DNA of 64,000 nt. It comes from Hellea balneolensis DSM 19091 (GTDB lineage Bacteria > Pseudomonadota > Alphaproteobacteria > Caulobacterales > Maricaulaceae). Positions 1 through 64,000 of the stretch are shown in pieces (the stretch's first letter is position 1; every line of letters starts with the position of its first letter). The notes beneath the pieces were generated by a model. The model saw nothing but the letters and a program-made list of their open reading frames with translations, had not been told where the DNA came from and ran no database searches. A program made the position numbers and the translations under genes. The stretch is from assembly GCF_000428525.1 (NCBI RefSeq), contig NZ_AUAC01000002.1, positions 620,001 through 684,000 of the forward strand, in the 5' to 3' direction.

Positions 1-1331
1 ATATCGCGCGTGTGTCGTGATGTACTCGAAGAGAAAACCCGGCGGGGCGTAGCTGCATTAGCTGCATCACGCTTAATAAGGGTCGGCGTGACATATAAAC
101 CATCATTAAGCGTCGCCCCAATAGCCGCTGCAAGACCCAAGGGCGTGACTGAAATACCATGCCCATAAGACACAGTCACGGTCGTCAGATCAATCCACCG
201 GTTTTGAACTTGAGGCTTAGCGCTTTCAGCAAGCTCGAACGGCACACGATCAAATAATCCCAGAGCTTTAAGATATTGCTTTTGCTTTTCTGCACCAACC
301 CGCAAAGCCAAAATAGCTGTACCGCGATTAGAGCTTTGCGCCAGAATGTCAGGCATTGCGAGCGGCACTTTACTGGGATGATCCTCGCGAATAAATTTAT
401 CACGCACTTTGAAAGGCTTTTGCACCGGGTGAGGCTCCGTTAAGCTGGAAACCCCCTCCTCCAAAGCCATTGCCATGGTCAGGGGTTTAAAGACTGAACC
501 CAAGTCATAGGTGGACATTGAGGCATGATTAAAGCGAGTTTCGGGCAATGTTGCGCCAGGATCATTCGGATCAAAATTCGGCAAACTCACCATGGAAACA
601 ATTTCGCCAGTTTTTAGGTTCAAAACGACACCCGCATTTGAAAGAGCCTCAAAACGCTCAAGCCCTTTTTGCAACTCATCCGCGACGGCATATTGAACAC
701 GCATATCAACTGAAAGCGCTAAAGAGGGCGCGTTTTTCTCAGCAAGCCTGTCATTAAAGGCCCGCTCCACTCCCGCCGAACCATTCAAATCTACATCCGT
801 AAACCCGGCAATATGAGAGGCGAGGTTACCGCGCGGATATACCCTTTTTGGTTCTTGACGAAAGGCCAAACCCGGCAAACCCAAAGCGAAAACAGATTGG
901 CGCTCCTTTGGCGTTAAGCCGCGCTCAATCCACACGAATGACCGCTTTGCCGAAAGCCTTTCGCGCAGCACATTTATGTCCAACTCTGGCCTGACCGAAA
1001 TTAACTTTTGAACAGTCTCTTCAACATTCCAAACCTTACGCGGCTCCGCATAAAGAGAGTAAGTGCTGAGGGTTGTAGCGAGAACTTCACCATTGCGATC
1101 CTTAATATCCGCCCGCGTCGTCGTGATCTCTTTGGGCAGAAGATTAGCGCCGCGCTTATCGCCAAACAGGGAAACTTCCGCCAAGCGCAAAACGACAAGC
1201 AAGAGGACGAACATAAATATGAAAGCGCCAATGCGAATACGAATTCGCCCCTCGGACACTGAGGCGAATTCATCATCCGCAACCGTCATTGTGCGAGCTT
1301 GAGGGAAGTGATCAGGCGGCGTCACGCTCAT
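1..1331 (-). CDS. ftsI: Peptidoglycan transpeptidase FtsI (PBP3), 3' end cut by window edge
   Basis: Septal peptidoglycan transpeptidase of the divisome, anchored in the inner membrane. I translated this open frame from position 1331 down to the window edge: about 443 residues with no stop, so the C-terminus, including the expected KTG motif, lies outside. A short cytoplasmic tail with basic residues precedes a hydrophobic membrane segment at about residues 34-52, then a PBP dimerisation-type region. The active-site motif SVFK (catalytic Ser about residue 279) sits in 'DLGSVFKP', and the second motif SSN in 'AQSSNRG'. The ATG overlaps the ftsL stop as ATGA, showing translational coupling. The gene order mraZ-rsmH-ftsL-ftsI is the classical division/cell-wall cluster. 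The assignment is firm; only the missing end limits it. Confidence 0.93.
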   Translation of the reverse strand, partial: MSVTPPDHFPQARTMTVADDEFASVSEGRIRIRIGAFIFMFVLLLVVLRLAEVSLFGDKRGANLLPKEITTTRADIKDRNGEVLATTLSTYSLYAEPRKVWNVEETVQKLISVRPELDINVLRERLSAKRSFVWIERGLTPKERQSVFALGLPGLAFRQEPKRVYPRGNLASHIAGFTDVDLNGSAGVERAFNDRLAEKNAPSLALSVDMRVQYAVADELQKGLERFEALSNAGVVLNLKTGEIVSMVSLPNFDPNDPGATLPETRFNHASMSTYDLGSVFKPLTMAMALEEGVSSLTEPHPVQKPFKVRDKFIREDHPSKVPLAMPDILAQSSNRGTAILALRVGAEKQKQYLKALGLFDRVPFELAESAKPQVQNRWIDLTTVTVSYGHGISVTPLGLAAAIGATLNDGLYVTPTLIKRDAANAATPRRVFSSSTSRHTRD

Positions 1332-1696
1332 GGTTCACCTCCGTCACTTAAGGCTTCACGCTCAATAATTTTAGGCCGCAACGGAAATTCTTCCATAACA
1401 TCTTTTACGGCAAGAACATTTTTCACTTTTATCGGCTCAAGGCCCAGATGCCGTTGTGATAATTGCTTAAGACGGTCCGGACTTTCCAGATAAGCAATTT
1501 CAGCCTGAAGCACGCTAAGATTAGCTTCCTCTTGCGAGATCTGGCGCTCTAACGCGGCGGATTGCTTTCGCGCCGTTTGCGATCTTGTTTTAACATAATA
1601 AAGACCGACAGTCAGAGCGACACCAATCAAAAACAATATGAAGCCCGTCATGCGCCTGGCGGCACGAATATGAGACGGGATATAAACGCCGCTCAT
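1328..1696 (-). CDS. ftsL: Cell division protein FtsL-like
   Basis: Small bitopic divisome protein of 122 residues. One membrane segment at about residues 16-34 ('[19 protein letters not shown]') is followed by a heptad-like coiled-coil stretch ('[35 protein letters not shown]'), the usual FtsL architecture; FtsL forms the FtsQ-FtsB-FtsL bridge in the periplasm. Sequence conservation of FtsL is low, so the call rests on architecture and on position between rsmH and ftsI. It overlaps both neighbours by 4 bases, which implies coupled translation in one transcript. Confidence 0.85.
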
Positions 1697-2673
1697 AATT
1701 GCGCCTCCAAATCAGATAGGTTGGACACGCGCGGCAGCAAGTCATCATCCATAGGGAATGGGACAGCTTCCGTACGAATAGCAAAACGGAGCTTCGCTGA
1801 GCGCGAGCGGGCATTTTCCGCGACTTCCGTTTTGGACGGCTTGATGACCGAACGCTTACCCTCAAGGAAACTTGGCGCAGGACCTTCATGCTTCACCTCA
1901 GGCGAGTAACGAGACCCTCCCGTGACATCACCAGCACGGCGGCGCACAAAAGACTTTACGATACGGTCTTCGAGAGAATGGAAGGTCACAACAATCAAGC
2001 GACCGCCTGGCTTAAGAATTTTTTCCGCCGCACATAAGCCACGATATAATTCACCCAATTCATCATTGATAAAAATACGTAAGGCTTGGAAGACCCGCGT
2101 CGCAGGATGGTTTTTACCCGAGCGACCCAAAGCCCGCTCTATAATATCCGCAAGTTCTTCAGTTGTAACAATATCGCCCTCCTCCCGGGCACGAAGGATA
2201 AAATCCGCAGCGCGGCGCGCACGGCGCTCTTCGCCGTAAACCTGAAAAATGCGAATGAGATCAGAGTGAGGCAAAACTCTCACTGCATCCGCTGCCGTTG
2301 GCCCCGTATTCCCCATCCGCATATCCAGAGGCCCAGAACGCATAAAAGAAAACCCGCGCTCAGCCTGATCAAGCTGCATGGAAGAGACCCCTATATCGAG
2401 AACAACGGCATCAACACCTGACAACCCAACTTCATCCATCTTTGAAAAAGGGGTCTCAATAAGACGAAAGCGGTCATTATAAAGCCCCGCCAACTCACCA
2501 GCTCTCGGTTGAACATTTGGATCACGGTCAAGTCCGACCACGTTACAATCAGCCGCCTTTAGAAAAGCCTCGCTGTAACCCCCATTTCCAAATGTGCCGT
2601 CCACATAAACTTCACCCGCTTGCGGAGCTAAGGCCGCCAAAACCTCAGGGAGCATTACGGGGTAGTGCTTCAT
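1693..2673 (-). CDS. rsmH: 16S rRNA (cytosine-1402-N4)-methyltransferase RsmH
   Basis: SAM-dependent methyltransferase (formerly MraW) that modifies C1402 of 16S rRNA in the ribosomal decoding centre. The 326-residue protein begins '[15 protein letters not shown]' and shows the SAM-binding motif '[14 protein letters not shown]' (about residues 25-38), the acidic ribose-binding region 'VVGLDRDP', and the family signatures '[10 protein letters not shown]' and '[13 protein letters not shown]'. Length is close to the usual 310-320. It lies directly downstream of mraZ and overlaps it and ftsL by 4 bases each, so it is part of the mraZ-led operon. Confidence 0.96.
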
Positions 2674-3143
2674 GAGCTTGCCCCCGAAGGCTTAACGGTT
2701 TTGAGCAGATGGCGGCTTTCCCGCGCAAGCGCCAATAAACCTTCCTGACGATCTTCGAGCGCTTTCGGGCTCCAAATTTCAAACCTTCGGCCCAGTCCTA
2801 CAAATGTAACCTTACCGTTGAGCCCTGCATATTCATGCAAGTCTTTAGGCAGAGACACGCGACCGCCGCCATCAAAGGCGAGCTGCCGCGAAGCCGCAAA
2901 AATCTTATACTGAAGGGCGGACCGCTCAGCATCGTAATGCTCGCGCTCATCTAGTGAATTTTGAAAGTCCTCTAGAAGCGAAATACCACCGCCCTCAAGA
3001 TAGGCCCCATCAAGGCTGGGCCAGACCACAATCCCATCAAACGCTGATTTGGACGGCGTCTCAGAAATTGTCGCGCGGAAATCTGCAGGGACAGAAACAC
3101 GCCCCTTAGCATCCAAGCTATTCGTCACGGTGGACAAAAACAT
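2670..3143 (-). CDS. mraZ: Transcriptional regulator MraZ
   Basis: DNA-binding AbrB/SpoVT-like protein that autoregulates the division/cell-wall operon. I chose the ATG at 3143 (157 residues, '[19 protein letters not shown]'). The longer open frame up to 3290 adds 49 residues that do not belong to the family and would run through the operator boxes. Two MraZ half-domains are visible, each with the swapped-hairpin signature: '[13 protein letters not shown]' near the N-terminus and '[18 protein letters not shown]' in the second half. It is the first gene of the operon, with rsmH overlapping its end. Confidence 0.93.
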
Positions 3144-3189
3144 CCCGATTTTCCCTTTAACGCCAGTGCCTAATACCGCCGCATTCATA

Positions 3190-3215
3190 TGGGATAACAT
3201 GGGATTATATGGGAT
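3190..3215. promoter_or_regulatory. Three phased MraZ boxes in the mraZ promoter
   Basis: Three copies of TGGGAT start at 3190, 3200 and 3210, spaced exactly 10 bp apart, 47-72 bp upstream of the chosen mraZ start. MraZ is known to bind short direct repeats of a TGGG core with one-turn spacing in its own promoter. On the minus strand a TATAAT hexamer lies between the second and third boxes, so bound MraZ would cover the -10 region. Seen: repeats and spacing. Inferred: the binding. Confidence 0.8.
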
Positions 3216-3369
3216 ACAATGCCTATTTATGTAATTATTAAGCATAAATCTGGGAAAAATCCGTGAATTTAGCCTGAATTTTCGACCCATAGCCGCGCGA
3301 AATCGGGGCAGCCCTTGGAAGCCCGTAAAATATGCTTATACAGAGGAAAGATTCACAAAAGGTTTCATC

Positions 3370-5574
3370 ATGCGCAAAACACTTCTAACAGCCACATCCA
3401 TTCTCGCTATTACGCTTATCGCGTGCTCTGACTCCTCCATGAAAGCGCCTAATGATATGAGCATGTCTGAAAACTCCGCCCCACAAAACTCAAAGGTTAT
3501 TATGCCATCAGTGGAAATGCCCGCTATCGACAATGTTTTGCTCTCTGAGTTTAAAGGCCCCTATGGCGGCGTCCCCGCGTTTGACAAAATGGACCTTTCA
3601 GTCCTCAAGCCCGCGCTTGAGTGGGGTATGGAGAAAAACCTCAAAGAGGTAGAGGCGATAGCCAATAATCCTGAAGCGCCAACTTTTGAAAACACGATAT
3701 TGCCGATGGAAAAATCCGGCGAAGAGCTGGGACGCGTGTTTGAATATTGGGGCATATGGAGTTCAAATAAGTCGTCACCCGCATTTCGCGCTATCCAAGG
3801 CGAAATGGCTCCAAAGCTCTCGGAGTTCAGTTCGAAAATCACGCAGAACGAAAAACTTTTTAATCGTATCAAAGCGATCTATGAAAGCGACGCAGTAAAG
3901 GACATGCGCCCGGACCAACAGCGCCTCATCAAGCTCGTCTATGACGGATTTGCCCGCAATGGCGCAACATTGAACGCTGACGACAAAGCCCGCTACGCCG
4001 CCATCAATAAGCGGCTCTCAGCCCTGCATACAAAGTTTGGCAATAATGTACTCGCCGATGAAGAAGGTTATATCCTTTATATCAATGAAGACCAATTAAG
4101 CGGCCTTTCAGAAGGCTACATTAAGGCAGCCGCTGCAACGGCCACAGCAAATGGCAAAGACGGGCAATATGCGATTACAAATACACGCTCCTCTATGTCC
4201 CCCTTCCTCACCTATTCAGATGAGCGGGATTTGCGCCAGAAAGTCTGGGAGACCTATTACTCGCGCGGTGATAATGGCGATGAGCATGATAATAATGATA
4301 TTATCGCTGAAATTTTACAACTCCGCGACGAACGGGTTGCTTTGCTTGGATATGACAATTATGCGCAATGGCGTCTCGCAGACCGCATGGCCGGAACGCC
4401 TGAACGCGCGTTGGAGCTTATGGAAGCTGTTTGGCCCGCCGCGATTGGCCGTGTTGCTGAGGAAGTTGCGGATATGCAAGCCATTGCCGATAAGGAAGGC
4501 GCAGACATTACCATCGCGCCTTGGGATTACCGCTACTACGCCGAGAAAGTCCGCAAGGACAAATATGATCTCGACAGTGATGAGGTGAAACAGTATTTAC
4601 AGCTCGATAAACTCACCGATGCTATGTTCTTTGTGGCAGGTGAACTTTTCAATTTCAGCTTTGCCCCTGTTCCCAAAGGCTCCGTTCCTGTCTTCCATCC
4701 TGACGTAAATGTTTGGGAAGTAACAGATAAGGATAGCGGAGAGAATATCGGCCTCTGGTATCTTGATCCCTTTGCCCGCCCTGGCAAACGCTCTGGCGCG
4801 TGGGCCACGACTTATCGATCACATACGACATATGACGGCGTGACAAATGTGCTGTCTTCGAACAATTCAAATTTTGTCAAAGCGGCGCCGGGAGAACCTG
4901 TCTTGGTATCTTGGGATGATGCGACGACCTTCTTCCACGAATTTGGTCACGCGCTCCATTTCCTCTCAAGCAATGTCGCTTACCCGACTCTGAATGGCGG
5001 TGTGCGCGATTACACAGAGTTTCAGTCACAGCTCTTAGAGCGTTGGCTCTCTACTGATGAAGTGGTTGAGACATATCTCATCCATCACGAAACAGGCGAA
5101 CCGATGCCTGCAGACTTAAGACAAAAAATCAAAGATGCCGCGACCTTTAACCAAGGCTTTTCGACAACAGAATATCTGGCTTCAGCGCTGGTCGATATGC
5201 GCTATCACACGACCGACCCAACAGGCATTGATCCTGACGCCTTTGAGCGTGAAACCCTCAAAGAGTTGGGCATGCCAGAAGAGATCGTTATGCGCCACCG
5301 CTCTACTCATTTCGGGCACATCTTCTCAGGCGAAGGCTATAGCGCGGGCTATTACGGCTATATGTGGGCGGACGTTTTAACCTCGGATGCATCAGAAGCG
5401 TTTCAGGAAGCACCTGGTGGTTATTATGATGCGGATGTCGCGGCGAAGCTCGTGAAGTATCTGTTCGAGCCCCGCAATGCGATGGACCCTGCTGACGCCT
5501 ATCGCGCGTTCAGAGGCCGCGACGCGGATATCGCGCCCCTCATGCGGGATCGCGGATTTCCGGTACCGGAGTAG
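3370..5574 (+). CDS. dcp: M3-family zinc peptidase (Dcp-like peptidyl-dipeptidase), lipoprotein
   Basis: Zinc metallopeptidase of the thimet oligopeptidase/Dcp family, predicted to trim short peptides in the periplasm. It has 734 residues, longer than E. coli Dcp because of an N-terminal lipoprotein signal ('TLIAC', Cys about residue 19) and a Ser/Asn-rich linker. The zinc motif HEFGH is at residues 523-527, followed by the third-ligand region 'DYTEFQSQLLERW'. The C-terminal substrate-binding tract 'GEGYSAGYYGYMWADVL' is typical of the family. The gene diverges from the mraZ operon. The peptidase call is firm; the dipeptidyl specificity is inferred from similarity. Confidence 0.92.
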   Translation: MRKTLLTATSILAITLIACSDSSMKAPNDMSMSENSAPQNSKVIMPSVEMPAIDNVLLSEFKGPYGGVPAFDKMDLSVLKPALEWGMEKNLKEVEAIANNPEAPTFENTILPMEKSGEELGRVFEYWGIWSSNKSSPAFRAIQGEMAPKLSEFSSKITQNEKLFNRIKAIYESDAVKDMRPDQQRLIKLVYDGFARNGATLNADDKARYAAINKRLSALHTKFGNNVLADEEGYILYINEDQLSGLSEGYIKAAAATATANGKDGQYAITNTRSSMSPFLTYSDERDLRQKVWETYYSRGDNGDEHDNNDIIAEILQLRDERVALLGYDNYAQWRLADRMAGTPERALELMEAVWPAAIGRVAEEVADMQAIADKEGADITIAPWDYRYYAEKVRKDKYDLDSDEVKQYLQLDKLTDAMFFVAGELFNFSFAPVPKGSVPVFHPDVNVWEVTDKDSGENIGLWYLDPFARPGKRSGAWATTYRSHTTYDGVTNVLSSNNSNFVKAAPGEPVLVSWDDATTFFHEFGHALHFLSSNVAYPTLNGGVRDYTEFQSQLLERWLSTDEVVETYLIHHETGEPMPADLRQKIKDAATFNQGFSTTEYLASALVDMRYHTTDPTGIDPDAFERETLKELGMPEEIVMRHRSTHFGHIFSGEGYSAGYYGYMWADVLTSDASEAFQEAPGGYYDADVAAKLVKYLFEPRNAMDPADAYRAFRGRDADIAPLMRDRGFPVPE

Positions 5575-5579
5575 TTGAA

Positions 5580-6098
5580 TTGAAAGAGATCATAGCGCTG
5601 AAGCTTGATGAAAAGACTGTTCGCGAATCTGATAATACGAAATGGAGGCTCCTACCCCTTCTATTAGCATTCTTCGGTGCCTGTTGGATCTCTTATGAAC
5701 TAATCACAGTTACGGCTCTTGAACCGCAAGCAACAAATGCAAAATTTTTGGGTATTGCTATTTTATTCGGTACCATCTGGGGAGGCAAATTGCTCTGGTC
5801 TCAAAGCCGCTTGCTTGACCGTCAATTACGAGATGGTGTGACAATTTATGAATTAACACCTGACGGCATCACAAACCATCGTGGTGAAACGCAGAGATGG
5901 ACGGGCTTGAAGAAAATTTACTTTAAGGATGATAGAGTTCATTTTTCTTACATGACCTTCAATCGCTCAGCCGCATTTAGTATGGTTAGCACAGGTATTA
6001 ACCCAGCTGATTTTTACGAAGCTTGTGAATTTATAAAACACCATGCCCCTAAGACCGCGACTCACAAATTCAAACTCGACAAAATACCAAGGCGATAG
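5580..6098 (+). CDS. Small membrane protein with PH/YcxB-like C-terminal part
   Basis: I do not recognise a named family. The 172-residue frame starts with TTG at 5580, six bases after the dcp stop, so it is probably co-transcribed with it. Two hydrophobic segments (about residues 24-45 and 54-70) are followed by a soluble region ('YELTPDGITNHRGETQRWTGLKKIYF...') that resembles the beta-rich C-terminal part of YcxB-like or PH-like membrane proteins. The TTG start is the first possible in frame after the dcp stop. Function unknown. Confidence 0.6.
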   Translation: MKEIIALKLDEKTVRESDNTKWRLLPLLLAFFGACWISYELITVTALEPQATNAKFLGIAILFGTIWGGKLLWSQSRLLDRQLRDGVTIYELTPDGITNHRGETQRWTGLKKIYFKDDRVHFSYMTFNRSAAFSMVSTGINPADFYEACEFIKHHAPKTATHKFKLDKIPRR

Positions 6099-6169
6099 AG
6101 CACTCACAAACCCACTACAGCCCCCGCTGATTTGACTTTTAAGTTTTAAGTGATTTCACAAACGCACCC

Positions 6170-6223
6170 CATCAACAATGACACTACAGCCCGCCCAAAG
6201 GGGGCGAGCGGTCATTGTTGATG
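6170..6223. terminator. Long hairpin flanking the 3' end of rnpB
   Basis: A perfect 13-bp inverted repeat (arms 6170-6182 and 6211-6223) encloses a 28-base loop that contains a second GC-rich stem (CGCCC/GGGCG). It abuts the 3' end of rnpB on the minus strand. There is no clear U tract on the distal side, so it may be a processing or stabilising structure instead of a simple intrinsic terminator. Confidence 0.45.
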
Positions 6224-6581
6224 CCAGAGAGCCAATAAGCCGGGTTCTGTACGGCTTACGCCGTGACGATCATTCCTCTGGGAACGCTGTTACCAACGCC
6301 CTCAAGCGACACACCCGAACAGCGATGATAAGGCTCACCATAATGCCGTTCCTATTTGGTCTTGCTCCGGATGGGGTTTACCTTGCCCGCTTAGTTGCCC
6401 TTGCGGCGGTGCGCTCTTACCGCACCTTTTCACCATTGCTCATAATGAGCTGTTTGTTTTCTGTGGCACTTTCCCTCACCAAGTCCGAAAACTCAGCGGC
6501 CGGGCGTTAACCGGCATCCTGCCTTAATGGAGCCCGGACTTTCCTCGCACATTTCTGAACGCGATCGTCTGACCCTCTGAC
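6223..6581 (-). ncRNA. rnpB: RNase P RNA (class A)
   Basis: Catalytic RNA of ribonuclease P, which matures the 5' ends of tRNAs. On the minus strand the conserved 5' core GAGGAAAGTCCGGGCTCCA and the 3' core ACAGAACCCGGCTTAT are both present. Between them lie the conserved internal segments GGTAAGAGCGCACCG, GGTAAACCCCATCCGGAGC and AAGACCAAATAGG. The ends were set from the P1 helix: 6570-6581 can pair with 6223-6234 over 12 bp, counting G-U pairs. The resulting length of about 360 nt fits bacterial type A RNA. A plus-strand open frame across it (6178-6510) is spurious. Confidence 0.96.
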
Positions 6582-6651
6582 AGGCGGCTTTAAGCTTGGA
6601 ATTAGAGCCGGAGTCAAGCTAGACTAAAGAAAAATGAAAAAGGTTTGGGGA

Positions 6652-8367
6652 ATGAAGAGATTATTATTATGCGCGGGGCTGGCTTTCCTAACGGCCTGTT
6701 CGAATTCCAGCAACTTACCGGGCAAAGACATCACGATATATACAGCAAACCATATTCTAACTGTTTATGAGGACATGCCTAACGCGGAAGCTATTGCTGT
6801 GAACAGCGAGGGCAACATCGTTGCTATTGGCGATCTGAAACCCTTAAGCGCTCAACTGAAAGGTGCGGATATAGATAACCGCTTTGAAGGCAAAACAATC
6901 ACGCCGGGTTTAATCGATCCTCATATCCATATGGTTTTGGGCTCAATGATGTATGGTCTCGACTTCATTCCGCCTTGGGATATGGAAACACCGAAAGGCA
7001 CCGTGAAAGGATTACCTGACAAAGCCTCGCTTATGGCAAAAATCGCAGAGTTTGAAAGCATAGCAGCTGAGGGCCCGCTTATACTCTATGGCTATCATAA
7101 TCTCGTCCAAGGGGATTTGACGCGCCAAGATCTTGACTTAATATCTAAAACGCGCCCTATTTTCATCTGGCATTTTTCGGGGCATGATTTTTACTTGAAT
7201 AGCGCCGCGATAGATGCCGCCAATCTGACGCCTGCCTTGGCCGAAAAATTTCATGGAGTTGGGCTTGACGATAATGGCGAGCTTAACGGCCGTATATATG
7301 AAGATGCGGGTTTGGCACTTTTCCAAACAGTTGGCCCTATCCTCTTGGCGCCCGAGCATATTCAGCGCGGCTGGGAAGGCTATGAAGCGATTTTTGCGCG
7401 CTCCGGCGTCACAAGTGTGGCTGAAATGGGCTACGGAATTTTTGGCCGCGCCTTGGAAGACAACTACATCAAGGCGCATTATTCTGCTGAGGATAATTAT
7501 AACCTCTACCTCGTGCCGGAACACCGCGCCTTTACGCAAGAATTTCAGAATATAGCCAATCTGCGCATCATAGAGATGGCCCGCAATAAAGACGCCATTC
7601 CGCGTGTCTTGCCGCAAGTCAAATTATTCACTGATGCTGCTTTTTATTCTCAGACCATGAAAATGTCCGCTCCCGGATATATTGGCGGGCAATCCAAAGG
7701 CACGGATGGTCTTTGGGTGACAGAACCGCAAGACTTGGCATCTCTCATGCGGCGTTATTGGGATGTGGGCCTGGATATCCATATCCACTCTAATGGAGAC
7801 GCGGCGCAAGACTCGACACTGAAGGCATTTTCAGAAATGAAACCTGGCGAGGGCGGTCAAAGGCTAGTCATTGAGCATGGCGGGCTTTTCACGCCTGAGC
7901 AGATAAAAACCGCCGCCGAGCTTGGCGTTGGTATTTCCGCAGCCTCTCACTACGTCAAATATATGGGCGAGGATTACAAAGAGGCGATTGGTGATAAGAC
8001 AGATTTCATAACGCCCCTCGCCTCCGCAATTAAAGCTGGCATTCATACGACAGTTCATTCAGACGCGCCGCTCGCCCCGCCCCAACCGCTTAAGGCGGCT
8101 AGCGTACATATGACCCGCGAAACGCGCCAAGGCGGTGTAAGCAATGCAGATGAAAAGATTACGCGCGAGCAAGCCCTTAAAGCTATCACACTCGACGCGG
8201 CTTGGTCTCTGGGTCTCGAAGACGAAATAGGCTCGCTTGAAGTCGGAAAGCGTGCCGATTTTGCGATATTGGAAACAAACCCGCTTACGACCGCGCCAGA
8301 AAACTGGCCTGACATAGAGGTCTGGGGCGTCGTATTGGCCGGTGATATTCGTCCCGTTCAAAAATGA
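6652..8367 (+). CDS. Amidohydrolase (YtcJ-like, amidohydrolase 3) lipoprotein
   Basis: Metal-dependent hydrolase of the amidohydrolase superfamily, predicted to be periplasmic and membrane-anchored. I prefer the ATG at 6652 because it gives a compact lipoprotein signal ('MKRLLLCAGLAFLTAC', lipobox LTAC); an ATG at 6634 would add six residues. Metal-site motifs are visible: 'GLIDPHIHM' (HxH after strand 1), 'DIHIHSNGD' and 'HSDAPLAPP'; 'QVKLFTDAAF' carries the region of the bridging Lys. Its stop overlaps the next gene by 4 bases (ATGA). With the following transporter and deacylase it suggests hydrolysis of an N-acylated or cyclic amide and uptake of the product. The substrate is unknown. Confidence 0.85.
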   Translation: MKRLLLCAGLAFLTACSNSSNLPGKDITIYTANHILTVYEDMPNAEAIAVNSEGNIVAIGDLKPLSAQLKGADIDNRFEGKTITPGLIDPHIHMVLGSMMYGLDFIPPWDMETPKGTVKGLPDKASLMAKIAEFESIAAEGPLILYGYHNLVQGDLTRQDLDLISKTRPIFIWHFSGHDFYLNSAAIDAANLTPALAEKFHGVGLDDNGELNGRIYEDAGLALFQTVGPILLAPEHIQRGWEGYEAIFARSGVTSVAEMGYGIFGRALEDNYIKAHYSAEDNYNLYLVPEHRAFTQEFQNIANLRIIEMARNKDAIPRVLPQVKLFTDAAFYSQTMKMSAPGYIGGQSKGTDGLWVTEPQDLASLMRRYWDVGLDIHIHSNGDAAQDSTLKAFSEMKPGEGGQRLVIEHGGLFTPEQIKTAAELGVGISAASHYVKYMGEDYKEAIGDKTDFITPLASAIKAGIHTTVHSDAPLAPPQPLKAASVHMTRETRQGGVSNADEKITREQALKAITLDAAWSLGLEDEIGSLEVGKRADFAILETNPLTTAPENWPDIEVWGVVLAGDIRPVQK

Positions 8368-9272
8368 GTCCTAGCGAAATAGATAACTTCCGCCTCTCTA
8401 TGGGCGGCGGAGCGGAGAGCGCGCTCGCTATAGCGATTGCCATTATGATGTTCGCCGTCGCGCTTAGCCTTCGCCTTGAGCATTTTCGGTTTTTTAAACA
8501 ACAACCCGCGATTTATTTGGCGGGCGTGATCGGGCAAATTATTGGCCTGCCGCTTCTGACAATAGGATTGTGCTTTATTCTAAAGCCAATTCCCAGCGTG
8601 GCTCTGGGCATGATCCTTGTCGCCTGTTGCCCCGGCGGAAGCGTGTCCAATATCTTGGCGCTGTTCGGGCGGGCGAATACGGCCCTCTCTGTTTCCTTAA
8701 CCGCGACGTCAAGCCTCTTTGCGGCCTTTCTAACGCCAGTCTCCATCCTGTTTTGGAGTTCGTTATATCCGCCAACCAATAACCTACTGACAGAGATAAA
8801 CCTGAACATTGTTAGCTTCTTAATGCAGACATTGATTATATTGGCCCTGCCGCTGATTGCTGGAATGCTATTGGCAAAGTTTCGCCCTACCGCCGCTGAA
8901 AAACTACAAAAGCCTATGGCGACATTGGGCGCAGCTTTACTCGCGGGTATCATCATTATGGCCTGTTGGAAATTTACGCCTGTCTATATTACGCTAGGCT
9001 TAGGACTAGTCGGGATCGTGATCCTTCATAATCTTCTGGCTTTCTTATTGGGAAATATCTTTGCGCGACTGGCTCGCGCGGACATCCCCTCGCGCCGCGC
9101 CATAACGCTTGAAGTCGGTATACAAAATTCAGGCTTGGGCATTGTTATACTCCTGACCCAACTCGAAGGCCTAGGCGGTGCAGGCGCTATTGCAGGGGCT
9201 TGGGGCGCGTGGCATATTATAGGCGGAACGGCTTTGGTAGCCTTTTACAGATGGAGCGACAGACATGTTTGA
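8364..9272 (+). CDS. Bile acid:sodium symporter (BASS/SBF) family transporter
   Basis: Inner-membrane secondary transporter of 302 residues with about nine or ten hydrophobic segments. The family's signature region is visible in 'GMILVACCPGGSVSNILALFGRANTALSVSLTATSSLFAAFLTP' (residues about 80-123), the crossover helix 4 region of BASS proteins that binds sodium, and in 'EVGIQNSGLGIVILL' near the C-terminus, corresponding to the second crossover helix. Members move bile acids, pantoate, pyruvate or other organic anions with Na+. Overlaps of 4 and 8 bases with its neighbours place it in one operon with two amidohydrolases, so its substrate is likely a carboxylate released or used by them. Confidence 0.88.
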   Translation: MSPSEIDNFRLSMGGGAESALAIAIAIMMFAVALSLRLEHFRFFKQQPAIYLAGVIGQIIGLPLLTIGLCFILKPIPSVALGMILVACCPGGSVSNILALFGRANTALSVSLTATSSLFAAFLTPVSILFWSSLYPPTNNLLTEINLNIVSFLMQTLIILALPLIAGMLLAKFRPTAAEKLQKPMATLGAALLAGIIIMACWKFTPVYITLGLGLVGIVILHNLLAFLLGNIFARLARADIPSRRAITLEVGIQNSGLGIVILLTQLEGLGGAGAIAGAWGAWHIIGGTALVAFYRWSDRHV

Positions 9273-11034
9273 TCTCAAAATCACAGACGGATTAGTGTTT
9301 GACGGTAATGGCGATGACGGCGTCATAACCAATATCGGGATTAAAGACGGACTCATTATCGAGATCGGGGATTGCGCTGGCGAAGCGGCCCAAACCATAT
9401 CCGCTAAAGGCCATATCGTAACCCCCGGCTTTATCGATTTACACACCCATTATGACGGGCAAATTAGCTGGGATGAGGAAATGAAACCCTCCGTCAATCA
9501 CGGCGTCACCACCGCCCTGCTTGGCAATTGCGGCGTGGGCTTTGCGCCTTGCCGCACCGAAGACCGCGATAAGCTCATCCGCCTCATGGAGGGCGTCGAA
9601 GATATCCCCGGAACCGCCCTGCATGAAGGTATGGATTGGCAATGGGAGACCTTCCCCGAATATATGGACGCCATTGATGCCAAGCCGCACACGATAGATT
9701 TCGCTGTCATGATGCCCCATGACCCCTTGCGCGTTTACGCAATGGGTGACCGCGCCGTCTTTAATGAACCCGCTAATGATACAGATATCAAGAAAATGCG
9801 CGAGCTCACCCGCGAAGCTTTAGAATCAGGCGCGCTCGGCTTTTCCATTGGCCGCAGTGATTTCCACAAAAGTTCCGACGGTCAATGGACGCCCGGCTCT
9901 GAGGCAGGCAAGGACGAGCTTGTCGGCATCGCCCAAGCCTTTGAAGGCCTAGATCACGGCGTATTACAGGTCGTGAATGATTTTGACATGCTCCGTGAAG
10001 GCGAGAGCTTTGAGACTGAGTTCGATTTGATGGAAGCCTTTTACCGCGCAGGTCACGGCCATAAAGGCTCGATGTCGCTTATGGAACGCGACTTCGCGCC
10101 TGACGATTGGAAGAACATCATACGCCGCACAGAGGCCATGAATGCCGATGGTCTGGATATCTCCTTCCAAGTCGCGCCTCGTGCTATCGGGTCTTTTACA
10201 GGGCTGAACTGCACCTTTCATCCGCTTATGGCTTTTCCAAGCTATCTCGCCATTCGCGAGAAAACCTTGGCCGAGCGTGTCGCGATTTTAAAAGACCCAG
10301 AGTTTAAAAAACAGCTCCTCTCGGAGTCGCCGATAAAGCTGTCCGGAGAAGGTAGCCCCGTCCCGCCCGTTGTTGATGTGATGATTGAAAATTTTGAACA
10401 CATCGCCGAGAAGCAATTCAAATTAGATTACGCCGGTAAAGTCGATTACGAGCAAACCAACGCCACGTCTATCGCCGCCCTAGCCCGTAAAAATGGCGTG
10501 AGTGTCTGGGAACAAGCCTATGACATGATGCTTGAAGATGATGGCAAAGCCCTCATCTATTACCCCGTCTATAATTATTACGAGATGAATTACGATAATG
10601 TGCTGACCATGATGAAACACCCCAAAGCGCTGCCGGGACTCTCTGATGGCGGCGCCCATGTCGGCACAATTTGCGATGCCAGTTTCCCGACTTATCTGCT
10701 GTCCCACTGGACACGCGACCGCATTCGCAAAGGCAACGACGGAATCGCGCTAAAACGCGCTGTGCAAATGCTCACAGCGGATGGCGCGGATTATCTCGGC
10801 CTCACAGATCGCGGAAGATTAAAAGTTGGCATGCGCGCCGACATCAACATCATCGATTATGACGGCCTAGACCTCGCCATGCCAGAAATGGTCCAAGACC
10901 TTCCCGCAGGCGGCCAACGCCTCATACAGTCCGTCAAAGGCTATAAAGCCACCTTTGTGAAAGGGGAGCAAGTTATCGCGAATGACGCGGTGACAGAGGC
11001 AAGACCGGGACGGTTAGTGCGGGGCGGAGTTTAG
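9265..11034 (+). CDS. N-acyl-D-amino-acid deacylase family amidohydrolase
   Basis: Zinc amidohydrolase of 589 residues without a signal peptide, so cytoplasmic. The N-terminal small beta domain is followed by the metal motif 'GFIDLHTHYDGQ' and the family-specific 'LLGNCGVGFAPCR', whose Cys is a zinc ligand in D-aminoacylases. Further motifs are 'ALGFSIGRSD' and 'LSDGGAHVG'. D-aminoacylases remove the acyl group from N-acyl-D-amino acids, but many paralogues of this family act on other amides. It overlaps the transporter gene by 8 bases and ends the operon. An IS110-type element sits 25 bp after its stop. Confidence 0.86.
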   Translation: MFDLKITDGLVFDGNGDDGVITNIGIKDGLIIEIGDCAGEAAQTISAKGHIVTPGFIDLHTHYDGQISWDEEMKPSVNHGVTTALLGNCGVGFAPCRTEDRDKLIRLMEGVEDIPGTALHEGMDWQWETFPEYMDAIDAKPHTIDFAVMMPHDPLRVYAMGDRAVFNEPANDTDIKKMRELTREALESGALGFSIGRSDFHKSSDGQWTPGSEAGKDELVGIAQAFEGLDHGVLQVVNDFDMLREGESFETEFDLMEAFYRAGHGHKGSMSLMERDFAPDDWKNIIRRTEAMNADGLDISFQVAPRAIGSFTGLNCTFHPLMAFPSYLAIREKTLAERVAILKDPEFKKQLLSESPIKLSGEGSPVPPVVDVMIENFEHIAEKQFKLDYAGKVDYEQTNATSIAALARKNGVSVWEQAYDMMLEDDGKALIYYPVYNYYEMNYDNVLTMMKHPKALPGLSDGGAHVGTICDASFPTYLLSHWTRDRIRKGNDGIALKRAVQMLTADGADYLGLTDRGRLKVGMRADINIIDYDGLDLAMPEMVQDLPAGGQRLIQSVKGYKATFVKGEQVIANDAVTEARPGRLVRGGV

Positions 11035-11141
11035 GCAGGCGTGGGGACTTAGCGGATGGTGTGGATGGCTCCTGTCCCCGGCGTTTAGCTTCGCCATAAT
11101 GCAGTTGTTATCAATAACTGTGAACCATAGGAGCCACCCAA

Positions 11142-12164
11142 ATGCGTATTACCACAATAGGATTAGACTTAGCCAAGAACATTTTTCAAGTCCACGGTGT
11201 GACGGAAGATGGAAGTATCGCCTTCAATAAACCCCTGCGGCGAGCACGCGTACTGCCGTTCTTTGCCAAGCTTGAGCCTTGCCTCATAGGTATTGAAGCT
11301 TGCAGTAGCGCCCATTATTGGGGCCGCGAGCTGACAGCCCTCGGTCATCAGGTTAAGTTGATGCCGCCGAGTTATGTGAAGCCTTATGTCAAACGTGGCA
11401 AGTCTGATGCTGCTGATGCAGAAGCCATATGCGAAGCGGTGACACGTCCGACCATGCGCTTTGTCGAGATTAAATCAGCCGAGCAACAAGCCTTATTGTC
11501 TCAACACCGTGCGCGTGAAGTCATGGTTGGGCAAAGGACACAACTCTCGAACACGACACGCGGCCTTCTCGGCGAGTTCGGTGTGATTATCCCGAAGGGC
11601 TTGGACCATATCCGCCGATTTGCGGAAGATGTTAAGCGAGATATTTATCCAGACCTGCCAGATGTGGCGCTAGGTGTTATCCAGTCATTGTGTCAGCAGC
11701 TTCTGTCTTTGAACGTTCGTATCATAGAGCTTGGCAAGGCCATTGCAGACGTCGCGAAAGCAGATGGGCGTATCAAACTCCTCCAGACCATACCAGGTAT
11801 CGGCCCGAACAATGCGTCAGCCATTGTTGCGACCATCGGCAGTGCTCATCAGTTTAAGAGCGGGCGTGACCTTGCAGCATGGATCGGACTAACGCCGCTC
11901 AATAAATCCAACGGCGGTAAAGAACGCCTTGGCAAAATATCGCGTATGGGAGATCGGTATCTACGCCAGCTTGTCGTCGTGGGTATGTCCTCGCGGGTCA
12001 GAATGGCCCGCAGTCATCCTGAACGCGTTGACCCATGGACCCTTTCAATATTGGAGCGCAAACCAATAAGGCTCGCGACAGTAGCAATGGCGAATAGCAC
12101 GGCCCATATCATCTGGGCGGTGCTGACGAAGAATCAACCTTACGCACCGAGAACGGCGGCATAA
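11142..12164 (+). CDS. IS110-family transposase
   Basis: RNA-guided DEDD recombinase of 340 residues. The N-terminal RuvC-like domain has 'GLDLAKNIFQVHG' (first Asp), 'IGIEACSSAHYWG' (Glu) and 'KRGKSDAADAEAICEA' (Asp pair). A central coiled region is followed by the Tnp domain with the helix-hairpin-helix-like 'LLQTIPGIGPNNASAIVATIG' tract and 'LNKSNGGKERLGKISRMGD', where the nucleophilic Ser is expected. All catalytic positions look intact, so the gene is probably functional. The start ATG follows a purine-rich GGAG sequence that overlaps a second copy of the terminal-repeat word GGAGCCACC. Confidence 0.95.
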   Translation: MRITTIGLDLAKNIFQVHGVTEDGSIAFNKPLRRARVLPFFAKLEPCLIGIEACSSAHYWGRELTALGHQVKLMPPSYVKPYVKRGKSDAADAEAICEAVTRPTMRFVEIKSAEQQALLSQHRAREVMVGQRTQLSNTTRGLLGEFGVIIPKGLDHIRRFAEDVKRDIYPDLPDVALGVIQSLCQQLLSLNVRIIELGKAIADVAKADGRIKLLQTIPGIGPNNASAIVATIGSAHQFKSGRDLAAWIGLTPLNKSNGGKERLGKISRMGDRYLRQLVVVGMSSRVRMARSHPERVDPWTLSILERKPIRLATVAMANSTAHIIWAVLTKNQPYAPRTAA

Positions 12165-12416
12165 AGCGTAATAAAACTAGACTAACAAAGGAGTAGGTGC
12201 AATCAGTTTACAAGGACGATGAGAGTGATGGCGAACCGGTTAGACCGGGAGCGAGGATAAACCGTCTAATGTCCCGGACATCAATAGTCCGAATTGCGGA
12301 ATGGAACCTTGTTCGCGGAAACCATTAGGGCCAGCGGTCTAAACCGCGCTAACAGGCCGGACACAGGGCCGTACCTAACTTAGGTCAAAATCATTCGAAT
12401 GAACCCTTGCAAAGTG
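12165..12416 (+). ncRNA. Putative bridge/seek RNA region of the IS1111-type element
   Basis: This 252-base stretch between the transposase stop and the right inverted repeat has no reading frame but several short hairpins, for example CGGAC-N7-GTCCG and a GCGGT...ACCGC stem near the right side. IS110-family elements of the IS1111 group are known to transcribe a guide RNA from the non-coding end downstream of the transposase; its loops pair with target and donor DNA. The position and length fit. The RNA ends and guide loops were not determined here. Confidence 0.6.
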
Positions 12417-12579
12417 GGAGCCATCCACACAGGACGTTAGAAGCTTTAAAATTTGATTTAATGAAACCCCCGAAAGCGGAAATAACCCAATTGATTTTAG
12501 CTAGGCTATTTTAGGACGCCTGAGGTTGTAAAAATCCAAACTAAGGTCTATTTAACCTACAATGGGTTGATTTCGATTA

Positions 12580-13131
12580 TTGTTTTTATCTCTAATGCTA
12601 ACCGTATTTTGCACGGCCCAAGCTTCAGATGATGAGTTATATGATGATCTCATTCATTCTGATGTGCCGCTGTGGTCAGCCTCTGATGACAATGTTTGGC
12701 CTCAACATTTCACAAATGAAGACGAATTTGGTTGCGTAAATCGATCTAAATTTGGTGATTGGCGATTTACGGATTCTGATGGTGATCATATGTGGTATCG
12801 TTTTCAAAACTATGGCGTGTTTCATTGTTGGGTAAATGTGTATGAGGCTTATGAACGCAACGAGTTAGAAACTGCAGAACACAAGCCTTCGTTTTTTGTT
12901 GAGCTAACGAATGTAGATAGCAAAAAAGTGAATTACGATCTTTGGGCAGTCCAAATCGGGGCGCGTCATGGTAGTGATTATATTTTGCTTGCACGAGAGT
13001 CTGAGAAAAAAATGAGCGATAATTATTTGGTACTGCAGCGTAAGTGCTCTCGAAATAACATTCGGTCGGGGCCAAATTTAGATATATTGAAAACGGATTA
13101 CTGTTCGATAAACTCCAAGAAAGATTTCTAA
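12580..13131 (+). CDS. Secreted protein of unknown function, start region possibly damaged
   Basis: No family recognised. The frame from a TTG at 12580 gives 183 residues with a signal-peptide-like N-terminus ('FLSLMLTVFCTAQAS', likely cleaved after AQA) and a mature part with six Cys and many aromatic residues. Upstream in the same frame is ATG-GGT-TGA at 12562-12570, after which the frame reads on as FRLLFLSLMLTVF. That would be a perfect signal peptide with its basic residue, so a nonsense mutation at codon 3, or use of the TTG, are both possible. The gene is AT-rich and stands alone after the IS element. Confidence 0.5.
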   Translation: MFLSLMLTVFCTAQASDDELYDDLIHSDVPLWSASDDNVWPQHFTNEDEFGCVNRSKFGDWRFTDSDGDHMWYRFQNYGVFHCWVNVYEAYERNELETAEHKPSFFVELTNVDSKKVNYDLWAVQIGARHGSDYILLARESEKKMSDNYLVLQRKCSRNNIRSGPNLDILKTDYCSINSKKDF

Positions 13132-13364
13132 GAAAATGCTGAAAAGACCGCCGCTTGGGATTCTCGAGTATGTTGAAACTCAGGATGAAAACATAGAGTG
13201 ATCAAGGTCTGCTATTGCCGCTGTTCCAGTCTAAACACAGATTTGAGCTAAAGTCTGCTTAGAGGATGAAACCACTAAACGCTGAGTGTCCTTAATAGGC
13301 GAATTTAAGCCGCTCAGTTAGTCAGCATTAGTGGACGATATGTGCCCTAATCAATTCGGTTCGG

Positions 13365-13973
13365 CTAACTTGATAAAGGCGTTATATGAAACCACTCTGC
13401 GATTTTTTGAGTCAATCTTTCTGAATTTTTGCAATCAATATTATTAAGAAAAACTTGTAGTCGCCCAAGAAACTGCGACAAGGTAAACGAAACTTGCTCT
13501 ACCATTTTGGACAATTCTTCGTAACTAAGCTCATAGCTTTCCTGCTCAACGTTCAAGCCGTTATGAAGAATTGCTTTATCCCCCCTCGTATCTACTCCAG
13601 GAAAAGGATCATGTCCGAACCAAGGGCTATGACTGCCTTTTTTAAGGTCTTTCCATTCGACCCAACCCTCTAATCCACAACAACAACCTGGGATCAGGCG
13701 AAATCCTTTACCAATTATCACAAGTCCGCCAGCTACAACTTGGTCCTCTCGCGCTAGCAGGCTTTTTACTAGAGCGGCTGGAGTTTCAGCATTTTGGTTG
13801 TCGTCTTCATCTCCGCCATAGTCGTGGAGCTCTTTTAAAAAGTTCAACAAACTTGCTTCGTCCATCTCGCCATTCAACGGGTGAAATGGAGAAAGTTCCC
13901 CTTTATACTCATCTCCTTCGTAGCAAGCATATATCCGCAATTGTAAATCCTCAAATTTTTTACTGAACATCAT
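13365..13973 (-). CDS. Uncharacterised cytoplasmic protein with CCC-GLEGW motif
   Basis: A 202-residue acidic protein without signal or membrane segment. The central part 'GFRLIPGCCCGLEGWVEWKDL...SPWFGHDPFPGVD' looks like a motif shared by uncharacterised bacterial proteins sometimes found as immunity or orphan genes, but I cannot name the family. The C-terminal third is predicted to be helical. It is an orphan with more than 200 bp on both sides, is AT-rich compared with the housekeeping genes and may be acquired. Function unknown. Confidence 0.6.
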   Translation of the reverse strand: MMFSKKFEDLQLRIYACYEGDEYKGELSPFHPLNGEMDEASLLNFLKELHDYGGDEDDNQNAETPAALVKSLLAREDQVVAGGLVIIGKGFRLIPGCCCGLEGWVEWKDLKKGSHSPWFGHDPFPGVDTRGDKAILHNGLNVEQESYELSYEELSKMVEQVSFTLSQFLGRLQVFLNNIDCKNSERLTQKIAEWFHITPLSS

Positions 13974-14246
13974 ACGTCATTCTGAAATACTATGTTCGCT
14001 AAAGCGGATTGTTAGAATTTCTTGGGTGGCCTTCTTTGGGCGCTTATTGCCGCTGAGCTAACGTACCCTTAGAGGATTTTCAGGACTTCATCTTGCGGTG
14101 GCGTAGGTCGGATAGAGTGAAACGAAATCCAGTACGGTCTTCGAGATATCGCGCGTGAGTTATGCCTGATTTCGTCTGCGTTTCTGGCGAAAACAAGTTC
14201 TATCAGGCCTATAGTGATACTGTCCTTTATACCGGAATCGTAACGC

Positions 14247-15509
14247 CTATTTATCACCGTGGATATTTTCAATAGGGATGTAGTCGAAATCAAATCCGAA
14301 GTGACGAGGGCCTATGAGTTCGATGCCTTTTTTGCTTCGCCATGGCGCAGGCGCTTTTACGCCTATCATGGCAACTTTTTCACCGACGACATAGCCGCCA
14401 TAGCCGACGCCCAAAGTCGACTCGCCTGTATCGGGGTCTAGGTTATAGATGTAATCTGGTGCCATGGCGTTGAGCTCTCCGTCGAGCCAGCCCACGATAT
14501 TTTCATTTTTCACATAGACACGATAACTACGGCCTTTAAATTCGTCCACACCTTCAAACTCGGCTTCGACCCAGTTAAAACCGCGCTCACCTTTGGTAAC
14601 AGCTTTGGTCACAACGCCCTCAAAGAGTTTATAGCCGCCTGAGACTTTGACCATGGCGTCAATCGGGTCTTTACCCGCCTCGCGTGCTTCTCGCACCGTG
14701 CGGCCATAAGTTTCCGCCTCGGAGAGATTGCCTTTCAAAATACCGCGGTCCAATTGTTCGCCAGACATGGGCGTCATCGTAATCCACGCATCCCCGCCGC
14801 TGGCGACGGCAATGGCGCGGCTAAGATCTTCAACGCGGTATTCATCAATGGCGTGCTTAATAACAATCTGATCGCCCCATGGAGTGATGATGGCCGTAGG
14901 CACAGAGGCCATGCCGTTTATCCACGGAATAGATTGCTGCACCTCTGGCACGGCGCGGCCCGTAATGCCGCCATCTAATGTGGGGATGCCCATATCTGCG
15001 CCGAGCAGAAGTGCCGTCGCGGTTGCGCCTGCCGCTTCAGAGCGCACAAGCGCGGCAACGTCTTTCCCTGTAAACTCTTCGAAGAGGTCCACCGTTGCGC
15101 GGCGTGGGTCGTCTATTTTCTCAAGGCCCTGCTCTGTAGTGCGGTCAATAACATTCTGCCACGGCCCTCCGCCGCCAATGCCTTGCACCGCGACAACCAT
15201 TCCGTCTTCGGGGACATTGCCCACAGTAATGGTACGAAACACTTTACCCTCTGCAAGAGCGGCTTTGACCTCTGTGATAAAGGGGCTGGGATCGCAATTG
15301 CGCGTGGATTGGATGCAAGAGCCAATAAGAATATCGATGAGGTTCTGCTCAGTGAGCGTCCGTAACTTTGGAGCTATTTTATTCGTAGTGCTAGCAGCAA
15401 CATCAGAAGAGCTTTCAGTGTCTGCTGACGTAGCAGAGCAGGATGTCAATGCTAATAAACTTATACCCGTAAGTGCGGCGGCACAGCTTTTAAATTTCAT
15501 CAGGCCCAT
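14247..15509 (-). CDS. DUF917 protein (S-methyl thiohydantoin desulfurase-like) with lipoprotein signal
   Basis: The mature part matches the DUF917 family: 'VQGIGGGGPWQNVI', 'ALVRSEAAGATATALLLGADMGIPTLDGGITGRAVPEVQQ' and a C-terminal beta-rich domain ('GVKAPAPWRSKKGIELIGPRHFGFDFDYIPIE'). Relatives act on hydantoin/thiohydantoin-type rings and usually sit beside hydantoinases in the cytoplasm. Here the N-terminus carries a lipobox (LTSC) after a hydrophobic core, so the enzyme should be exported and lipid-anchored. I chose the ATG at 15509 because GGAGG lies five bases before it; the upstream ATG at 15521 has no such site. About 420 residues. Confidence 0.82.
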   Translation of the reverse strand: MGLMKFKSCAAALTGISLLALTSCSATSADTESSSDVAASTTNKIAPKLRTLTEQNLIDILIGSCIQSTRNCDPSPFITEVKAALAEGKVFRTITVGNVPEDGMVVAVQGIGGGGPWQNVIDRTTEQGLEKIDDPRRATVDLFEEFTGKDVAALVRSEAAGATATALLLGADMGIPTLDGGITGRAVPEVQQSIPWINGMASVPTAIITPWGDQIVIKHAIDEYRVEDLSRAIAVASGGDAWITMTPMSGEQLDRGILKGNLSEAETYGRTVREAREAGKDPIDAMVKVSGGYKLFEGVVTKAVTKGERGFNWVEAEFEGVDEFKGRSYRVYVKNENIVGWLDGELNAMAPDYIYNLDPDTGESTLGVGYGGYVVGEKVAMIGVKAPAPWRSKKGIELIGPRHFGFDFDYIPIENIHGDK

Positions 15510-15699
15510 TGTTTCCTCCATTTGCCTTTTGAGTGTTACTGAGATTATTTAGCGGCGCAAGAATATATATTGTCATTCAATGACTAACCTAGAATGGCTC
15601 AACTGCACATTACTGCACCGTTTTCTTGTCAACCTCCGCATGGTTTGGCACAAGCATTGCACGTAGCAAAGACTGCGATTGTGGAAAATGGTGATTATT

Positions 15700-16515
15700 A
15701 TGAAATACTTATTACAAAGTGGTGCTGTCCTATTGGGGTTGACTTTCTCTGCGGCAATGCCGGCAAACGCAAATAATTGCGGGGGCTGCTCTCCCTCGGC
15801 CGGTTCGTCCGTAACAGAGCCTGTCTATGTGACCGAGACACATATGCGACCTGTGACAACACTTGAGAACGTGACCGTCATGAAAGAGCATGTCGAAACC
15901 AAAGCCGTTACGGTGCAAAAACCCGAATTGGTCACAAAAACCAAGACGGTGATGAAAGAAGTCAGAACCGCCAAAGATGTTACTGTTATGAAGCCCGTGA
16001 AAACGATGAAACCTCAGACGACAATGGTTGAAGTAACCAAAGAGCGAAAAGTGGTCAAGCAGCGCCCAGTCACGAAAACCCGTGAAGTGACTGTCATGAA
16101 AGAAGTTAAGGTTATGAAACCTGTGACCGTGATGAAGGAGTTCATCGAAATGCAGCCTCATACCGAAATTGAAACTTACACAGAGATGGAGTCATATGAC
16201 GACGTCGAGCAATTTACCACGACCGAACCTCAGACGAAAATGGTCGAACATACTGAAATGGTGCCGCACACGGAAACACAATATGTCACGACGATGGTAC
16301 CTGAAACGCAGACAAGCACACATACAGTCATGCGGCCAACAACAGAATATAAAGAACATAAAGTCATGCGTCCTGTCACAGTACAGAAAGAACGCACGAC
16401 CATGGTACCAGAAACGCGTACGCGCCGGATTGATGTGGTCAGGCCGGTAGTTCCTGTGCCCTATCCAGTTCCTACACCCTTACCTTGTCAGCGGGTGGAA
16501 CGGCCAAGCTGCTAG
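15700..16515 (+). CDS. Secreted protein of 34 uninterrupted hexapeptide repeats
   Basis: No family recognised with certainty. From the ATG at 15700 (a longer frame starts at 15679) the protein has 271 residues: a signal peptide ending 'AMPANA', a short Cys-containing linker ('NNCGGCSPSAGSS'), then about residues 49-252 made of 34 six-residue units without any insertion. The consensus is roughly (M/T/Q)-(K/R/V)-(E/P)-x-T-(V/T/E). The first half is Lys-rich, units 17-24 are Glu-rich and the last units are Arg/Lys-rich. A Pro-rich tail with two Cys closes it. The regular Thr/Val alternation suggests an extended beta or solenoid surface fibre, which is inference. It converges with the DUF442 gene. 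Confidence 0.75.
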   Translation: MKYLLQSGAVLLGLTFSAAMPANANNCGGCSPSAGSSVTEPVYVTETHMRPVTTLENVTVMKEHVETKAVTVQKPELVTKTKTVMKEVRTAKDVTVMKPVKTMKPQTTMVEVTKERKVVKQRPVTKTREVTVMKEVKVMKPVTVMKEFIEMQPHTEIETYTEMESYDDVEQFTTTEPQTKMVEHTEMVPHTETQYVTTMVPETQTSTHTVMRPTTEYKEHKVMRPVTVQKERTTMVPETRTRRIDVVRPVVPVPYPVPTPLPCQRVERPSC

Positions 16516-16518
16516 AGA

Positions 16519-16935
16519 CTAACCCTTAGCGCGGGCCTCCAAAGGTCCGCGTATCTGCTCCAGATTATACCCCGCCGCACAAATAGCCTCCATTACGCCG
16601 TCCACGCCGAGTTTATCGACATGGGCAAAAGCCCAGAGCGCAGCGCTTCGCATCCCGCTTGCGCAAAACGCGACAATGGGTCGGGGCAGATTATCAAAAG
16701 CGGTTTGAGACGCCTCTATCAAACCAGGGGTTAGTCCGCCTGCCATAGGGATATGATGGTAATCTACGCCCAGTTCCTGCGCAGTTTTTTCCAAATCTTC
16801 CGAGAGAGGCTGCATAGGCCCTTCCATATCGGGGCGGTTATTGATGAAGCTCATAACGCCTTGCTCGGCCAAGGCTTGCATTTGGACCGCTAAAAGCTGC
16901 CCTGTAACAAATACATCTCCTGGAAGCTCTTTCAT
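16519..16935 (-). CDS. DUF442 (TIGR01244-type) phosphatase/sulfur-transferase-like protein
   Basis: 138-residue cytoplasmic protein with the fold of the beta-lactamase-hydrolase-like phosphatase family. The phosphatase-type loop CASGMRS (Cys-x2-Gly-x-Arg-Ser, about residues 90-96) follows 'LPRPIVAFC', and the N-terminal 'INNRPDMEG' plus 'HIPMAGG' match the family. Relatives occur alone or fused to persulfide dioxygenase and are linked to sulfide or thiol metabolism. The gene lies 6 bp after the transketolase gene and is probably co-transcribed; a mechanistic link is not evident. Confidence 0.85.
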   Translation of the reverse strand: MKELPGDVFVTGQLLAVQMQALAEQGVMSFINNRPDMEGPMQPLSEDLEKTAQELGVDYHHIPMAGGLTPGLIEASQTAFDNLPRPIVAFCASGMRSAALWAFAHVDKLGVDGVMEAICAAGYNLEQIRGPLEARAKG

Positions 16936-16941
16936 GGCAAT

Positions 16942-18936
16942 CTACTTGCCTAACATCTCTTTGGCCTTAGCCACTACAGCGTCAGTCGTAATCCCAAAAT
17001 GCTCGAACAAGGCTGCTCCCGGTGCAGAGGCCCCAAAACTATTCATGCCGACAAAGCCACCTTGACGTCCGATAAGCCCGTCCCAGCCTTGGCGGATACC
17101 CGCTTCAATGGCGATTTTCGGGAGGTCTTTCCCAATCACAGAACGGATGTATTTTTCGTCCTGATCGAGGAATAAATCCATACACGGGACAGAGACGACG
17201 CGAGCGGAGATGCCTTGCGCGGAAAGTTCTTTATGAGCCTCAACGGCGAGGTGTACTTCGGAGCCGCTGGCGAGCAAAACGATATCATCAGCCCCCTCAC
17301 CCGCTTTAAGGACATAACCGCCGCGCGCACACATATTCTTATCCGCAGACGTTCTAACGGGCGGAAGGCCTTGGCGGGTTAAGGCATGGAGTGATGGGCC
17401 ATCTGCGCGTTCAACTGATAGCTCCCAGCATTCTGCCGTTTCAATGGCGTCTGCCGGACGGAAAACATACAGGTTTGGAATAGCGCGAAGCGAAGCTACA
17501 TGTTCGACGGGTTGATGGGTCGGACCATCTTCGCCAACTCCAATACTGTCATGAGTCATCACATATATAACTCGCACGCCCATTAAAGCTGAGAGACGTA
17601 TCGCGGGCCGACAATAATCAGCAAAAACAAGAAAAGTACCTGAGTATGGAATGATGCCGCCATGAAGCGCCATGCCATTCATCGCAGCCCCCATGATATG
17701 TTCACGAATACCGTAATTGACATAACGGCCGCCATAATTATCGGCTTGAATTTCTGAGGATGTTGCGGGCGTGCGGGTCTTATTGGACCCTTCCAGATCA
17801 GCAGATCCAGAAACCATGTCTGTTACCTGTTCGGTTAAGACTACCAAAGCATTTTTAGAGGCGACACGCGTCGCGAGTTTAGACGGGTTTGCAACAAGTT
17901 CATTCTTATAAGCTTGCATCGCATCTTTCCACCCGATGTTCAGCTCACCTTTCATAGCGCGGTTAAAGTCATTCGCCTTGCTTGAGGCAGCCAAACGTTC
18001 TTTCCACTCTTTATGCTCACGGCGGCCCTTACGTCCGGGACGCTTCCACATTTTATAAACATCCTCAGGAATTTCAAACGGGCCGTGATCCCAGCCTAGT
18101 GCTTTACGAGTTCCCGCAATTTCTTCATCCCCCAAAGGGGCGCCATGCACTTTAGAGGTGCCCGCCTTGGTAGGCGCGCCTTTACCGATAGTCGTCTTGC
18201 AAGCGATTAAGGTCGGTTTGTCAGATTTTTTTGCACGGCGCAGCGCATTGCCAACTTTGCGAGCGTCGTGGCCATCCACTTTAATCACATTCCATCCGCA
18301 AGCTTCAAAACGCTTTTTTTGATCAGAGCTGTCAGAAATTTCGACACTCCCATCAATTGTGATATTATTATCATCCCACATCACAATAAGTTTGTTCAGT
18401 TTCAGATGTCCTGCAAGAGAAATCGCTTCTTGGGAAATGCCCTCCATGAGGCAGCCATCACCCGCAATGACATAGGTATAATGATCTACAATATCATCGC
18501 CATAACGCGCATTCATCTGGCGCTCGGCCAGAGCAAAGCCAACACCATTGGCTATGCCTTGACCAAGGGGACCTGTTGTTGTCTCGACGCCTGGCACATG
18601 ACCATATTCGGGATGGCCCGCCGTAATGGAGCCGAGCTGACGAAAGTTTTTAATCTGCTCCATTGTCATGGCTTTATAGCCTGTCAGGTGCAAAAGAGAA
18701 TATATCAGCATAGAGCCATGCCCCGCCGAGAGGATAAAGCGGTCACGATCCGGCCAATTTGGATCGGACGGATTAAACTTTAGAAACTTAGAAAACAAAA
18801 CCGTTGCAGCGTCAGCCATCCCCATGGGCATACCCGGATGGCCTGAATTCGCCGCTTGCACAGCGTCCATAGAAAGCGCCGCAATAGCGTTACTCATCTG
18901 CTTATGATCGTATTCCGATTTAGAAAGTTCTGACAT
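16942..18936 (-). CDS. tkt: Transketolase
   Basis: Thiamine-diphosphate enzyme of the pentose phosphate pathway that moves two-carbon ketol units between sugar phosphates. I chose the ATG at 18936 (664 residues, 'MSELSKSEYDHKQMSNAIAALSMD') because AGGTGA precedes it at good spacing; the longer frame to 19008 adds non-homologous residues. Motifs: 'SGHPGMPMGMAD', 'HGSMLIYSLLHLTGY', the ThDP/metal motif 'GDGCLMEGISQEA...NKLIVMWDDN', and in the Pyr domain 'YVMTHDSIGVGEDGPTHQPVEH'. Full-length and apparently intact. Confidence 0.97.
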   Translation of the reverse strand: MSELSKSEYDHKQMSNAIAALSMDAVQAANSGHPGMPMGMADAATVLFSKFLKFNPSDPNWPDRDRFILSAGHGSMLIYSLLHLTGYKAMTMEQIKNFRQLGSITAGHPEYGHVPGVETTTGPLGQGIANGVGFALAERQMNARYGDDIVDHYTYVIAGDGCLMEGISQEAISLAGHLKLNKLIVMWDDNNITIDGSVEISDSSDQKKRFEACGWNVIKVDGHDARKVGNALRRAKKSDKPTLIACKTTIGKGAPTKAGTSKVHGAPLGDEEIAGTRKALGWDHGPFEIPEDVYKMWKRPGRKGRREHKEWKERLAASSKANDFNRAMKGELNIGWKDAMQAYKNELVANPSKLATRVASKNALVVLTEQVTDMVSGSADLEGSNKTRTPATSSEIQADNYGGRYVNYGIREHIMGAAMNGMALHGGIIPYSGTFLVFADYCRPAIRLSALMGVRVIYVMTHDSIGVGEDGPTHQPVEHVASLRAIPNLYVFRPADAIETAECWELSVERADGPSLHALTRQGLPPVRTSADKNMCARGGYVLKAGEGADDIVLLASGSEVHLAVEAHKELSAQGISARVVSVPCMDLFLDQDEKYIRSVIGKDLPKIAIEAGIRQGWDGLIGRQGGFVGMNSFGASAPGAALFEHFGITTDAVVAKAKEMLGK

Positions 18937-19243
18937 TTTATCACCTGTAGAGGGCGGTATTTGCCGCCTGATTCTTTGCATAAATGAATGGCATGACATT
19001 GTTTTCAAAGCTAGAGCGCAGTCAAAGCTAGATGTGGATTAGAGACCGGATCCTCAGGAAACGCCGCCGCATACCGTAAAAGAGTCTAAATAAGCGGCCA
19101 TATCCCCCGGCTGAAACCATAGCCATTCTGAGAATAGGGCCGCGCCTGTAAATAGCAGTAAATTAGGTCAAAAACAGCATAGACAGCTCGCCGAGCTTTC
19201 CCTATATAGCCGCTTCACTTGTAAGTCTGACTCACATTTGAAC
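18937..19243. other. Intergenic region before tRNA-Phe
   Basis: About 300 bases between the transketolase start and tRNA-Phe. It must hold the transketolase promoter on the minus strand and the tRNA promoter on the plus strand. I see no additional gene or strong repeat in it. Confidence 0.5.
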
Positions 19244-19319
19244 GCCCGAATAGCTCAGTTGGTAGAGCAACGGATTGAAAATCCGTGTGTCCCTGGTTCA
19301 AATCCAGGTTCGGGCACCA
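19244..19319 (+). tRNA. tRNA-Phe (GAA)
   Basis: A 76-nt cloverleaf: acceptor stem GCCCGAA/TTCGGGC, D-loop GCTCAGTTGGTAGAGC, anticodon stem with loop TTGAAAA (anticodon GAA), T-arm CTGGTTCAAATCCAG, and an encoded CCA. The conjugative element begins right after it, so its 3' end may be the attachment site. I did not find a second copy of the tRNA 3' end at the other side of the element. Confidence 0.98.
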
Positions 19320-19373
19320 TTTACCCCTCATAAGTCATTGTTTTATATATGCATTTAATTATTTTGGATAAAT

Positions 19374-19396
19374 GCTCCCTCATTCGCTCCCTCATT
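19374..19396. repeat. Direct repeat pair near tRNA-Phe
   Basis: GCTCCCTCATT occurs at 19374-19384 and again at 19386-19396, 55 bp after the tRNA. Short GGGAGC-type direct repeats next to a tRNA attachment site are often seen at the ends of integrative elements with P4-like integrases. Here they may be the only trace of such a recombination module. Confidence 0.4.
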
Positions 19397-19433
19397 TCAA
19401 ATTCGAATCTACTATCCAACCGTATCTGGTTAT

Positions 19434-19458
19434 AAAAAAAAGAGCTCTTACGAGCTCT
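19434..19458 (-). terminator. Intrinsic terminator of the trb operon
   Basis: On the minus strand AGAGCTCGTAAGAGCTCT forms a stem directly followed by eight T residues. It lies about 30 bp after the stop of the AlpA-like gene, the last gene of the 12.5-kb operon that begins with traG. Confidence 0.85.
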
Positions 19459-19490
19459 GTCAATTACCCCTAATCAAATACTGCAGAGTA

Positions 19491-19685
19491 TTACGAGTCA
19501 GCAAGCTCCAATTCATCGATCCATTTCTGGATTTCAGATAGTTTCCATCGCGTAAAACGCGTACCATCTTGATATGGCAAGGGAAAACGGTCCTCTAAAT
19601 TTCGCGACTTTTTCCATAGTGTAGCCCTGCTCTTTATTCCTGTAATTGCCTGCACATCCTTGGACGTCAATAATTGGTCGGTCAT
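19491..19685 (-). CDS. AlpA/excisionase-like small helix-turn-helix protein
   Basis: 64-residue protein from the ATG at 19685 (a TTG at 19694 would add three residues). 'LLTSKDVQAITGIKSRATLWKKS' is a MerR/AlpA-type winged helix-turn-helix, followed by 'FPLPYQDGTRFTRWKLSEIQKWIDEL', the typical AlpA layout. Such proteins act as excisionase or integrase regulators in tRNA-integrated elements, which agrees with its place at the tRNA-proximal end. A GGGCGCA/TGCGCCC hairpin lies just upstream (19705-19727), between it and the DUF736 gene, and could lower its expression. Confidence 0.75.
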   Translation of the reverse strand: MTDQLLTSKDVQAITGIKSRATLWKKSRNLEDRFPLPYQDGTRFTRWKLSEIQKWIDELELADS

Positions 19686-19742
19686 ATCTCTCAATCAGAT
19701 TAAGGGCGCACAATTTAGATGCGCCCTCACCTGCCCTTTATG

Positions 19743-20066
19743 TTACTGAGTCTTAGGCCGTGACCAAACGAGATCAGCCCCGTCTTCACGGTCAAAGAGC
19801 GCAGCATTAAACGGTTTATCCATTTCTGGGCCGTCAAACTTGATGCTGACGTAATCCACCGGTTCTTTATCATCATCTGGCTCGGATGTTTCATTCCATC
19901 CAACACCGAGATCACAACGGCCGGATTTGACGAAGTAATCTGGACTATTTTCGGATTTCTTCTTTTCATTGGGAACAATGCGTACCTTTCGGCTCGTCAT
20001 CATGGTGACTATCGTGCCTTGATAGCCGCCTTTTTCCATTGGTTTAAATGTACCTATATTTGCCAT
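19743..20066 (-). CDS. DUF736 family protein, copy 1
   Basis: 107-residue cytoplasmic protein. The N-terminus 'MANIGTFKPMEKGGYQGTIVTM' and C-terminus 'KPFNAALFDREDGADLVWSRPKTQ' match DUF736, a small family nearly confined to plasmids and integrative elements of Proteobacteria, with no established function. An AAAGGA sequence precedes the ATG. It follows the DUF2274 gene with 37 bp spacing and belongs to the end of the trb operon. Further related copies, one intact and two degraded, lie at 39835-41072. Confidence 0.85.
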   Translation of the reverse strand: MANIGTFKPMEKGGYQGTIVTMMTSRKVRIVPNEKKKSENSPDYFVKSGRCDLGVGWNETSEPDDDKEPVDYVSIKFDGPEMDKPFNAALFDREDGADLVWSRPKTQ

Positions 20067-20103
20067 ATCGAAGTCCTTTCAAAATTGGCGTTAATCGAAA
20101 CAG

Positions 20104-20334
20104 TTAAGCTAGCTCGCGCTTAGCCTTCTTAAATCCAGTATCGCTAGCTAGAAAGCTGGCAAGCATGGACGGTATGAGAGCGTTTACGGGCTGTTTCTCC
20201 CCGTAAGTATTTTCATAAATGGCGGCATAAGCCTCCAGATCTTGATTGACGTCATAAGGTAGCGTCACAGGGACTTTGACAGGTTTGTGTTGCTGCAATT
20301 TTGGTAATTTCAATTTGGGTTTGGCGTCAGCCAT
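20104..20334 (-). CDS. DUF2274 family protein
   Basis: 76-residue Lys/Pro-rich protein ('LKLPKLQQHKPVKVPVTLPYDVNQDLEAYAAIYENTYGEKQPV...LIPSMLASFLASD'). This matches DUF2274, small ribbon-helix-helix-like proteins that usually follow trbI in Trb-type elements. A GGAGG ribosome site sits before the ATG, and the gene begins 2 bp after trbI. Role unknown; a DNA-binding regulator of transfer is plausible. Confidence 0.82.
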   Translation of the reverse strand: MADAKPKLKLPKLQQHKPVKVPVTLPYDVNQDLEAYAAIYENTYGEKQPVNALIPSMLASFLASDTGFKKAKRELA

Positions 20335-20336
20335 AA

Positions 20337-21563
20337 CTATCCTCCGTAAGGTTTAAGAATGAGATCGCGGCTGACAATGACGTTAAACCGCCATCCCTGC
20401 CGTATTTTGAGTGTGGGCTGCACATTGAGGTTTCGGTCAATGATGCGCTGCCCCGCAATATTTGCGGTGTCTTGGCCGGCATTCTGCAAAGCACGCGTCA
20501 ACCGATCACCGTCATCACTGGCAAGCTCAGAGCCTATTGAGAGTAGCGACGACAAAGCCGCACCTTTGATGAACTGCCATGTATGACGGTCCACCTTATC
20601 TTTGAGACCTGCAAAGCCTTGGGCGTCTGAGCCAGGCAGGTTATCAAGCTGAATACTATCGCCGTTGGGAAGAATAAGCCGCGTCCAGGCAACAAGTGCC
20701 CTGCTCTGCCCGAAAGCAATGACGCTATCATAGCGCCCCATCAGGCGAGATCCTTGCGGGATAAGCAGATGCTGTCCTGTTACGGTATCAAAGACGTTCT
20801 CGGTGACTTGGCCGATAACTTGTCCCGGTAAATCCGAGTTAAGCCCTGTGACCAGTGACGCCGGGATCAGATTGCCCGCCATGACCTGATAGGGTGAGCG
20901 CGGTGATACAAGGCCGTGACTATTGTAAATATAGTCAGTCTCGCGGTCTATGAACGCCTGTTTAGTGCCCTGTCCATTTGGGTCAGAACTTATCGGACTT
21001 GAATCAAAACCGGATGGCGGTGGATTAAAGCTCGGATATTCGGGCGGCGGTATATATGGGCCGCTAACGCTCGCGATTTGCGCTGCTTGCCTATTGATAC
21101 CGCGCCCGCTTAATTCAAAAAAGAGACTGGCACTGCCCTCATTCTGTGGCACAGGCTGAACGGGGATTGGCTGATAAGCCGGTTTGGCTGTTCTCGGCGC
21201 TGAATATGAGGCCAGCTTTTGCGGCGGCTTAGAGCCTGCGTCAGGCTCTACAGGCACAGACTCAAGATCAGCGCTCATATAGGCCGCGCCAAGGTCACCC
21301 GGTAATGGCGGCCCAAGCCTTGGTTTCATCTCGCCATATGACTTGGGCAATAGCTCTAAGCCTGCTGCCATGGGTTTATGTGTGACATTGTATAGCTCAT
21401 CGCTCTTCGCCTCGTCATAATCCGGAGATTGAAGCGCAACGGCTAGTGCTGCGAACATAATTGTGCCTAACCCTATGCTCCCACCGATCAGAGCCTTGCG
21501 ACTAAAACGGCGAACTGCCCTTGGCCACGCCCTGATTGTGAGATCTGGAGGAATATCGCTCAC
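20337..21563 (-). CDS. trbI: TrbI/VirB10 core-complex protein
   Basis: 408-residue bitopic protein spanning both membranes in the type IV secretion core complex. One inner-membrane helix ('IGGSIGLGTIMFAALAVAL', about residues 26-44) is followed by a long Pro-rich periplasmic linker and the conserved VirB10 beta-barrel: 'SPYQVMAGNLIPASLVTGLNSDLPGQVIGQVTENVFDTVTGQHLLIPQGSRLMGRYDS'. The C-terminal antenna region follows ('GAALSSLLSIGSELAS'). It overlaps trbG by 4 bases. Confidence 0.95.
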   Translation of the reverse strand: MSDIPPDLTIRAWPRAVRRFSRKALIGGSIGLGTIMFAALAVALQSPDYDEAKSDELYNVTHKPMAAGLELLPKSYGEMKPRLGPPLPGDLGAAYMSADLESVPVEPDAGSKPPQKLASYSAPRTAKPAYQPIPVQPVPQNEGSASLFFELSGRGINRQAAQIASVSGPYIPPPEYPSFNPPPSGFDSSPISSDPNGQGTKQAFIDRETDYIYNSHGLVSPRSPYQVMAGNLIPASLVTGLNSDLPGQVIGQVTENVFDTVTGQHLLIPQGSRLMGRYDSVIAFGQSRALVAWTRLILPNGDSIQLDNLPGSDAQGFAGLKDKVDRHTWQFIKGAALSSLLSIGSELASDDGDRLTRALQNAGQDTANIAGQRIIDRNLNVQPTLKIRQGWRFNVIVSRDLILKPYGG

Positions 21564-22633
21564 AGCTGGCGCTCAATGCGAACGACCTGTTGCTTCTTTT
21601 CGCCAAGGCGTAACTCGGCAAAATCAAAGAGACGATCAACGACATAATACTCACCATTGACGCGGTAATTGACGAGCTTGCTTTTCTTGCCCTTTCGGTC
21701 TGTCACGAATAATGGCGGCGCTTCCGAGACCGCCAAGCTTTTCGGGAACTCGATAAAGACCTTCTTGCCATCATCGAAGACGCGCGTAGGCCGCCAATTG
21801 GGGTTGTCGCCCTTGATGGTATAATCAAAGCGAAGGTTCTCTTGCTTAAAGTCTAAATCCGCCTTTTCAAAAGTCGCCTGTCTGAAACGCGGCTGTTTCG
21901 GAACGACCTTCTTGATTTGCTTAAGCGCTTCATGGGGATAGCGCCACGATACCGCCGCCATGTAGGTATCGGCAAAAGATTTGAGGTCGAGATAGTAAGT
22001 GCGCTTGGTCGTCGTGATAACGGCATTGGTCGATAATTTGGCCGCCATGGGCTTTACCAGAATATGCACCTGCTCATTAGCGCCTGACCCGGACACTGTA
22101 TCTCCGACCGTCCAGCGCTCCGTATCGCCCGCTGATACCGATGTCAGCGCTTCGCCGCGTTGCAACGCTATATCCGTGACCTGTGAGGGAGACGCATAGA
22201 CTTGATACAATGACCCCGGCGTATAGGGATAAAGCTGTATGGCATTCAGATAGTTCTCGGATGTGGGCTTTACGATTGCGTTTTCATTCGCATAGCTGAC
22301 CGCCTGAAACCCCGTCATGCTTGGCTGATCAAAGAACTCAACATTGACAGGCTTGGGCTTCATTTGGCCTTCCATGATGAGACTTGGCATCACCATATCT
22401 GGATAATGCACCGCAGGGTCGATATACGCCTCAAACTCTGTTTCTTCATCAGCCCCAGACCCAACTTCGGCCACATATACGGCGCGGGACATTTCATCAG
22501 GCTTAGTCACAGTGCCGGGTGACTTAAATTCTGCCTTCACATCTTCAAAGGCGGATTGAAGACTGGCACACCCCGTCAGGCTTATAGTGATAGCCAAAAC
22601 GGATACGGTTTTTACGAATGATAGCTGTCTCAT
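21560..22633 (-). CDS. trbG: TrbG/VirB9 outer-membrane core protein, with lipobox
   Basis: 357-residue VirB9-family protein of the type IV secretion outer-membrane core. The C-terminal VirB9 domain is clear ('FDYTIKGDNPNWRPTRVFDDGKKVFIEFP...LPPLFVTDRKGKKSKLVNYRVNGEYYVVDRLFD' region). Its N-terminus has a lipobox, LTGC, after a hydrophobic core, so the protein should itself be lipidated. Since no trbH (VirB7-like lipoprotein) is found in the operon, this may replace that function. Overlaps trbI by 4 and trbF by 1 base. Confidence 0.93.
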   Translation of the reverse strand: MRQLSFVKTVSVLAITISLTGCASLQSAFEDVKAEFKSPGTVTKPDEMSRAVYVAEVGSGADEETEFEAYIDPAVHYPDMVMPSLIMEGQMKPKPVNVEFFDQPSMTGFQAVSYANENAIVKPTSENYLNAIQLYPYTPGSLYQVYASPSQVTDIALQRGEALTSVSAGDTERWTVGDTVSGSGANEQVHILVKPMAAKLSTNAVITTTKRTYYLDLKSFADTYMAAVSWRYPHEALKQIKKVVPKQPRFRQATFEKADLDFKQENLRFDYTIKGDNPNWRPTRVFDDGKKVFIEFPKSLAVSEAPPLFVTDRKGKKSKLVNYRVNGEYYVVDRLFDFAELRLGEKKQQVVRIERQL

Positions 22634-23337
22634 TATTGTGCTCCTACGGCTGTTGTGAGGTCTTTCGACCAGTTGAGATTATGTACGTAGAGGCCAAGTG
22701 GATTGCGGTGTAGTGTCTGCGCGTCCCTGGGCGCTTGGGTGATAATCGAGAGCGAGGCCGTATATGTCTGGGCGCTCATTTTAGCCCCGCGCGCAAATTC
22801 AGTCTCGCGCCAGCGAATTTCAAAACTATCGCCTGATGAGCGCACAATGCTGATAACATCAACGGTAACGCTGCGCTCGCCGACTGCTGAGAACGGGTCA
22901 TTATCGCGGGCGTAATCATTAAGCGTGATTGACGCTTGATCAGTGGCGAAACCGTAGGCCTCAAGCCAATTATCACGTAGGACGACGGGATCAATCGAGA
23001 CAGAGCGAACATTGGTTATAAACCGCGCAAGCTGATTAGCAATTTGCGCGTCGCTGGGCTCGAACTTGCCCTGTAGCGGGTTCACAGACTTTATACCGCC
23101 ATCCGCGTCGATTTCAACAACATGGACTTGGACACTGGCTTGCGCGCCTTGATAAATCATGCCGCTTGCCAATAGCGCAGAAAGACCGAAGGAAGCAAAA
23201 CAAGCTACGCGCCAGTTTTTTCCCCGCACGAGAGCTGACCCTAACCGGTTATCAACGACCTGCTTAGCCTTTTGATAAGGCGTTTCCGGCACGGGCGTAT
23301 TGCCATATTTGCTCTGATTGCGTTTCCATTTCCACAT
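22633..23337 (-). CDS. trbF: TrbF/VirB8 inner-membrane assembly protein
   Basis: 234-residue VirB8-family protein. A short basic cytoplasmic tail ('KRNQSKYGNTPVPETPYQKAKQVVDNRLGSALVRGKNW') precedes one membrane helix ('ACFASFGLSALLASGMIYQG') and a periplasmic NTF2-like domain containing 'ARFITNVRSVSIDPVVLRDNW' and 'SFEIRWRETEF'. It nucleates the translocation channel. It lies 11 bp after trbL and overlaps trbG by one base. Confidence 0.93.
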   Translation of the reverse strand: MWKWKRNQSKYGNTPVPETPYQKAKQVVDNRLGSALVRGKNWRVACFASFGLSALLASGMIYQGAQASVQVHVVEIDADGGIKSVNPLQGKFEPSDAQIANQLARFITNVRSVSIDPVVLRDNWLEAYGFATDQASITLNDYARDNDPFSAVGERSVTVDVISIVRSSGDSFEIRWRETEFARGAKMSAQTYTASLSIITQAPRDAQTLHRNPLGLYVHNLNWSKDLTTAVGAQ

Positions 23338-23348
23338 AATATTCTCCT

Positions 23349-24710
23349 CTAACCGTCTGGATTTAATGATGGGCCGCTCGCACTGCCGCCGCCATTACCG
23401 CGCATAGCGTGAGCTGCGTGTCGGCCTGCATTGCGAGTGTGTTGTTGCTTTTTCATTTTCTTGGCCCAATCGGGCTGCGCCTTTGGGCCGCCTGCCGTGG
23501 CTGTACTTGGGGTGGCGGGCTTCATACCTTTGGACAGTGCCCGCATAGCGCCGCGCGCGCCATTGCCATGCGCTGTCGATATTGCTCCGCCTGCGGCTAG
23601 AGCTTTACCGCCTACTTTTTTGGCAACAGACATAGCGCCCGCTTGAGCAACGGCTGCGGCTCCAGCAATGTTGCCTTTGTGCCCTTCATTCCCCACGGAC
23701 ATTTTACCAAGCGCAAAGGCGAGCTTTGTGCCGCCTGTCATAGAGGCGCCTGCTTTAACGGATGACGTTGCAGCCTTCATGCCCCCTTTGCCTACTGCGC
23801 CTGCTACGGCCCCGCCTGCGAGTGCTCCCGCACCAACAGCGGCCATTGTGCCGACAGCAGCGCCAGCCCCTAACTGCGGCGCTCCAGAGACAAGACCCGT
23901 TGCGATGCCGGGACCGAACAATCCCAAGGCAAGTAAAGCCATTGACGCTAAAATTACGGCTGCTGCATCTGCAAGTCCAACAGAAGCTGTTGTGACGACA
24001 CCCGTGACCGGATCAGTGACCGGCTGAAAGGCTGAGGTTATCTCGCCAAACATGGTTGAGCCAATACCGACAATAATAGCTAGAACCATGAGCTTGATGC
24101 CCGAGGCCACGACATTACCCAGCACTTTTTCAGCAAGGAATGATGTCTTATTCCAGAGCGCAAATGGGATGAGGATAAAGCCTGCTAGTGTTGTCAGCTT
24201 AAACTCAATAACAGTGACAAAAAGCTGTATCGCAAGAAAGAAGAAAGCAAATATCGTAATCACCCAAGCCAAGGCAAGTACGCTGATAAGAACAATGTTG
24301 GTGAAGAAATCAATCGGGCCTGTGAGGTTTCCGATTTCTATAAGAAGCGGATGGGCAGCCTTGAATCCCGTATTTGCTATAAAGCCCGGTTTTAATAGTT
24401 GCTCATGTGTCAGGGTTGTTGTCGTTGCTTGAAGTCCCAATCCCCCAAAGCTCTTAAAGATAATTTGAGATAGACCCGAGAAGTTTGTAATGATGAGCGC
24501 AAAAACACCAACATACATAACCTTCTTGAGAAACTTCCCGATAACGGATGTGTCAGACCCCATGGCCCAATAAAGTCCGGCAAGCGTAATATCGATACCA
24601 ATGATGATAGCCGTCAGGTATTGAACTTCGCCGCCAAGCAACCCAAAGCCGCTATCAATGTATCGACTGAACGTCTCAACAAACTTATCAATGACGCCAA
24701 GATCTTCCAT
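23349..24710 (-). CDS. trbL: TrbL/VirB6 polytopic channel protein
   Basis: 453-residue inner-membrane protein with about six hydrophobic segments in the first 270 residues (for example 'YLTAIIIGIDITLAGLYWAMG', 'VLALAWVITIFAFFFLAIQLFV'). A long Gly/Ala-rich and then basic, His/Asn-rich tail follows. This layout is characteristic of P-type conjugation TrbL, which forms the inner-membrane part of the channel. It follows trbJ with shared stop/start bases; no trbK entry-exclusion gene lies between them. Confidence 0.92.
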   Translation of the reverse strand: MEDLGVIDKFVETFSRYIDSGFGLLGGEVQYLTAIIIGIDITLAGLYWAMGSDTSVIGKFLKKVMYVGVFALIITNFSGLSQIIFKSFGGLGLQATTTTLTHEQLLKPGFIANTGFKAAHPLLIEIGNLTGPIDFFTNIVLISVLALAWVITIFAFFFLAIQLFVTVIEFKLTTLAGFILIPFALWNKTSFLAEKVLGNVVASGIKLMVLAIIVGIGSTMFGEITSAFQPVTDPVTGVVTTASVGLADAAAVILASMALLALGLFGPGIATGLVSGAPQLGAGAAVGTMAAVGAGALAGGAVAGAVGKGGMKAATSSVKAGASMTGGTKLAFALGKMSVGNEGHKGNIAGAAAVAQAGAMSVAKKVGGKALAAGGAISTAHGNGARGAMRALSKGMKPATPSTATAGGPKAQPDWAKKMKKQQHTRNAGRHAAHAMRGNGGGSASGPSLNPDG

Positions 24711-25435
24711 TATGGCGTCCCTTTGTAAGCAGAGTCAGACCCAACAAAATTCTTGAGGCGTTCGCGCGCTTCCTTCTCACTGGCTAATCGACGTGCTTGC
24801 TCAACACTGTCGGCACGATATTGCGTCACCTGCATTTGCTGAGCTTGCATGGATTGCTTGATAAGCAACGCAATGAGTTGATTTGTTGACTGTGTGGCTT
24901 GGAGTGCGCCCGTAGCCCCATGACTCTTATTAGTCAGATTGTTTAAAACAACGCGGTCATCTTCCAAACTTTCGACCATCTTGGACTGCATAACCATTGC
25001 GTCGTTATAAGCGCTCCGGGACATCTGCCAGTTCTCTTCAGCGCGAACATAAAAATCATCTTCCGTCATGCCTTTATAGGTTTCTGGATATTGTTCTTTT
25101 ACGAGCTGGCGAGTGCGGCTCACCTCATAAGCTACGTTTTCAGCCTGGGCATTTAGATAAGCGATCTCGCTCAAGATACGATTGAGCTCAGCGGCCGCAT
25201 TCACATCAAGCTTTGAGAGATGCTTAGCCTGATTAATCAACATTTGCGCTTCATTGCGTAGCTGAGCGGCCTGCCGGATGATCTGCGTATGGCTTCTGAC
25301 AGCCGTATAGAAATTTTGCTTAAAATTGGCAGGGTCATAGACGATGCCGCCAAATTGTGCGCTCGCAATTGGCGCATGGGAAAGTCCAATAATGGCTGCC
25401 AATGCCAACGGTATTATTCTGCTACGTCGAGCCAC
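24710..25435 (-). CDS. trbJ: TrbJ/VirB5 pilus-associated protein
   Basis: 241-residue secreted protein. A signal peptide ('RRSRIIPLALAAIIGLSHAPIASA') is followed by 'QFGGIVYDPANFKQNFYTAVRSHTQIIRQAAQLRNEAQMLINQ', the conserved start of TrbJ, and a mostly helical coiled body ending in 'SEKEARERLKNFVGSDSAY'. It functions as a minor pilus/adhesion component. Its start lies inside the end of trbE with 22 bp overlap. Confidence 0.92.
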   Translation of the reverse strand: MARRSRIIPLALAAIIGLSHAPIASAQFGGIVYDPANFKQNFYTAVRSHTQIIRQAAQLRNEAQMLINQAKHLSKLDVNAAAELNRILSEIAYLNAQAENVAYEVSRTRQLVKEQYPETYKGMTEDDFYVRAEENWQMSRSAYNDAMVMQSKMVESLEDDRVVLNNLTNKSHGATGALQATQSTNQLIALLIKQSMQAQQMQVTQYRADSVEQARRLASEKEARERLKNFVGSDSAYKGTP

Positions 25436-27870
25436 GGCAAATCCTCCTCTTCTTCTATGTCAAATGCAGTGCGGATAAGATCGGCGGCCCAATTCAGACC
25501 CTTAAAGTCGAGCCAGTTCACGGCAAAATTATCAGGGCCGTGACTATCCAGAACATGATCGAGGTCTTTATGTCCTGCCTCCGTCCCGACACCGCAAAAG
25601 GCCATAGCTACAGGGCCAAGCTGTAAATCAAACAGGCGGTTGCCCGCGCGCGACTGAAAGTAATAATCCCGCTTAGGCGTAGCGGAGGCTATGATTTGGA
25701 TTTGACGTTTATTCAGGCCAAAGCTGTCATAATGTGTCTGCTGTTGCGGCTCCATAGCCCTGTCATTGGGCAGGAATATACGTGACGGACAGCTTTCAAT
25801 GATAGCTGGCGCAATAGGCGAGTCTGCTATGTCGGATAATGATTGTGTCGCAAATATCACCGAGACATTTTTCTTACGCAGCACTTTGAGCCATTCACGG
25901 ATGCGGCCTGCAAACATTGGATCATCAAGGAACACCCAAGCTTCATCCAGTATCAAAAATGTTGGTCTGCCATCAAAGCGGGATTCTAATTTATGGAAGA
26001 GATAGGTCAGGACAGGCGCGACAAGCGCTTTGCTGTGCATCAGCGTTTCCATCTCAAAGGCGAGCGTAGAATTTAGCGTGAGCGTATCTTTACTCCCGTC
26101 CAGTAAGTAACCAAAGGCGCCATCTAACGTGAAAGGCTTAAGCGCTTGCCGCAGGTCCTTTGATTGCAGTAGGGCTGATAATCCGGTCAGCGTTCTTTGG
26201 TCGATGGGGGCACTGCTAAGGTTTTGAAGCGCTGACCACACCACCTCTTTGACATCGGGCGTAATCTCGACGGATTCATTGGCAAGTAGTCCAAGCGTCC
26301 ATTCGAGGGCCCAAGACAATTCGGCCTCATCATCAATATTTTTAAGCGGTTGGAATACTAGCTCGGATTCCGTTGAAGCGAGGTCATAGAAATCACCTTG
26401 CAAGGCTTCAATCATGGCCCGCGATGACGCGCCTTTATCGAAGGTGAATACCTGCGCGCCTTGATACCGTTTGAATTGCAATGATAACAGATTGAGCAGG
26501 ACCGATTTACCTGCCCCTGTCGGCCCGACAATAAGCATATGTCCTACATCGCCTTGATGGGTAACAAGTCTAAACGGCGTATGACCTTCTGTTGTTGCGT
26601 ATAGAAGCGGTGCATCCTCGAAATGCTTGTTTTCCACCGGCCCCGCCCACACTGCTGATAACGGCATGAGGTGAGCAAGGTTCAGGGTGGAAACAAGCGG
26701 CGTTCTAATATTAGCGTAAGCATTACCGGGATGCGTGCCGAGCCAGGCATCGACTGCATTGACAGTCTCGTGGATGGTGACAAAGCCTTTGCCATTGATA
26801 ATGCGTTCAATAGCATGAAGCCGAGCCTCTGCCGTCGCGGCGTCTGGATGCATGACGCATATAGATGTTGTGAGATAACCATAAGAAACATAATCACCGC
26901 CAAGGTCTTGCAGGGCTGCATCAGCATCCGCCGCTTTATTATCGGCATCACTATCAACCAAGACAGATTGTTCATTGAGCAAGGCTTCTTTGAGAAGCGC
27001 GAGGACTGATTTCCGCTTGGCAAACCACTGACGGCGTATTTTGGTGATTGTTTTTACCGCGTCAGATTTTCCGAGTGGCAGAAACCGCGTCATCCAGCGA
27101 TAGGAAAAACCAAGCTTATTCAGCTCATCAAGTATCCCCGGTGTCGTCTCATTGGGAAAGCCGCGAATGGTCAAAATATGGATGGAATGATTAGCAAGGC
27201 GCGGCACAAGCCCCCCGACAAGGTCGGTCCCGCCAATCACAGCGTCAATATAGGCTGGAACATCGGGAGTGACAACGGCGTGGCGCATGGGAGATACAGT
27301 TGAATGTAAGTAAGTCAGGGTTTCATTGTCGGTCAGCCATGCCCCTAGCGGCATTTGGTTCTTGAGAAGGTCCAGACATCTATCCGTTTCCGACTGAAAA
27401 CTATGCAGGTGGTCTTGCGCGGATAATGGCGTTTCGTCTTTAGGCGTTTCAATCAGCAGGCTTTCAGCTTTTGAAGATCGGTCGGCTGGCGGCATAAATT
27501 GAAAAGTTAGATAATAGACGCTCTCAAACAGTTCGGAGTTCTCATCAAATTGTCCGCAGCGCTCTTGATCGACTATCCACGCCGCGGCATCGGTGAACTC
27601 TGAACGCGGATAGTCATGGGCCTCAATGCGGGCGGCTTCAAAATAAAGGGCCCAACCCGAGCTAAAGCGGCGCAGCGCATTATTGATACGGGCACATGTA
27701 GCGACTAATTCTTCTTCGGTGCAGCTTTCCAAATCAGGCCCGCGAAACTTCGCCGTGCGCTGAAAGCTGCCATCTTTATTAAGAACCACGCCGGGCGCGA
27801 TAAGCGCTGACCACGGCAGGTAATCTGCAAGACAGTTCGGACGCTTTCTATATTCAGTGAGGTTTAACAT
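25414..27870 (-). CDS. trbE: TrbE/VirB4 conjugation ATPase
   Basis: 818-residue ATPase that powers pilus biogenesis and substrate transfer at the cytoplasmic side of the inner membrane. The CagE/VirB4 N-terminal domain is followed by Walker A 'GPTGAGKSVLLNLL' (about residue 450), Walker B 'RPTFLILDEAWVFLDDPMF' and 'VIFATQSLSDI'. All nucleotide-binding motifs are intact. Length is usual for TrbE. It overlaps trbD by 7 bases and trbJ by 22. Confidence 0.96.
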   Translation of the reverse strand: MLNLTEYRKRPNCLADYLPWSALIAPGVVLNKDGSFQRTAKFRGPDLESCTEEELVATCARINNALRRFSSGWALYFEAARIEAHDYPRSEFTDAAAWIVDQERCGQFDENSELFESVYYLTFQFMPPADRSSKAESLLIETPKDETPLSAQDHLHSFQSETDRCLDLLKNQMPLGAWLTDNETLTYLHSTVSPMRHAVVTPDVPAYIDAVIGGTDLVGGLVPRLANHSIHILTIRGFPNETTPGILDELNKLGFSYRWMTRFLPLGKSDAVKTITKIRRQWFAKRKSVLALLKEALLNEQSVLVDSDADNKAADADAALQDLGGDYVSYGYLTTSICVMHPDAATAEARLHAIERIINGKGFVTIHETVNAVDAWLGTHPGNAYANIRTPLVSTLNLAHLMPLSAVWAGPVENKHFEDAPLLYATTEGHTPFRLVTHQGDVGHMLIVGPTGAGKSVLLNLLSLQFKRYQGAQVFTFDKGASSRAMIEALQGDFYDLASTESELVFQPLKNIDDEAELSWALEWTLGLLANESVEITPDVKEVVWSALQNLSSAPIDQRTLTGLSALLQSKDLRQALKPFTLDGAFGYLLDGSKDTLTLNSTLAFEMETLMHSKALVAPVLTYLFHKLESRFDGRPTFLILDEAWVFLDDPMFAGRIREWLKVLRKKNVSVIFATQSLSDIADSPIAPAIIESCPSRIFLPNDRAMEPQQQTHYDSFGLNKRQIQIIASATPKRDYYFQSRAGNRLFDLQLGPVAMAFCGVGTEAGHKDLDHVLDSHGPDNFAVNWLDFKGLNWAADLIRTAFDIEEEEDLPWLDVAE

Positions 27871-28130
27871 GCGAGATAAGCCTTATGTTTGATATGGCGG
27901 ACCAGCACGTCCATGAATTGCGGATCACGATTAGCCAGAAAGACGCAGAGCGTATGGGACACGACGTAGTAAATGATGCCGAGCGCCCAGAGCTGAAGCC
28001 CAAGTCCGAAGGCTGCCGCTATTGTCCCGTTCATGATCGCTGCTGTGCGCGGCGCTCCGCCCATAAGAATAGGCTCAGTCAATGACCGATGAAGCGGGAT
28101 GGCAAAGCCTTCTGGAAGACCCTCGCTCAT
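27864..28130 (-). CDS. trbD: TrbD/VirB3 inner-membrane protein
   Basis: 88-residue protein starting 'MSEGLPEGFAIPLHRSLTEPILMGGAPRTAAIMNG', the conserved N-terminal motif of TrbD/VirB3, followed by one or two hydrophobic segments ('TIAAAFGLGLQLWALGIIYYVVSHTLCVFL'). It supports pilus assembly together with VirB4. Overlaps with trbC (1 base) and trbE (7 bases) show coupling. Confidence 0.93.
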   Translation of the reverse strand: MSEGLPEGFAIPLHRSLTEPILMGGAPRTAAIMNGTIAAAFGLGLQLWALGIIYYVVSHTLCVFLANRDPQFMDVLVRHIKHKAYLAC

Positions 28131-28468
28131 TAAATCATTGCTCCGCCGGAGAACTTGAAGAAGCTCAGGAAGAAACTTGTCGCGGTAAAGGCGATTGACA
28201 ATCCAAAGACAATTTGGATGAGCTTGCGAACGCCGCCGCCTGCATCACCAAAGGCAAGTCCAAGCCCGGTCATGATGATAACAACCGTCCCGAAGATCTT
28301 CGCCACCGGCCCTTCAATAGATTGAAGTATTTTGGTCAGCGGCGCTTCCCACGGCATGGCCGATCCTGCCGCGTGCGCCGTATGCGGGAACAGCATGAAA
28401 ACTGCTGCAATGATAACAAACCCAAGCAACAGGCGTGATTGTATATTAATGGCAAGTGGTGCTTGCAT
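28130..28468 (-). CDS. trbC: TrbC/VirB2 conjugative pilin
   Basis: 112-residue prepilin. A long signal peptide ending 'PHTAHA' precedes the mature pilin with two hydrophobic helices ('IFGTVVIIMTGLGLAFGDAGGG' and 'QIVFGLSIAFTATSFFLSFF') flanking a Gly-rich basic turn. AAGGAG lies before the ATG. In RP4 the pilin is cut and cyclised by TraF, and a traF gene is present at 37530-38084, supporting a cyclic pilus here. Confidence 0.93.
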   Translation of the reverse strand: MQAPLAINIQSRLLLGFVIIAAVFMLFPHTAHAAGSAMPWEAPLTKILQSIEGPVAKIFGTVVIIMTGLGLAFGDAGGGVRKLIQIVFGLSIAFTATSFFLSFFKFSGGAMI

Positions 28469-29465
28469 GGTGATCTCCTTGATAAGTGAGGTTCAAAATG
28501 GGGGATGGAGCTCTGAGAGGTTCGAGCTGATAGCTCTCACCCTTCACATCAATCAGGCGCGCAATGGTTTCGATACGCCGTTTACAGCCCCGTCCGGAAA
28601 TGAAGACAATTACGTCAATCGCCTCCGCTATCAGAGTGCGCGGAACCGTTTGCACGCCTTCAAGAATGAGTTGCTCGATGCGGGAAAGTCCCGCCTTGGC
28701 CGAATTGGCATGGACCGTCGCAATGCCGCCGGGATGGCCTGTGTTCCACGCCTTGAGCATGTCGACGGCTTCCGGCCCCCTCACCTCACCGACAATAATC
28801 CTGTCTGGCCGCAATCTGAGGGTTGAACGCACAAGATCTGATAGCTTCACGTTCTTACCGTGGGTGCGCAGCGCAATGGTATCTTCCGCCTCGCATTGCA
28901 GCTCTCTTGTGTCTTCGAGAATTACAACGCGGTCGCCCGTCTCGGCGACAACAGCTAACAAGGCATTTGCCAGAGTTGTTTTGCCTGATGATGTTCCGCC
29001 TGCTATGACAATGTTTTGACGGGCTTCAACCGCGTAAGTTAACGCCTCGGCTTGCGTCTGAGTCATCGTGCCTGCTTTGACATAATCTGATAATCTAAAT
29101 ACTGAAACCGCCCCTTTACGGATGGTAAAAGCAGCCTCGGAGACTACAGGCGGTAATAGACCTTCGAAGCGCTCCCCATTGCCGGGAAGTTCGGCGCTAA
29201 CAATAGGGTTTTCTGTTGTGACATCTTGATTGATATGAGTGCCGACAAGACGGACAACGCGCTCGGCTTGCTCGGGCGTGATAATCACTTTCGTATCACT
29301 CATCCCTGTGCCGATTTTATCAAGCCAAAGCTTACCGTCAGGATTGACCATGATCTCGATAACTTTGGCATCGTCCAGAGCGGTCACAATGTCATCACCA
29401 AGGGCGGTGCGCAGCATGGCTAATGTACGTTCTGATGTAACGGGGTTTTGGGTGCTAGACATCAT
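28446..29465 (-). CDS. trbB: TrbB/VirB11 secretion ATPase
   Basis: 339-residue hexameric ATPase of the VirB11/GspE superfamily on the cytoplasmic face. Walker A 'IAGGTSSGKTTLANALL', Asp box 'RVVILEDTRELQ', Walker B-like 'LRPDRIIVGEVRGPEA' and His box 'GHPGGIATVHAN' are all present. It overlaps trbC by 23 bases and the CopG-like gene by 11. Confidence 0.96.
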   Translation of the reverse strand: MMSSTQNPVTSERTLAMLRTALGDDIVTALDDAKVIEIMVNPDGKLWLDKIGTGMSDTKVIITPEQAERVVRLVGTHINQDVTTENPIVSAELPGNGERFEGLLPPVVSEAAFTIRKGAVSVFRLSDYVKAGTMTQTQAEALTYAVEARQNIVIAGGTSSGKTTLANALLAVVAETGDRVVILEDTRELQCEAEDTIALRTHGKNVKLSDLVRSTLRLRPDRIIVGEVRGPEAVDMLKAWNTGHPGGIATVHANSAKAGLSRIEQLILEGVQTVPRTLIAEAIDVIVFISGRGCKRRIETIARLIDVKGESYQLEPLRAPSPILNLTYQGDHHASTTCH

Positions 29466-29958
29466 TAGCCCCCGATGTAATCCGCTGGGATTTGAGGGTT
29501 TTGAGAAGCTTCAGCTCATCCATTCTAAAAAAGTCATCATCGGAAATAAGAATATCTGACAGCGCATGTTTGAACGTCTTGCCGCCGCCTTTCATCTTAG
29601 AGCCAAGCTGGTCCAGATATTGATTGAGAAGCGTAACGCCGCGTGAGGCGCGCGCATCTTCATCAGTCACGGGGATTTCCGGCGAGAGCGTAAAGAAGAA
29701 ATGCAGGAAAAGCGCAAAGCTTTCCATTTGAAGGTTGAGATCACGTGAATGACGATGATTGTGGCGCATCATCATATCTAGGCGGTCTAGAATTTTACCG
29801 TCCCGCTCATCATCAATTTCATAGCTAAAACTGGCTGAAAGCGCGTCATTGATAAGACGTGATTTAGATTTCTCTGAGGTGCGCGCTCTATCAGCTAAGA
29901 ACATTGCATTTTGAGGAGAAATACGGGCCCGAACGCGAGCTGTGAGATTATCAGCCAT
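29455..29958 (-). CDS. CopG-like (ribbon-helix-helix) protein of the tra/trb operon
   Basis: 167-residue cytoplasmic protein. The N-terminal 'LTARVRARISPQNAMFLADRARTSEKSKSRLINDALSASF' looks like a ribbon-helix-helix DNA-binding domain, and the rest is helical. A protein of this kind regularly sits between traG and trbB in Tn4371-like and alphaproteobacterial elements, where it is annotated as CopG-type regulator. It probably regulates the transfer operon or acts as a relaxosome accessory factor. It lies 2 bp after traG and overlaps trbB by 11 bases. Confidence 0.75.
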   Translation of the reverse strand: MADNLTARVRARISPQNAMFLADRARTSEKSKSRLINDALSASFSYEIDDERDGKILDRLDMMMRHNHRHSRDLNLQMESFALFLHFFFTLSPEIPVTDEDARASRGVTLLNQYLDQLGSKMKGGGKTFKHALSDILISDDDFFRMDELKLLKTLKSQRITSGANDV

Positions 29959-29960
29959 AA

Positions 29961-32006
29961 TTAAATTCCTAAGTCTTGATCTGTTGTTTGCGTAAGGCCG
30001 TGCGCGCGCTGCAATGTGTTTGGCTCGCGCACAAATTGACCAATTTTAACAGAAGCCAGAACCGGATCAGCCGCTTCAATATCTGCAGGCTTGTCTTTGT
30101 CCGTTTTTCTGATGGTTGGCGTATCACGCCCAACAAGCTCGGGATTTTGGTCTTTACCGCCTTCGTCTTTTTTTGCGTTGAGGCGCGCCGCTATCTTGGC
30201 CTGCTCCTCTTCATCGATAGCTGAATAAAGGCGGTCATCCACAAGCCGTGTCCGCGCGCCCCACATGCAAGGGCTATCAGGGGAAAGATCACCATTACCG
30301 AAGGGGGGAGTTGGAGGCGCTGTGACACGGCCTGTGAAATTCTTATCTGCGTAATAGCGGACTTTATTGGCTTTAATGGGGGCAAACCCTGACAGAAGAA
30401 TAAGCTGTTCATTGGCGGGGAGCTGCATGATCTCGCCCGGCGTGATGAGCTGGCGCGCTGTTTCTTGGCGAGACACCATGACGTGCGATAACCACGGCGC
30501 GAGGCGATGACCGGCATAGTTACGCATGGCCCGCATTTCTGTGGTACTGCCGATAGCATCTGAGAGACGTTTAGCTGTTCGCTCATCATTCGTCGCAAAC
30601 GCAACCCGCACATGGCAGTTATCAAGAATAGAATTATTAGGTCCGTAAGCTTTTTCAATCTGGTTTAAGGATTGAGATATTAGAAAAGCCCGCAGTCCAT
30701 ACCCCGCCATGAACGCTAATGAGCTCTCAAAGAAATCAAGCCGTCCAAGAGCCGGAAACTCATCCAGCATCAATAGAAGTTGGCGCTTCGGTTTGGCTTC
30801 ACCGCTAACAACCAATTCTTCCGTTAAGCGGCGGCCAATCTGATTTAAGATCAAGCGGACAAGCGGCTTAGTACGGGAGATATCTGACGGCGGTATGACC
30901 AGATAAAGCGAGACAGGCTTATCCGCATTCATAAGGTCAGAAATCCGCCAGTCACACTTTGAGGTGACTTCGGCCACTGTGGGATCACGGTAAAGCGCTA
31001 AAAAACTCATCGCAGTTGACAAAACACCTGAACGCTCATTGTCTGATTTATTGAGCAGCTCACGCGCGGCTTGCGAAACAACTGGATGTACGCCTTCTTT
31101 CTCTGCATTCCCAAGATGATTAGTTTTCATCATGACTACGAGTGTCTTTTCAAAAGAGCGGTTGGGGTCAGAAAGAAATGACGCGACGCGAGCTAATGTT
31201 TTCTCTGGCTCGGCGTAAAGAATATGGAGAATAGTGCCGACTAAGAGACTGTGCGCCGTCTTTTCCCAATGGTTGCGGCGCTCCAGCATACCTTCCGGGT
31301 CAACCAGAATATCTGCTATATTTTGAACATCACGGACTTCACACTCGCCTTTGCGGACCTCCAGCAAGGGGTTATATTTTGCAGATGCAGCATTGGTCGG
31401 ATCAAACAATAAGCAATGAGAGAATGTTGACCGCCATCCTGACGTGAGCTGCCAGTTCTCGCCTTTGATGTCGTGAATAACAGCGCTATCAGTCCATGAC
31501 AGGAGCGTCGGAATGACAAGACCCACACCTTTACCGGAACGTGTCGGCGCAATCGCCATGACGTGTTCCGGACCTTCATGGCGGATATAGTCGTGTTTAG
31601 TGCGGCCCAGGAAAACACCTGCAACCCCCATTAAGCCTGCACGCTGAATTTGCTTACTAGTCGCCCAACGCGAGGAACCGAATGTATTGAGCTTCTTAGC
31701 AGAGCGTCCGCGTGCTACCGAGCCGATGATAGCAAACACTGTTCCGATGAACCCGCCGCCTGCCGCAATCTGTCCGCCTTTGGCAAATATGTGAGGCGCA
31801 TAAGCATCAAACTGATACCACCACGGAAACAAACTCCAGGGTGAATAGATAGTGTGTTTGCCGACGGAGAATAAGCCGTTTCCCAGATAAGCATCATACT
31901 CAAACTGAAGCGCGACCCATTGCGTTGCATACCAAGTGGTCAGAATGATTGTCGTGAATACAACGATGATTTGTCCAATGAGAATGCTTTGTGGCGACAT
32001 AGCCAT
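29961..32006 (-). CDS. traG: TraG/VirD4 type IV coupling protein
   Basis: 681-residue coupling ATPase that brings the relaxase-DNA complex to the channel. Two N-terminal membrane helices ('ILIGQIIVVFTTIILTTWYATQW' and 'IAAGGGFIGTVFAIIGSVA') precede Walker A 'APTRSGKGVGLVIPTLLSW' (about residue 152) and Walker B 'LLLMLDEFPALGRLDF', then 'FLISQSLNQIEKAYG'. First gene of the long minus-strand transfer operon; its promoter must lie in 32007-32310. Confidence 0.96.
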   Translation of the reverse strand: MAMSPQSILIGQIIVVFTTIILTTWYATQWVALQFEYDAYLGNGLFSVGKHTIYSPWSLFPWWYQFDAYAPHIFAKGGQIAAGGGFIGTVFAIIGSVARGRSAKKLNTFGSSRWATSKQIQRAGLMGVAGVFLGRTKHDYIRHEGPEHVMAIAPTRSGKGVGLVIPTLLSWTDSAVIHDIKGENWQLTSGWRSTFSHCLLFDPTNAASAKYNPLLEVRKGECEVRDVQNIADILVDPEGMLERRNHWEKTAHSLLVGTILHILYAEPEKTLARVASFLSDPNRSFEKTLVVMMKTNHLGNAEKEGVHPVVSQAARELLNKSDNERSGVLSTAMSFLALYRDPTVAEVTSKCDWRISDLMNADKPVSLYLVIPPSDISRTKPLVRLILNQIGRRLTEELVVSGEAKPKRQLLLMLDEFPALGRLDFFESSLAFMAGYGLRAFLISQSLNQIEKAYGPNNSILDNCHVRVAFATNDERTAKRLSDAIGSTTEMRAMRNYAGHRLAPWLSHVMVSRQETARQLITPGEIMQLPANEQLILLSGFAPIKANKVRYYADKNFTGRVTAPPTPPFGNGDLSPDSPCMWGARTRLVDDRLYSAIDEEEQAKIAARLNAKKDEGGKDQNPELVGRDTPTIRKTDKDKPADIEAADPVLASVKIGQFVREPNTLQRAHGLTQTTDQDLGI

Positions 32007-32083
32007 AGTCCTTTCGAGTTGGACTAAGGCTGTCAGAAAACTGGGATCTCCGTCTAGATTCTAAATGGAGTGAATTAAGGGGC

Positions 32084-32113
32084 ATTATTCCCCATTTTTC
32101 CCCATTATTCCCT
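32084..32113. promoter_or_regulatory. Three tandem 10-bp boxes between traG and the polymerase gene
   Basis: ATTATTCCCC, ATTTTTCCCC and ATTATTCCCT follow each other without spacer at 32084-32113, 78-107 bp upstream of traG. One-turn phasing is typical of binding sites for a regulator that polymerises along one DNA face. The intergenic region 32007-32310 must contain divergent promoters for traG and for the polymerase gene. Seen: repeats. Inferred: operator. Confidence 0.6.
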
Positions 32114-32367
32114 GTTTTTCTATTTTACAGATTTTTGCGGTTAGAAAATATCGACCGTAGCCACGATTGCTTCATTACCGACCTTCTCACGCTGTCAGGT
32201 GATTTGCTTTTATCGTCAACCCCGCCGCGTTTCCGTAAGGTTAGGCCCCTCTCACTGTCTAATATTTTCAGCTTATCCACGTATAAAAGGACTAAATTCC
32301 TAATTTTCCATTGACTAATGTTCCTATTTTGTTCTTTTTCGTTCGTCGCGCTACTTATGGACGAAAC

Positions 32368-33630
32368 ATGCGAAAACCAGATACAATAGAAAGGCTCTAT
32401 CTCGACTTTGACGGATTCTTTGCCTCTGTTAAGCAACAGGCGCGCCCTGCCCTGCGCGGCAAGCCTGTCGGCATCGTTCCTTTTGATGGAACTGTGCATA
32501 CGGTTGTCATTGCCTGTTCAAAGGAAGCCAAAGCCCGCGGCGTTAAAAACGTCATGAGATTTCGTGATGCCAAGAAAATATGCCCTGAACTTATCTTGCA
32601 ATGCCAAAGCCCCGATCTTTACCGCCGTGCTCACAATGCTCTGCTGGCCGAGATCAATAGCGTGTTGCCCGTTGAGGCCGTGAAGTCCATCGATAAGCTG
32701 TGCTGCGTACTCGATAAAGGCAACATTGCTGACCCTGAAGGCGTGGCTTCAAAAATAAAATCCCGTATCACAGAAGGCGTCGGGCCATTCATCACTTGTT
32801 CCATTGGTTTTGCCGCTAATCGACATCTAGCTAAAATTGCGTGCAAAATGGATAAGCCTAACGGGGTGACCATATGGCATCCGCATATGATGCCGGGGCC
32901 GTTACTCGATCTTCCCTTTGACGACATTCCAGGCATTGGCGGCAATATGGAGAAACGACTGTTCAAAGCTGGTATTTACAACATGAAAGACTTGCTTGCC
33001 ACACAGCCAAAACAAATGCGCAAACTATGGGGTAATGTTACCGGTGAGCGCCTTTGTTATGCTCTACACGGCTATGAAGTTCAGGCTCAAAAATCTGAGC
33101 GCGGCATGTTTGGTCATGGCCGCGTCTTGCCGCCAGACCTTCGAAACTTTAAAGACGCCCGCGATTGTTCGAGGCTTCTGCTTGTTAAAGCCGCGCGCCG
33201 TATGCGCCGAGAAGGATATTATGCCTCCACCCTTTATATGTGGCTGAGCCTGAGATTGTCAGGCATGAAAGAGGCAGGATGGTCTACCAAGCATAAGCTC
33301 CATATGGCCAATGACGATCAAGCCGTTCTCAAAGCTCTTGATGTTTTATGGGCAGAGGCCAGAGCTAAACTCCGACGCGACGTAAAAATTGTGCGTGTTG
33401 GTGTCACCCTTGGCGATCTTACAACATCTGATACGCGCCAGCTTGATATGCTTATCAATGATGACCCCGAGCGCACCAAATGGGAAAATATAACAACCGC
33501 TATGGATGGTCTCAATAGTCGTTACGGTAAATCATTGGTGACAATGGGGCCGTGGAAATTACCGCCCGGCGGAAATCTCGGCGGCAAGATTAGTTTCACC
33601 CGCATCCCTCGCGCGGAGGATTTCTGGTGA
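32368..33630 (+). CDS. Y-family DNA polymerase-like protein with SIDK instead of SIDE
   Basis: 420-residue protein of the UmuC/DinB/ImuB superfamily. I chose the ATG at 32368 ('MRKPDTIERLYLDFDGFFASV'); a frame up to 32311 adds unrelated residues. The palm starts with 'YLDFDGFFASV' (Asp13 and Asp15; Asp13 corresponds to the first metal ligand). The second motif reads 'VKSIDKLC': Asp109 is kept, but the catalytic Glu is Lys110. A helix-hairpin-helix thumb ('DDIPGIGGNMEKRLFKAGIYNMKDLL') and a little-finger-like C-terminal domain follow. Loss of the Glu should strongly reduce polymerisation, so it may be a structural partner as ImuB is, or a divergent enzyme. It overlaps a zinc-ribbon gene by 4 bases. 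Confidence 0.85.
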   Translation: MRKPDTIERLYLDFDGFFASVKQQARPALRGKPVGIVPFDGTVHTVVIACSKEAKARGVKNVMRFRDAKKICPELILQCQSPDLYRRAHNALLAEINSVLPVEAVKSIDKLCCVLDKGNIADPEGVASKIKSRITEGVGPFITCSIGFAANRHLAKIACKMDKPNGVTIWHPHMMPGPLLDLPFDDIPGIGGNMEKRLFKAGIYNMKDLLATQPKQMRKLWGNVTGERLCYALHGYEVQAQKSERGMFGHGRVLPPDLRNFKDARDCSRLLLVKAARRMRREGYYASTLYMWLSLRLSGMKEAGWSTKHKLHMANDDQAVLKALDVLWAEARAKLRRDVKIVRVGVTLGDLTTSDTRQLDMLINDDPERTKWENITTAMDGLNSRYGKSLVTMGPWKLPPGGNLGGKISFTRIPRAEDFW

Positions 33631-33878
33631 CTTGGAAACGGCAATTGCAGATATTGGATTTTGATAGCGGCGATAGGCTTGAAGCACGATGTAAATCATG
33701 CGGCTTTACTTGGTATGAAATGCCCTGCATCTATTTTCACAAGTCACACATACGCATGTTGTTCGTGGATGAATTTGAAAACAGGCTCAGATGCAAGCAA
33801 TGGAATTGCAAAGGTGACATCTGTGTATCAGCGACAACAGAACATGAAACGGAAGGGTTTCAAGGTGGTTTGGCGTAA
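33627..33878 (+). CDS. Small zinc-ribbon-like protein coupled to the Y-family polymerase
   Basis: 83-residue protein starting with GTG inside GTGA, the overlap with the polymerase stop, so translation is coupled. Cys pairs 'ARCKSCGFTWYEMPC' (Cys22, Cys25, Cys34) and 'LRCKQWNCKGDIC' (Cys56, Cys61, Cys66) suggest zinc binding. The middle part 'IRMLFVDEFENRL' is likely a short helix. I do not recognise a named family. The fixed coupling suggests it works with the polymerase-like protein, possibly as an adaptor that binds DNA or a host factor. Confidence 0.7.
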   Translation: MTWKRQLQILDFDSGDRLEARCKSCGFTWYEMPCIYFHKSHIRMLFVDEFENRLRCKQWNCKGDICVSATTEHETEGFQGGLA

Positions 33879-34136
33879 CTATCGAAACCGGAAAATTATC
33901 CTCATTGCAGACATTAGCTCAGTGGCAAATATGCCTAGGGATGGTATGATAAAATATTAAATTGAGTGCGAAAATGGTTTAAGGACTTGAATATTTTCCC
34001 CTTTGGAATAGAGTTTAACGCCTACTAAAGTTTCGTAGGGCAAAGAGAACTCTAAGAATCGTTGTGGATTTTATCACAGCAATGCCCGTTGTCGAAGAAT
34101 ACGCTAAGCTTTACCAACGCTAACTGAGACAATAAT

Positions 34137-34499
34137 ATGAAATACTTTAAAATCCTCCTTTTTTTAGGAACATTCGGGCTATCCTCATGTATTACAAGTG
34201 AACACCTTTCTCCCCCTAAGGAAAACAACAAGATTACTGTTGTTGTAGATTTTATAACTATTGAAGGCTATTTTTACTCAAATGCAATTCCCGCGAGTGA
34301 AGTGGCAAACGTTGTTGCTGATCATGTTTGTGATAATCGTAAATTTTACAGTTTTGATGTCGCTGACATATCTAATGGGCTTACTAAATTCAACGCAGGT
34401 TGCACTATTGGACAAGGTGAGAGTCATAAAGCCCTAACATTTAAAAGACATTCAAACGGGCGTTATGAAATAACTGAGACTCAAGGTATTTCATTTTGA
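34137..34499 (+). CDS. Small lipoprotein of unknown function
   Basis: 120 residues with a lipoprotein signal ('MKYFKILLFLGTFGLSSC', lipobox LSSC) and an AT-rich, beta-type mature part containing two further Cys ('DHVCDN', 'NAGCTIG'). No family recognised. It stands alone after 258 bp of non-coding DNA. Lipoproteins in conjugative elements sometimes act in entry exclusion; that is only a possibility here. Confidence 0.6.
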   Translation: MKYFKILLFLGTFGLSSCITSEHLSPPKENNKITVVVDFITIEGYFYSNAIPASEVANVVADHVCDNRKFYSFDVADISNGLTKFNAGCTIGQGESHKALTFKRHSNGRYEITETQGISF

Positions 34500-34567
34500 A
34501 TATACTACTCTTCATAGTGAGGTGATCCTGATTGATTGTTCTTACATCAACCCCATAATCGCTAATT

Positions 34568-34714
34568 GAGGTGCCCTCCAATATTTGGACAGTGACTTAA
34601 GCTATAAATTTGTGTTGTCTGTTCTCAAACTAGGAGATCAAAATGACAAAACTAAAGAACCACAAACCAGCATTCAAAGCACGTGCAGCCCTTTTAAAAT
34701 GTTGTTCTGATTAG
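34568..34714 (+). pseudogene. IS3-family transposase (OrfA) remnant
   Basis: The short frame 34643-34714 encodes 'MTKLKNHKPAFKARAALLK' before a stop, which resembles the beginning of IS3-group OrfA proteins ('...KNHSPEFKAKVALEA...'). It is preceded by a ribosome site and by a TGCCCTCCAATATTTGGACAG sequence that looks like the left end of such elements. Everything after codon 19 is lost, so this is a truncated IS end. Confidence 0.6.
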
Positions 34715-34766
34715 CGAGCAAGCGAAACCGTGCCAATGTCTCCTTTGCCCCCATCAGTTAACTAAG

Positions 34767-35411
34767 CTACTTAACAACCAAGTGATGCTTCCAGCCATTC
34801 TTAGTCAGCACCAAATCTTCACTGCCTTCTAATGTGTTATTCGCACTGGCTTTTAAAGAAGGACTATCTGCCCATGGAGCAATATCGACAAGTTTGTATG
34901 TAAACTTCACATTGGATGCTTTCACTCCGGATACAGCCACTGGTTCTGTAAAATTAAGCACATCAACGATTTGCTTAGTTCCATAACACAACTGTGGAAT
35001 ACCAGCTTGAACATTGCCTGCATCAAGTTCTGCGGGTCTAACATATTGAGCACCCATAGCCGAAAACGTATAGCCCACGTAATCAACAGCATTTGTGCTG
35101 CCAGGATTAAGAGTGCTTTTCTCTGACTTCTGAAACCTCGTAACCTCAAGCACACCCAATTTTTCAAGTACTTCAAATCGTTCGCGGTCTTTCGCCGTCC
35201 AGTCCCTTCCTTCAGCATGGAAGACTCCAACATATCCCTCATCATCCACACCCGTGCCAACGCCAGAACATTCTTTCATTTTAGAAAAATGAGCATTAAG
35301 CGCCTTTTTAAAATTTTCCTCACTAGCAATTTGAGATGTCTTGGCGCATGCGGACAGCATCATCGCTACTCCTAAAATAAGAAAAGTAGTGTTCCCTGAT
35401 GGTAGTTTCAT
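34767..35411 (-). CDS. Lipoprotein downstream of the relaxase gene
   Basis: 214 residues from the ATG at 35411, which follows a strong CAGGAGGA ribosome site; the longer frame to 35465 would run into the relaxase gene. Lipoprotein signal with lipobox LSAC. The mature part ('ENFKKALNAHFSKMKECSGVG...RERFEVLEKLGVLEVTRFQ...') resembles no named family I know, though the spacing suggests two alpha/beta subdomains. It lies 15 bp after relaxase, so it may be co-transcribed and could serve in entry exclusion or mating-pair stability. Confidence 0.65.
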   Translation of the reverse strand: MKLPSGNTTFLILGVAMMLSACAKTSQIASEENFKKALNAHFSKMKECSGVGTGVDDEGYVGVFHAEGRDWTAKDRERFEVLEKLGVLEVTRFQKSEKSTLNPGSTNAVDYVGYTFSAMGAQYVRPAELDAGNVQAGIPQLCYGTKQIVDVLNFTEPVAVSGVKASNVKFTYKLVDIAPWADSPSLKASANNTLEGSEDLVLTKNGWKHHLVVK

Positions 35412-35425
35412 AGTCCGTCCTCCTG

Positions 35426-37339
35426 TTAAGTAATGCTCCGCCCAATGCCCTTGGTCAGTGTCCAAGAGATTGTCTGACCTTTGATAACGCCAGATATGGA
35501 TTTACCTAAATTACGGTCCATCGTTTCGCGCCACGGCACCAGTGAAAATTCTTTAGACTTTTCAACCACGGCATATTTACCGCTCGGCCTCTGAATCGCC
35601 TCTCGATATGTGCCGGAGATACGGCCTTGTTGCGGCGCAGGATTATACGCTTTACCCAACTCGGAACTCAGCTTATCACCGAGCGTATCGAGATCAATTT
35701 TCTCCAACGATTTAAGCGTTGCATCCGTCACAACACCGTCTTTGCTAAGCAGCTTTTCAGTCATCAAAAACTGCCGCCGCTGAACCTTCACCGCTTCAAC
35801 CTCTTCGGCAAATCCATGGGCCGTATGCGAGGCGCCCGACATCAGCTCACTATCGAGCCAGGTCTTACCGACAGCTCTTGGTAAATCTTCAAGAGCCATA
35901 TGTGAGAGAATATCGAGCTTTACGGGGTTGCCGAAGCCATTCGCTTTTTCATAAGCACTGGCGCGCCGCAGATAATCTTTCGGTATCTGCCATGAGCCGT
36001 CTTTATTGCGCTCGGCATGACCTTTACGGCGCATAGCTTCAAGCCGCCTCACATGGGCTTTTATGAACTCCTCGCGCGCGGAAGGGTCGCTCATTTCATG
36101 ATGGGATGGGCTGTAAATACCGCCGCGTCTTGAGGCAATGTCTACAATCGTATGATCTGATTGTTTAGGTGCATAGCTTTGCGGTCCCACTTTAACAATC
36201 ATGCCCGGCTTAATATCGGCTATGTTAGCCGCGCGCCCCGTCTCCACAAATACGGCTTCACCCGACATCGTATCAACGACGAGATAAGAGCGGTCATTCA
36301 CATCATCCAAGATCCCTTTACTGACAACTCTCCCAGTGATGGGCTTGGCGCGATCACTCTGCGCGTCATATATCGGCTCATTGATGATATGCCGCTCAAG
36401 CTTAGCTGCGCTCAATGAACTGTGATAGGCTTTGAGAATATCGCCGCGCTCTCCAAGCCGCCTCAAGGTGCGCTCATACCCCTCCTCTAAGCGCCATTTT
36501 CCAAAGCCTATTTTCTCTGCAAGTCCCATACGGCTTAGCTGTTTGACACGCCATGTTTGTAGACGCTGCGCCCAGTCTGTTCCGTCCAAAGGAATCTTGG
36601 ATAAATCAACGATACTGTTAACGGCGCGCTCGCTCAAATCTCTATCGAGGGTCGTAAAGCGATCTTGCCTCACTTGCAGGGCAAGTTTCTTGGCAATATC
36701 AATTTGGTTGAGCGGGCCAAGTTCACGCGTAGCAATGTCCTCCGCGACATCACGCATCCCGTAAGAAATATACTCACGCGGAATGATAAGTGTTTTGCCA
36801 TTACATTTGACGCCGCGAATGACAATATGCGTGTGCGGATTTGCCGTGTCATAATGATTGGCGGCCACCCAATCTAGCTTTGTACCTAAGTCACGTTCCA
36901 TTTGGCGCATGATGCCCCGCGTATAGCTCGTCAGGCTCTCAAATTCTTTTCCGTCTTCTGGCGATACAATAATCCGAAATTGATGACGGTCATCTTTACC
37001 GCGCTGCTGAAATTCATCGGCATCTGCAAAGACATCATCACGGCTAAAAAGCGACCCCTCATCACCTTCGCGCGCGGCGCTATCACGCTGAATATAATCG
37101 AGGTGCAATTTTTGGGTTGCGTAGCCCTGTTTGCCCATCTTCACGAGATTGACTTTTACAATCACGCGGCGGGAAAAATATTGCTCAGCGGCCGCGCTTG
37201 TTTTTCGGGTACGCCCCGATGAGCGTGCGCTTCGCATCGCCGCCTGCCTCACCTGGCCCGCAAAACTCACAAACTTACCCGTTCCATTAGGCGCATAAAT
37301 ACGTCCTAGCTTTATATGGAAGGGGTTCTCCGTGCTCAC
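35426..37339 (-). CDS. VirD2-like relaxase with DUF3363 domain
   Basis: 637-residue conjugative relaxase of the MOB-P type. The N-terminal catalytic domain has 'KLHLDYIQRDSA' (candidate nucleophile Tyr), 'HQFRIIVSPEDG' and the metal-binding His motif 'NHYDTANPHTHIVIRG' (about residues 161-176). The C-terminal half ('RRLEAMRRKGHAERNKDGSWQIPKDYLRRA') matches DUF3363. It nicks the origin of transfer and pilots the DNA through TraG and the Trb channel. The origin of transfer is expected nearby, most likely upstream at 37340-37529. Confidence 0.94.
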   Translation of the reverse strand: MSTENPFHIKLGRIYAPNGTGKFVSFAGQVRQAAMRSARSSGRTRKTSAAAEQYFSRRVIVKVNLVKMGKQGYATQKLHLDYIQRDSAAREGDEGSLFSRDDVFADADEFQQRGKDDRHQFRIIVSPEDGKEFESLTSYTRGIMRQMERDLGTKLDWVAANHYDTANPHTHIVIRGVKCNGKTLIIPREYISYGMRDVAEDIATRELGPLNQIDIAKKLALQVRQDRFTTLDRDLSERAVNSIVDLSKIPLDGTDWAQRLQTWRVKQLSRMGLAEKIGFGKWRLEEGYERTLRRLGERGDILKAYHSSLSAAKLERHIINEPIYDAQSDRAKPITGRVVSKGILDDVNDRSYLVVDTMSGEAVFVETGRAANIADIKPGMIVKVGPQSYAPKQSDHTIVDIASRRGGIYSPSHHEMSDPSAREEFIKAHVRRLEAMRRKGHAERNKDGSWQIPKDYLRRASAYEKANGFGNPVKLDILSHMALEDLPRAVGKTWLDSELMSGASHTAHGFAEEVEAVKVQRRQFLMTEKLLSKDGVVTDATLKSLEKIDLDTLGDKLSSELGKAYNPAPQQGRISGTYREAIQRPSGKYAVVEKSKEFSLVPWRETMDRNLGKSISGVIKGQTISWTLTKGIGRSIT

Positions 37340-37529
37340 GGCATCGCCCTACAGCTATAACAGGCAAAAACACCTAAAATGGGCTTTGTCCCGGCCTTAA
37401 CCCACGCTGCTATGGGCAATAGCGCATATTCCGCGTCCCACTTGCTGCGGGCTACGTCCCGCAAAAGCAGATGTGCAGACAATGGCTTAGGCCATGATGG
37501 GCCGGGCCCTTTATCTTGTCCTAAGAAAA
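37340..37529. other. Candidate origin of transfer between relaxase and traF
   Basis: The only non-coding gap of the relaxase operon, 190 bp. It holds a stem TGCGGG/CCCGCA (37446-37463), a GGGCCGGGCCC palindrome near 37500 and the sequence TTATCTTGTCC at 37511-37521. This resembles, but does not match exactly, the YATCCTG nick consensus of IncP/VirD2-type relaxases. Location upstream of the relaxase gene is usual for the origin in related ICEs. Inference only. Confidence 0.35.
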
Positions 37530-38084
37530 TCACCCCTCAAACCCCATAAAACCTACATTTTTCGACATTTTCTTTTTTTTAGATTTTCCCAGATATTCCA
37601 CCTGACCAAGAATATCCGTAAGTTTCACAGGACCAAAATATCGGCTATCAAATCCTGCCTGCACATCAGGGCTGGCGATAAAATATTCATCCGATTTCAG
37701 AAAAATACAGCCCGATAGCGCCGGCATTTCGCGCCCCGAATGGTCCCGACCGAGTACGGGAATAACGGCACCATTCGGGACGCGAACGCCCGATTTATGA
37801 TAACAAACTTCATCTCCTGATACGGCCATAACCGGTTTAATCAGGGGGTAATCATAGGGTAAATAGCCCCGTTCATCCGCCATTTTTCGGGCCCATTCAG
37901 GCGCATAAGCGGCGACCTGCGCGCCTAATGTCGGGGGCACATCTGTGTTTAATTTGTAAAATCCAATCGGAGCCGAGGGGCTAGGATTATATAAAATGAG
38001 CGGCTTAGGCGGAAAGGCAATCTCTGCGCTCGTCGCAATAACCGCCATTGTTATTACGCCTGCAATGATGAATTTACCGAGCAT
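37530..38084 (-). CDS. traF: TraF-type conjugative signal peptidase (S26 family)
   Basis: 184-residue inner-membrane serine protease from the ATG at 38084 (AGAGG precedes it; a longer frame adds residues overlapping DUF2840). After one membrane segment comes 'LYNPSPSAPIGFY', with the nucleophilic Ser, and 'LIKPVMAVSGDEVC', with the general-base Lys; 'DSRYFGPV' matches box E. In RP4, TraF trims and cyclises the TrbC pilin. It overlaps the DUF2840 gene by 11 bases. Confidence 0.92.
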   Translation of the reverse strand: MLGKFIIAGVITMAVIATSAEIAFPPKPLILYNPSPSAPIGFYKLNTDVPPTLGAQVAAYAPEWARKMADERGYLPYDYPLIKPVMAVSGDEVCYHKSGVRVPNGAVIPVLGRDHSGREMPALSGCIFLKSDEYFIASPDVQAGFDSRYFGPVKLTDILGQVEYLGKSKKKKMSKNVGFMGFEG

Positions 38085-38529
38085 GAGACAACGCCTCTTT
38101 TCTGTAATGTCGAGGCAATTCGTGAACGGGTTTACGCAATAGCAGGCTTGTGTGCACGGCCTGCCAATAACTCTCTGGCACGCCGATAAGCCCATTTTTA
38201 GATTGCGCCTTTATATCATCCATGACGGCCAATCCGCGTTTCATAGGATCACGGCCACTGACAGAGACCAGAAGTTTCACGGCGGGGGATATCCCCCTCA
38301 CCTGTGTCATTAATCCTTCAGTGCCTGATTTAACGACATAGAGTTTCCAATCTATCGTCCCGAAATTATTAGCACGCCAACGGATATATCCAAAAATACT
38401 TTGAGGTTTAAAGACCGCCAGACGCCGAAATCTATCAAGTTTTATAATCTCAACAGGATCCCCAAAAAGGAGACGATGATTTATGATATCCTTCACAAAG
38501 TGAATTTGAACATGGGTTATCATGTTCAA
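38074..38529 (-). CDS. DUF2840 family protein
   Basis: 151-residue protein whose core 'FKPQSIFGYIRWRANNFGTIDWKLYVVKSG...GRDPMKRGLAVMDDI' matches DUF2840, a family found almost only next to traF and relaxase genes in conjugative elements. No catalytic motif is evident. Overlaps of 4 bases with the upstream helix-turn-helix gene and 11 with traF indicate coupled expression. A role in relaxosome formation or pilin processing is possible but unproven. Confidence 0.83.
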   Translation of the reverse strand: MNMITHVQIHFVKDIINHRLLFGDPVEIIKLDRFRRLAVFKPQSIFGYIRWRANNFGTIDWKLYVVKSGTEGLMTQVRGISPAVKLLVSVSGRDPMKRGLAVMDDIKAQSKNGLIGVPESYWQAVHTSLLLRKPVHELPRHYRKEALSHAR

Positions 38530-38759
38530 ATCTCTTCAACTTGTTTTGATGACCAATCATAAAGGTCATCTTCATGATAACAAATTTTACCGCCATGCCG
38601 CCGAAACGTAGGGCCTATTCCCGCGATACGATATTTCTCTAAAGTCTTCGGGCATAGGCGTAAATATCGCGCGGCTTCTTTGGGGAGATAGAACGGACTT
38701 TTCTTCGTCGGCAACAAGATAACACGTTTATTACCATGTCCTTCTATCTGCGTTTCCAT
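38526..38759 (-). CDS. Small helix-turn-helix protein (AlpA/MerR-like)
   Basis: 77 residues from the ATG at 38759, preceded by GCGAGGT; two codons more if 38765 is used. 'FYLPKEAARYLRLCPKTLEKYRIAGIGPTFRRHGGKICYHEDDLYDW' is a clear HTH_17/excisionase-like fold. Proteins of this type regularly precede DUF2840-traF-relaxase in alphaproteobacterial elements and are likely to regulate this operon. Confidence 0.82.
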   Translation of the reverse strand: METQIEGHGNKRVILLPTKKSPFYLPKEAARYLRLCPKTLEKYRIAGIGPTFRRHGGKICYHEDDLYDWSSKQVEEI

Positions 38760-38917
38760 GACCATACCTCGCCCACTAAATACATGCTGGCCCGTCCTTT
38801 AGCGCGTGTTCCAACATTTCGAATCATGTGCATATTTAAGGTGGATTGAGAAGGCTAATTTAGGAATTTTTTATTTACTCTTAATTTTACCTGCCCATTT
38901 TGGAGGACTTTTAATGA

Positions 38918-39727
38918 TTATTGTTTATCTAAAATCTCCAAATAATCCCCATAAATATAGGCTTTTGCGCGCTTCAAAGCATTTTTGGCGTGATGGTCAT
39001 AATCCTTGAAATCATCCGTATTTTTGACGACTAATTCGGCTTCAAAAAAGGCCGAAACTATGGTCGATAATGCCCCGCCGCTTTCCTGAATATCATAAGC
39101 AATCATCGCTTTTTGATGACTGGCTAATCTGGCAGGCACATGAAGTTTTGAATCAAGGGGGATAGAGCCGTCATAAATACCGTAAATTTGCCCCTGTGTT
39201 TTGAGCCTTTTTTGGTAGTCTCCAACCCGATTATTTTCAAAACCGATATAGGCATTTGGGTCAATTTCGGGCAGTCCATCACACTGCATTTGAAACCAAA
39301 AATTCTTGCCTAGTAGCCGTATATGATAGGTGCCATTGGCATCTAAAAAATGCGTTTGACGGGCCGGAAATTTCGAAAGCTGGATAGGTTTATCGCGGCG
39401 GTCTATTTCATGACGCGGCAAGACATGAAAGCGCACAGCAGATTTCATCGCGTCTGGGTGCCACATGGCCTGCCCTAATCCCGCATCGAGTTCAGGGTCA
39501 GCCGGAAATAACAGCCCCGCTTTTTTAGCTGTGGGATAACCTTGAGACGCAATAATAAGCGGCGTCTCATTCTCAATAAACCGCGTCTCTAATCCCTTAT
39601 TTTTGAGGGATTTATAGTAGCTCATATAGTCAGGATTACGCCGCAGCACCTCCCACGTCCAAGACGCATAAGACAGCCATTCGGTCGTGTTATTTATATA
39701 TTGAGCGCCCATAGTTATAATTACCAT
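38918..39727 (-). CDS. DUF6499/DUF2285-type transcriptional regulator-like protein
   Basis: About 270 residues. The N-terminal 'WLSYASWTWEVLRRNPDYMSYYKSL' matches the DUF6499 motif and the C-terminal region ('LHVPARLASHQKAMIAYDIQ...KNALKRAKAYIYGDYLEIL') resembles DUF2285, which often follow each other in ICEs as regulators. The start is uncertain: ATGs at 39727 and 39712 and a TTG at 39745 are possible, with no clear ribosome site. In related elements DUF2285 proteins control conjugation together with antiactivator systems; here the exact role is unknown. Confidence 0.7.
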   Translation of the reverse strand: MVIITMGAQYINNTTEWLSYASWTWEVLRRNPDYMSYYKSLKNKGLETRFIENETPLIIASQGYPTAKKAGLLFPADPELDAGLGQAMWHPDAMKSAVRFHVLPRHEIDRRDKPIQLSKFPARQTHFLDANGTYHIRLLGKNFWFQMQCDGLPEIDPNAYIGFENNRVGDYQKRLKTQGQIYGIYDGSIPLDSKLHVPARLASHQKAMIAYDIQESGGALSTIVSAFFEAELVVKNTDDFKDYDHHAKNALKRAKAYIYGDYLEILDKQ

Positions 39728-39781
39728 ATTATTGGTAGTGTTCAAAGAAATAATGCATCTAAAAATTGAGAAAACGACATG

Positions 39782-39816
39782 AAAAAACCCGCTTCATCTT
39801 GATAATGAAACGGGTT
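39782..39816 (-). terminator. Intrinsic terminator after DUF736 copy 2
   Basis: On the minus strand AACCCGTTTCAT and ATGAAGCGGGTT form a 12-bp stem with one mismatch, followed by a T run. Nearly the same hairpin appears in inverted orientation after the degraded copy at about 40825-40855, so it was duplicated together with the gene. Confidence 0.8.
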
Positions 39817-39834
39817 AGTCTGGGGTGTTTTGGC

Positions 39835-40161
39835 CTAGCTACGCGGGTTCCAAATCAAGGCGTGAGTTTTATCTTTTGCGCCTTTGCGTTGGCCGAGATT
39901 GGCATAGACTTTACGCGCCGAGATATTGGGGTGTTCGAACGTTGTGGAAATATATTTTTTTCCTGACGTTTCGCCCGTCATATTCCAGGCCGCGCCTACT
40001 TCGCCCATTGTATCACCGAAGATGATGAAATCAGGCTCTTGGGATTTGGCTTTGCGGGTTTCATTTTGAACCATGCGGATGCGCTCATTCACACCCATAG
40101 CCAGAATGCCCTCATAGTTACCGTCTTCGAGTAGCTTTACGTTTCCAATAGATTTTGACAT
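39835..40161 (-). CDS. DUF736 family protein, copy 2 (intact)
   Basis: 108 residues: 'MSKSIGNVKLLEDGNYEGILAMGVNERIRMVQNE' and 'EVGAAWNMTGETSGKKYISTTFEHPNISARKVYANLGQRKGAKDKTHALIWNPRS' match DUF736. It is only distantly related to copy 1 at 19743. It has its own leader and terminator and is probably a single-gene unit. GAGAC precedes its ATG. Function unknown. Confidence 0.85.
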   Translation of the reverse strand: MSKSIGNVKLLEDGNYEGILAMGVNERIRMVQNETRKAKSQEPDFIIFGDTMGEVGAAWNMTGETSGKKYISTTFEHPNISARKVYANLGQRKGAKDKTHALIWNPRS

Positions 40162-40459
40162 TGGTAGTCTCCATGTTGTTGTCGCAAAGGGCCAATCCCC
40201 TTGCTGACACCCAGTGAAAAGCAGGCAGATTGAGAGCCATCACGCCTTCGAAAAACCCAACATAATGCAGGCCAAATGCCTTAGGCATTTGCACCCGTAA
40301 AAGGCGCTAATTTGTATCGCGATGAATGGCCGTAAGGCCAAAGGAAATTAGTGTCTTTGGAGCGGTTTAAGGCTCTCTAGCTGTCGGCTCACGTCCAAGG
40401 GGGCAGAAAGGGTATTGGGTCTTTGTGCCAACAATATGGTTTCTAAGACGCCTTACCCC

Positions 40460-40798
40460 ATGATCAAAACCTGTTGGAAACGTAAAGCCCTCGAAGGCGA
40501 TTACTCTGAGGGTGTTCACCGCTATGGGTTTGAATGCGCGTATCTTGCTTGGCTTCTAATTGAATCCCGCAAAGCCAAAACCCAAGAGCTTGATGGAAAC
40601 CTCTTTGGTGATGCAATGGGCGAAGTAGGTGCGGCCTGGAATATGACGGGCGGAAGGTCAGGGAAAAAATATACTTCCGCAATGTTCGACATCTCAATAT
40701 TTCGGCGCGTAAAGTCTATTCGTCTGTGGGCCAATCTCGGCCAATGCAAAGACGTGAAAGATAAGACTCACGCCTTGATTTGGAGCCCGCGTAGCTAG
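40460..40798 (+). pseudogene. Degenerate inverted copy of the DUF736 gene
   Basis: The plus-strand frame from the ATG at 40460 reads 'ALEGDYSEGVHRYG...' and then 'RKAKTQELDGNLFGDAMGEVGAAWNMTGGRSGKKY...VKDKTHALIWSPRS', clearly homologous to copy 2 but with a scrambled N-terminal third and altered central part caused by compensating indels. The frame stays open, so a diverged protein could still be made. I call it a pseudogene because conserved N-terminal residues are lost. Confidence 0.75.
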
Positions 40799-40958
40799 GC
40801 CAAACCACCCCGAACTGACCCGTTTCATTGTCAAGATGACGCGGGTTTATTCAGGTCGCTCCTATTGCTCTGGCCGCGAATCTTACCTTTGGTGACGCTT
40901 TTGCCGCAGTCTTCACAGCCCTGTGACTATGGCGCGTGAAATGACAGTTTAGGAATAT

Positions 40959-41072
40959 ATGCCCGCGCCCTCTAAGTATCTCAATATCAGCGCCCGTGAA
41001 GCCCTTGCCATTCAAAGCAAACGTAAGGGTGTGGAAGAAAGATATTTTCCGATTTATGCCCCATCCTGCTAG
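40959..41072 (+). pseudogene. Third DUF736 fragment (C-terminal end)
   Basis: The 37-codon frame 'MPAPSKYLNISAREALAIQSKRKGVEERYFPIYAPSC' aligns with the C-terminal 'HPNISARKVYANLGQRKGAKDKTHALIWNPRS' of copy 2. A terminator-like AAAACCCGCC...GGCGAGTTTT hairpin follows at about 41075-41125, as in the other copies. It is therefore the decayed end of a further duplicate. Confidence 0.55.
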
Positions 41073-41174
41073 GTAAAACCCGCCAGACAGACCTACTTAA
41101 TCGTCAAGGATAGGCGAGTTTTCAGAGCCCATTCACATTATCCATGACAACTAAGTTTAGAAGAAGGACACGCC

Positions 41175-42002
41175 ATGGGTGAAAAGAAACGCAAACTAAC
41201 CAGATTAAAGGCCTTTCAACAAGATCACCCTTTCTGTTGTATTTGTGGTGGAAGTGTCGTCACACAAACAATTGAACATGCGCCTCCAAAAATTATGTTT
41301 TGGGACAAACGACGATTACAAGGAATGGAAGTCCCAGCATGTAAACGATGTAATAATAATTCAGGACCTCAAGATCAACTTGCTGCGCTCATTGCCGTTA
41401 TGCAATCACCAGTTTTCTATGATGGCTTGTCAGATGAAAGAAAACTCGATTATTTAAGTAAGTTAACTAAGGGTTGCTTGCATAATATTGATGGTTTTGA
41501 ATCATTCTTTAGTAATGGAGGAACGCAATGGGTAGAATCTAAGGGAGTTTTGCAACCCCATAGTAAATTAAAGTTTAAACCAGAACTTTTCACAGAACAT
41601 CTAAATGGTTGGGCCGTCAAACAATGTCTTGCGCATTGGTATGATAAGACGGGTAGGGTATTTTCAGGGAACGGAATTATTATTGTGAGATGGCTTACAA
41701 ATTACGAGTTATCCGACAATCCTGAACTTGAATCAGTTATTTCATTATTTCAAAATTCAGCTGAACTTATTCAGGGTTCACAAAAATCAACTGACCAATT
41801 CTTTATTCGATACCCCAATGTAAAAGATGGCGATAATATCGATGCTATATTCTGCGCATATCACGGAACAGCTTTTATTGGAGCTATGATAGACAATGCC
41901 GAAATAATAAAGAAATTAGAATTGAACCCATTAGGAAATCACGCGGCATGTTTTAAAACTTGTGCTGAGGACGGTATTTATGAGGTGCATCTTCCGCTAT
42001 AA
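41175..42002 (+). CDS. HNH-type zinc-finger nuclease-like protein (cargo)
   Basis: 275-residue cytoplasmic protein. The N-terminus has a treble-clef HNH-like core: 'CCICGG' (Cys22, Cys24 side), 'TIEHAPPKIMF' (Glu34-His35) and 'VPACKRCNN' (Cys56, Cys59, Asn60). The remaining 200 residues form an uncharacterised domain. AAGGA precedes the ATG. The gene is AT-rich compared with the surrounding transfer genes and sits between the DUF736 array and the parB operon, a place for cargo. A defence or DNA-modification role is plausible but not shown. Confidence 0.72.
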   Translation: MGEKKRKLTRLKAFQQDHPFCCICGGSVVTQTIEHAPPKIMFWDKRRLQGMEVPACKRCNNNSGPQDQLAALIAVMQSPVFYDGLSDERKLDYLSKLTKGCLHNIDGFESFFSNGGTQWVESKGVLQPHSKLKFKPELFTEHLNGWAVKQCLAHWYDKTGRVFSGNGIIIVRWLTNYELSDNPELESVISLFQNSAELIQGSQKSTDQFFIRYPNVKDGDNIDAIFCAYHGTAFIGAMIDNAEIIKKLELNPLGNHAACFKTCAEDGIYEVHLPL

Positions 42003-42097
42003 TATTCACAATAGTTGGTTCATAAGCCGCCATACTCCATAGCATGGCGGCGAATGACTGACGCGAATGGAGACAACCGCGCCAGATAGAGCCGTGT

Positions 42098-43852
42098 TTA
42101 GGCGGCTATCTTGGTATCAGCTTCAATGACCTTCATCATCACTTTTGACACGGCCGCATCCGCTCCTGCGGGTGGGCATGTTGTTTTATCCAGATAATGG
42201 GTGGCAGGAATTTGCATCCAACGTGGACGCCAATCGGGATTGGGTTTATCAACGCCGTGCCCTGCGATACGGTTGAGGATGATTTGCTTTTGAGCCTTCC
42301 CCGTATCAGTAATAGCGCTATCGGCAGTGCCCTTCCCCGCAATGTCTTTGACCATAGCATTGATAACTTTCTTATCGCGTAAGATGTCAAAGAAAGCCTC
42401 GTCAGGTTCCCACAAGGCGGCCATATCAACAGGCATGACGTAAGTCAGGGCTTCAACAACAGCCTCGTCAGCCTGCAAGCTTTCAGCCATGGCAAAACTC
42501 ATGACCCGCATGACGCTAGCGTCATCCAGTTCCAAGAGACGGGCAAAAACGGGCGTTAATTCACCATCAGCCAAACGCTTGCGGGGGCTATAAGGGCTGA
42601 TGAATTGCTCTAGCCCAACAATCTCATAGATGGCCTTGCGCTCGGCTTCGAATATCGTCGCGCCATGTGAACCCGCAACGCTGTTAGCTGTCGACTCTTT
42701 ACGGGATTTTGTCCCTTGGGCTTCAACAGACCACCGATATGACCCGACTAGCATATGGGCCACGGTCAAACGCATCGCGACTTTGGGATGCTTAAGCAAT
42801 TCGGCGCGGATGGCGCTATGACGATGTAAGGTCACATATTCGGTTAGCGGCCCTGACATTTCGGGTTTAGCTTTTGGAGCCTTTTTTGACTCGGCTTCAT
42901 CTTCGCCTGTAAGGATAGCTTGGATTTTTTTATCGTCCTCATGACTTAAATAGCCTTCATTAAATTCAACATCGCCATCATTGCCAATAGCGATAAAGAC
43001 TTTACCACCTGCCTCATTAGCCCGCTTCGTATAACCCCAACTATTAAACCGTCTGCCGCGCCCCATGAGCTCAACCGTCCATCCATCGGACTCATACTCT
43101 GCAACGGCCTCGGCTATCTTGGTGTTTTGAAGTTCCCAAAATTTATCGGGGTCTGCAAAATAGGCTGTCTCGCCAAAGAGGTCGGTTAGGATAGCGCCCT
43201 TATAGTCTTTCACATCAAACAAGGCGTGTTTGGTATGGATTTGCTCCTCCCCTAAGAGCCATGACTTTAGCCAATGACCTGTCGGGGTATCCTGCTCGGT
43301 GTCTTTGGCGAGTTTAAGCCATGCCCCCTGTTTGGATTTACTCGCCATTGTCAAAAGACGAATAGACGGAATATCAATATCCTTATTCTCATACATTTTG
43401 AGAATAGCGGGTTTCAGATTCGCCAAAGCCAATATGCGTTTGACCTTAAGTTCCGTCACGCCAAAATGGTTGGCAATATCAGCCACGGTTCGGCCTGTAA
43501 CTTTCAAGGCTTTAAACGCCGCAAATTGTTCTAATTCTGTGGCGGGTAATCGGGCGAGGTTTTCAATCAATGAAGCTTCAATCGCGATTGCATCATCACC
43601 ACTATCAAGAATACCGCAAGGGGCTTTCAGTTTTTTACCTGTCTCTGTGGCAACTTCCAAAAGCGCATAATAACGGCGGCGTCCTGCCACAACGCCGTAA
43701 CCGTCTCCTTCGGGACGCACGAGAAGAGATTGATGCACACCATTTTCGCGGATGGATGGAAGAATATCAGAGATGTCAGGATTTTTGTCCTTGGCTCTCA
43801 TATTCAATTTTGAGATAGCTAATTTCCCTAATGGGATTTCTTTGAGTTTCAT
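42098..43852 (-). CDS. ParB/RepB/Spo0J-type partition-like protein
   Basis: 584 residues, much longer than chromosomal ParB. The N-terminal ParB nuclease-like domain ('IPLGKLAISKLNMRAKDKNPDISDILPSIRENGVHQSLLVRP...YGVVAGRRRYYALLEV', then 'EASLIENLARLPATELEQFAAFKAL') is followed by a helix-turn-helix ('GRTVADIANHFGVTELKVKRILALANL'). A long C-terminal extension rich in Trp and charged residues follows. Such long ParB-like proteins are frequent on alphaproteobacterial plasmids and ICEs, at the end of ardC-led operons and often without ParA; no parA is seen here. GGAG precedes the ATG, and it overlaps the next upstream gene by 4 bases. Confidence 0.88.
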   Translation of the reverse strand: MKLKEIPLGKLAISKLNMRAKDKNPDISDILPSIRENGVHQSLLVRPEGDGYGVVAGRRRYYALLEVATETGKKLKAPCGILDSGDDAIAIEASLIENLARLPATELEQFAAFKALKVTGRTVADIANHFGVTELKVKRILALANLKPAILKMYENKDIDIPSIRLLTMASKSKQGAWLKLAKDTEQDTPTGHWLKSWLLGEEQIHTKHALFDVKDYKGAILTDLFGETAYFADPDKFWELQNTKIAEAVAEYESDGWTVELMGRGRRFNSWGYTKRANEAGGKVFIAIGNDGDVEFNEGYLSHEDDKKIQAILTGEDEAESKKAPKAKPEMSGPLTEYVTLHRHSAIRAELLKHPKVAMRLTVAHMLVGSYRWSVEAQGTKSRKESTANSVAGSHGATIFEAERKAIYEIVGLEQFISPYSPRKRLADGELTPVFARLLELDDASVMRVMSFAMAESLQADEAVVEALTYVMPVDMAALWEPDEAFFDILRDKKVINAMVKDIAGKGTADSAITDTGKAQKQIILNRIAGHGVDKPNPDWRPRWMQIPATHYLDKTTCPPAGADAAVSKVMMKVIEADTKIAA

Positions 43853-44088
43853 GGTTTAGTCTCCATAGTTGCAATGAGGTCTAAAAGGTCAATTTGCGCA
43901 CGACTGACCTCATTGAATAAGCCGTGATTGCAAGATTTTTGGGGCCGTAATTGTAACAGCCCGAATTTGCGGGGGCCTTTCATTGGCTGTGCCGATAGCA
44001 AGGCCAATTTCTCCCGCAAGGTGATGGGAGCCACCCCTGTAATCAGGGTCTGCTCACCGACTTCTGTTTTTTCTGATTGTTGTGTCAT
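43849..44088 (-). CDS. Small protein of the ardC-parB operon (79 aa)
   Basis: 79 residues, no membrane segment or known motif ('EQTLITGVAPITLREKLALLSAQPMKGPRKFGLLQLRPQKSCNHG'). It overlaps its two neighbours by 4 bases each, so it is surely part of the operon. Function unknown. Confidence 0.65.
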   Translation of the reverse strand: MTQQSEKTEVGEQTLITGVAPITLREKLALLSAQPMKGPRKFGLLQLRPQKSCNHGLFNEVSRAQIDLLDLIATMETKP

Positions 44089-44378
44089 TTCGCCCCCGCA
44101 TTGTTTCGGGGCCTGGATTCTGTGATGGCTATGGCGGCTTGAAACATCGGCTTGATCAAATCAGGTTCCGTCTCTTCGAGTCTCGAAAACGTCATACGTT
44201 TTGTTTTGGCTACGTCCTTCGCGGCCAATTCAAGCCCGACCATAGCCTCTGCCGCAATGGCGTCTCCGCTCCCGCTCGATTCCCATATGGCCAATAGCGT
44301 GGGCTGAATATATCCCTCTCTAAGCTCGGAATATGTTTGCTCTAAGAGGCGCGAGGCTGTGCGATTAAGGCGCGTCAT
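44085..44378 (-). CDS. Small helical protein of the ardC-parB operon (97 aa)
   Basis: 97-residue, probably all-helical protein ('ASRLLEQTYSELREGYIQPTLLAIWESSGSGDAIAAEAMVGLELAAKDVAKTKRM'). No family recognised. Coupled by 4-base overlaps to its neighbours in the presumed leading-region operon. Confidence 0.65.
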   Translation of the reverse strand: MTRLNRTASRLLEQTYSELREGYIQPTLLAIWESSGSGDAIAAEAMVGLELAAKDVAKTKRMTFSRLEETEPDLIKPMFQAAIAITESRPRNNAGAK

Positions 44379-44854
44379 GCCGTGCTCACGCTCGGTTCAA
44401 GATAAAGTATGCGGCAACGCCGCGTCCGTTCTTTCCGCGCTTCACTCAAGGCTTCGCCTAAAAGTTCATTGGCGACTTCGCTTAAATACGCATTGTCTCT
44501 ATCGGGATAATTGGCCTCAATGCCCCACAGGCTTGCGGCATGGTCTGTCAGTTCCACATCTTCAATTTTGACCGATAAAATGACTCCGCAATAAAACCAT
44601 TTATCCGCTTTCCATGCGTCCATGATGGCTTGGGTCTTGGCCTGTTCCCGCATAAAATCGTCAAGGGTTTTGTCGCGTCCGATAAATCCTGCATCGGTTT
44701 TAATCAGGCTCGGCCAAAATCCGTCTTGTCTCTGGTCGGGGCGGTCTGGCGTATCGTCATGGGCAATACGCGCCGTGACTGTGTAGCCATTAACCTCGCA
44801 TGTGATCTTATCGCCAAGACAAACATAGTTCTCAAATGTGTCTTTGAAACTCAT
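44375..44854 (-). CDS. Conserved-type protein of the ardC-parB operon (159 aa)
   Basis: 159 residues. Starts 'FKDTFENYVCLGDKITCEVNGYTVTARIAHDDTPDRPDQRQDGFWPS', a beta-rich stretch, and continues with a helical part ('TLDDFMREQAKTQAIMDAWKADKWFYCGVILSV...'). Proteins with this 'TARIVHDDTPDRPDE..DGFWPS' type of start are widespread uncharacterised members of plasmid antirestriction operons. Coupled by 4-base overlaps. Function unknown. Confidence 0.7.
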   Translation of the reverse strand: MSFKDTFENYVCLGDKITCEVNGYTVTARIAHDDTPDRPDQRQDGFWPSLIKTDAGFIGRDKTLDDFMREQAKTQAIMDAWKADKWFYCGVILSVKIEDVELTDHAASLWGIEANYPDRDNAYLSEVANELLGEALSEARKERTRRCRILYLEPSVSTA

Positions 44855-45048
44855 GCAACCCTCCGCATGTCAAAACCTGATTTGTCGCAAAGGGTGACTA
44901 ATTGCGCGGCGTCTGCGGCGTCCAGTTCATCGCCCATCTGTCGATAAATCGAGCCTTGGCGTAAATTGCCTCTAGTCTTAACAACATGGCTCCACCGATA
45001 AGGGCCACGTCCATCCTCTCTAGGCCGCACTTGATAACGGGCCATCAC
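44851..45048 (-). CDS. Small protein downstream of ardA (65 aa)
   Basis: 65 residues, rich in Arg ('MARYQVRPREDGRGPYRWSHVVKTRGNLRQGSIYRQMGDELDAADAAQLVTLCDKSG'). It may start at the second Met. It overlaps ardA and the next gene by 4 bases. No family recognised. Confidence 0.6.
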   Translation of the reverse strand: MMARYQVRPREDGRGPYRWSHVVKTRGNLRQGSIYRQMGDELDAADAAQLVTLCDKSGFDMRRVA

Positions 45049-45560
45049 GAAATCCCCCCGAAAATATGGATTTCAGAATGGGCCGTTTCAACTGTGAACA
45101 CATCGCCATTGATGTCCATATCGCGGCCCATAGCGGCGTAGTCGATATAGTTTTTCAGGCTGTCAGGAATTTGGGTTCCCGTCTCTTCGGTCAGGCTCCG
45201 CGCATAATCTTCAAGGCTGTCATATTGGCCGTAATAATATTCAAGCGCGGTTTTCGCGTCCGCCATATGGCCGCTAAAATGGGAAAGTAATTTGCCGCCT
45301 AAAGCGCCATGCTCGGTGATAAATTCGGCCATGGCCGCAACAGTTTCGAAACTGGCATATTCGGATAATTCAGCGCCTTCAAAACCTTCATAATCATGTA
45401 TTGCCCATTCTTCTGCGGCCTCTATGGGTGAGGCTTTTAGCATGGCTTGGGTCTGCTCAATAACATGGGCTTCGCCTAGGGCGGCGTCTATCCATCGTCC
45501 GTGCAAGTGGCCTTCATTGTAAGCCGCCAAACATGCCACATAAATCCGTAACGCGCTCAT
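45045..45560 (-). CDS. ardA: ArdA antirestriction protein
   Basis: 171-residue acidic DNA mimic that inhibits type I restriction enzymes during entry of conjugating DNA. The family start 'LRIYVACLAAYNEGHLHGRWIDA' and 'EEWAIHDYEGFEGAELSEYASFE' are very clear, and the protein is strongly acidic as expected. It overlaps ardC and the 65-residue gene by 4 bases. Its place in a leading-region type operon agrees with early expression in the recipient. Confidence 0.95.
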   Translation of the reverse strand: MSALRIYVACLAAYNEGHLHGRWIDAALGEAHVIEQTQAMLKASPIEAAEEWAIHDYEGFEGAELSEYASFETVAAMAEFITEHGALGGKLLSHFSGHMADAKTALEYYYGQYDSLEDYARSLTEETGTQIPDSLKNYIDYAAMGRDMDINGDVFTVETAHSEIHIFGGIS

Positions 45561-46609
45561 GCCGCAATCTCCATTTTTAGGGATTGGGGCATTATCTGCG
45601 CGGCGGCGTCTGCCTTTTGCGGGGTCTGAAATTGAAGGATATAATCAGCGGCTTTTGAGGCCATTGACGCGGCGCGAAATATCGCCCGCTTGTCCTCTTT
45701 CAAGACTCTAAGCCATGACGCCAAATAGTCGGTATGCCGCACGGTTGGGACAATCCCAAGGCTTGCACAGATGAACGCCGTGGCCATTTCCGCGACAAGC
45801 TCTTCCCGCGCGTAATCCTTTGAGCCTTTTTTACCTTTGAGGTTTCTATCAAGGCGGGATTTATGGCCGCTCCAGTAGCCAAGCTCATGAAAACAGGTGT
45901 GGTAATAATTGATTTGCTCATAAAAGGCCTGTTGCGGTGGGACTTGGATAAAGTCCTGTGACGGCGCAAAAAAGGCTCTATCGCCCCCTACCCTAAAATC
46001 TGCCCCTGTTGCGGTTATCAACCTTTCAGCGGCGGGGATGGCTTCACGCTCTGGTAAAGGCTGAACATCTTTAAAAAACTCCTCGTCCAAGCCTTTGCAT
46101 TGGTCGGCATTAAACACGGTGTATTTTTTCAGAAAGCCAATGCTTTGCGCGTCTGTGCCGTTTTCTTGCGCTCTTAGTTTTTCATTTTTCGGAATGAATG
46201 AACTGGCATAACAAATCGTTGTCCCTGTCTCGCCTTTGCGAACTTGTCCCCCTAATTTTTTGGCCTGTTTATAGGTCAGCCAGACCTGCGTCGTGCGCTT
46301 GGTTTCAATGGCGGCTCCCCATAAAAGCAAGATATTTACCCCTGAATAAGCGTTTCCCGTATCGCCATTGGTGGGCAGTCCGAAGGGGGTTTCGCTATCG
46401 GGTCGGCCCCAAGGCTGAACCCAAGGCACGGCCCCTGCTTCCAGTTGCTTAATGATGGAATCCGTCACCGATTGATAAAGGTCGGTTTTACCTTTCCCCG
46501 CTTTGGCTTGGGGCGCAAGACTAGCGGCGGGTTTATCGCTCCCGCCAACGAGCGGGGGCGTGTCGCCGCAAGGCGGCAAGTCGTGTCTATCTACTAAGTG
46601 CAAAGTCAT
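45557..46609 (-). CDS. ardC: ArdC-type antirestriction protein (ssDNA-binding plus zincin domain)
   Basis: 350 residues. The N-terminal DUF1738 ssDNA-binding domain ('LYQSVTDSIIKQLEAGAVPWVQPWG', 'LPTNGDTGNAYSGVNILLLW') is followed by a zincin-like metallopeptidase domain with 'HELGYWSGHKSRLDR' and 'EELVAEMATAFICASLGI', in which the zinc His and Glu residues are present. ArdC protects incoming DNA from restriction. GGAG precedes the ATG. It is the first gene of a seven-gene, 4-base-overlap operon ending with the parB-like gene. Confidence 0.94.
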   Translation of the reverse strand: MTLHLVDRHDLPPCGDTPPLVGGSDKPAASLAPQAKAGKGKTDLYQSVTDSIIKQLEAGAVPWVQPWGRPDSETPFGLPTNGDTGNAYSGVNILLLWGAAIETKRTTQVWLTYKQAKKLGGQVRKGETGTTICYASSFIPKNEKLRAQENGTDAQSIGFLKKYTVFNADQCKGLDEEFFKDVQPLPEREAIPAAERLITATGADFRVGGDRAFFAPSQDFIQVPPQQAFYEQINYYHTCFHELGYWSGHKSRLDRNLKGKKGSKDYAREELVAEMATAFICASLGIVPTVRHTDYLASWLRVLKEDKRAIFRAASMASKAADYILQFQTPQKADAAAQIMPQSLKMEIAA

Positions 46610-46672
46610 ATCTGAGTCTCCAAATCAAGCCACACACGCGAACCACCGCGCGCGTTCCCCCCGCAAGGCGGC

Positions 46673-46824
46673 GGGGGTTGGCGGCAAGGAGGGCAGACAG
46701 GCGACGGGTAGTGAAGGCCCGGCGCAAGGGTTTAGGTAGGAGTATGTGGAGAGACTTTGAAGATTTTATCCTAAGCCCTTGCGGCGGGACTGCCCGTCGC
46801 CAGACTGACCGTCCGCCAACCCCC
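46673..46824. repeat. Large nested palindrome upstream of ardC
   Basis: Three stem blocks are nested symmetrically: GGGGGTTGGCGG (46673-46684) with 46813-46824, GGCGACGGG (46700-46708) with 46793-46801, and CGCAAGGGTTTAGG (46723-46736) with 46770-46783 (one mismatch). The 33-base apical loop is 46737-46769. It lies 64-215 bp upstream of the ardC start. As single-stranded DNA it could fold into one long hairpin, as do the Frpo/ssi single-strand promoters of F-like plasmids that drive antirestriction genes. A replication or transfer origin is an alternative. Confidence 0.7.
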
Positions 46825-47221
46825 GACGACTGAGGAGGGAACAAATATCTAATGCCGGCGCGCCGCGCCGCTTACCGCCGCAGCGCAAGCGAGGAGCGCC
46901 AACCGAGGTGAAGCCGAGGGAATGATCAAAGCCCGAAAGGGTGGAGACAAAGCGAAGCGTGTCTCCATTCACGCGAGCGTGGCCCGAAGCGATAGCGAAG
47001 GGAGGCGCCCAAACTCATAATCACATCAGCTAAATTTTACTTCAGTTTGCAAAAATTCTAATGAAACAACTTTAAACTTAGCTAGGCTTCAAAGCGACCT
47101 TCATGACTTCCATACACCAAGTAAGTGAGTTCGTAATACCCAACGATGACTACGGGATCCCGTACGCCACCAAGACAAAATTAAAAGAACTATAGTCAGA
47201 TCAGAAGCCAATTGTCTCCTT
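46825..47221. other. Right edge of the element; GC-rich repeats then AT-rich DNA
   Basis: 46825-47010 is GC-rich and full of short GCGAAGCG-type words and a GGAGACA/TGTCTCC hairpin (46954-46977). From about 47015 the DNA turns AT-rich. A 30-codon frame 'MTSIHQVSEFVIPNDDYG...' at 47103-47195 has no recognised family. I found no copy of the tRNA-Phe 3' end that would mark an attachment site. Confidence 0.45.
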
Positions 47222-48538
47222 TTATGACAAATGTGATTTATCAACCTGCTTGGTCTGCCGCAAAAATAAAACTGTTAGGCCCGCGAAAAAGGAACCTGCC
47301 CCCATAATAAGAGCAACGCTTTGCAATGCTAGTCCAGCTGTAAAAAGAAAACCAGGGATCATCGGACCCAGAACAGCGCCACCTCGGCCAATGCCTAGAA
47401 CTAAACCTGCGCCAGAACCCAATAGTGATGATTTGAAGGATGTCGCGAAGAGACCAAAAAAACCGGATATCGCCGCAAAGATTAATATTCCCGTAACAAA
47501 GCCAACCAACTTCATACTCTCAAGCGTTTCCGTGAAAAGCGGAAAACACCATATACCTATCGCTGCCATAAGGAGACTAACGATCATAATAAGTTTTATA
47601 GGAAGAAACCTAGCGGCTATGCTCATACCGATAGAACCGATCACGCCGCCCAGGCTAATTACTCCAAGAACTTTAGTCGCCTCTGACGCTGTATGGCCCA
47701 GATCTGTAACAATTGTCGGCAACCATTTTACGAAGTAATAATAAGTCGCGATATTGGCAAAATAAGCGAAAATAAGAATACATGTAATATTCAACATGCC
47801 TGGTTTAAATAAATGGATTACGTTTACTTTGATCAAGCCTTCAGCAGTTTGGGGAGAAAGGTTTTGCGGTGCTGGATGACCCAATCTTTTCATTGTTTTC
47901 TGTATCCGCTTTAATGTATCTTTAGGGCGCTTACGTTCAAGAAAAGAAATGGTTTCCGGCACAAAAACATAGACGAGCGGAATAAACGCCAAGCTTAGTG
48001 CAGCCCCCAGATAGAACGTTACGCGCCAATCATATTGTTTTAACAATGGTGCTAGGAAAGTAGCGCCTAAGTAGACTCCTAAAGGAAAGCCGCCCGCGAC
48101 TAATACAACGGCGAGAGATCGGTTCTTATCATTACAAAAATCTGATGTTGTTGCTGTCGCCGTCGCAAGCAATCCCCCGATCCCTATACCTGTAAAAACT
48201 CTAGCCGCGCCTAAGATATATACATTGGGTGATATTCCAGCAATCGCCATACCTATTGTCAATATGATCAAACCCAACAACATTGTTGGCCTGCGCCCAT
48301 ATTGATCTGTTAATCCCCCAATAAATATTGACCCTAGTGCCATGCCCACTAATTCAAGTGGCAATATAAACCCTAACGCCGCCTTACTTAAGCCCCACTC
48401 TGCCGTCATTCCAGGCGCGGCAAATGCGATTGATAGGACATCATAACCATCTAAAGCGAGGATACCTATACAGAGAATGACAATGAGCCACTGTCCTCGT
48501 CCCATCGGGGCTTGTTTCAGCCTATCTATGGATGCCAT
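47222..48538 (-). CDS. MFS transporter, aromatic acid:H+ symporter (AAHS) type
   Basis: 438-residue, 12-helix inner-membrane transporter. The first helix carries 'LALDGYDVLSIAFAAPG', the DGYD signature of AAHS members such as PcaK and BenK, and loop 2-3 has 'GGLTDQYGRRPTMLL', the MFS motif A. Members import benzoate-like or other carboxylates with protons. A 20-bp palindromic operator almost identical to that of mauB lies 33 bp upstream, so it is likely induced with the amine pathway. Substrate inferred only by family. Confidence 0.88.
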   Translation of the reverse strand: MASIDRLKQAPMGRGQWLIVILCIGILALDGYDVLSIAFAAPGMTAEWGLSKAALGFILPLELVGMALGSIFIGGLTDQYGRRPTMLLGLIILTIGMAIAGISPNVYILGAARVFTGIGIGGLLATATATTSDFCNDKNRSLAVVLVAGGFPLGVYLGATFLAPLLKQYDWRVTFYLGAALSLAFIPLVYVFVPETISFLERKRPKDTLKRIQKTMKRLGHPAPQNLSPQTAEGLIKVNVIHLFKPGMLNITCILIFAYFANIATYYYFVKWLPTIVTDLGHTASEATKVLGVISLGGVIGSIGMSIAARFLPIKLIMIVSLLMAAIGIWCFPLFTETLESMKLVGFVTGILIFAAISGFFGLFATSFKSSLLGSGAGLVLGIGRGGAVLGPMIPGFLFTAGLALQSVALIMGAGSFFAGLTVLFLRQTKQVDKSHLS

Positions 48539-48570
48539 AGTCTTACCCTGTTTTAGATAATACTAGTAAT

Positions 48571-48590
48571 TTTTATACATTCGTACAAAT
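48571..48590. promoter_or_regulatory. Operator-like palindrome in front of the MFS gene
   Basis: TTTTATACATTCGTACAAAT lies 33 bp upstream of the MFS start. It matches 17 of 20 bases of the palindrome in the mauB promoter (56278-56297). Such spacing and symmetry fit a TetR- or GntR-type repressor site; the TetR gene at 59004 is a candidate partner. Confidence 0.65.
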
Positions 48591-48677
48591 TCTAATTGGT
48601 GAGATACGGCGATTTTTTACGAAGGGATAATGAAGACTATGTTTCTGTAAAGATATATCGATGCATTGCACGGTTTA

Positions 48678-48706
48678 ATAAAAAATGCCCAGACAATGTC
48701 TGGGCA
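48678..48706 (-). terminator. Intrinsic terminator after the acyl-CoA ligase gene
   Basis: TGCCCAGACA/TGTCTGGGCA forms a 10-bp stem (48686-48706) followed on the minus strand by a run of T. It lies about 200 bp after the ligase stop and insulates the MFS unit. Confidence 0.85.
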
Positions 48707-48902
48707 AGTTAATCGTATCCACTCGTACCTAGTGCACACTGATCCCATTTCGTCGGGGAACGAAACGAATTTTTGATTATTAGGACACTTTTTTACGGCG
48801 TATCCTTGTGTAGCTCCATCAAAGTCAACGCTTAATATTTCCTAGAATTTTGTAACCATGACTTAGATAGGGTGGGATGCATCTGAAATCAGAAGACTCT
48901 AA

Positions 48903-50603
48903 TCAACCAAGTTCCTCTATCATCTGATCGCGCATAACAAATTTTTGCATCTTTCCTGTTACAGTCATCGGAAATTCAGTGACAATTTTTACAATCTTTG
49001 GGACTTTGAAATGGGTAATTTGACCCTGACAAAATGTGCGTATGTCTTGAGATGATAAGTTGGAACCAGGACGTAGTTGAACCCAAGCACAGACCTGTTC
49101 CCCATATTTTTCATCCGGTATTCCAAAAACTTGTGCTTCTGCGATTTGAGGATGGGTATAGAGATATTCTTCGACTTCACGTGGATATATATTTTCACCC
49201 CCGCGAATAATCATATCTTTAATACGGCCTGTAACTTTGACGTAGCCATCATGGTCCATTTCACCGAGATCACCGCTGTGAAGAAATCCATCACTATCTA
49301 TAGTCTCGGCCGTACGTTCAGGCTCATTCCAATACCCCGCCATAACGCCATAACCTCGCGAGCAAATTTCTCCCTGCTCTCCTACAGCGGCAACGGTTCC
49401 GTCTTCGCGGAGAATTCTTTGTTCCCAATTATAATGAGCACGGCCAACGGTCGAGACGCGTTGCTCAAAAGTATCATCTATGGCCGTCATTGTATTAATC
49501 GGACTACATTCTGTTTGCCCATATCCAATCACTATTTCTGTTAGCTCCATATCATTTATAAGACGGTTCATTAGCTCAACGGGACATGTGGAACCCGCGA
49601 TTATGCCTGTTCGAAGTGGTCCCACATCAAAGTCTTTGAAATTTGGCAAATCAAGCTGGGCTATGAACATAGTTGGCACGCCGTGCAAGGCCGTGCACTT
49701 TTCCTCAGAAACAACCCTCAGGGTCTGCTCTGCTTCAAAACCCTCGCCAGGAAAAATCATTGTTGCTCCGACGCTGACACATAGAAGGGAACCTAAAACC
49801 ATACCGAAACAATGATACAATGGCACAGGAATACAAAGACGATCATTTGCAGTAAGATTCATCGTCCGAGCTGAGAAATAAGCATTATTTAGAATATTAC
49901 TATGGCTGAGCGTCGCACCTTTAGGCGTACCTGTTGTTCCGCTCGTAAATTGGATATTAATATGATCAACGGGCGAGAGTTTTAAAGACAAAGCTCTGGA
50001 CACATCTTTATCTTCTTGGGTTCCCATATCCAGAACATCATTAAAGTTATACATTCCGTTTGTTATAGCATCGCCCATGCGTATAATAATTTTGAGATGA
50101 GGAAGTTTTTCAGAATTTAGCTTTCCAAGGACAGATGTTTCTAGCTCTGGCGCCAATTCTAAAAGCATGTCTAAGTACATGCTGGTTTTAAAAGACTCTG
50201 CTGTGATAAGCGCTTTGCATCCAACTTTATTCAAAACATATTCAAGTTCGAACAAACGATATGCGGGATTAACACAAACCATTATTGCGCCAATTTTCGC
50301 TGTCGCAAATTGTGTCAAAACCCATTCAACTCGGTTAGGTGACCAGATTCCCACACGGTCCCCTATCCCAATACCCAATCTAACAAGGCCTGCAGCCAAT
50401 CTGTCTACCTGTGCATTAAACTTTTCATAGCTCCAATGAATGTTTTGTTGAGGCATTATGAGAGCTGGATGATTTGGGTTTTGCTTTGTGATCTCTTCAA
50501 GTTTTTGACCAATAGTCATATCAAGAAGTGTTGCTTTTTCGCCAACATAAATTGCTTTTTTATAGACAGAATTTCTTGCCTGAGTCATTTCACGTCCATT
50601 CAC
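48903..50603 (-). CDS. AMP-forming acyl-CoA ligase (fatty-acid/aryl acid type)
   Basis: 566-residue member of the adenylate-forming family that activates a carboxylic acid with ATP and CoA. Motifs: P-loop 'FTSGTTGTPKGATLSH', 'VIGYGQTECSP', 'GDLGEMDHDGYVKVTGRIKDMIIRGGENIYPREVEEYL' and the catalytic Lys region 'TVTGKMQKFVMRD'. All are intact. Overall it resembles medium-chain acyl-CoA synthetases (AcsF2 type). An ATG at 50588 is an alternative start. It follows aldehyde dehydrogenase across a terminator, so the acid from the amine pathway is the likely substrate. Confidence 0.92.
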   Translation of the reverse strand: MNGREMTQARNSVYKKAIYVGEKATLLDMTIGQKLEEITKQNPNHPALIMPQQNIHWSYEKFNAQVDRLAAGLVRLGIGIGDRVGIWSPNRVEWVLTQFATAKIGAIMVCVNPAYRLFELEYVLNKVGCKALITAESFKTSMYLDMLLELAPELETSVLGKLNSEKLPHLKIIIRMGDAITNGMYNFNDVLDMGTQEDKDVSRALSLKLSPVDHINIQFTSGTTGTPKGATLSHSNILNNAYFSARTMNLTANDRLCIPVPLYHCFGMVLGSLLCVSVGATMIFPGEGFEAEQTLRVVSEEKCTALHGVPTMFIAQLDLPNFKDFDVGPLRTGIIAGSTCPVELMNRLINDMELTEIVIGYGQTECSPINTMTAIDDTFEQRVSTVGRAHYNWEQRILREDGTVAAVGEQGEICSRGYGVMAGYWNEPERTAETIDSDGFLHSGDLGEMDHDGYVKVTGRIKDMIIRGGENIYPREVEEYLYTHPQIAEAQVFGIPDEKYGEQVCAWVQLRPGSNLSSQDIRTFCQGQITHFKVPKIVKIVTEFPMTVTGKMQKFVMRDQMIEELG

Positions 50604-50623
50604 ATTATCATTCGAAGGTGCAC

Positions 50624-50667
50624 CAAAAATTCACCCAAGTTGAAAATTCAACTAGGGTGGATTTTTG
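50624..50667 (-). terminator. Strong hairpin terminator between ALDH and ligase genes
   Basis: Outer arms CAAAAATTCACCC (50624-50636) and GGGTGGATTTTTG (50655-50667) and inner arms AGTTGAA/TTCAACT give a stem of about 20 bp with one mismatch, flanked by A and T runs, so it can act on both strands. It would end the mau operon after the aldehyde dehydrogenase gene. Confidence 0.8.
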
Positions 50668-50677
50668 TACGACTTAA

Positions 50678-52078
50678 TTATTTAGCTATATTAAGCACTT
50701 GAACTTGAGTGTATTCCTCTAGGCCCTCAGCAGACTGCTCCACGCCAATGCCGGAAGATTTGAAACCGGCCATTGGAATGTGCGGGCCAATATTAATGTG
50801 CTGATTAACCCAGACACTACCGCTCTCAATTTGAACAGCTACATCAGCAGCTTTATCCACATCGGACGACCAAACAGAGGCCCCCAAACCATAATCAGAA
50901 TTGTTAGCGCGAGAAACAGCGTCATCTAAATCTGTGTACTTGATTACAGGCAAAACCGGGCCGAACTGTTCAAGATCGACAATATCGTCACCATCTGTGA
51001 CATCCCGAACAATTGTAGGGCGGATGAAGTAACCAGATTTATTCTCTACAACGCCTCCTGATACAATTTTTCCGTCTTTCTTTGCCGACTCTAGCAAATT
51101 TTTTACAAGTTCATATTGAGCTTTGTTTTGAATAGGCCCCATGGTGACCCCTTGTTCCAGCCCATCTCCTACAATTGCCGCATCAGCAATTTTTCCGAGT
51201 TCATCACACATGTCATCATAGATGTCTTCATGCACATAAGCCCGTTTAACAGCCAAACACACCTGACCCGCATTTAGAAAAGCGCCGCCATAAATCTGAG
51301 CGGCAGTTTCAGGTACATTGACATCTGGCATGACGATAGAGGGATCATTTCCGCCAAGTTCTAATGTCACTCGCTTGAGGCTTCCAGAAGAGGAAGACAT
51401 GATTTTCTTACCTGTCGCCGTAGACCCTGTGAAGCTGACCTTAGCGACATCCGGATGTCCAGTAAGTAGCGGGCCGAGGTCATTCTCATCTGTAACAATA
51501 TTAACAACACCAGCAGGAATGAACTCATTGCAAAGCTCAAGAATTTTCAAAATAGTGACTGGCGTTGTCGGTGCTGGTTTCACAACAATTGTATTGCCAG
51601 AAATCAGTGCCGGGCCGATCTTCCAGAATGGCACCAGGACTGGAAAGTTCCAAGGACATATACCAGCTACAACTCCCAGAGGGACGCGGCGCATTTGTAT
51701 CTTAAAGTCATCATCATCTTGGATTGTTCGACCTGATACTGATAGAGTAGCATAATGACGCAAATACCCTTCAGCCCATGCCATTTCGCCCATTGCTTCC
51801 GCTAGGGGTTTCCCCTGTTCTTGGGTCATTAAGCGTGCAAGCATATCGGCATTAGACGCTATAACATCGGCCATTTGATTGACCATGCCTTGCCGTTCGC
51901 TTTCTGGGCGCGCTGCCCATGCTGGGAAGGCGTTTTTTGCAGCTGAAACAGCATTATTTATATCATCTTTAGTACCTTTAGGTACAGCGGCGAAAACCTC
52001 TTCAGTGGCAGGGTTTAAAACATTAATCTTGGAATCACTTCCAACCAGTTCCCCATTTATTAGCATTTTTTGAAACAT
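50678..52078 (-). CDS. NAD(P)-dependent aldehyde dehydrogenase
   Basis: 466-residue enzyme that oxidises an aldehyde to the acid. The motifs 'CPWNFPVLVPFWKIGPALISGNTIVVKPAPTTP', 'FTGSTATGKKIMSSS', the general base in 'VTLELGGNDPSIV' and the nucleophile in 'NAGQVCLAVKRAYV' are all present. It lies downstream of the amine dehydrogenase and cytochrome genes on the same strand, and is therefore expected to oxidise the aldehyde formed from the amine. Confidence 0.94.
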   Translation of the reverse strand: MFQKMLINGELVGSDSKINVLNPATEEVFAAVPKGTKDDINNAVSAAKNAFPAWAARPESERQGMVNQMADVIASNADMLARLMTQEQGKPLAEAMGEMAWAEGYLRHYATLSVSGRTIQDDDDFKIQMRRVPLGVVAGICPWNFPVLVPFWKIGPALISGNTIVVKPAPTTPVTILKILELCNEFIPAGVVNIVTDENDLGPLLTGHPDVAKVSFTGSTATGKKIMSSSSGSLKRVTLELGGNDPSIVMPDVNVPETAAQIYGGAFLNAGQVCLAVKRAYVHEDIYDDMCDELGKIADAAIVGDGLEQGVTMGPIQNKAQYELVKNLLESAKKDGKIVSGGVVENKSGYFIRPTIVRDVTDGDDIVDLEQFGPVLPVIKYTDLDDAVSRANNSDYGLGASVWSSDVDKAADVAVQIESGSVWVNQHINIGPHIPMAGFKSSGIGVEQSAEGLEEYTQVQVLNIAK

Positions 52079-52137
52079 ACCATTTTCCTTTATATTGCTT
52101 CAGTTACGCACCTCTTCGGGCGCTTATTCAGTTATAA

Positions 52138-52668
52138 TTATTCATGTGTTTTAGACGTTATGGTCATCGCTTTTATAAGGGCAGCCCGCTGCTCTAAAAT
52201 CGTATGGTCCAGAGGTGCTTGACGATACTCCCCTATCTCTTGTGCTGTGATACCTGAAAATTTTGACGGGATATTCAAAGGGTCATATGTCAAAAACATC
52301 CAATTTACTAAATCAGCCAAGTCTTCATCTGAAAGCGGGGAATTTGTTATTCCGTTGACCTGAGATAAATACTTTCGCCCGCCAGGTACTTGTAAAAATC
52401 GAGATACATTTCCGTTCATGTTCGGCATATCCGGCCCTAGACCTACCGCCCCTGATTTATGGCATCCTTGACAATTTAGCATCCAGTTTTGCTTTGCAAG
52501 GCGAGGGTTATTAATACGAAGCTCACCGTAAGATACCTCTGAATTCACTTCTATGAACGACGGATCCTTGGGGTCTGAATTGGCCAAAGCAATAGAGCCA
52601 ATCAACAAAACCAACATAAGGGCAAAGCCAGTTTTGGTCACACCTGACGTAGTTGAACCGACACACAT
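52138..52668 (-). CDS. Periplasmic monohaem c-type cytochrome (2)
   Basis: 176 residues with a hydrophobic signal segment ('GFALMLVLLIGSIALANS') and one haem motif 'NCQGCHKSGAVGLGPDMPNMNG'; a later Met ('LVNWMFL') may be the axial ligand. The start is set by AAGGTGAT just before the ATG at 52668; one base separates it from the preceding gene. It probably carries electrons from the amine dehydrogenase to the respiratory chain. AADH-type clusters are also known to have small cytochrome genes after the light-chain gene. Confidence 0.85.
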   Translation of the reverse strand: MCVGSTTSGVTKTGFALMLVLLIGSIALANSDPKDPSFIEVNSEVSYGELRINNPRLAKQNWMLNCQGCHKSGAVGLGPDMPNMNGNVSRFLQVPGGRKYLSQVNGITNSPLSDEDLADLVNWMFLTYDPLNIPSKFSGITAQEIGEYRQAPLDHTILEQRAALIKAMTITSKTHE

Positions 52669-52669
52669 A

Positions 52670-53281
52670 TCACCTTACGCTCTCAAAAGCTGGGTCTCTA
52701 AGTTCCCTGACTTTACGGCCTGATATACGGCCATATTTAGTTTTTGTTGCTGCAACAAATTCTGGTGTATAGAGGCGCTCATCTTCTTTTAGAAAGCCGT
52801 TGAACTCTTCTAGTAAGTAATTTAATAGTGCGCTGGTTTTCTCAGGATTTAACCCCCCTTGAGCCGGCATCACGCCTTTATAGGATTGGCCGTTTACAGT
52901 GAGTTCTCCCGCAACACCATAATTAGCCACAAGCACAAGATATTCTTTACCTAAATCACTATCCATTAATGAGGCAATCTCCCCCTTAAGCGGAGGAAAG
53001 GCGCCCGGAACACCCTCACCTGTCGGCAAATGGCAAGCTGCACAACGCTTATAAAGCTTCGCTCCATCTACCCGAGTGGTATTTCTAGTGACTTTTATAG
53101 GAGCAGTAGACTGTTTCGGCGGAGCGATAACAATAGGTTCGGTCTTTGGCGGTGTTTGCGGTGGGTTAACTTTGTGCGCGCTTTTATCACCACATCCTGC
53201 TAATAAAAGAATGCTAACGCACACTATAAGCACAACCGATGTGGGCCAATCATGTTTACGATGTAAGTACGCATTAACCAT
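52670..53281 (-). CDS. Lipoprotein c-type cytochrome (1)
   Basis: 203 residues. A lipobox (LAGC) after a hydrophobic core shows lipid anchoring; a Pro/Thr-rich linker precedes a class I cytochrome c domain with haem motif 'KRCAACHLPTGEGVPGAFPPLKG' and distal 'GVMPAQGGLNPE' (Met ligand). It overlaps mauA by 8 bases. A membrane-tethered acceptor for electrons from the TTQ amine dehydrogenase is the likely role. Confidence 0.88.
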   Translation of the reverse strand: MVNAYLHRKHDWPTSVVLIVCVSILLLAGCGDKSAHKVNPPQTPPKTEPIVIAPPKQSTAPIKVTRNTTRVDGAKLYKRCAACHLPTGEGVPGAFPPLKGEIASLMDSDLGKEYLVLVANYGVAGELTVNGQSYKGVMPAQGGLNPEKTSALLNYLLEEFNGFLKEDERLYTPEFVAATKTKYGRISGRKVRELRDPAFESVR

Positions 53282-53828
53282 CTAGTGCCACTCCAATGAG
53301 AACAGCTGTAGAGCAATTATAAATCTGGCTTTCTGTTCCAAGGCACCAATTGATGTCATTATTCAACTGTGGGCGGATCATTGGACGATCCCCCTCATTG
53401 CGATTACATAGACAACGCCCACAACTGGAACGGCCACAACAATCATTATAAGAAATAATATAATTCCGGTTATCTGCAGGGTTTTGGCAAGTACCGATCC
53501 ATGTTATTGGCGACATTTCTGTACCTGGCGGACAACTACTCGCCGAGCCTCCACAACACGAACACAAGAATCCATCAATGGCGCAATACCGCCAATAATC
53601 ACAGCTCGTTGGATCACCGGGATCTTGTGGGTTACCCGTAGATTGCGCTCCAACTCCCGGGTATTTTGATGCTGACGCTGGATTGGCGTGAGCCCGATAG
53701 ACGGGCAACAACGGTACAACTGCTGTGCCTACCACAACTGTTCCAATTTTTGTTAAAAAGCCTCTTCTTGAGCTTTTATGCGCAATTTTCCGTGTGGTTT
53801 TCTCTGTTAGTTTATCTAAAAACTTCAT
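53274..53828 (-). CDS. mauA: TTQ amine dehydrogenase light (beta) subunit
   Basis: 184-residue small subunit of methylamine/aromatic amine dehydrogenase. A twin-arginine-type leader ('SSRRGFLTKIGTVVVGTAVVPLLPVYRAHA') is followed by the Cys-rich catalytic chain: 'SCDYWRYCAIDGFLCSCCGGS' contains the first TTQ Trp and 'PITWIGTCQNPADN' the second; about a dozen Cys residues for the six disulfides are present. The two Trp are cross-linked to tryptophan tryptophylquinone. Whether it is closer to MauA or AauA cannot be settled by eye. It lies after mauD and overlaps the cytochrome gene by 8 bases. Confidence 0.93.
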   Translation of the reverse strand: MKFLDKLTEKTTRKIAHKSSRRGFLTKIGTVVVGTAVVPLLPVYRAHANPASASKYPGVGAQSTGNPQDPGDPTSCDYWRYCAIDGFLCSCCGGSASSCPPGTEMSPITWIGTCQNPADNRNYIISYNDCCGRSSCGRCLCNRNEGDRPMIRPQLNNDINWCLGTESQIYNCSTAVLIGVALDG

Positions 53829-53830
53829 AT

Positions 53831-54454
53831 CTAAGCCTTTTTGTCTTGAGGTTTGCGAGAACCGCGATTTAAATACTCCTGAATAGAAGCCACGCCGTGT
53901 TCTTTAGCCTCGAATAGGCTCTCAATATGCTCACGCGTATTCACCATGCCCATTGACGCCACCAATCCATTCTCGTCTATCAACACGGCATATGGTAGCT
54001 TAGCCACGCTGTAAGCACGCCCTAAGGCTTCTGAGAGAACGTAAGGTGTATCATCCATTTTCTGCGATTTACGAATATCTTGATGGATAGATTCAAGCCC
54101 GCCATCACTAGCTAGAATTCCGTCCACCCAATCACTTTCCCTTGCTAAAGCAGAGCGCAGCGCTGGCATTAGATTTTTACAAATCGGACAATCCGGCGAT
54201 AGAAAGAACAATAAAGTCGACCGACCATTCGTTTCTGTCGATCCAATTTTTATGCTATCCCCATCAATTGTTTGCACAGGAACCATAGGGGCTTTTGACC
54301 CCACCTTTAATGTTTCATTCATAGACAACGCTCCAGCTGGCGCTATGCGCTCATGTAAAACGCCCACTTGCCTTGCGAGTGCAAGGCATAGCGTGCCAAT
54401 GATAATAACGGCGCCCCATAAGAGCACTTGAGATACGATTAGAGCCTCAAACAT
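53831..54454 (-). CDS. mauD: MauD-like thioredoxin-fold protein
   Basis: 207 residues with an N-terminal membrane anchor ('LIVSQVLLWGAVIIIGTLCLALARQVGVLHERIAPAGAL') and a periplasmic thioredoxin-like domain with the redox motif in 'LFFLSPDCPICKNLMPAL' (CPIC). MauD is needed to form the disulfides of, and stabilise, the light subunit. Overlaps mauE by 8 bases and lies 2 bp before mauA. Confidence 0.93.
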   Translation of the reverse strand: MFEALIVSQVLLWGAVIIIGTLCLALARQVGVLHERIAPAGALSMNETLKVGSKAPMVPVQTIDGDSIKIGSTETNGRSTLLFFLSPDCPICKNLMPALRSALARESDWVDGILASDGGLESIHQDIRKSQKMDDTPYVLSEALGRAYSVAKLPYAVLIDENGLVASMGMVNTREHIESLFEAKEHGVASIQEYLNRGSRKPQDKKA

Positions 54455-54986
54455 AACCCGTCGCTTTCATTTTTTGAAAATTTGAATAAAGGGAGATAAC
54501 CGCCAAGAATGACACAGATAAAAAAGCAAGAGCCAAGACTACATTTACCCAATCCAACAGCCCCAAATGACGAGAGCCTGTCGGTATTAGCATCGTCATC
54601 ATAGCTGCCATCAATAGAAGGTTACGATAAATATAAGACTTCATCTTACCACCGCCATCACCAGAGCCCTCACCCCAATGACAACCACAATCGCTCAGCT
54701 CATGACCACGCAAAGTGTTAAATATGAGAAGTAAAGTATATACCGCGAGAAGAGCGACACTACCAAAAAGACCGATGCTTGATTTCAGAGCTAAAGCTGC
54801 AGCTACTGAAATTTCAATTACAGGTACAGCCATAGCCATCAAACCAATCAAGCGCTTTGGAAAAAGCTCATAACCTGTCAAAACCTGTATAAACCATTGA
54901 AAATTATTGAGCTTGTGAAGCCCAGACAAAGCCCAAAAAATAGCGAACCCTAGAGACACTGGCATCAATATGAGCGGATCAATCAT
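54447..54986 (-). CDS. mauE: MauE-like membrane protein
   Basis: 179-residue protein with four or five membrane helices. 'LSGLHKLNNFQWFIQVLTGYELFPKRLIGLMAMAVPVIEISVA' and 'LRGHELSDCGCHWGEGSGDG' match the MauE family, including a CGC Cys pair. It is required with MauD for maturation of the light subunit. Located between mauB and mauD, the same order as in known mau/aau clusters. Confidence 0.92.
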   Translation of the reverse strand: MIDPLILMPVSLGFAIFWALSGLHKLNNFQWFIQVLTGYELFPKRLIGLMAMAVPVIEISVAAALALKSSIGLFGSVALLAVYTLLLIFNTLRGHELSDCGCHWGEGSGDGGGKMKSYIYRNLLLMAAMMTMLIPTGSRHLGLLDWVNVVLALAFLSVSFLAVISLYSNFQKMKATGYV

Positions 54987-54992
54987 GATCTT

Positions 54993-56201
54993 TTATTTCG
55001 CTGCATGAAGAAGAAAGGGCGTTGCCGTATCATTGACGATAATCGACCGCTGTAAGTTGCCATCAAAAGAATAAACCTCAAGACCCATTTCTAAATTTGT
55101 GACAACAAGGTGACCATCAGCCCCCCTAGTCGCTTCGATCGATAGTCCGCCTTTATCGAGCTTTATGGCGCCAATTTTCTTTTTAGCTTCGACGTCAAAA
55201 ATCCAGACTTCGGAGCCCCCTGCTTTATGGCTGCCTTCTTCGCCGTTATTTTGCATCAAAACGAAAAGGTTTCCGTTTGGCTGAGCCGTCACAACTTGCC
55301 ACCCGCTCGGTCTCCAGTTATCTTTCCTTTCTGCAGGAGTGACTAAGGACCATTCTTCCAATGGGATAGCCTGCTCAGTGCCGACACTAATGGGGCGCAC
55401 ATTTCCTGTAAATGTTGGAAAATATTGCGTATTTCCCACACGGGCCGACTTCATAAACATTGCATCATCATCAATGTCGTTAAACGACTCACTTATTGTC
55501 CGCGAAACATCAGCTCCATCAATAACAAATGATGCGACCTTGCCGTCACCGCATAAAGTCGCAAATGCGGCCCCCCTTAACGGGAAGGTCAACGCACATC
55601 CAGGAGTAGGAATTTCAGTGACAATTTCTCGGCTTACCATATCAATCACTGAAATTGACGACGCCGGCGTAAAGTTCCACAGGAGTGCTAGCTTCTCATC
55701 ATTGATTAGCTGCAAGGACCCTTTTTGAATAACTGATTGCCCTCGCTTTCCGCCCGGCAAGAGAATTTCATCTTTTATATTCAACGTCGCCATATCATAA
55801 ATCGTCAGCACATCGGTCTTTTTGCCGTGAGTGCCGCGTGAATAATAAGTTTCAGAAACATACAGCTCATTCCGGCTCTTTGACTGAGCGAACGAAGCCA
55901 TTTGCGCCGCATTGATCATGCCTTTAAATTCGAGTGTATCAGCAGCCGTATCTATAATATTGATATTCCCATCCAAGATCGAATAGAAATTCATATTATG
56001 AGCAAAAATATAATTCGAAGGATAATCGGACGGTAATTCCTGCACCAAACCCACCTCTTCGATTTCAAGCTCCGGCAAACCTTCAAACTCACTGGAAACC
56101 ACAACTCCGTCACTAGCAGAACTATTGGACTTTGGGCGCTCACCTTCTACGCATGCAGCTAATGACGTCGTTAACATTAATCCGAGAATGAATTTTCGCA
56201 T
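54993..56201 (-). CDS. mauB: TTQ amine dehydrogenase heavy (alpha) subunit, lipoprotein form
   Basis: 402-residue seven-bladed beta-propeller subunit. Repeating blades are visible ('DVLTIYDMATLNIKDEILLPGGKRG', 'SISVIDMVSREIVTEIPTPGCALTFPLRGAAFATLCGDG', 'SEVWIFDVEAKKKIGAIKL'), typical of MauB/AauB. Unlike soluble homologues it has a clear lipobox (LAAC at about residue 17), so it should be tethered to the membrane. First gene of the mauBEDA-cytochromes-ALDH operon, with an operator-overlapped promoter 77 bp upstream. The amine substrate is not known. Confidence 0.92.
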   Translation of the reverse strand: MRKFILGLMLTTSLAACVEGERPKSNSSASDGVVVSSEFEGLPELEIEEVGLVQELPSDYPSNYIFAHNMNFYSILDGNINIIDTAADTLEFKGMINAAQMASFAQSKSRNELYVSETYYSRGTHGKKTDVLTIYDMATLNIKDEILLPGGKRGQSVIQKGSLQLINDEKLALLWNFTPASSISVIDMVSREIVTEIPTPGCALTFPLRGAAFATLCGDGKVASFVIDGADVSRTISESFNDIDDDAMFMKSARVGNTQYFPTFTGNVRPISVGTEQAIPLEEWSLVTPAERKDNWRPSGWQVVTAQPNGNLFVLMQNNGEEGSHKAGGSEVWIFDVEAKKKIGAIKLDKGGLSIEATRGADGHLVVTNLEMGLEVYSFDGNLQRSIIVNDTATPFLLHAAK

Positions 56202-56277
56202 ATTTAACCCTCAATGCAGTGGCGAACACTTAGTTCTCGCCCAGAATCTACTGATATTTAACATCACTTGATTTCAA

Positions 56278-56315
56278 TTTTATACATATGTACAAAATTG
56301 GTCAATAGTATAATG
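56278..56315 (-). promoter_or_regulatory. mauB promoter with overlapping palindromic operator
   Basis: TTTTATACATATGTACAAAA (56278-56297) is a near-perfect palindrome. On the minus strand TTGACC and, 17 bp later, TAAAAT form a plausible -35/-10 pair with the palindrome covering the spacer and -10. Next to it TTGGTCAATAGTATAATG (56298-56315) resembles the 18-bp repeats in front of the TonB/TetR genes. The arrangement fits repression relieved by an inducer. Confidence 0.65.
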
Positions 56316-56391
56316 TTATAAAATTAATACCTTCAACTTGACTGAAATGTAGTCAAGAAAACAACACCGCGATCAGAGCACTTAACCAGAA

Positions 56392-56421
56392 ATAAAATAT
56401 ACCCCAGACCAAGCCTGGGGT
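56392..56421 (-). terminator. Terminator after the TonB receptor gene
   Basis: On the minus strand ACCCCAG-N7-CTGGGGT (56401-56421) is followed by ATATTTTATTT. It lies 58 bp after the TonB receptor stop and separates it from the mauB promoter. Confidence 0.8.
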
Positions 56422-56478
56422 TCAGTCGATTTAGTAAGGCACTGGCATATTGCAGCGTATTTTTTATGCTAAATGAAT

Positions 56479-58830
56479 TTAGAAATCGACGTTAAGTGAG
56501 ACATTCCACATCCGTGGACGCCCATAATATTGTTCAATCATCCCGAAAAAACCGCCTGCGTCTAACGTTCCCGACAGATCGAATGTTTGAACAAGATATT
56601 CCTCTCCAAATATATTGCTTACACCTACTGCCAAATCCCATGGCTGCTCTTCTGGAGATAAAGTCACGGAACCATTTACAACAGCGTATCCATCCTCGAT
56701 GGAACTCGCAGCCCCAGATAAGTTGAATACGTGCTCAGAACGATATTCAGCATCCGCTTGAAACGCTACGCTATAATCATTACTTACAGGAACTTCATAC
56801 CGAACAAGTCCGTTCAGGTTCCATTCCGGTGTCTGCACAGGGACAATATCACCCTGGCGGAATGCAGCTGAGATTAAACTTCCATCGGATGCAATTGCAT
56901 CTGTGTTGACACCAGCCACGTCAGAAACGTTTGAATTAATGTACCCAACTCCCAAGAGAACATCCAAACCTTCAGCAGGATTAGCCTGCAATTCCGCCTC
57001 AAAGCCATAATTTTCAGCGTTCGCATTTTGAGTAAATGTGTCAAGTCCAATTATAGAGAAGGCTTGATAGTCTGTGTAATCATAGAAATAAGCCGAGGCA
57101 TTCAACCTGGCCCTTCCGTCGGCAAAAGTTTTCTTAAACCCTGCTTCATAGGCGTTGAGAGTCTCAGGCTCGTATTCATAAAAGCTTGCATCAATAATAC
57201 CAGGTAATAAAGGCGCATTAAAACCGCCCCCACGTACCCCACGGTTATACCCGCCATAAAGCAATAGATCATCATTCACTTGATAATTAAGCACAGCTCT
57301 CAATGACCACATTTCATCAGACCGATCTCCTGTAAATGAAGGTACAAGATCGGGTGCGATTAGCTGAGTACGCGGATCGCGCCCACTTGTTGCATTTTCA
57401 TCAAACAACACGCCATTATTATTATACTGAAAGTCTTTACTCTCACTAATAAAACGTCCGCCCAAAATCAAAGTAAGTTGATCACTAAGATCATAATCAA
57501 CTTGACCAAAAATTGAGAAAGATTCCGTCTCTTGCGTATATGGATTGTCTACACCATTGAAACCGGCATTAGCGACTTCTGCATCCAGATTATCAAAGTC
57601 GACATTACTTGGGTTTTGTCCTGACAACAAATTGACAAAGTTTGCTATGAAGCCCGGCGCTATACCGCCATTTTGATCATCAATATCTATATTAATATAG
57701 TAGCCACCCGCCACCCATTTAAACTTATCAGCACTTCCAGAAAGCCTGATTTCCTGTGAGAACTGCTTAGCGTCTGTTGTAAGAAAAAAATTAAAGAAAT
57801 TAAATGGTGAAGCATCGGAATCCTCAATATAATCTCGGTCTGTTGATTGATAATCGGTGATTGAAGTTAACTCCAAGCTATCACCGAATCTGTAATTACC
57901 TGTTGCCGTAAAACTGTAGGTTTCTAGCTGGTTGCGACCTGGAAAATCATACGAACCCGCGTAAATATCACCATCAAGATCCGTATATCCACCGATAGCT
58001 GGATTAGGTGATGACGGCTGCCCTGCTCCTGTAGGCAGTGGGGCACTGACATATTCAAAGAAACCAGTCCGAATATCTTGAGAACCATAACGAGCCGCCA
58101 ACAATAAATCAAAATCATCAGTTGGCTTAAAACTCAACTGCGCCCGACCCGCCACATCATTTGCATTATTCAGACTTCTGTCTGGACGAAGTCTATTTTC
58201 GACATAGCCATCGCCCTGATGAGTTGCAAATGAAACACGTGCAGCAACTGTATCACTGATAGGGGCGTTTAGCGCGCCTTGAACTTTAATTCGATCGTAG
58301 CTCCCGTATGACGCATTCACGTAGCCCCCAAATTCCTCTTGAGGCTTGACTGAAATATAATGAACTAGCCCGCCCGTTGCATTTCTTCCAAACAGCGTCC
58401 CTTGCGGCCCACGCAAAATCTCTACACGTTCCGTATCAAAAAGTTGAAATCCGCTGCCTGATGATTGACTGATATAAGTTTCATCCACATATAGCGCCAC
58501 TGGGCTCTCAACATTAGTGGTGAAGTCCGAATTAGAAGCTCCACGGATCGCAACGGAATAATTTGACTCTCCATTTGGCTGCACAGTGCTCACACCCGGA
58601 GCTAGAGCGGTAATCTGCTGGGCATTTGTATACCCCAAAGCTTTGATTTGCTTCTCACTCAGCGCCGTAACAGAAATCGCAACATCTTGCACAGATTCTG
58701 CTCTCTTGGTTGCTGTGACGATGATTTCATCCTCAAATACCTGCGCATAAGCAGGGCTAGACAAACCTATCCCTACCAACACGGGTATAACAGCAGCTCC
58801 ATTTAACCAATTTAATTTAGTACGTTCCAC
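56479..58830 (-). CDS. TonB-dependent outer-membrane receptor
   Basis: 783 residues if started at the GTG at 58830, which has AGGGGA at good spacing; the longer frame to 58872 adds 14 residues. Signal peptide ends 'SSPAYA'. The TonB-box/plug region 'EDEIIVTATKRAESVQDVAISVTALSEKQIKALG' and 'RVEILRGPQGTLFGRNATGGLVHYISVKP' is followed by a beta-barrel ending in 'RMWNVSLNVDF' with C-terminal Phe. Placed upstream of the amine dehydrogenase operon and divergent from a TetR gene; it may bring the substrate across the outer membrane. Confidence 0.94.
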   Translation of the reverse strand: MERTKLNWLNGAAVIPVLVGIGLSSPAYAQVFEDEIIVTATKRAESVQDVAISVTALSEKQIKALGYTNAQQITALAPGVSTVQPNGESNYSVAIRGASNSDFTTNVESPVALYVDETYISQSSGSGFQLFDTERVEILRGPQGTLFGRNATGGLVHYISVKPQEEFGGYVNASYGSYDRIKVQGALNAPISDTVAARVSFATHQGDGYVENRLRPDRSLNNANDVAGRAQLSFKPTDDFDLLLAARYGSQDIRTGFFEYVSAPLPTGAGQPSSPNPAIGGYTDLDGDIYAGSYDFPGRNQLETYSFTATGNYRFGDSLELTSITDYQSTDRDYIEDSDASPFNFFNFFLTTDAKQFSQEIRLSGSADKFKWVAGGYYINIDIDDQNGGIAPGFIANFVNLLSGQNPSNVDFDNLDAEVANAGFNGVDNPYTQETESFSIFGQVDYDLSDQLTLILGGRFISESKDFQYNNNGVLFDENATSGRDPRTQLIAPDLVPSFTGDRSDEMWSLRAVLNYQVNDDLLLYGGYNRGVRGGGFNAPLLPGIIDASFYEYEPETLNAYEAGFKKTFADGRARLNASAYFYDYTDYQAFSIIGLDTFTQNANAENYGFEAELQANPAEGLDVLLGVGYINSNVSDVAGVNTDAIASDGSLISAAFRQGDIVPVQTPEWNLNGLVRYEVPVSNDYSVAFQADAEYRSEHVFNLSGAASSIEDGYAVVNGSVTLSPEEQPWDLAVGVSNIFGEEYLVQTFDLSGTLDAGGFFGMIEQYYGRPRMWNVSLNVDF

Positions 58831-58891
58831 GAGAGTCCCCTTTTTGACTTTATATATCATTAACAATACCAATTAGGACATATAACCAAAC

Positions 58892-58927
58892 TTGGTCAAG
58901 TGTATTATTTTGGTCAATCGTACTATT
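58892..58927. promoter_or_regulatory. Two tandem 18-bp repeats in the TonB/TetR intergenic region
   Basis: TTGGTCAAGTGTATTATT (58892-58909) and TTGGTCAATCGTACTATT (58910-58927) follow directly on each other; 15 of 18 positions agree. On the minus strand each contains TTGACC, which can serve as a -35 element for the receptor gene. A related sequence occurs at the mauB promoter. They may be regulator sites, promoter elements or both. Confidence 0.6.
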
Positions 58928-59003
58928 TTAATAATTGTAACATATTTACTACACACCACGAATTTTTGTTAGATTAATTTCTATTCGGTGCTAGCTTATC
59001 CCA

Positions 59004-59684
59004 ATGGAAACACATCCTCTATATGGCGAACTGAAAATCACTCGCAAAAAATCGGGCTATTCACGTGGAAAGAATGGTTACGAACATATTTTGTTCGCAA
59101 CTTTAAATATATTGATAGAAGAAGGGTACAACTCTATCAGTTTTCGAAATATTGCAAAAGCTTGCGATATGAATGTTGGAAATGTAAATTATTACTTTTC
59201 ATCGAAACAAGAATTAATCAGACAATTACTCGAAGCGATCATCGGCCATTACGAAGATGAATTTGACAAAAGTCTTGATCAAGATGGTATCGCTGCTGAA
59301 GATCGGCTAAGGGCTTATATCACAATTGTGTTAGAGGATATAAAGACAAAAAAGACAACGCGGTTGTTTCCAGAACTTTGGGTCCTTGCTAACCAAGACT
59401 CTTTTGTAGCGGACAGAGTAGAAGCCCTATATCGTCGCGCTCGTACTTATCTGAATAAAATAATATTAGATCTTAATCCCGACCTCCCTGCAAAAGAACG
59501 CGAAACACTCGCGCTTTTTCTATCTGCATCAATGGAGGGCATGACTACTTTCGCCGGATATAATAAACCGTGGGCCGATCATATGGAATTGATCATCAAT
59601 ATAACAACGAAGTCTTTTCTTGATCTCGTAAAAAACATTACAGTCAATGATATATCGGCTCTCAGCAATTCGAAAAAATCTTGA
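59004..59684 (+). CDS. TetR-family transcriptional regulator
   Basis: 226 residues. The N-terminal helix-turn-helix domain 'HILFATLNILIEEGYNSISFRNIAKACDMNVGNVNYYFSSKQELIRQLLEAII' (about residues 28-80) is typical TetR, and the C-terminal helical domain would bind an inducer. It is divergent from the TonB receptor and central in the catabolic island, so it is the best candidate for regulator of the receptor, mau and transporter units. The start has no strong ribosome site and could lie elsewhere nearby. Confidence 0.9.
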   Translation: METHPLYGELKITRKKSGYSRGKNGYEHILFATLNILIEEGYNSISFRNIAKACDMNVGNVNYYFSSKQELIRQLLEAIIGHYEDEFDKSLDQDGIAAEDRLRAYITIVLEDIKTKKTTRLFPELWVLANQDSFVADRVEALYRRARTYLNKIILDLNPDLPAKERETLALFLSASMEGMTTFAGYNKPWADHMELIINITTKSFLDLVKNITVNDISALSNSKKS

Positions 59685-59710
59685 TTGTATATCCAAGCCT
59701 AGAGCATTAC

Positions 59711-60526
59711 TCACACTCTGATTAAGTGCCCCCCCCCCCAATTTGCTGGGCGCTTTTCTAAGAATGCCGAAACACCTTCCTGTGCATGTTCATTCATCAT
59801 ATTTTCAACCATAACATTTGAGCAATACTCATAGGCCTGAGCTAGAGGCATTTCAGTTTGAGTGTAAAACGCCCCCTTGCCTATTGACAGAACCGCGCTT
59901 GATTTTGACATTATCTTTTTAGCAATTTCTGACGTTGTTAAAGCCAGGTCGTCACTCTCCACAACTCGGTTTAGAAGTCCAATATTTTGTGCATGACCTG
60001 CGCTTATCATATCCCCAGTTAAGAGCATTTCCATGGCGTGCTTATGAGTAACATTTCTAGAGAGAGCGACCATAGGCGTGGAACAAAATAAGCCGATATT
60101 GACTCCGGGTGTTGCAAATCGAGACGTCCTAGAGGCATAGGCCAAATCGCAGCTTGCAATGAGCTGACATCCCGCCGCAGTAGCAACACCATCAATTTGC
60201 GCTATAACGGGCTTAGAGTTTTTAACAATGGCTTGCATAACCGACGCACATAAATTCATAAGCTCTTGAAAAAAAGCTAAACCGCCGTCTTCAGACTTTC
60301 TGGCAATAGTAATTTCTTTTAGATCGTGGCCCGCACTAAACACTGGGCCATTCGCTGTAATTAAAACGACTTTAATAGCTTTGTTGTCATGAGCTCCCTT
60401 TAGCTCAGCAAGCAATTTCTGCAGAAGGGATTTGGAAAGTGCATTTCGACGAGAACTATCATTTAAAGTCAGCCTAAGAATTCCATTTTCCAAGCCAGTA
60501 AGTAGAATATCAGAATTTATTTCCAT
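59711..60526 (-). CDS. Enoyl-CoA hydratase/isomerase family protein
   Basis: 271-residue crotonase-fold enzyme. 'VVLITANGPVFSAGHDLKEI' forms the first oxyanion-hole segment and 'AQIDGVATAAGCQLIASCDLAYAS' the second; 'RFATPGVNIGLFCSTPMVALSR' is typical of the ECHDC3-like group. In that group the usual catalytic Glu pair is not obvious, so hydratase activity is not certain. The last residues 'NWGGGHLIRV' are encoded by an 11-G tract (59729-59739) prone to slippage. Confidence 0.85.
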   Translation of the reverse strand: MEINSDILLTGLENGILRLTLNDSSRRNALSKSLLQKLLAELKGAHDNKAIKVVLITANGPVFSAGHDLKEITIARKSEDGGLAFFQELMNLCASVMQAIVKNSKPVIAQIDGVATAAGCQLIASCDLAYASRTSRFATPGVNIGLFCSTPMVALSRNVTHKHAMEMLLTGDMISAGHAQNIGLLNRVVESDDLALTTSEIAKKIMSKSSAVLSIGKGAFYTQTEMPLAQAYEYCSNVMVENMMNEHAQEGVSAFLEKRPANWGGGHLIRV

Positions 60527-60612
60527 GAATAAATGCCTTATTTTAGGGCCGTATATGAGGTATATTTTCTATCTGCGAAATATAACTATGAAATGTTAGG
60601 CTTTGACCACCT

Positions 60613-61437
60613 CTAAATACGAGACTCATCTTGTCTAAATTGCAAAACTCTACGAGCTTTTTTTACAACGGGCTCTTCAATAAATTTACCATCTAGTAAA
60701 ACAACATTTCCATGTGATGCCTCAAAAGCTTCAATCACGCGTTTGGCATAACTAATTTCAGTATCAGATGATTCCAAAGCTCTATGAATAGAGTCTATTT
60801 GAGCTGGATGAATAGCGCTTCTAGCAAGGATGCCTACAGACTTGGCCTTGCGTGTAGAGGCTTCGCAGTCCTCTAAATTATGCACGTCGATATGTGGGGT
60901 ATCAAAAAGCAAGACATCATGAGCATTGGCACTAGCGACAAGCTTGGACCGACCATATAAATGTGTACTCCACTGCAAATCACAATTAACATCACTGGCA
61001 TAGTCAACAGCGCCGTACATGCCGAGCTTCACGCGGGCATGACTGAAAATATCGCTGCAATTCACCAACCCTTTTGCACTTTCAATAATCGCAAAAAACG
61101 GTCCTGATACAGCGGGTATTTTGTTATCCAAATCAACAATGTCCTGCAGTGAGCCCACCTTAGGAACCATTACGAAAGGAAGGTTTAGATTGGCCTCTGA
61201 CAGGGCCGTTATATCTTTTTGGCCGGTTTCAGTATCAACAGGATTAATACGCAAGCTCACATGCGTGTGTTGTGTCTCCTTCAACCATGAGAAGACGTCA
61301 TTGCGTGCACTGTCCTTAGCAGCAGGCCCGACTGCATCCTCCAGATCGATACAAACCAGATCGGCCCCTGCATTGCAGGCTTTTTCAAATCTATCGGAAC
61401 GATTGCCCGGAACAAAAAGCTGGCTGCGATAATACAC
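60613..61437 (-). CDS. HpcH/HpaI aldolase / citrate lyase beta-like protein (CitE-like)
   Basis: 274 residues. 'YYRSQLFVPGNRSDRFEKACNAGADLVCIDLEDAVGPAAKDSAR' is the conserved CitE start (Arg and acidic metal site), followed by 'LRINPVDTETGQKDITAL', 'FFAIIESAKGLVNCSDI' and 'GMYGAVDYASDVN'. Relatives cleave malyl-, citramalyl- or similar 3-hydroxyacyl-CoA esters. It shares one base with the thiolase gene, so it is in the same operon. Substrate unknown. Confidence 0.88.
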   Translation of the reverse strand: MYYRSQLFVPGNRSDRFEKACNAGADLVCIDLEDAVGPAAKDSARNDVFSWLKETQHTHVSLRINPVDTETGQKDITALSEANLNLPFVMVPKVGSLQDIVDLDNKIPAVSGPFFAIIESAKGLVNCSDIFSHARVKLGMYGAVDYASDVNCDLQWSTHLYGRSKLVASANAHDVLLFDTPHIDVHNLEDCEASTRKAKSVGILARSAIHPAQIDSIHRALESSDTEISYAKRVIEAFEASHGNVVLLDGKFIEEPVVKKARRVLQFRQDESRI

Positions 61438-62615
61438 TAAATGCGCCTAAGGCAAACCGCCGTCGCTTCGCCGCCGCCAATGCAAAGACTCGCAACGCCT
61501 GTTTTGGCATCGCGTTTTTCCATCATTGCGATGAGGGTTGTCATAATCCGAGCTCCTGAGGCCCCGATAGGATGACCAAGTACACAGCCGCCACCATTGA
61601 CGTTAACTTTTTCATGATTGAGTCCAAGTTCTTGCATTGCAATCATAGGGACTACGGCAAAGGCTTCATTAATTTCCCAAAGGTCGACATCAGCAGCCTC
61701 CCAATTAGCTTTCTTGAGCGCCTTTTTCATTGCATGCACAGGGGCCGTAGTGAAATAGGCCGGCGCATGAGCGTGGGCTGCGTGCGAGACGATTTCGGCG
61801 AGAATTTTATGCCCTCCCTTTTGAGCTTCTGATTTCCGCATCAAAACAAGCGCCGCCGCGCCGTCATTAATGGAGGATGCATTCGCCGCTGTAACAGTCC
61901 CGTCCTTGGTAAAGACAGCCCGCAGGCTTGGAATTTTTTCGGGGCGCGCATTTCTAGGGCCCTCATCCTCGCTCACAACGGTATCCCCTTTACGGCCTTT
62001 AACGGTAACAGGCGTAAGCTCGCGGTCAAAGTCACCGCTCTCTTGTGCGGCTTTGGCACGGCGTACGGATTCTATGGCATAGGCGTCCTGTTGCTCGCGT
62101 GTAAATTGATATTCTTTTGCAATCATATCAGCAAAGACACCCATAGCGTCCCCCTCATAGGCATCCGTCAAGCCATCATACATCATGCTATCAATCATCT
62201 TAGCATCCCCCATGCGCGCTCCGGCCCTTGCGCTTGGCATCAGATACGGCGCGCGGGTCATATTCTCCATCCCGCCCGCAACTGCTACATCAATAGAACC
62301 CGCCTTAATCGCATCGTGCGCCATAATAACTGCCTGCATACCACTGCCGCACATCTTATTGACGGTTGTGGCTTCGGCATGCTCACCAAGCCCCGCATAG
62401 ATAGCGGCTTGACGCGCAGGCGCCTGCCCCTGGCCTGCCGGCAAAACACAGCCCATTATGGTTTGCTCAACTTTATCGGCAGACATGCCTGCCTCATCCA
62501 TGGCGGCCTTAATAGCCACCGCGCCAAGTTTCGGGGCTGACACGGTTGAAAACGCTCCTTGAAAAGCGCCCATGGGTGTGCGGGCCATACCTACTATGAC
62601 GACTGGATCAGACAT
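61437..62615 (-). CDS. Acetyl-CoA C-acetyltransferase (thiolase)
   Basis: 392-residue thiolase. The nucleophile lies in 'VNKMCGSGMQAVIMAHD', the His in 'NVNGGCVLGHPIGASGAR' and the second Cys in 'GVASLCIGGGEATAVC'. It joins or splits acetoacetyl-CoA or 3-ketoacyl-CoA. Together with the two CoA transferase subunits it forms a ketone-body/3-oxoacid degradation set; it lies 9 bp after scoB. Confidence 0.95.
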   Translation of the reverse strand: MSDPVVIVGMARTPMGAFQGAFSTVSAPKLGAVAIKAAMDEAGMSADKVEQTIMGCVLPAGQGQAPARQAAIYAGLGEHAEATTVNKMCGSGMQAVIMAHDAIKAGSIDVAVAGGMENMTRAPYLMPSARAGARMGDAKMIDSMMYDGLTDAYEGDAMGVFADMIAKEYQFTREQQDAYAIESVRRAKAAQESGDFDRELTPVTVKGRKGDTVVSEDEGPRNARPEKIPSLRAVFTKDGTVTAANASSINDGAAALVLMRKSEAQKGGHKILAEIVSHAAHAHAPAYFTTAPVHAMKKALKKANWEAADVDLWEINEAFAVVPMIAMQELGLNHEKVNVNGGGCVLGHPIGASGARIMTTLIAMMEKRDAKTGVASLCIGGGEATAVCLRRI

Positions 62616-62624
62616 TATATACCC

Positions 62625-63263
62625 CTATTCAAAAACAATATCGGCTTCGGTTTTAGACTTAACTTCATCAACGATCACATCCGGCGCAAGCTCTCGTAAT
62701 CGAAAGCGCTTTTGACCATGCCCGCGATCAAACACGCCTAAATCTGTAATGACCATGTGGATGCAGTTTTTACCTGTCAGCGGCAAAGTACATTCTTTGA
62801 GAAACTTACTCTCACCTCGTTTATTAGTATGGTCAAACAAAGCGATACAGCGCTTCACCCCTGCGACCAAATCCATAGCGCCACCCATGCCTTTGACCAT
62901 CTTACCCGGTATCATCCAATTGGCGATGTCCCCATTTTCAGCCACTTCCATCGCGCCCAAAATCGACAAGTCTATATGCCCGCCGCGTATCATCGCAAAG
63001 CTGGTCGCGCTGTCAAAAAAGCTTGATTTAGGCAAAGTTGTAATCGTCTGCTTACCCGCATTAATAAGGTCAGCATCCTCTTCACCCGCATACGGAAAAG
63101 GCCCCATGCCGAGCATACCATTTTCGCTCTGCAAAGTGACATCCATCCCGTCCGGAATATGGTTTGCGACCAAAGTCGGAATCCCAATGCCGAGATTAAC
63201 ATAAAACCCGTCTTCAAGCTCCTGCGCCGCACGGGCAGCCATTTCATCGCGTGTCCAAGCCAT
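62625..63263 (-). CDS. scoB: 3-oxoacid CoA-transferase subunit B
   Basis: 212 residues. 'MAARAAQELEDGFYVNLGIGIPTLVANHIP' and the catalytic Glu in 'LQSENGMLGMGPFP' define subunit B of succinyl-CoA:3-ketoacid CoA transferase. 'GGHIDLSILGAMEV' and 'PGKMVKGMGGAMDLV' are also typical. It shares one base with scoA. Confidence 0.95.
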   Translation of the reverse strand: MAWTRDEMAARAAQELEDGFYVNLGIGIPTLVANHIPDGMDVTLQSENGMLGMGPFPYAGEEDADLINAGKQTITTLPKSSFFDSATSFAMIRGGHIDLSILGAMEVAENGDIANWMIPGKMVKGMGGAMDLVAGVKRCIALFDHTNKRGESKFLKECTLPLTGKNCIHMVITDLGVFDRGHGQKRFRLRELAPDVIVDEVKSKTEADIVFE

Positions 63264-63964
63264 TATGTGCTCCTCTCGCGTGTCGTCAGCTGTTCAATAC
63301 GTTTCTCACATTCAGCTTCGATAATCCGCTGTACGAAAATACCGGGCGTGTGAATAAAGTTGGGATAAAGCGTGCCGACGGGGACAATCTCGTCCACTTC
63401 GGCCACCGTCACCTTACCAGCCATCGCCATCATGGGGGAGAAGTTTCGTGCGGTGGCTTTGAAAGTCAGGTTTCCTTCCGCATCTCCCTTCCAAGCTTTA
63501 ATAATGGAAAGATCTGCCTTTAGCCCTGTTTCCATGATATAAGCTTCACCCTCAAAGTCTTTATGTTCTTTGCCTTGCGCGATAAGCGTGCCGACACCTG
63601 TTTTGGTATAAAACCCCGGAATACCTGCCCCGCCTGCGCGGATTCGTTCAGCGAGAGTGCCTTGCGGATTGAATTCAAGCTCTAACTCTCCGCCCAGATA
63701 TTGGCGCTCAAATTCTTTATTCTCGCCAACATAAGAACTGACCATTTTTTTAATCTGCCGCGTTTCCAAAAGCTGCCCAAGGCCAAAACCGTCAACGCCC
63801 GCATTGTTGGAAATCACCGTGAGGTCTTTTGCGCCGCTATCGCGCAAGGCCACAATCAAGTTCTCTGCTATACCGCAAAGACCAAATCCGCCACTCATCA
63901 CCGTCATGCCATTTAGGGTTAAGCCCTCTAAAGCAGTACTAGCCGTTTTATAAATTTTACTCAC
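63263..63964 (-). CDS. scoA: 3-oxoacid CoA-transferase subunit A
   Basis: 233 residues. 'TVMSGGFGLCGIAENLIVALRDSGAKDLTVISNNAGVDGFGLGQLL' and 'GELELEFNPQGTLAERIRAGGAGIPGFYTKTGVGT' are the signatures of subunit A. The pair transfers CoA between succinyl-CoA and acetoacetate or a related 3-oxoacid such as 3-oxoadipate. First gene of the minus-strand scoA-scoB-thiolase-citE-like group visible here; a promoter would lie at the window edge. Confidence 0.95.
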   Translation of the reverse strand: MSKIYKTASTALEGLTLNGMTVMSGGFGLCGIAENLIVALRDSGAKDLTVISNNAGVDGFGLGQLLETRQIKKMVSSYVGENKEFERQYLGGELELEFNPQGTLAERIRAGGAGIPGFYTKTGVGTLIAQGKEHKDFEGEAYIMETGLKADLSIIKAWKGDAEGNLTFKATARNFSPMMAMAGKVTVAEVDEIVPVGTLYPNFIHTPGIFVQRIIEAECEKRIEQLTTRERST

Positions 63965-64000
63965 CTAACCCTCACCTAGTGCCGAAATTCCACTTCGCAG

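Follow-up and report, generated by a model that had tools for sequence, protein, structure and literature searches.

The window, by which we mean the whole stretch of 64,000 nucleotides analysed from Hellea balneolensis DSM 19091, holds the left-hand part of a cargo region in which mauBEDA, two cytochrome genes, an aldehyde dehydrogenase, an acyl-CoA ligase, a TonB-dependent receptor, a TetR regulator, a crotonase, a CitE-like lyase, a thiolase and a CoA transferase lie together (Table 1). All the genes that the first-pass annotation named here, an AAHS-type transporter among them, were recovered at their coordinates with Pfam and NCBIfam. That annotation had bounded the island at 47222 and 63964; the genes stand, but the right-hand end does not, as the module runs on to the integrase (about C1:695,263). 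The transporter gene is likewise present, but its membership is doubtful: it is probably outside the system, because a terminator-like hairpin separates it from the rest and because it lies, at 40% identity or more, beside none of the best 80 of at least 571 related TTQ loci. A promoter scan returned 34 candidates against 32.8 expected by shuffling and is hence uninformative.

Table 1. Features of the element and its island. Positions are those of the window unless preceded by C1, the contig; G024 is a genome of a related genus and L021 another TTQ locus.
Feature	Position	Strand	Basis or remark
attL	19305..19322	+	18-bp CAGGTTCGGGCACCATTT, 3′ end of tRNA-Phe (19244-19319)
Conjugation genes	20337..37339	-	Pfam
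TrbI	20337-21563	-	Pfam
VirB4/TrbE-like ATPase	25414-27870	-	Pfam
T4CP/TraG	29961-32006	-	Pfam
Relaxase with DUF3363	35426-37339	-	Pfam
ParB-like	42098-43852	-	Pfam
ArdA	45045-45560	-	Pfam
ArdC	45557-46609	-	Pfam
AAHS-type MFS transporter, doubtful member	47222..48538	-	Pfam/NCBIfam
ACSF2-type acyl-CoA ligase, proposed isovalerate-CoA ligase	48903..50603	-	PF00501; NF009233 806 bits (cut-off 832); 77% in L021
Aldehyde dehydrogenase, proposed isovaleraldehyde dehydrogenase	50678..52078	-	PF00171; 81% in L021
cytA, monoheme cytochrome c without conserved distal Met	52138..52668	-	Pfam/NCBIfam
cytB, monoheme cytochrome c, lipobox-like start	52670..53281	-	Pfam/NCBIfam
MauA, TTQ light chain	53274..53828	-	W110, W161; D85, D129
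MauD, accessory thioredoxin-like protein	53831..54454	-	TIGR02661 186.6 bits (cut-off 188.6)
MauE, accessory membrane protein	54447..54986	-	PF07291
MauB, TTQ heavy chain, lipobox-like N terminus	54993..56201	-	Pfam/NCBIfam
Terminator-like hairpin between TonB gene and mauB	56401..56421	-	
TonB-dependent receptor	56479..58872	-	88% identical in G024
TetR regulator between the two halves	59004..59684	+	58% in G024
Enoyl-CoA hydratase (crotonase)	59711..60526	-	PRK08139 equivalog, above cut-off
CitE/RipC-like lyase, proposed (R)-HMG-CoA lyase	60613..61437	-	family and context; PMC6689899
Acetoacetyl-CoA thiolase	61437..62615	-	Pfam/NCBIfam
3-oxoacid (acetoacetate) CoA-transferase subunit B	62625..63263	-	TIGR02428, above cut-off
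3-oxoacid CoA-transferase subunit A	63263..63964	-	TIGR02429, above cut-off
TetR2, end	63965..64000	-	gene continues past the window
TetR2, MccB, MccA, isovaleryl-CoA dehydrogenase, MaoC hydratase	C1:683965-689749		beyond the window
RraA-like, second TonB receptor, PcaC-like, thioesterase, integrase	after MaoC, island genes to ~C1:695,263		
attR	C1:695421-695438		exact copy of attL CAGGTTCGGGCACCATTT, ~160 bp from the integrase

The island appears to be carried as cargo by an integrative and conjugative element of about 56 kb inserted in tRNA-Phe, some 11 kb of which lie past the window end. Its hallmarks, namely an integrase, att repeats, a relaxase, a T4CP and a T4SS ATPase, were all found by Pfam and repeat searches; in five congeners, used as an empty-site comparison, tRNA-Phe is intact and the right flank of the element has no match, and an integrase homologue together with a 15-bp core was also seen in two other genomes.

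The Trp pair of TTQ and the two active-site Asp of the light chain are present in all 102 sequences compared, that of the window included, and by this residue signature MauA and MauB are a predicted TTQ amine dehydrogenase, one of a rare kind of quinone enzyme. The equivalog cut-offs of NCBIfam were missed widely by MauB (105 bits against 454) and narrowly by MauA (194.8 against 196.9) and MauD. The best solved match of MauB, at 129 bits, is the AADH of Alcaligenes faecalis (2agl/2ah1), which shares with the island the Trp pair, both Asp, and two Cys (aligned with C92 and C136 of MauA) that MADH 3c75 lacks, having Ser instead; the BEDA order with no mauG nearby recurs in an annotated P. aeruginosa plasmid cluster. 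In contrast to the A. faecalis enzyme, that of the island falls in a separate tree group, carries Ser173 in MauA where AADH and MADH have a conserved Thr, and Gln in MauB for the pocket Phe of both, and has an aldehyde dehydrogenase, an acyl-CoA ligase, a TonB receptor and a leucine module attached.

The tree in question was built on MauB plus MauA for 108 taxa (108 pairs, 105 distinct MauB sequences) and rooted on two MADH. The window enzyme lies outside MADH, within a 98-taxon group (split support 0.943) and a 65-taxon clade (0.995), and does not belong to the group formed by AADH, L172 and L023 (0.997). Omitted were L016 (under the cut-off, ending inside), L054, L073 and L097 (no MauB on the contig) and, from L113, a MauA that is truncated and lacks a partner; L001-L018 repeat later loci in shorter form, and the 102-locus set contains near-copies (L022 = L045). 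As judged from this phylogeny, which the first-pass annotation had proposed as its check, the enzyme is AADH-like and lies outside both MADH, as that annotation had held, and the characterised AADH.

The genes just past the window bear on the substrate. The dehydrogenase found there, where the first-pass annotation had asked for a genome search for an acyl-CoA dehydrogenase, scores 604 bits to bacterial and 499 to human isovaleryl-CoA dehydrogenase (IVD), the next class reaching 296, and has the Glu254-type motif LDYERVV with GAG at the Glu376 site; the rule for IVD we take to be Glu at the 254 position and none at 376. By signature and score it is judged to be a true isovaleryl-CoA dehydrogenase. 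The β subunit of the carboxylase reaches 749 bits with human MCC-β, 748 with M. tuberculosis AccD1 and 729 with P. aeruginosa MCC-β, while GCC reaches 477 and the next PCC 277. Its top match, 9tps (775 bits), was deposited under the name propionyl-CoA carboxylase. It also bears both parts of the MCC-β hallmark, the equivalent of Phe191, which blocks geranyl-CoA, and the three-residue insertion that precedes it (PMC4673880). On these features the carboxylase is a predicted 3-methylcrotonyl-CoA carboxylase (MCC).

The CitE-like protein is of RipC type, with 204 bits against the RipC equivalog cut-off of 375 (NF038242), and scores 142 bits to 3qll, which we take to be RipC, against 89 to 6aq4, presumably Rv2498c. 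It belongs to the same sequence family as the itaconate citramalyl-CoA lyase RipC/PA0883; unlike in that system, the protein falls under the RipC cut-off, its neighbours are of the leucine type and the adjoining CoA transferase is of the 3-oxoacid type, and an itaconate route is not favoured. No canonical HMG-CoA lyase was recognised in the genome, since its two PF00682 proteins are one of 524 aa and a 4-hydroxy-2-oxovalerate aldolase. A second CitE gene has a GcrA-like neighbour. The leucine genes of M. tuberculosis presumably follow the order Rv2498c-Rv2504c. Rv2498c is an (R)-HMG-CoA lyase, as is PA0883, and the M. tuberculosis leucine route, like the island, unites a CitE-type lyase with IVD, MCC, MaoC and a CoA transferase (PMC6689899); the island differs in that its CitE scores higher to the RipC type than to Rv2498c, in its linkage to amine oxidation and in an (R) stereochemistry that is putative.

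Given the IVD and MCC genes past the window edge, the amine would be a branched C5 compound and not an aromatic one. Of the longer-chain or aromatic amine converted to acyl-CoA that the first-pass annotation had envisaged, the longer-chain part is thus narrowed and the aromatic part disfavoured, while the downstream genes do make and use acyl-CoA. The content of the cargo, too, speaks against an aromatic substrate: of paa, homogentisate or ring-cleavage functions it shows only a PcaC-like protein and a thioesterase whose match to PaaD is weak (31 of 118.9 bits). Isoamylamine (3-methylbutan-1-amine) is a volatile amine produced by decarboxylation of leucine. The reading that we favour, with a probability of roughly 0.55, is that the island constitutes a self-contained route from isoamylamine to acetyl-CoA carried on an integrative and conjugative element. 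The TonB receptor would help the amine into the periplasm, where the exported and possibly lipid-anchored MauA/MauB would convert it to isovaleraldehyde and ammonia, passing the electrons to the cytochromes c; the aldehyde dehydrogenase would yield isovalerate and the ACSF2-type ligase isovaleryl-CoA, on which the dehydrogenase, the biotin-dependent carboxylase and the MaoC-type (R)-hydratase would act in turn; the CitE-type (R)-HMG-CoA lyase would then release acetoacetate and acetyl-CoA, and the CoA transferase and thiolase would complete the conversion to acetyl-CoA. The sequence itself shows which genes are present and in what order, their family and active-site signatures, the att repeats, the foreign origin of the leucine module and its linkage to TTQ in a second genus. 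We infer the transport role, electron path, maturation and stereochemistry, and the substrate from gene context; the aldehyde dehydrogenase and the ligase reach no equivalog cut-off among the matches listed, and both families are not substrate-specific. A link between TTQ enzymes and isoamylamine was not found in the literature listings searched, which cover a minor share of subscription papers.

It is possible, though we think it less likely, that the TTQ operon serves other or broader amines, aromatic or alkyl, and that the leucine module is an independent second cargo sharing the element. Related loci were taken as the best 80 of at least 571 relatives, with neighbourhoods of at most 10 kb per side (8 kb on both sides in 48), and among these 80 the ligase is found at 50% identity or more in 38, MCC- and IVD-type genes in two (both with Ala in place of Phe at the residue that sets MCC specificity) and CitE, thiolase and MaoC genes in none. 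The set of TTQ, cytochrome, aldehyde dehydrogenase and ligase genes thus occurs in many related loci without the leucine module, as do most TTQ clusters of the window's clade; other TTQ clusters have different neighbours, which on N. aromaticivorans pNL2 are Rieske and catechol genes, in Cupriavidus a CoA ester lyase, and in G020 genes of Rieske and thiolase-like type. Moreover, each half has its own TetR and the G+C content steps from 0.41–0.45 in the TTQ half to 0.50–0.52 in the thiolase and CoA-transferase part, so that the halves could have come together late or be under separate control; with the hairpin between the TonB gene and mauB, this goes part of the way towards the separate regulation that the first-pass annotation had set against its own reading.

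Against two independent cargoes, the modules are adjacent both in the island host and in G024, where the MCC copy next to the TTQ cluster is the sole close one found, and two further loci have MCC- and IVD-like genes immediately behind mauBA. The host, in addition, has a second, separate leucine module elsewhere, and yet carries a foreign one along with the TTQ genes: in trees the island module groups with G024 and G017 and not with the genome's other module, and hence came from outside. Of these trees, those on 'all genes' and on the 'right half' put the island copy nearest G017, a genome in which no TTQ light chain was found. The linkages in the host and in G024 may represent one historical event.

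Within the isoamylamine route, the maturation of the cofactor would require MauD and MauE and either a MauG-like diheme protein encoded elsewhere or a MauG-free route. As the first-pass annotation had stated, mauG is missing from the cluster: tblastn gave no match to mauG, mauF, mauJ or amicyanin in the window or in the 31 kb that follow it, and among 102 other loci the four were found only in L171 and L176, L029 having all except amicyanin. The genome's one MauG-family gene lies on another contig, C4, and encodes a 500-aa protein in which a Tyr and a Trp align with Tyr294 (presumably the axial haem ligand of MauG) and Trp93, Trp199 not being matched; its homologues also occur in TTQ-less relatives. 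A MauG-family gene is absent from 7 of 14 other TTQ-positive genomes, and a MauG-like gene lies outside the cluster in each of the four genomes tested from the window's clade, the window's own included. As for cytA, it is matched beside most TTQ loci and has a single CxxCH and an invariant Arg/Asn but lacks a conserved distal Met or His; a structure search (AlphaFold/Foldseek) gave weak class I cytochrome matches alone (best E 0.0099). From this one could suppose, improbable as we consider it, that many AADH-like TTQ enzymes are MauG-free, with cytA as a replacement maturase besides or instead of being the electron acceptor, and that acyl-CoA pathways can be exchanged behind such a TTQ front, the one coupled to it here being a complete route for isoamylamine on a mobile element. 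This carries less weight because of the MauG-like gene in all four clade genomes, and for this clade MauG-free TTQ formation is not borne out.

Unlikely, in our estimation, is a substrate that joins the route at 3-methylcrotonyl-CoA rather than at isovaleryl-CoA, be it a C5 isoprenoid amine such as prenylamine (3-methylbut-2-enylamine) or an acyclic terpenoid amine of greater length. The carboxylase would indeed take the 3-methylcrotonyl group, and the TTQ-pair clusters L086 and L087 carry an MCC-lineage enzyme (Ala for Phe) and a P450; the island, however, retains a true isovaleryl-CoA dehydrogenase, and its MCC has the Phe that blocks geranyl-CoA (PMC4673880), which, with the MCC bit scores, also rejects a geranyl/citronellyl route. 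A classical methylamine dehydrogenase with degenerate neighbours, suggested by the Pfam/NCBIfam names of MauA, MauD and MauE and by the mauB-E-D-A core shared with the Paracoccus denitrificans cluster (L171), can be set aside, being contradicted by the tree, the MauB and MauA scores, the two extra Cys common to AADH, and the lack in the window of matches to mauF, mauG, mauJ, amicyanin and a NapG-like (mauM-type) protein.

If the isoamylamine reading is true, it would supply part of a large branch of TTQ dehydrogenases without an assigned function with its physiological substrate and the whole of its pathway, would show that a conjugative element can carry an amine pathway, and would point to leucine breakdown by the CitE-type (R)-HMG-CoA route in a family of Alphaproteobacteria. 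The AADH-like TTQ genomes without a MauG-family gene, next to a clade that has one, would make TTQ formation without a cluster mauG directly testable.

All the genes that the first-pass annotation had named around the TTQ amine dehydrogenase are found in the window where it had placed them, an observation that was sound and understated. Past the window edge, TetR2 is followed by one tight operon that encodes a carboxyltransferase together with a biotin carboxylase, as well as an acyl-CoA dehydrogenase and a hydratase of MaoC/RipB-like type; beyond it follow an RraA-like gene, a second TonB receptor, a PcaC-like gene, a thioesterase and then an integrase. The interpretation offered with it, of a longer-chain or aromatic amine converted to acyl-CoA, is supported in part, and can be sharpened from the sequences to that of an isoamylamine island, this substrate being predicted from the isovaleryl-CoA pathway attached to the TTQ genes. 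Gene spacing suggests one operon of mauBEDA-cytB-cytA-ALDH-ligase, with transcription starting at mauB, another of TetR2-scoA-scoB-thiolase-CitE-ECH, and a further one of MccB-MccA-IVD-MaoC; the hairpins in the table come from a scan of the region that found 26 against 15.7 expected.

Features in and around the island and elsewhere in the genome (L019, stretch of contig C1 past the window end)
Feature	Position	Remarks
Terminator-like hairpin	window 56421-56401	between TonB gene and mauB
Terminator-like hairpin	window 48706-48686	behind ligase gene
18-bp stretch, 3′ end of tRNA-Phe	window 19305-19322	exact copy at contig position 695421-695438
Y-family DNA polymerase (ImpB/MucB/SamB)	window 32311-33630	inside the element
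RraA/HMG-aldolase-like, second TonB receptor, PcaC-like, PaaI-like thioesterase genes	L019:9953-13687 (C1:689.9-693.7 kb)	third small cargo block, same element
Protein with DUF3363 (relaxase-type) and DUF6538 domains	L019:15524-16948	just outside attR
Second leucine module (L149)	C1:898.6-907.2 kb	Thl-ScoB-ScoA-TetR2 / MccB-MccA-IVD-MaoC
Second CitE	C9:38229-39035	beside gcrA-like gene
Diheme CCP/MauG-family protein, 500 aa	G000:C4:185139-185588 (L144, L215)	lipoprotein-like start, N-terminal extension

The downstream module is assigned by its enzymes to isovaleryl-CoA. The best matches of the acyl-CoA dehydrogenase are solved isovaleryl-CoA dehydrogenases, at 604 and 499 bits against 296 for the next class. 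Its Glu motif is of the IVD type, and the position at which acyl-CoA dehydrogenases usually carry Glu has none, a rule of position that we take to separate the two. The carboxyltransferase scores higher with MCC-beta (729–749 bits) than with GCC (477) and most PCC (277 and below), its two top entries being 9tps (775 bits), which bears the label propionyl-CoA carboxylase beta, and 9yx0 (754 bits), named a carboxyl transferase domain protein; in the alignment it keeps both the Phe and the 3-residue insertion by which MCC is told apart in PMC4673880. The CitE-like protein belongs to the RipC type, with a score below the RipC family cut-off; according to PMC6689899, (R)-HMG-CoA is cleaved by Rv2498c, and PA0883 of P. 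aeruginosa serves there as an (R)-specific lyase. Among the proteins of the genome none was recognised as a canonical HMG-CoA lyase; the two with PF00682 are a 4-hydroxy-2-oxovalerate aldolase (574.6 bits, against a cut-off of 286) and a protein of 524 aa.

This leucine module is a second copy of foreign origin. The other set in the genome is 60–91% identical, and the other CitE 64%; among 60 further genomes from the relatives set, 12 have a CitE of at least 60% identity, and leucine breakdown through a lyase of this type may be widespread in the family. The arrangement, whole or partial as far as fetched, is also present in G017, G008, G005, G004, G009 and G024. Tree building puts the island copy beside those of G024 and G017, apart from the other copy of its own genome: all three stand together at 0.998 in the left-half tree, and the island copy joins G017 at 1.000 in both the all-genes and the right-half trees, where adding G024 gives 0.971 and 0.819, respectively.

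The two 18-bp copies, the right one ~160 bp away from the integrase, mark the ends of a mobile element, which carries the island along with genes for TrbI, a VirB4-like ATPase, a coupling protein, a relaxase, ParB, ArdA and ArdC. Integrase homologues in G010 (69%) and G005 (60%) also have the 15-bp core at about equal distance, and this ties the integrase to the tRNA-Phe site; the stretches fetched around them gave no match to the conjugation genes. An empty site was not found, the tRNA-Phe being intact in five congeners in which the right flank has no match. Of the 99 genomes in the relatives set, 4 (own genome counted) have the TTQ light chain, and 9/9 congeners examined lack it, a distribution as sparse as expected for mobile cargo. 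The DUF3363/DUF6538 protein was perhaps left behind by a different element at this tRNA.

As for the enzyme itself, MauB scores higher with AADH (129 bits) than with MADH (83), and MauA has two Cys common to AADH and absent from MADH 3c75. The phylogeny against both types, which the first-pass annotation had proposed as a check, places the window outside MADH: in a MauB+MauA tree of 108 taxa, with supports read as splits, it pairs with G024 (0.998) and L042 (1.0) within a 65-taxon clade (0.995), and a split (0.943) also separates its 98-taxon group from the AADH group of A. faecalis and the P. aeruginosa plasmid, MADH lying further out. All 102 light chains compared retain both TTQ Trp and both Asp. 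Where AADH and MADH have Thr, 100 of the 102 have Ser, and the Phe of MADH (Phe55) and AADH (Phe97), which presumably lines the substrate pocket, is Gln in the window. By a simple pattern MauB and cytB have lipoprotein-like starts; for MauB this is not general, as only 9 of 93 relatives match.

The role of MauG in MADH is described in PMC7876137 and PMC7699789. That no mauG is visible in the cluster was borne out, P. denitrificans and Methylobacterium MauG queries having no match in the window or the following 31 kb; mauG stands beside 3 of 102 TTQ loci, all three with MADH-type companions. Whole-genome searches of 14 other TTQ-positive genomes left 7 without a PF03150 match (loci L023, L024, L026/L027, L030, L034–L036), including G107 and G240, which are assembled in one and two contigs; none of the seven belongs to the 65-taxon clade. 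The own genome and the three others tested from that clade (G024, G020, G404) have one PF03150 gene each, which counts against a MauG-free reading here, and within the family PF03150 occurs in 3/3 TTQ-positive against 4/25 TTQ-negative genomes tested (one-sided Fisher ~0.011, by hand, relatedness ignored). The proteins of G024 and G020 are 60–67% identical to that of the own genome, and in all three a Tyr and a Trp align with Tyr294 and Trp93 of MauG, Trp199 being absent from them and, in the same alignment, from Methylobacterium MauG; the roles of these positions are here assumed. As homologues of 56–74% identity occur in TTQ-negative G009 and G027, the protein has another role, additionally or instead.

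The window cytA matches a monoheme cytochrome in 92 of 102 TTQ loci (0/3 of the MADH-type ones), which makes it the most constant extra gene; the two cytochromes may cross-match in this count. A single CxxCH is found in 78/78 relatives, and haem Cys and His are invariant in 79 aligned proteins, among which there is no conserved distal Met, His or Lys; Met84 (53/79) is just 14 residues from the haem His, and Tyr140 and Tyr62 occur in 66/79 and 61/79. The AlphaFold model, fairly confident (mean pLDDT 85.8), bears a weak likeness to class I cytochromes. Hypothetically, an open haem of cytA could serve TTQ maturation.

Paired TTQ clusters occur in L066, L071, L081, L089 and L119 (also L047), a mauBA pair without its own mauED/cytochrome preceding or facing a fuller mauB-D-A-cyt set, an arrangement which suggests shared maturation genes. 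On N. aromaticivorans pNL2 (469-486 kb, L173) a TTQ cluster with a TonB receptor is flanked by Rieske dioxygenase/amidase and catechol/beta-ketoadipate genes, perhaps an amine-to-aromatic route on a plasmid; on Cupriavidus pinatubonensis p1 (L174) the genes that come after a TTQ cluster are for two cytochromes, an ALDH and a CoA ester lyase.

At a contig end of G024 the TTQ operon (MauA 80%, TonB 88%, ALDH 81%, ligase 77% identical to the window), TetR, thioesterase and leucine module are all adjacent; its CitE is on a different contig, and its MccB, the only close MCC copy found there, is in pieces (residues 3-220, 221-531) on two contig ends. Among 80 named TTQ loci, the best 80 of at least 571 (48/80 with 8 kb on both sides, many contigs short), MauD accompanies 73, cytA 74, a TonB receptor 62, TetR 60, ALDH (at least 40%) 46 and ligase (at least 50%) 38; CitE, thiolase and MaoC accompany 0/80 each, a CoA transferase one (L064), and MCC and IVD-type genes two (L086, L087), directly after mauBA. 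These two fall in the 65-taxon clade weakly (0.437). For the L086 dehydrogenase IVD is the best match (351 bits; next class 263), and the L087 carboxyltransferase scores 589 with 9tps and 560 with MCC against 421 with GCC; because both loci have Ala at the MCC Phe position, their substrate may be larger. Wider TTQ family members elsewhere have quite different genes as neighbours, and the family is read, from these gene neighbourhoods, as a TTQ front end joined to differing acyl-CoA pathways.
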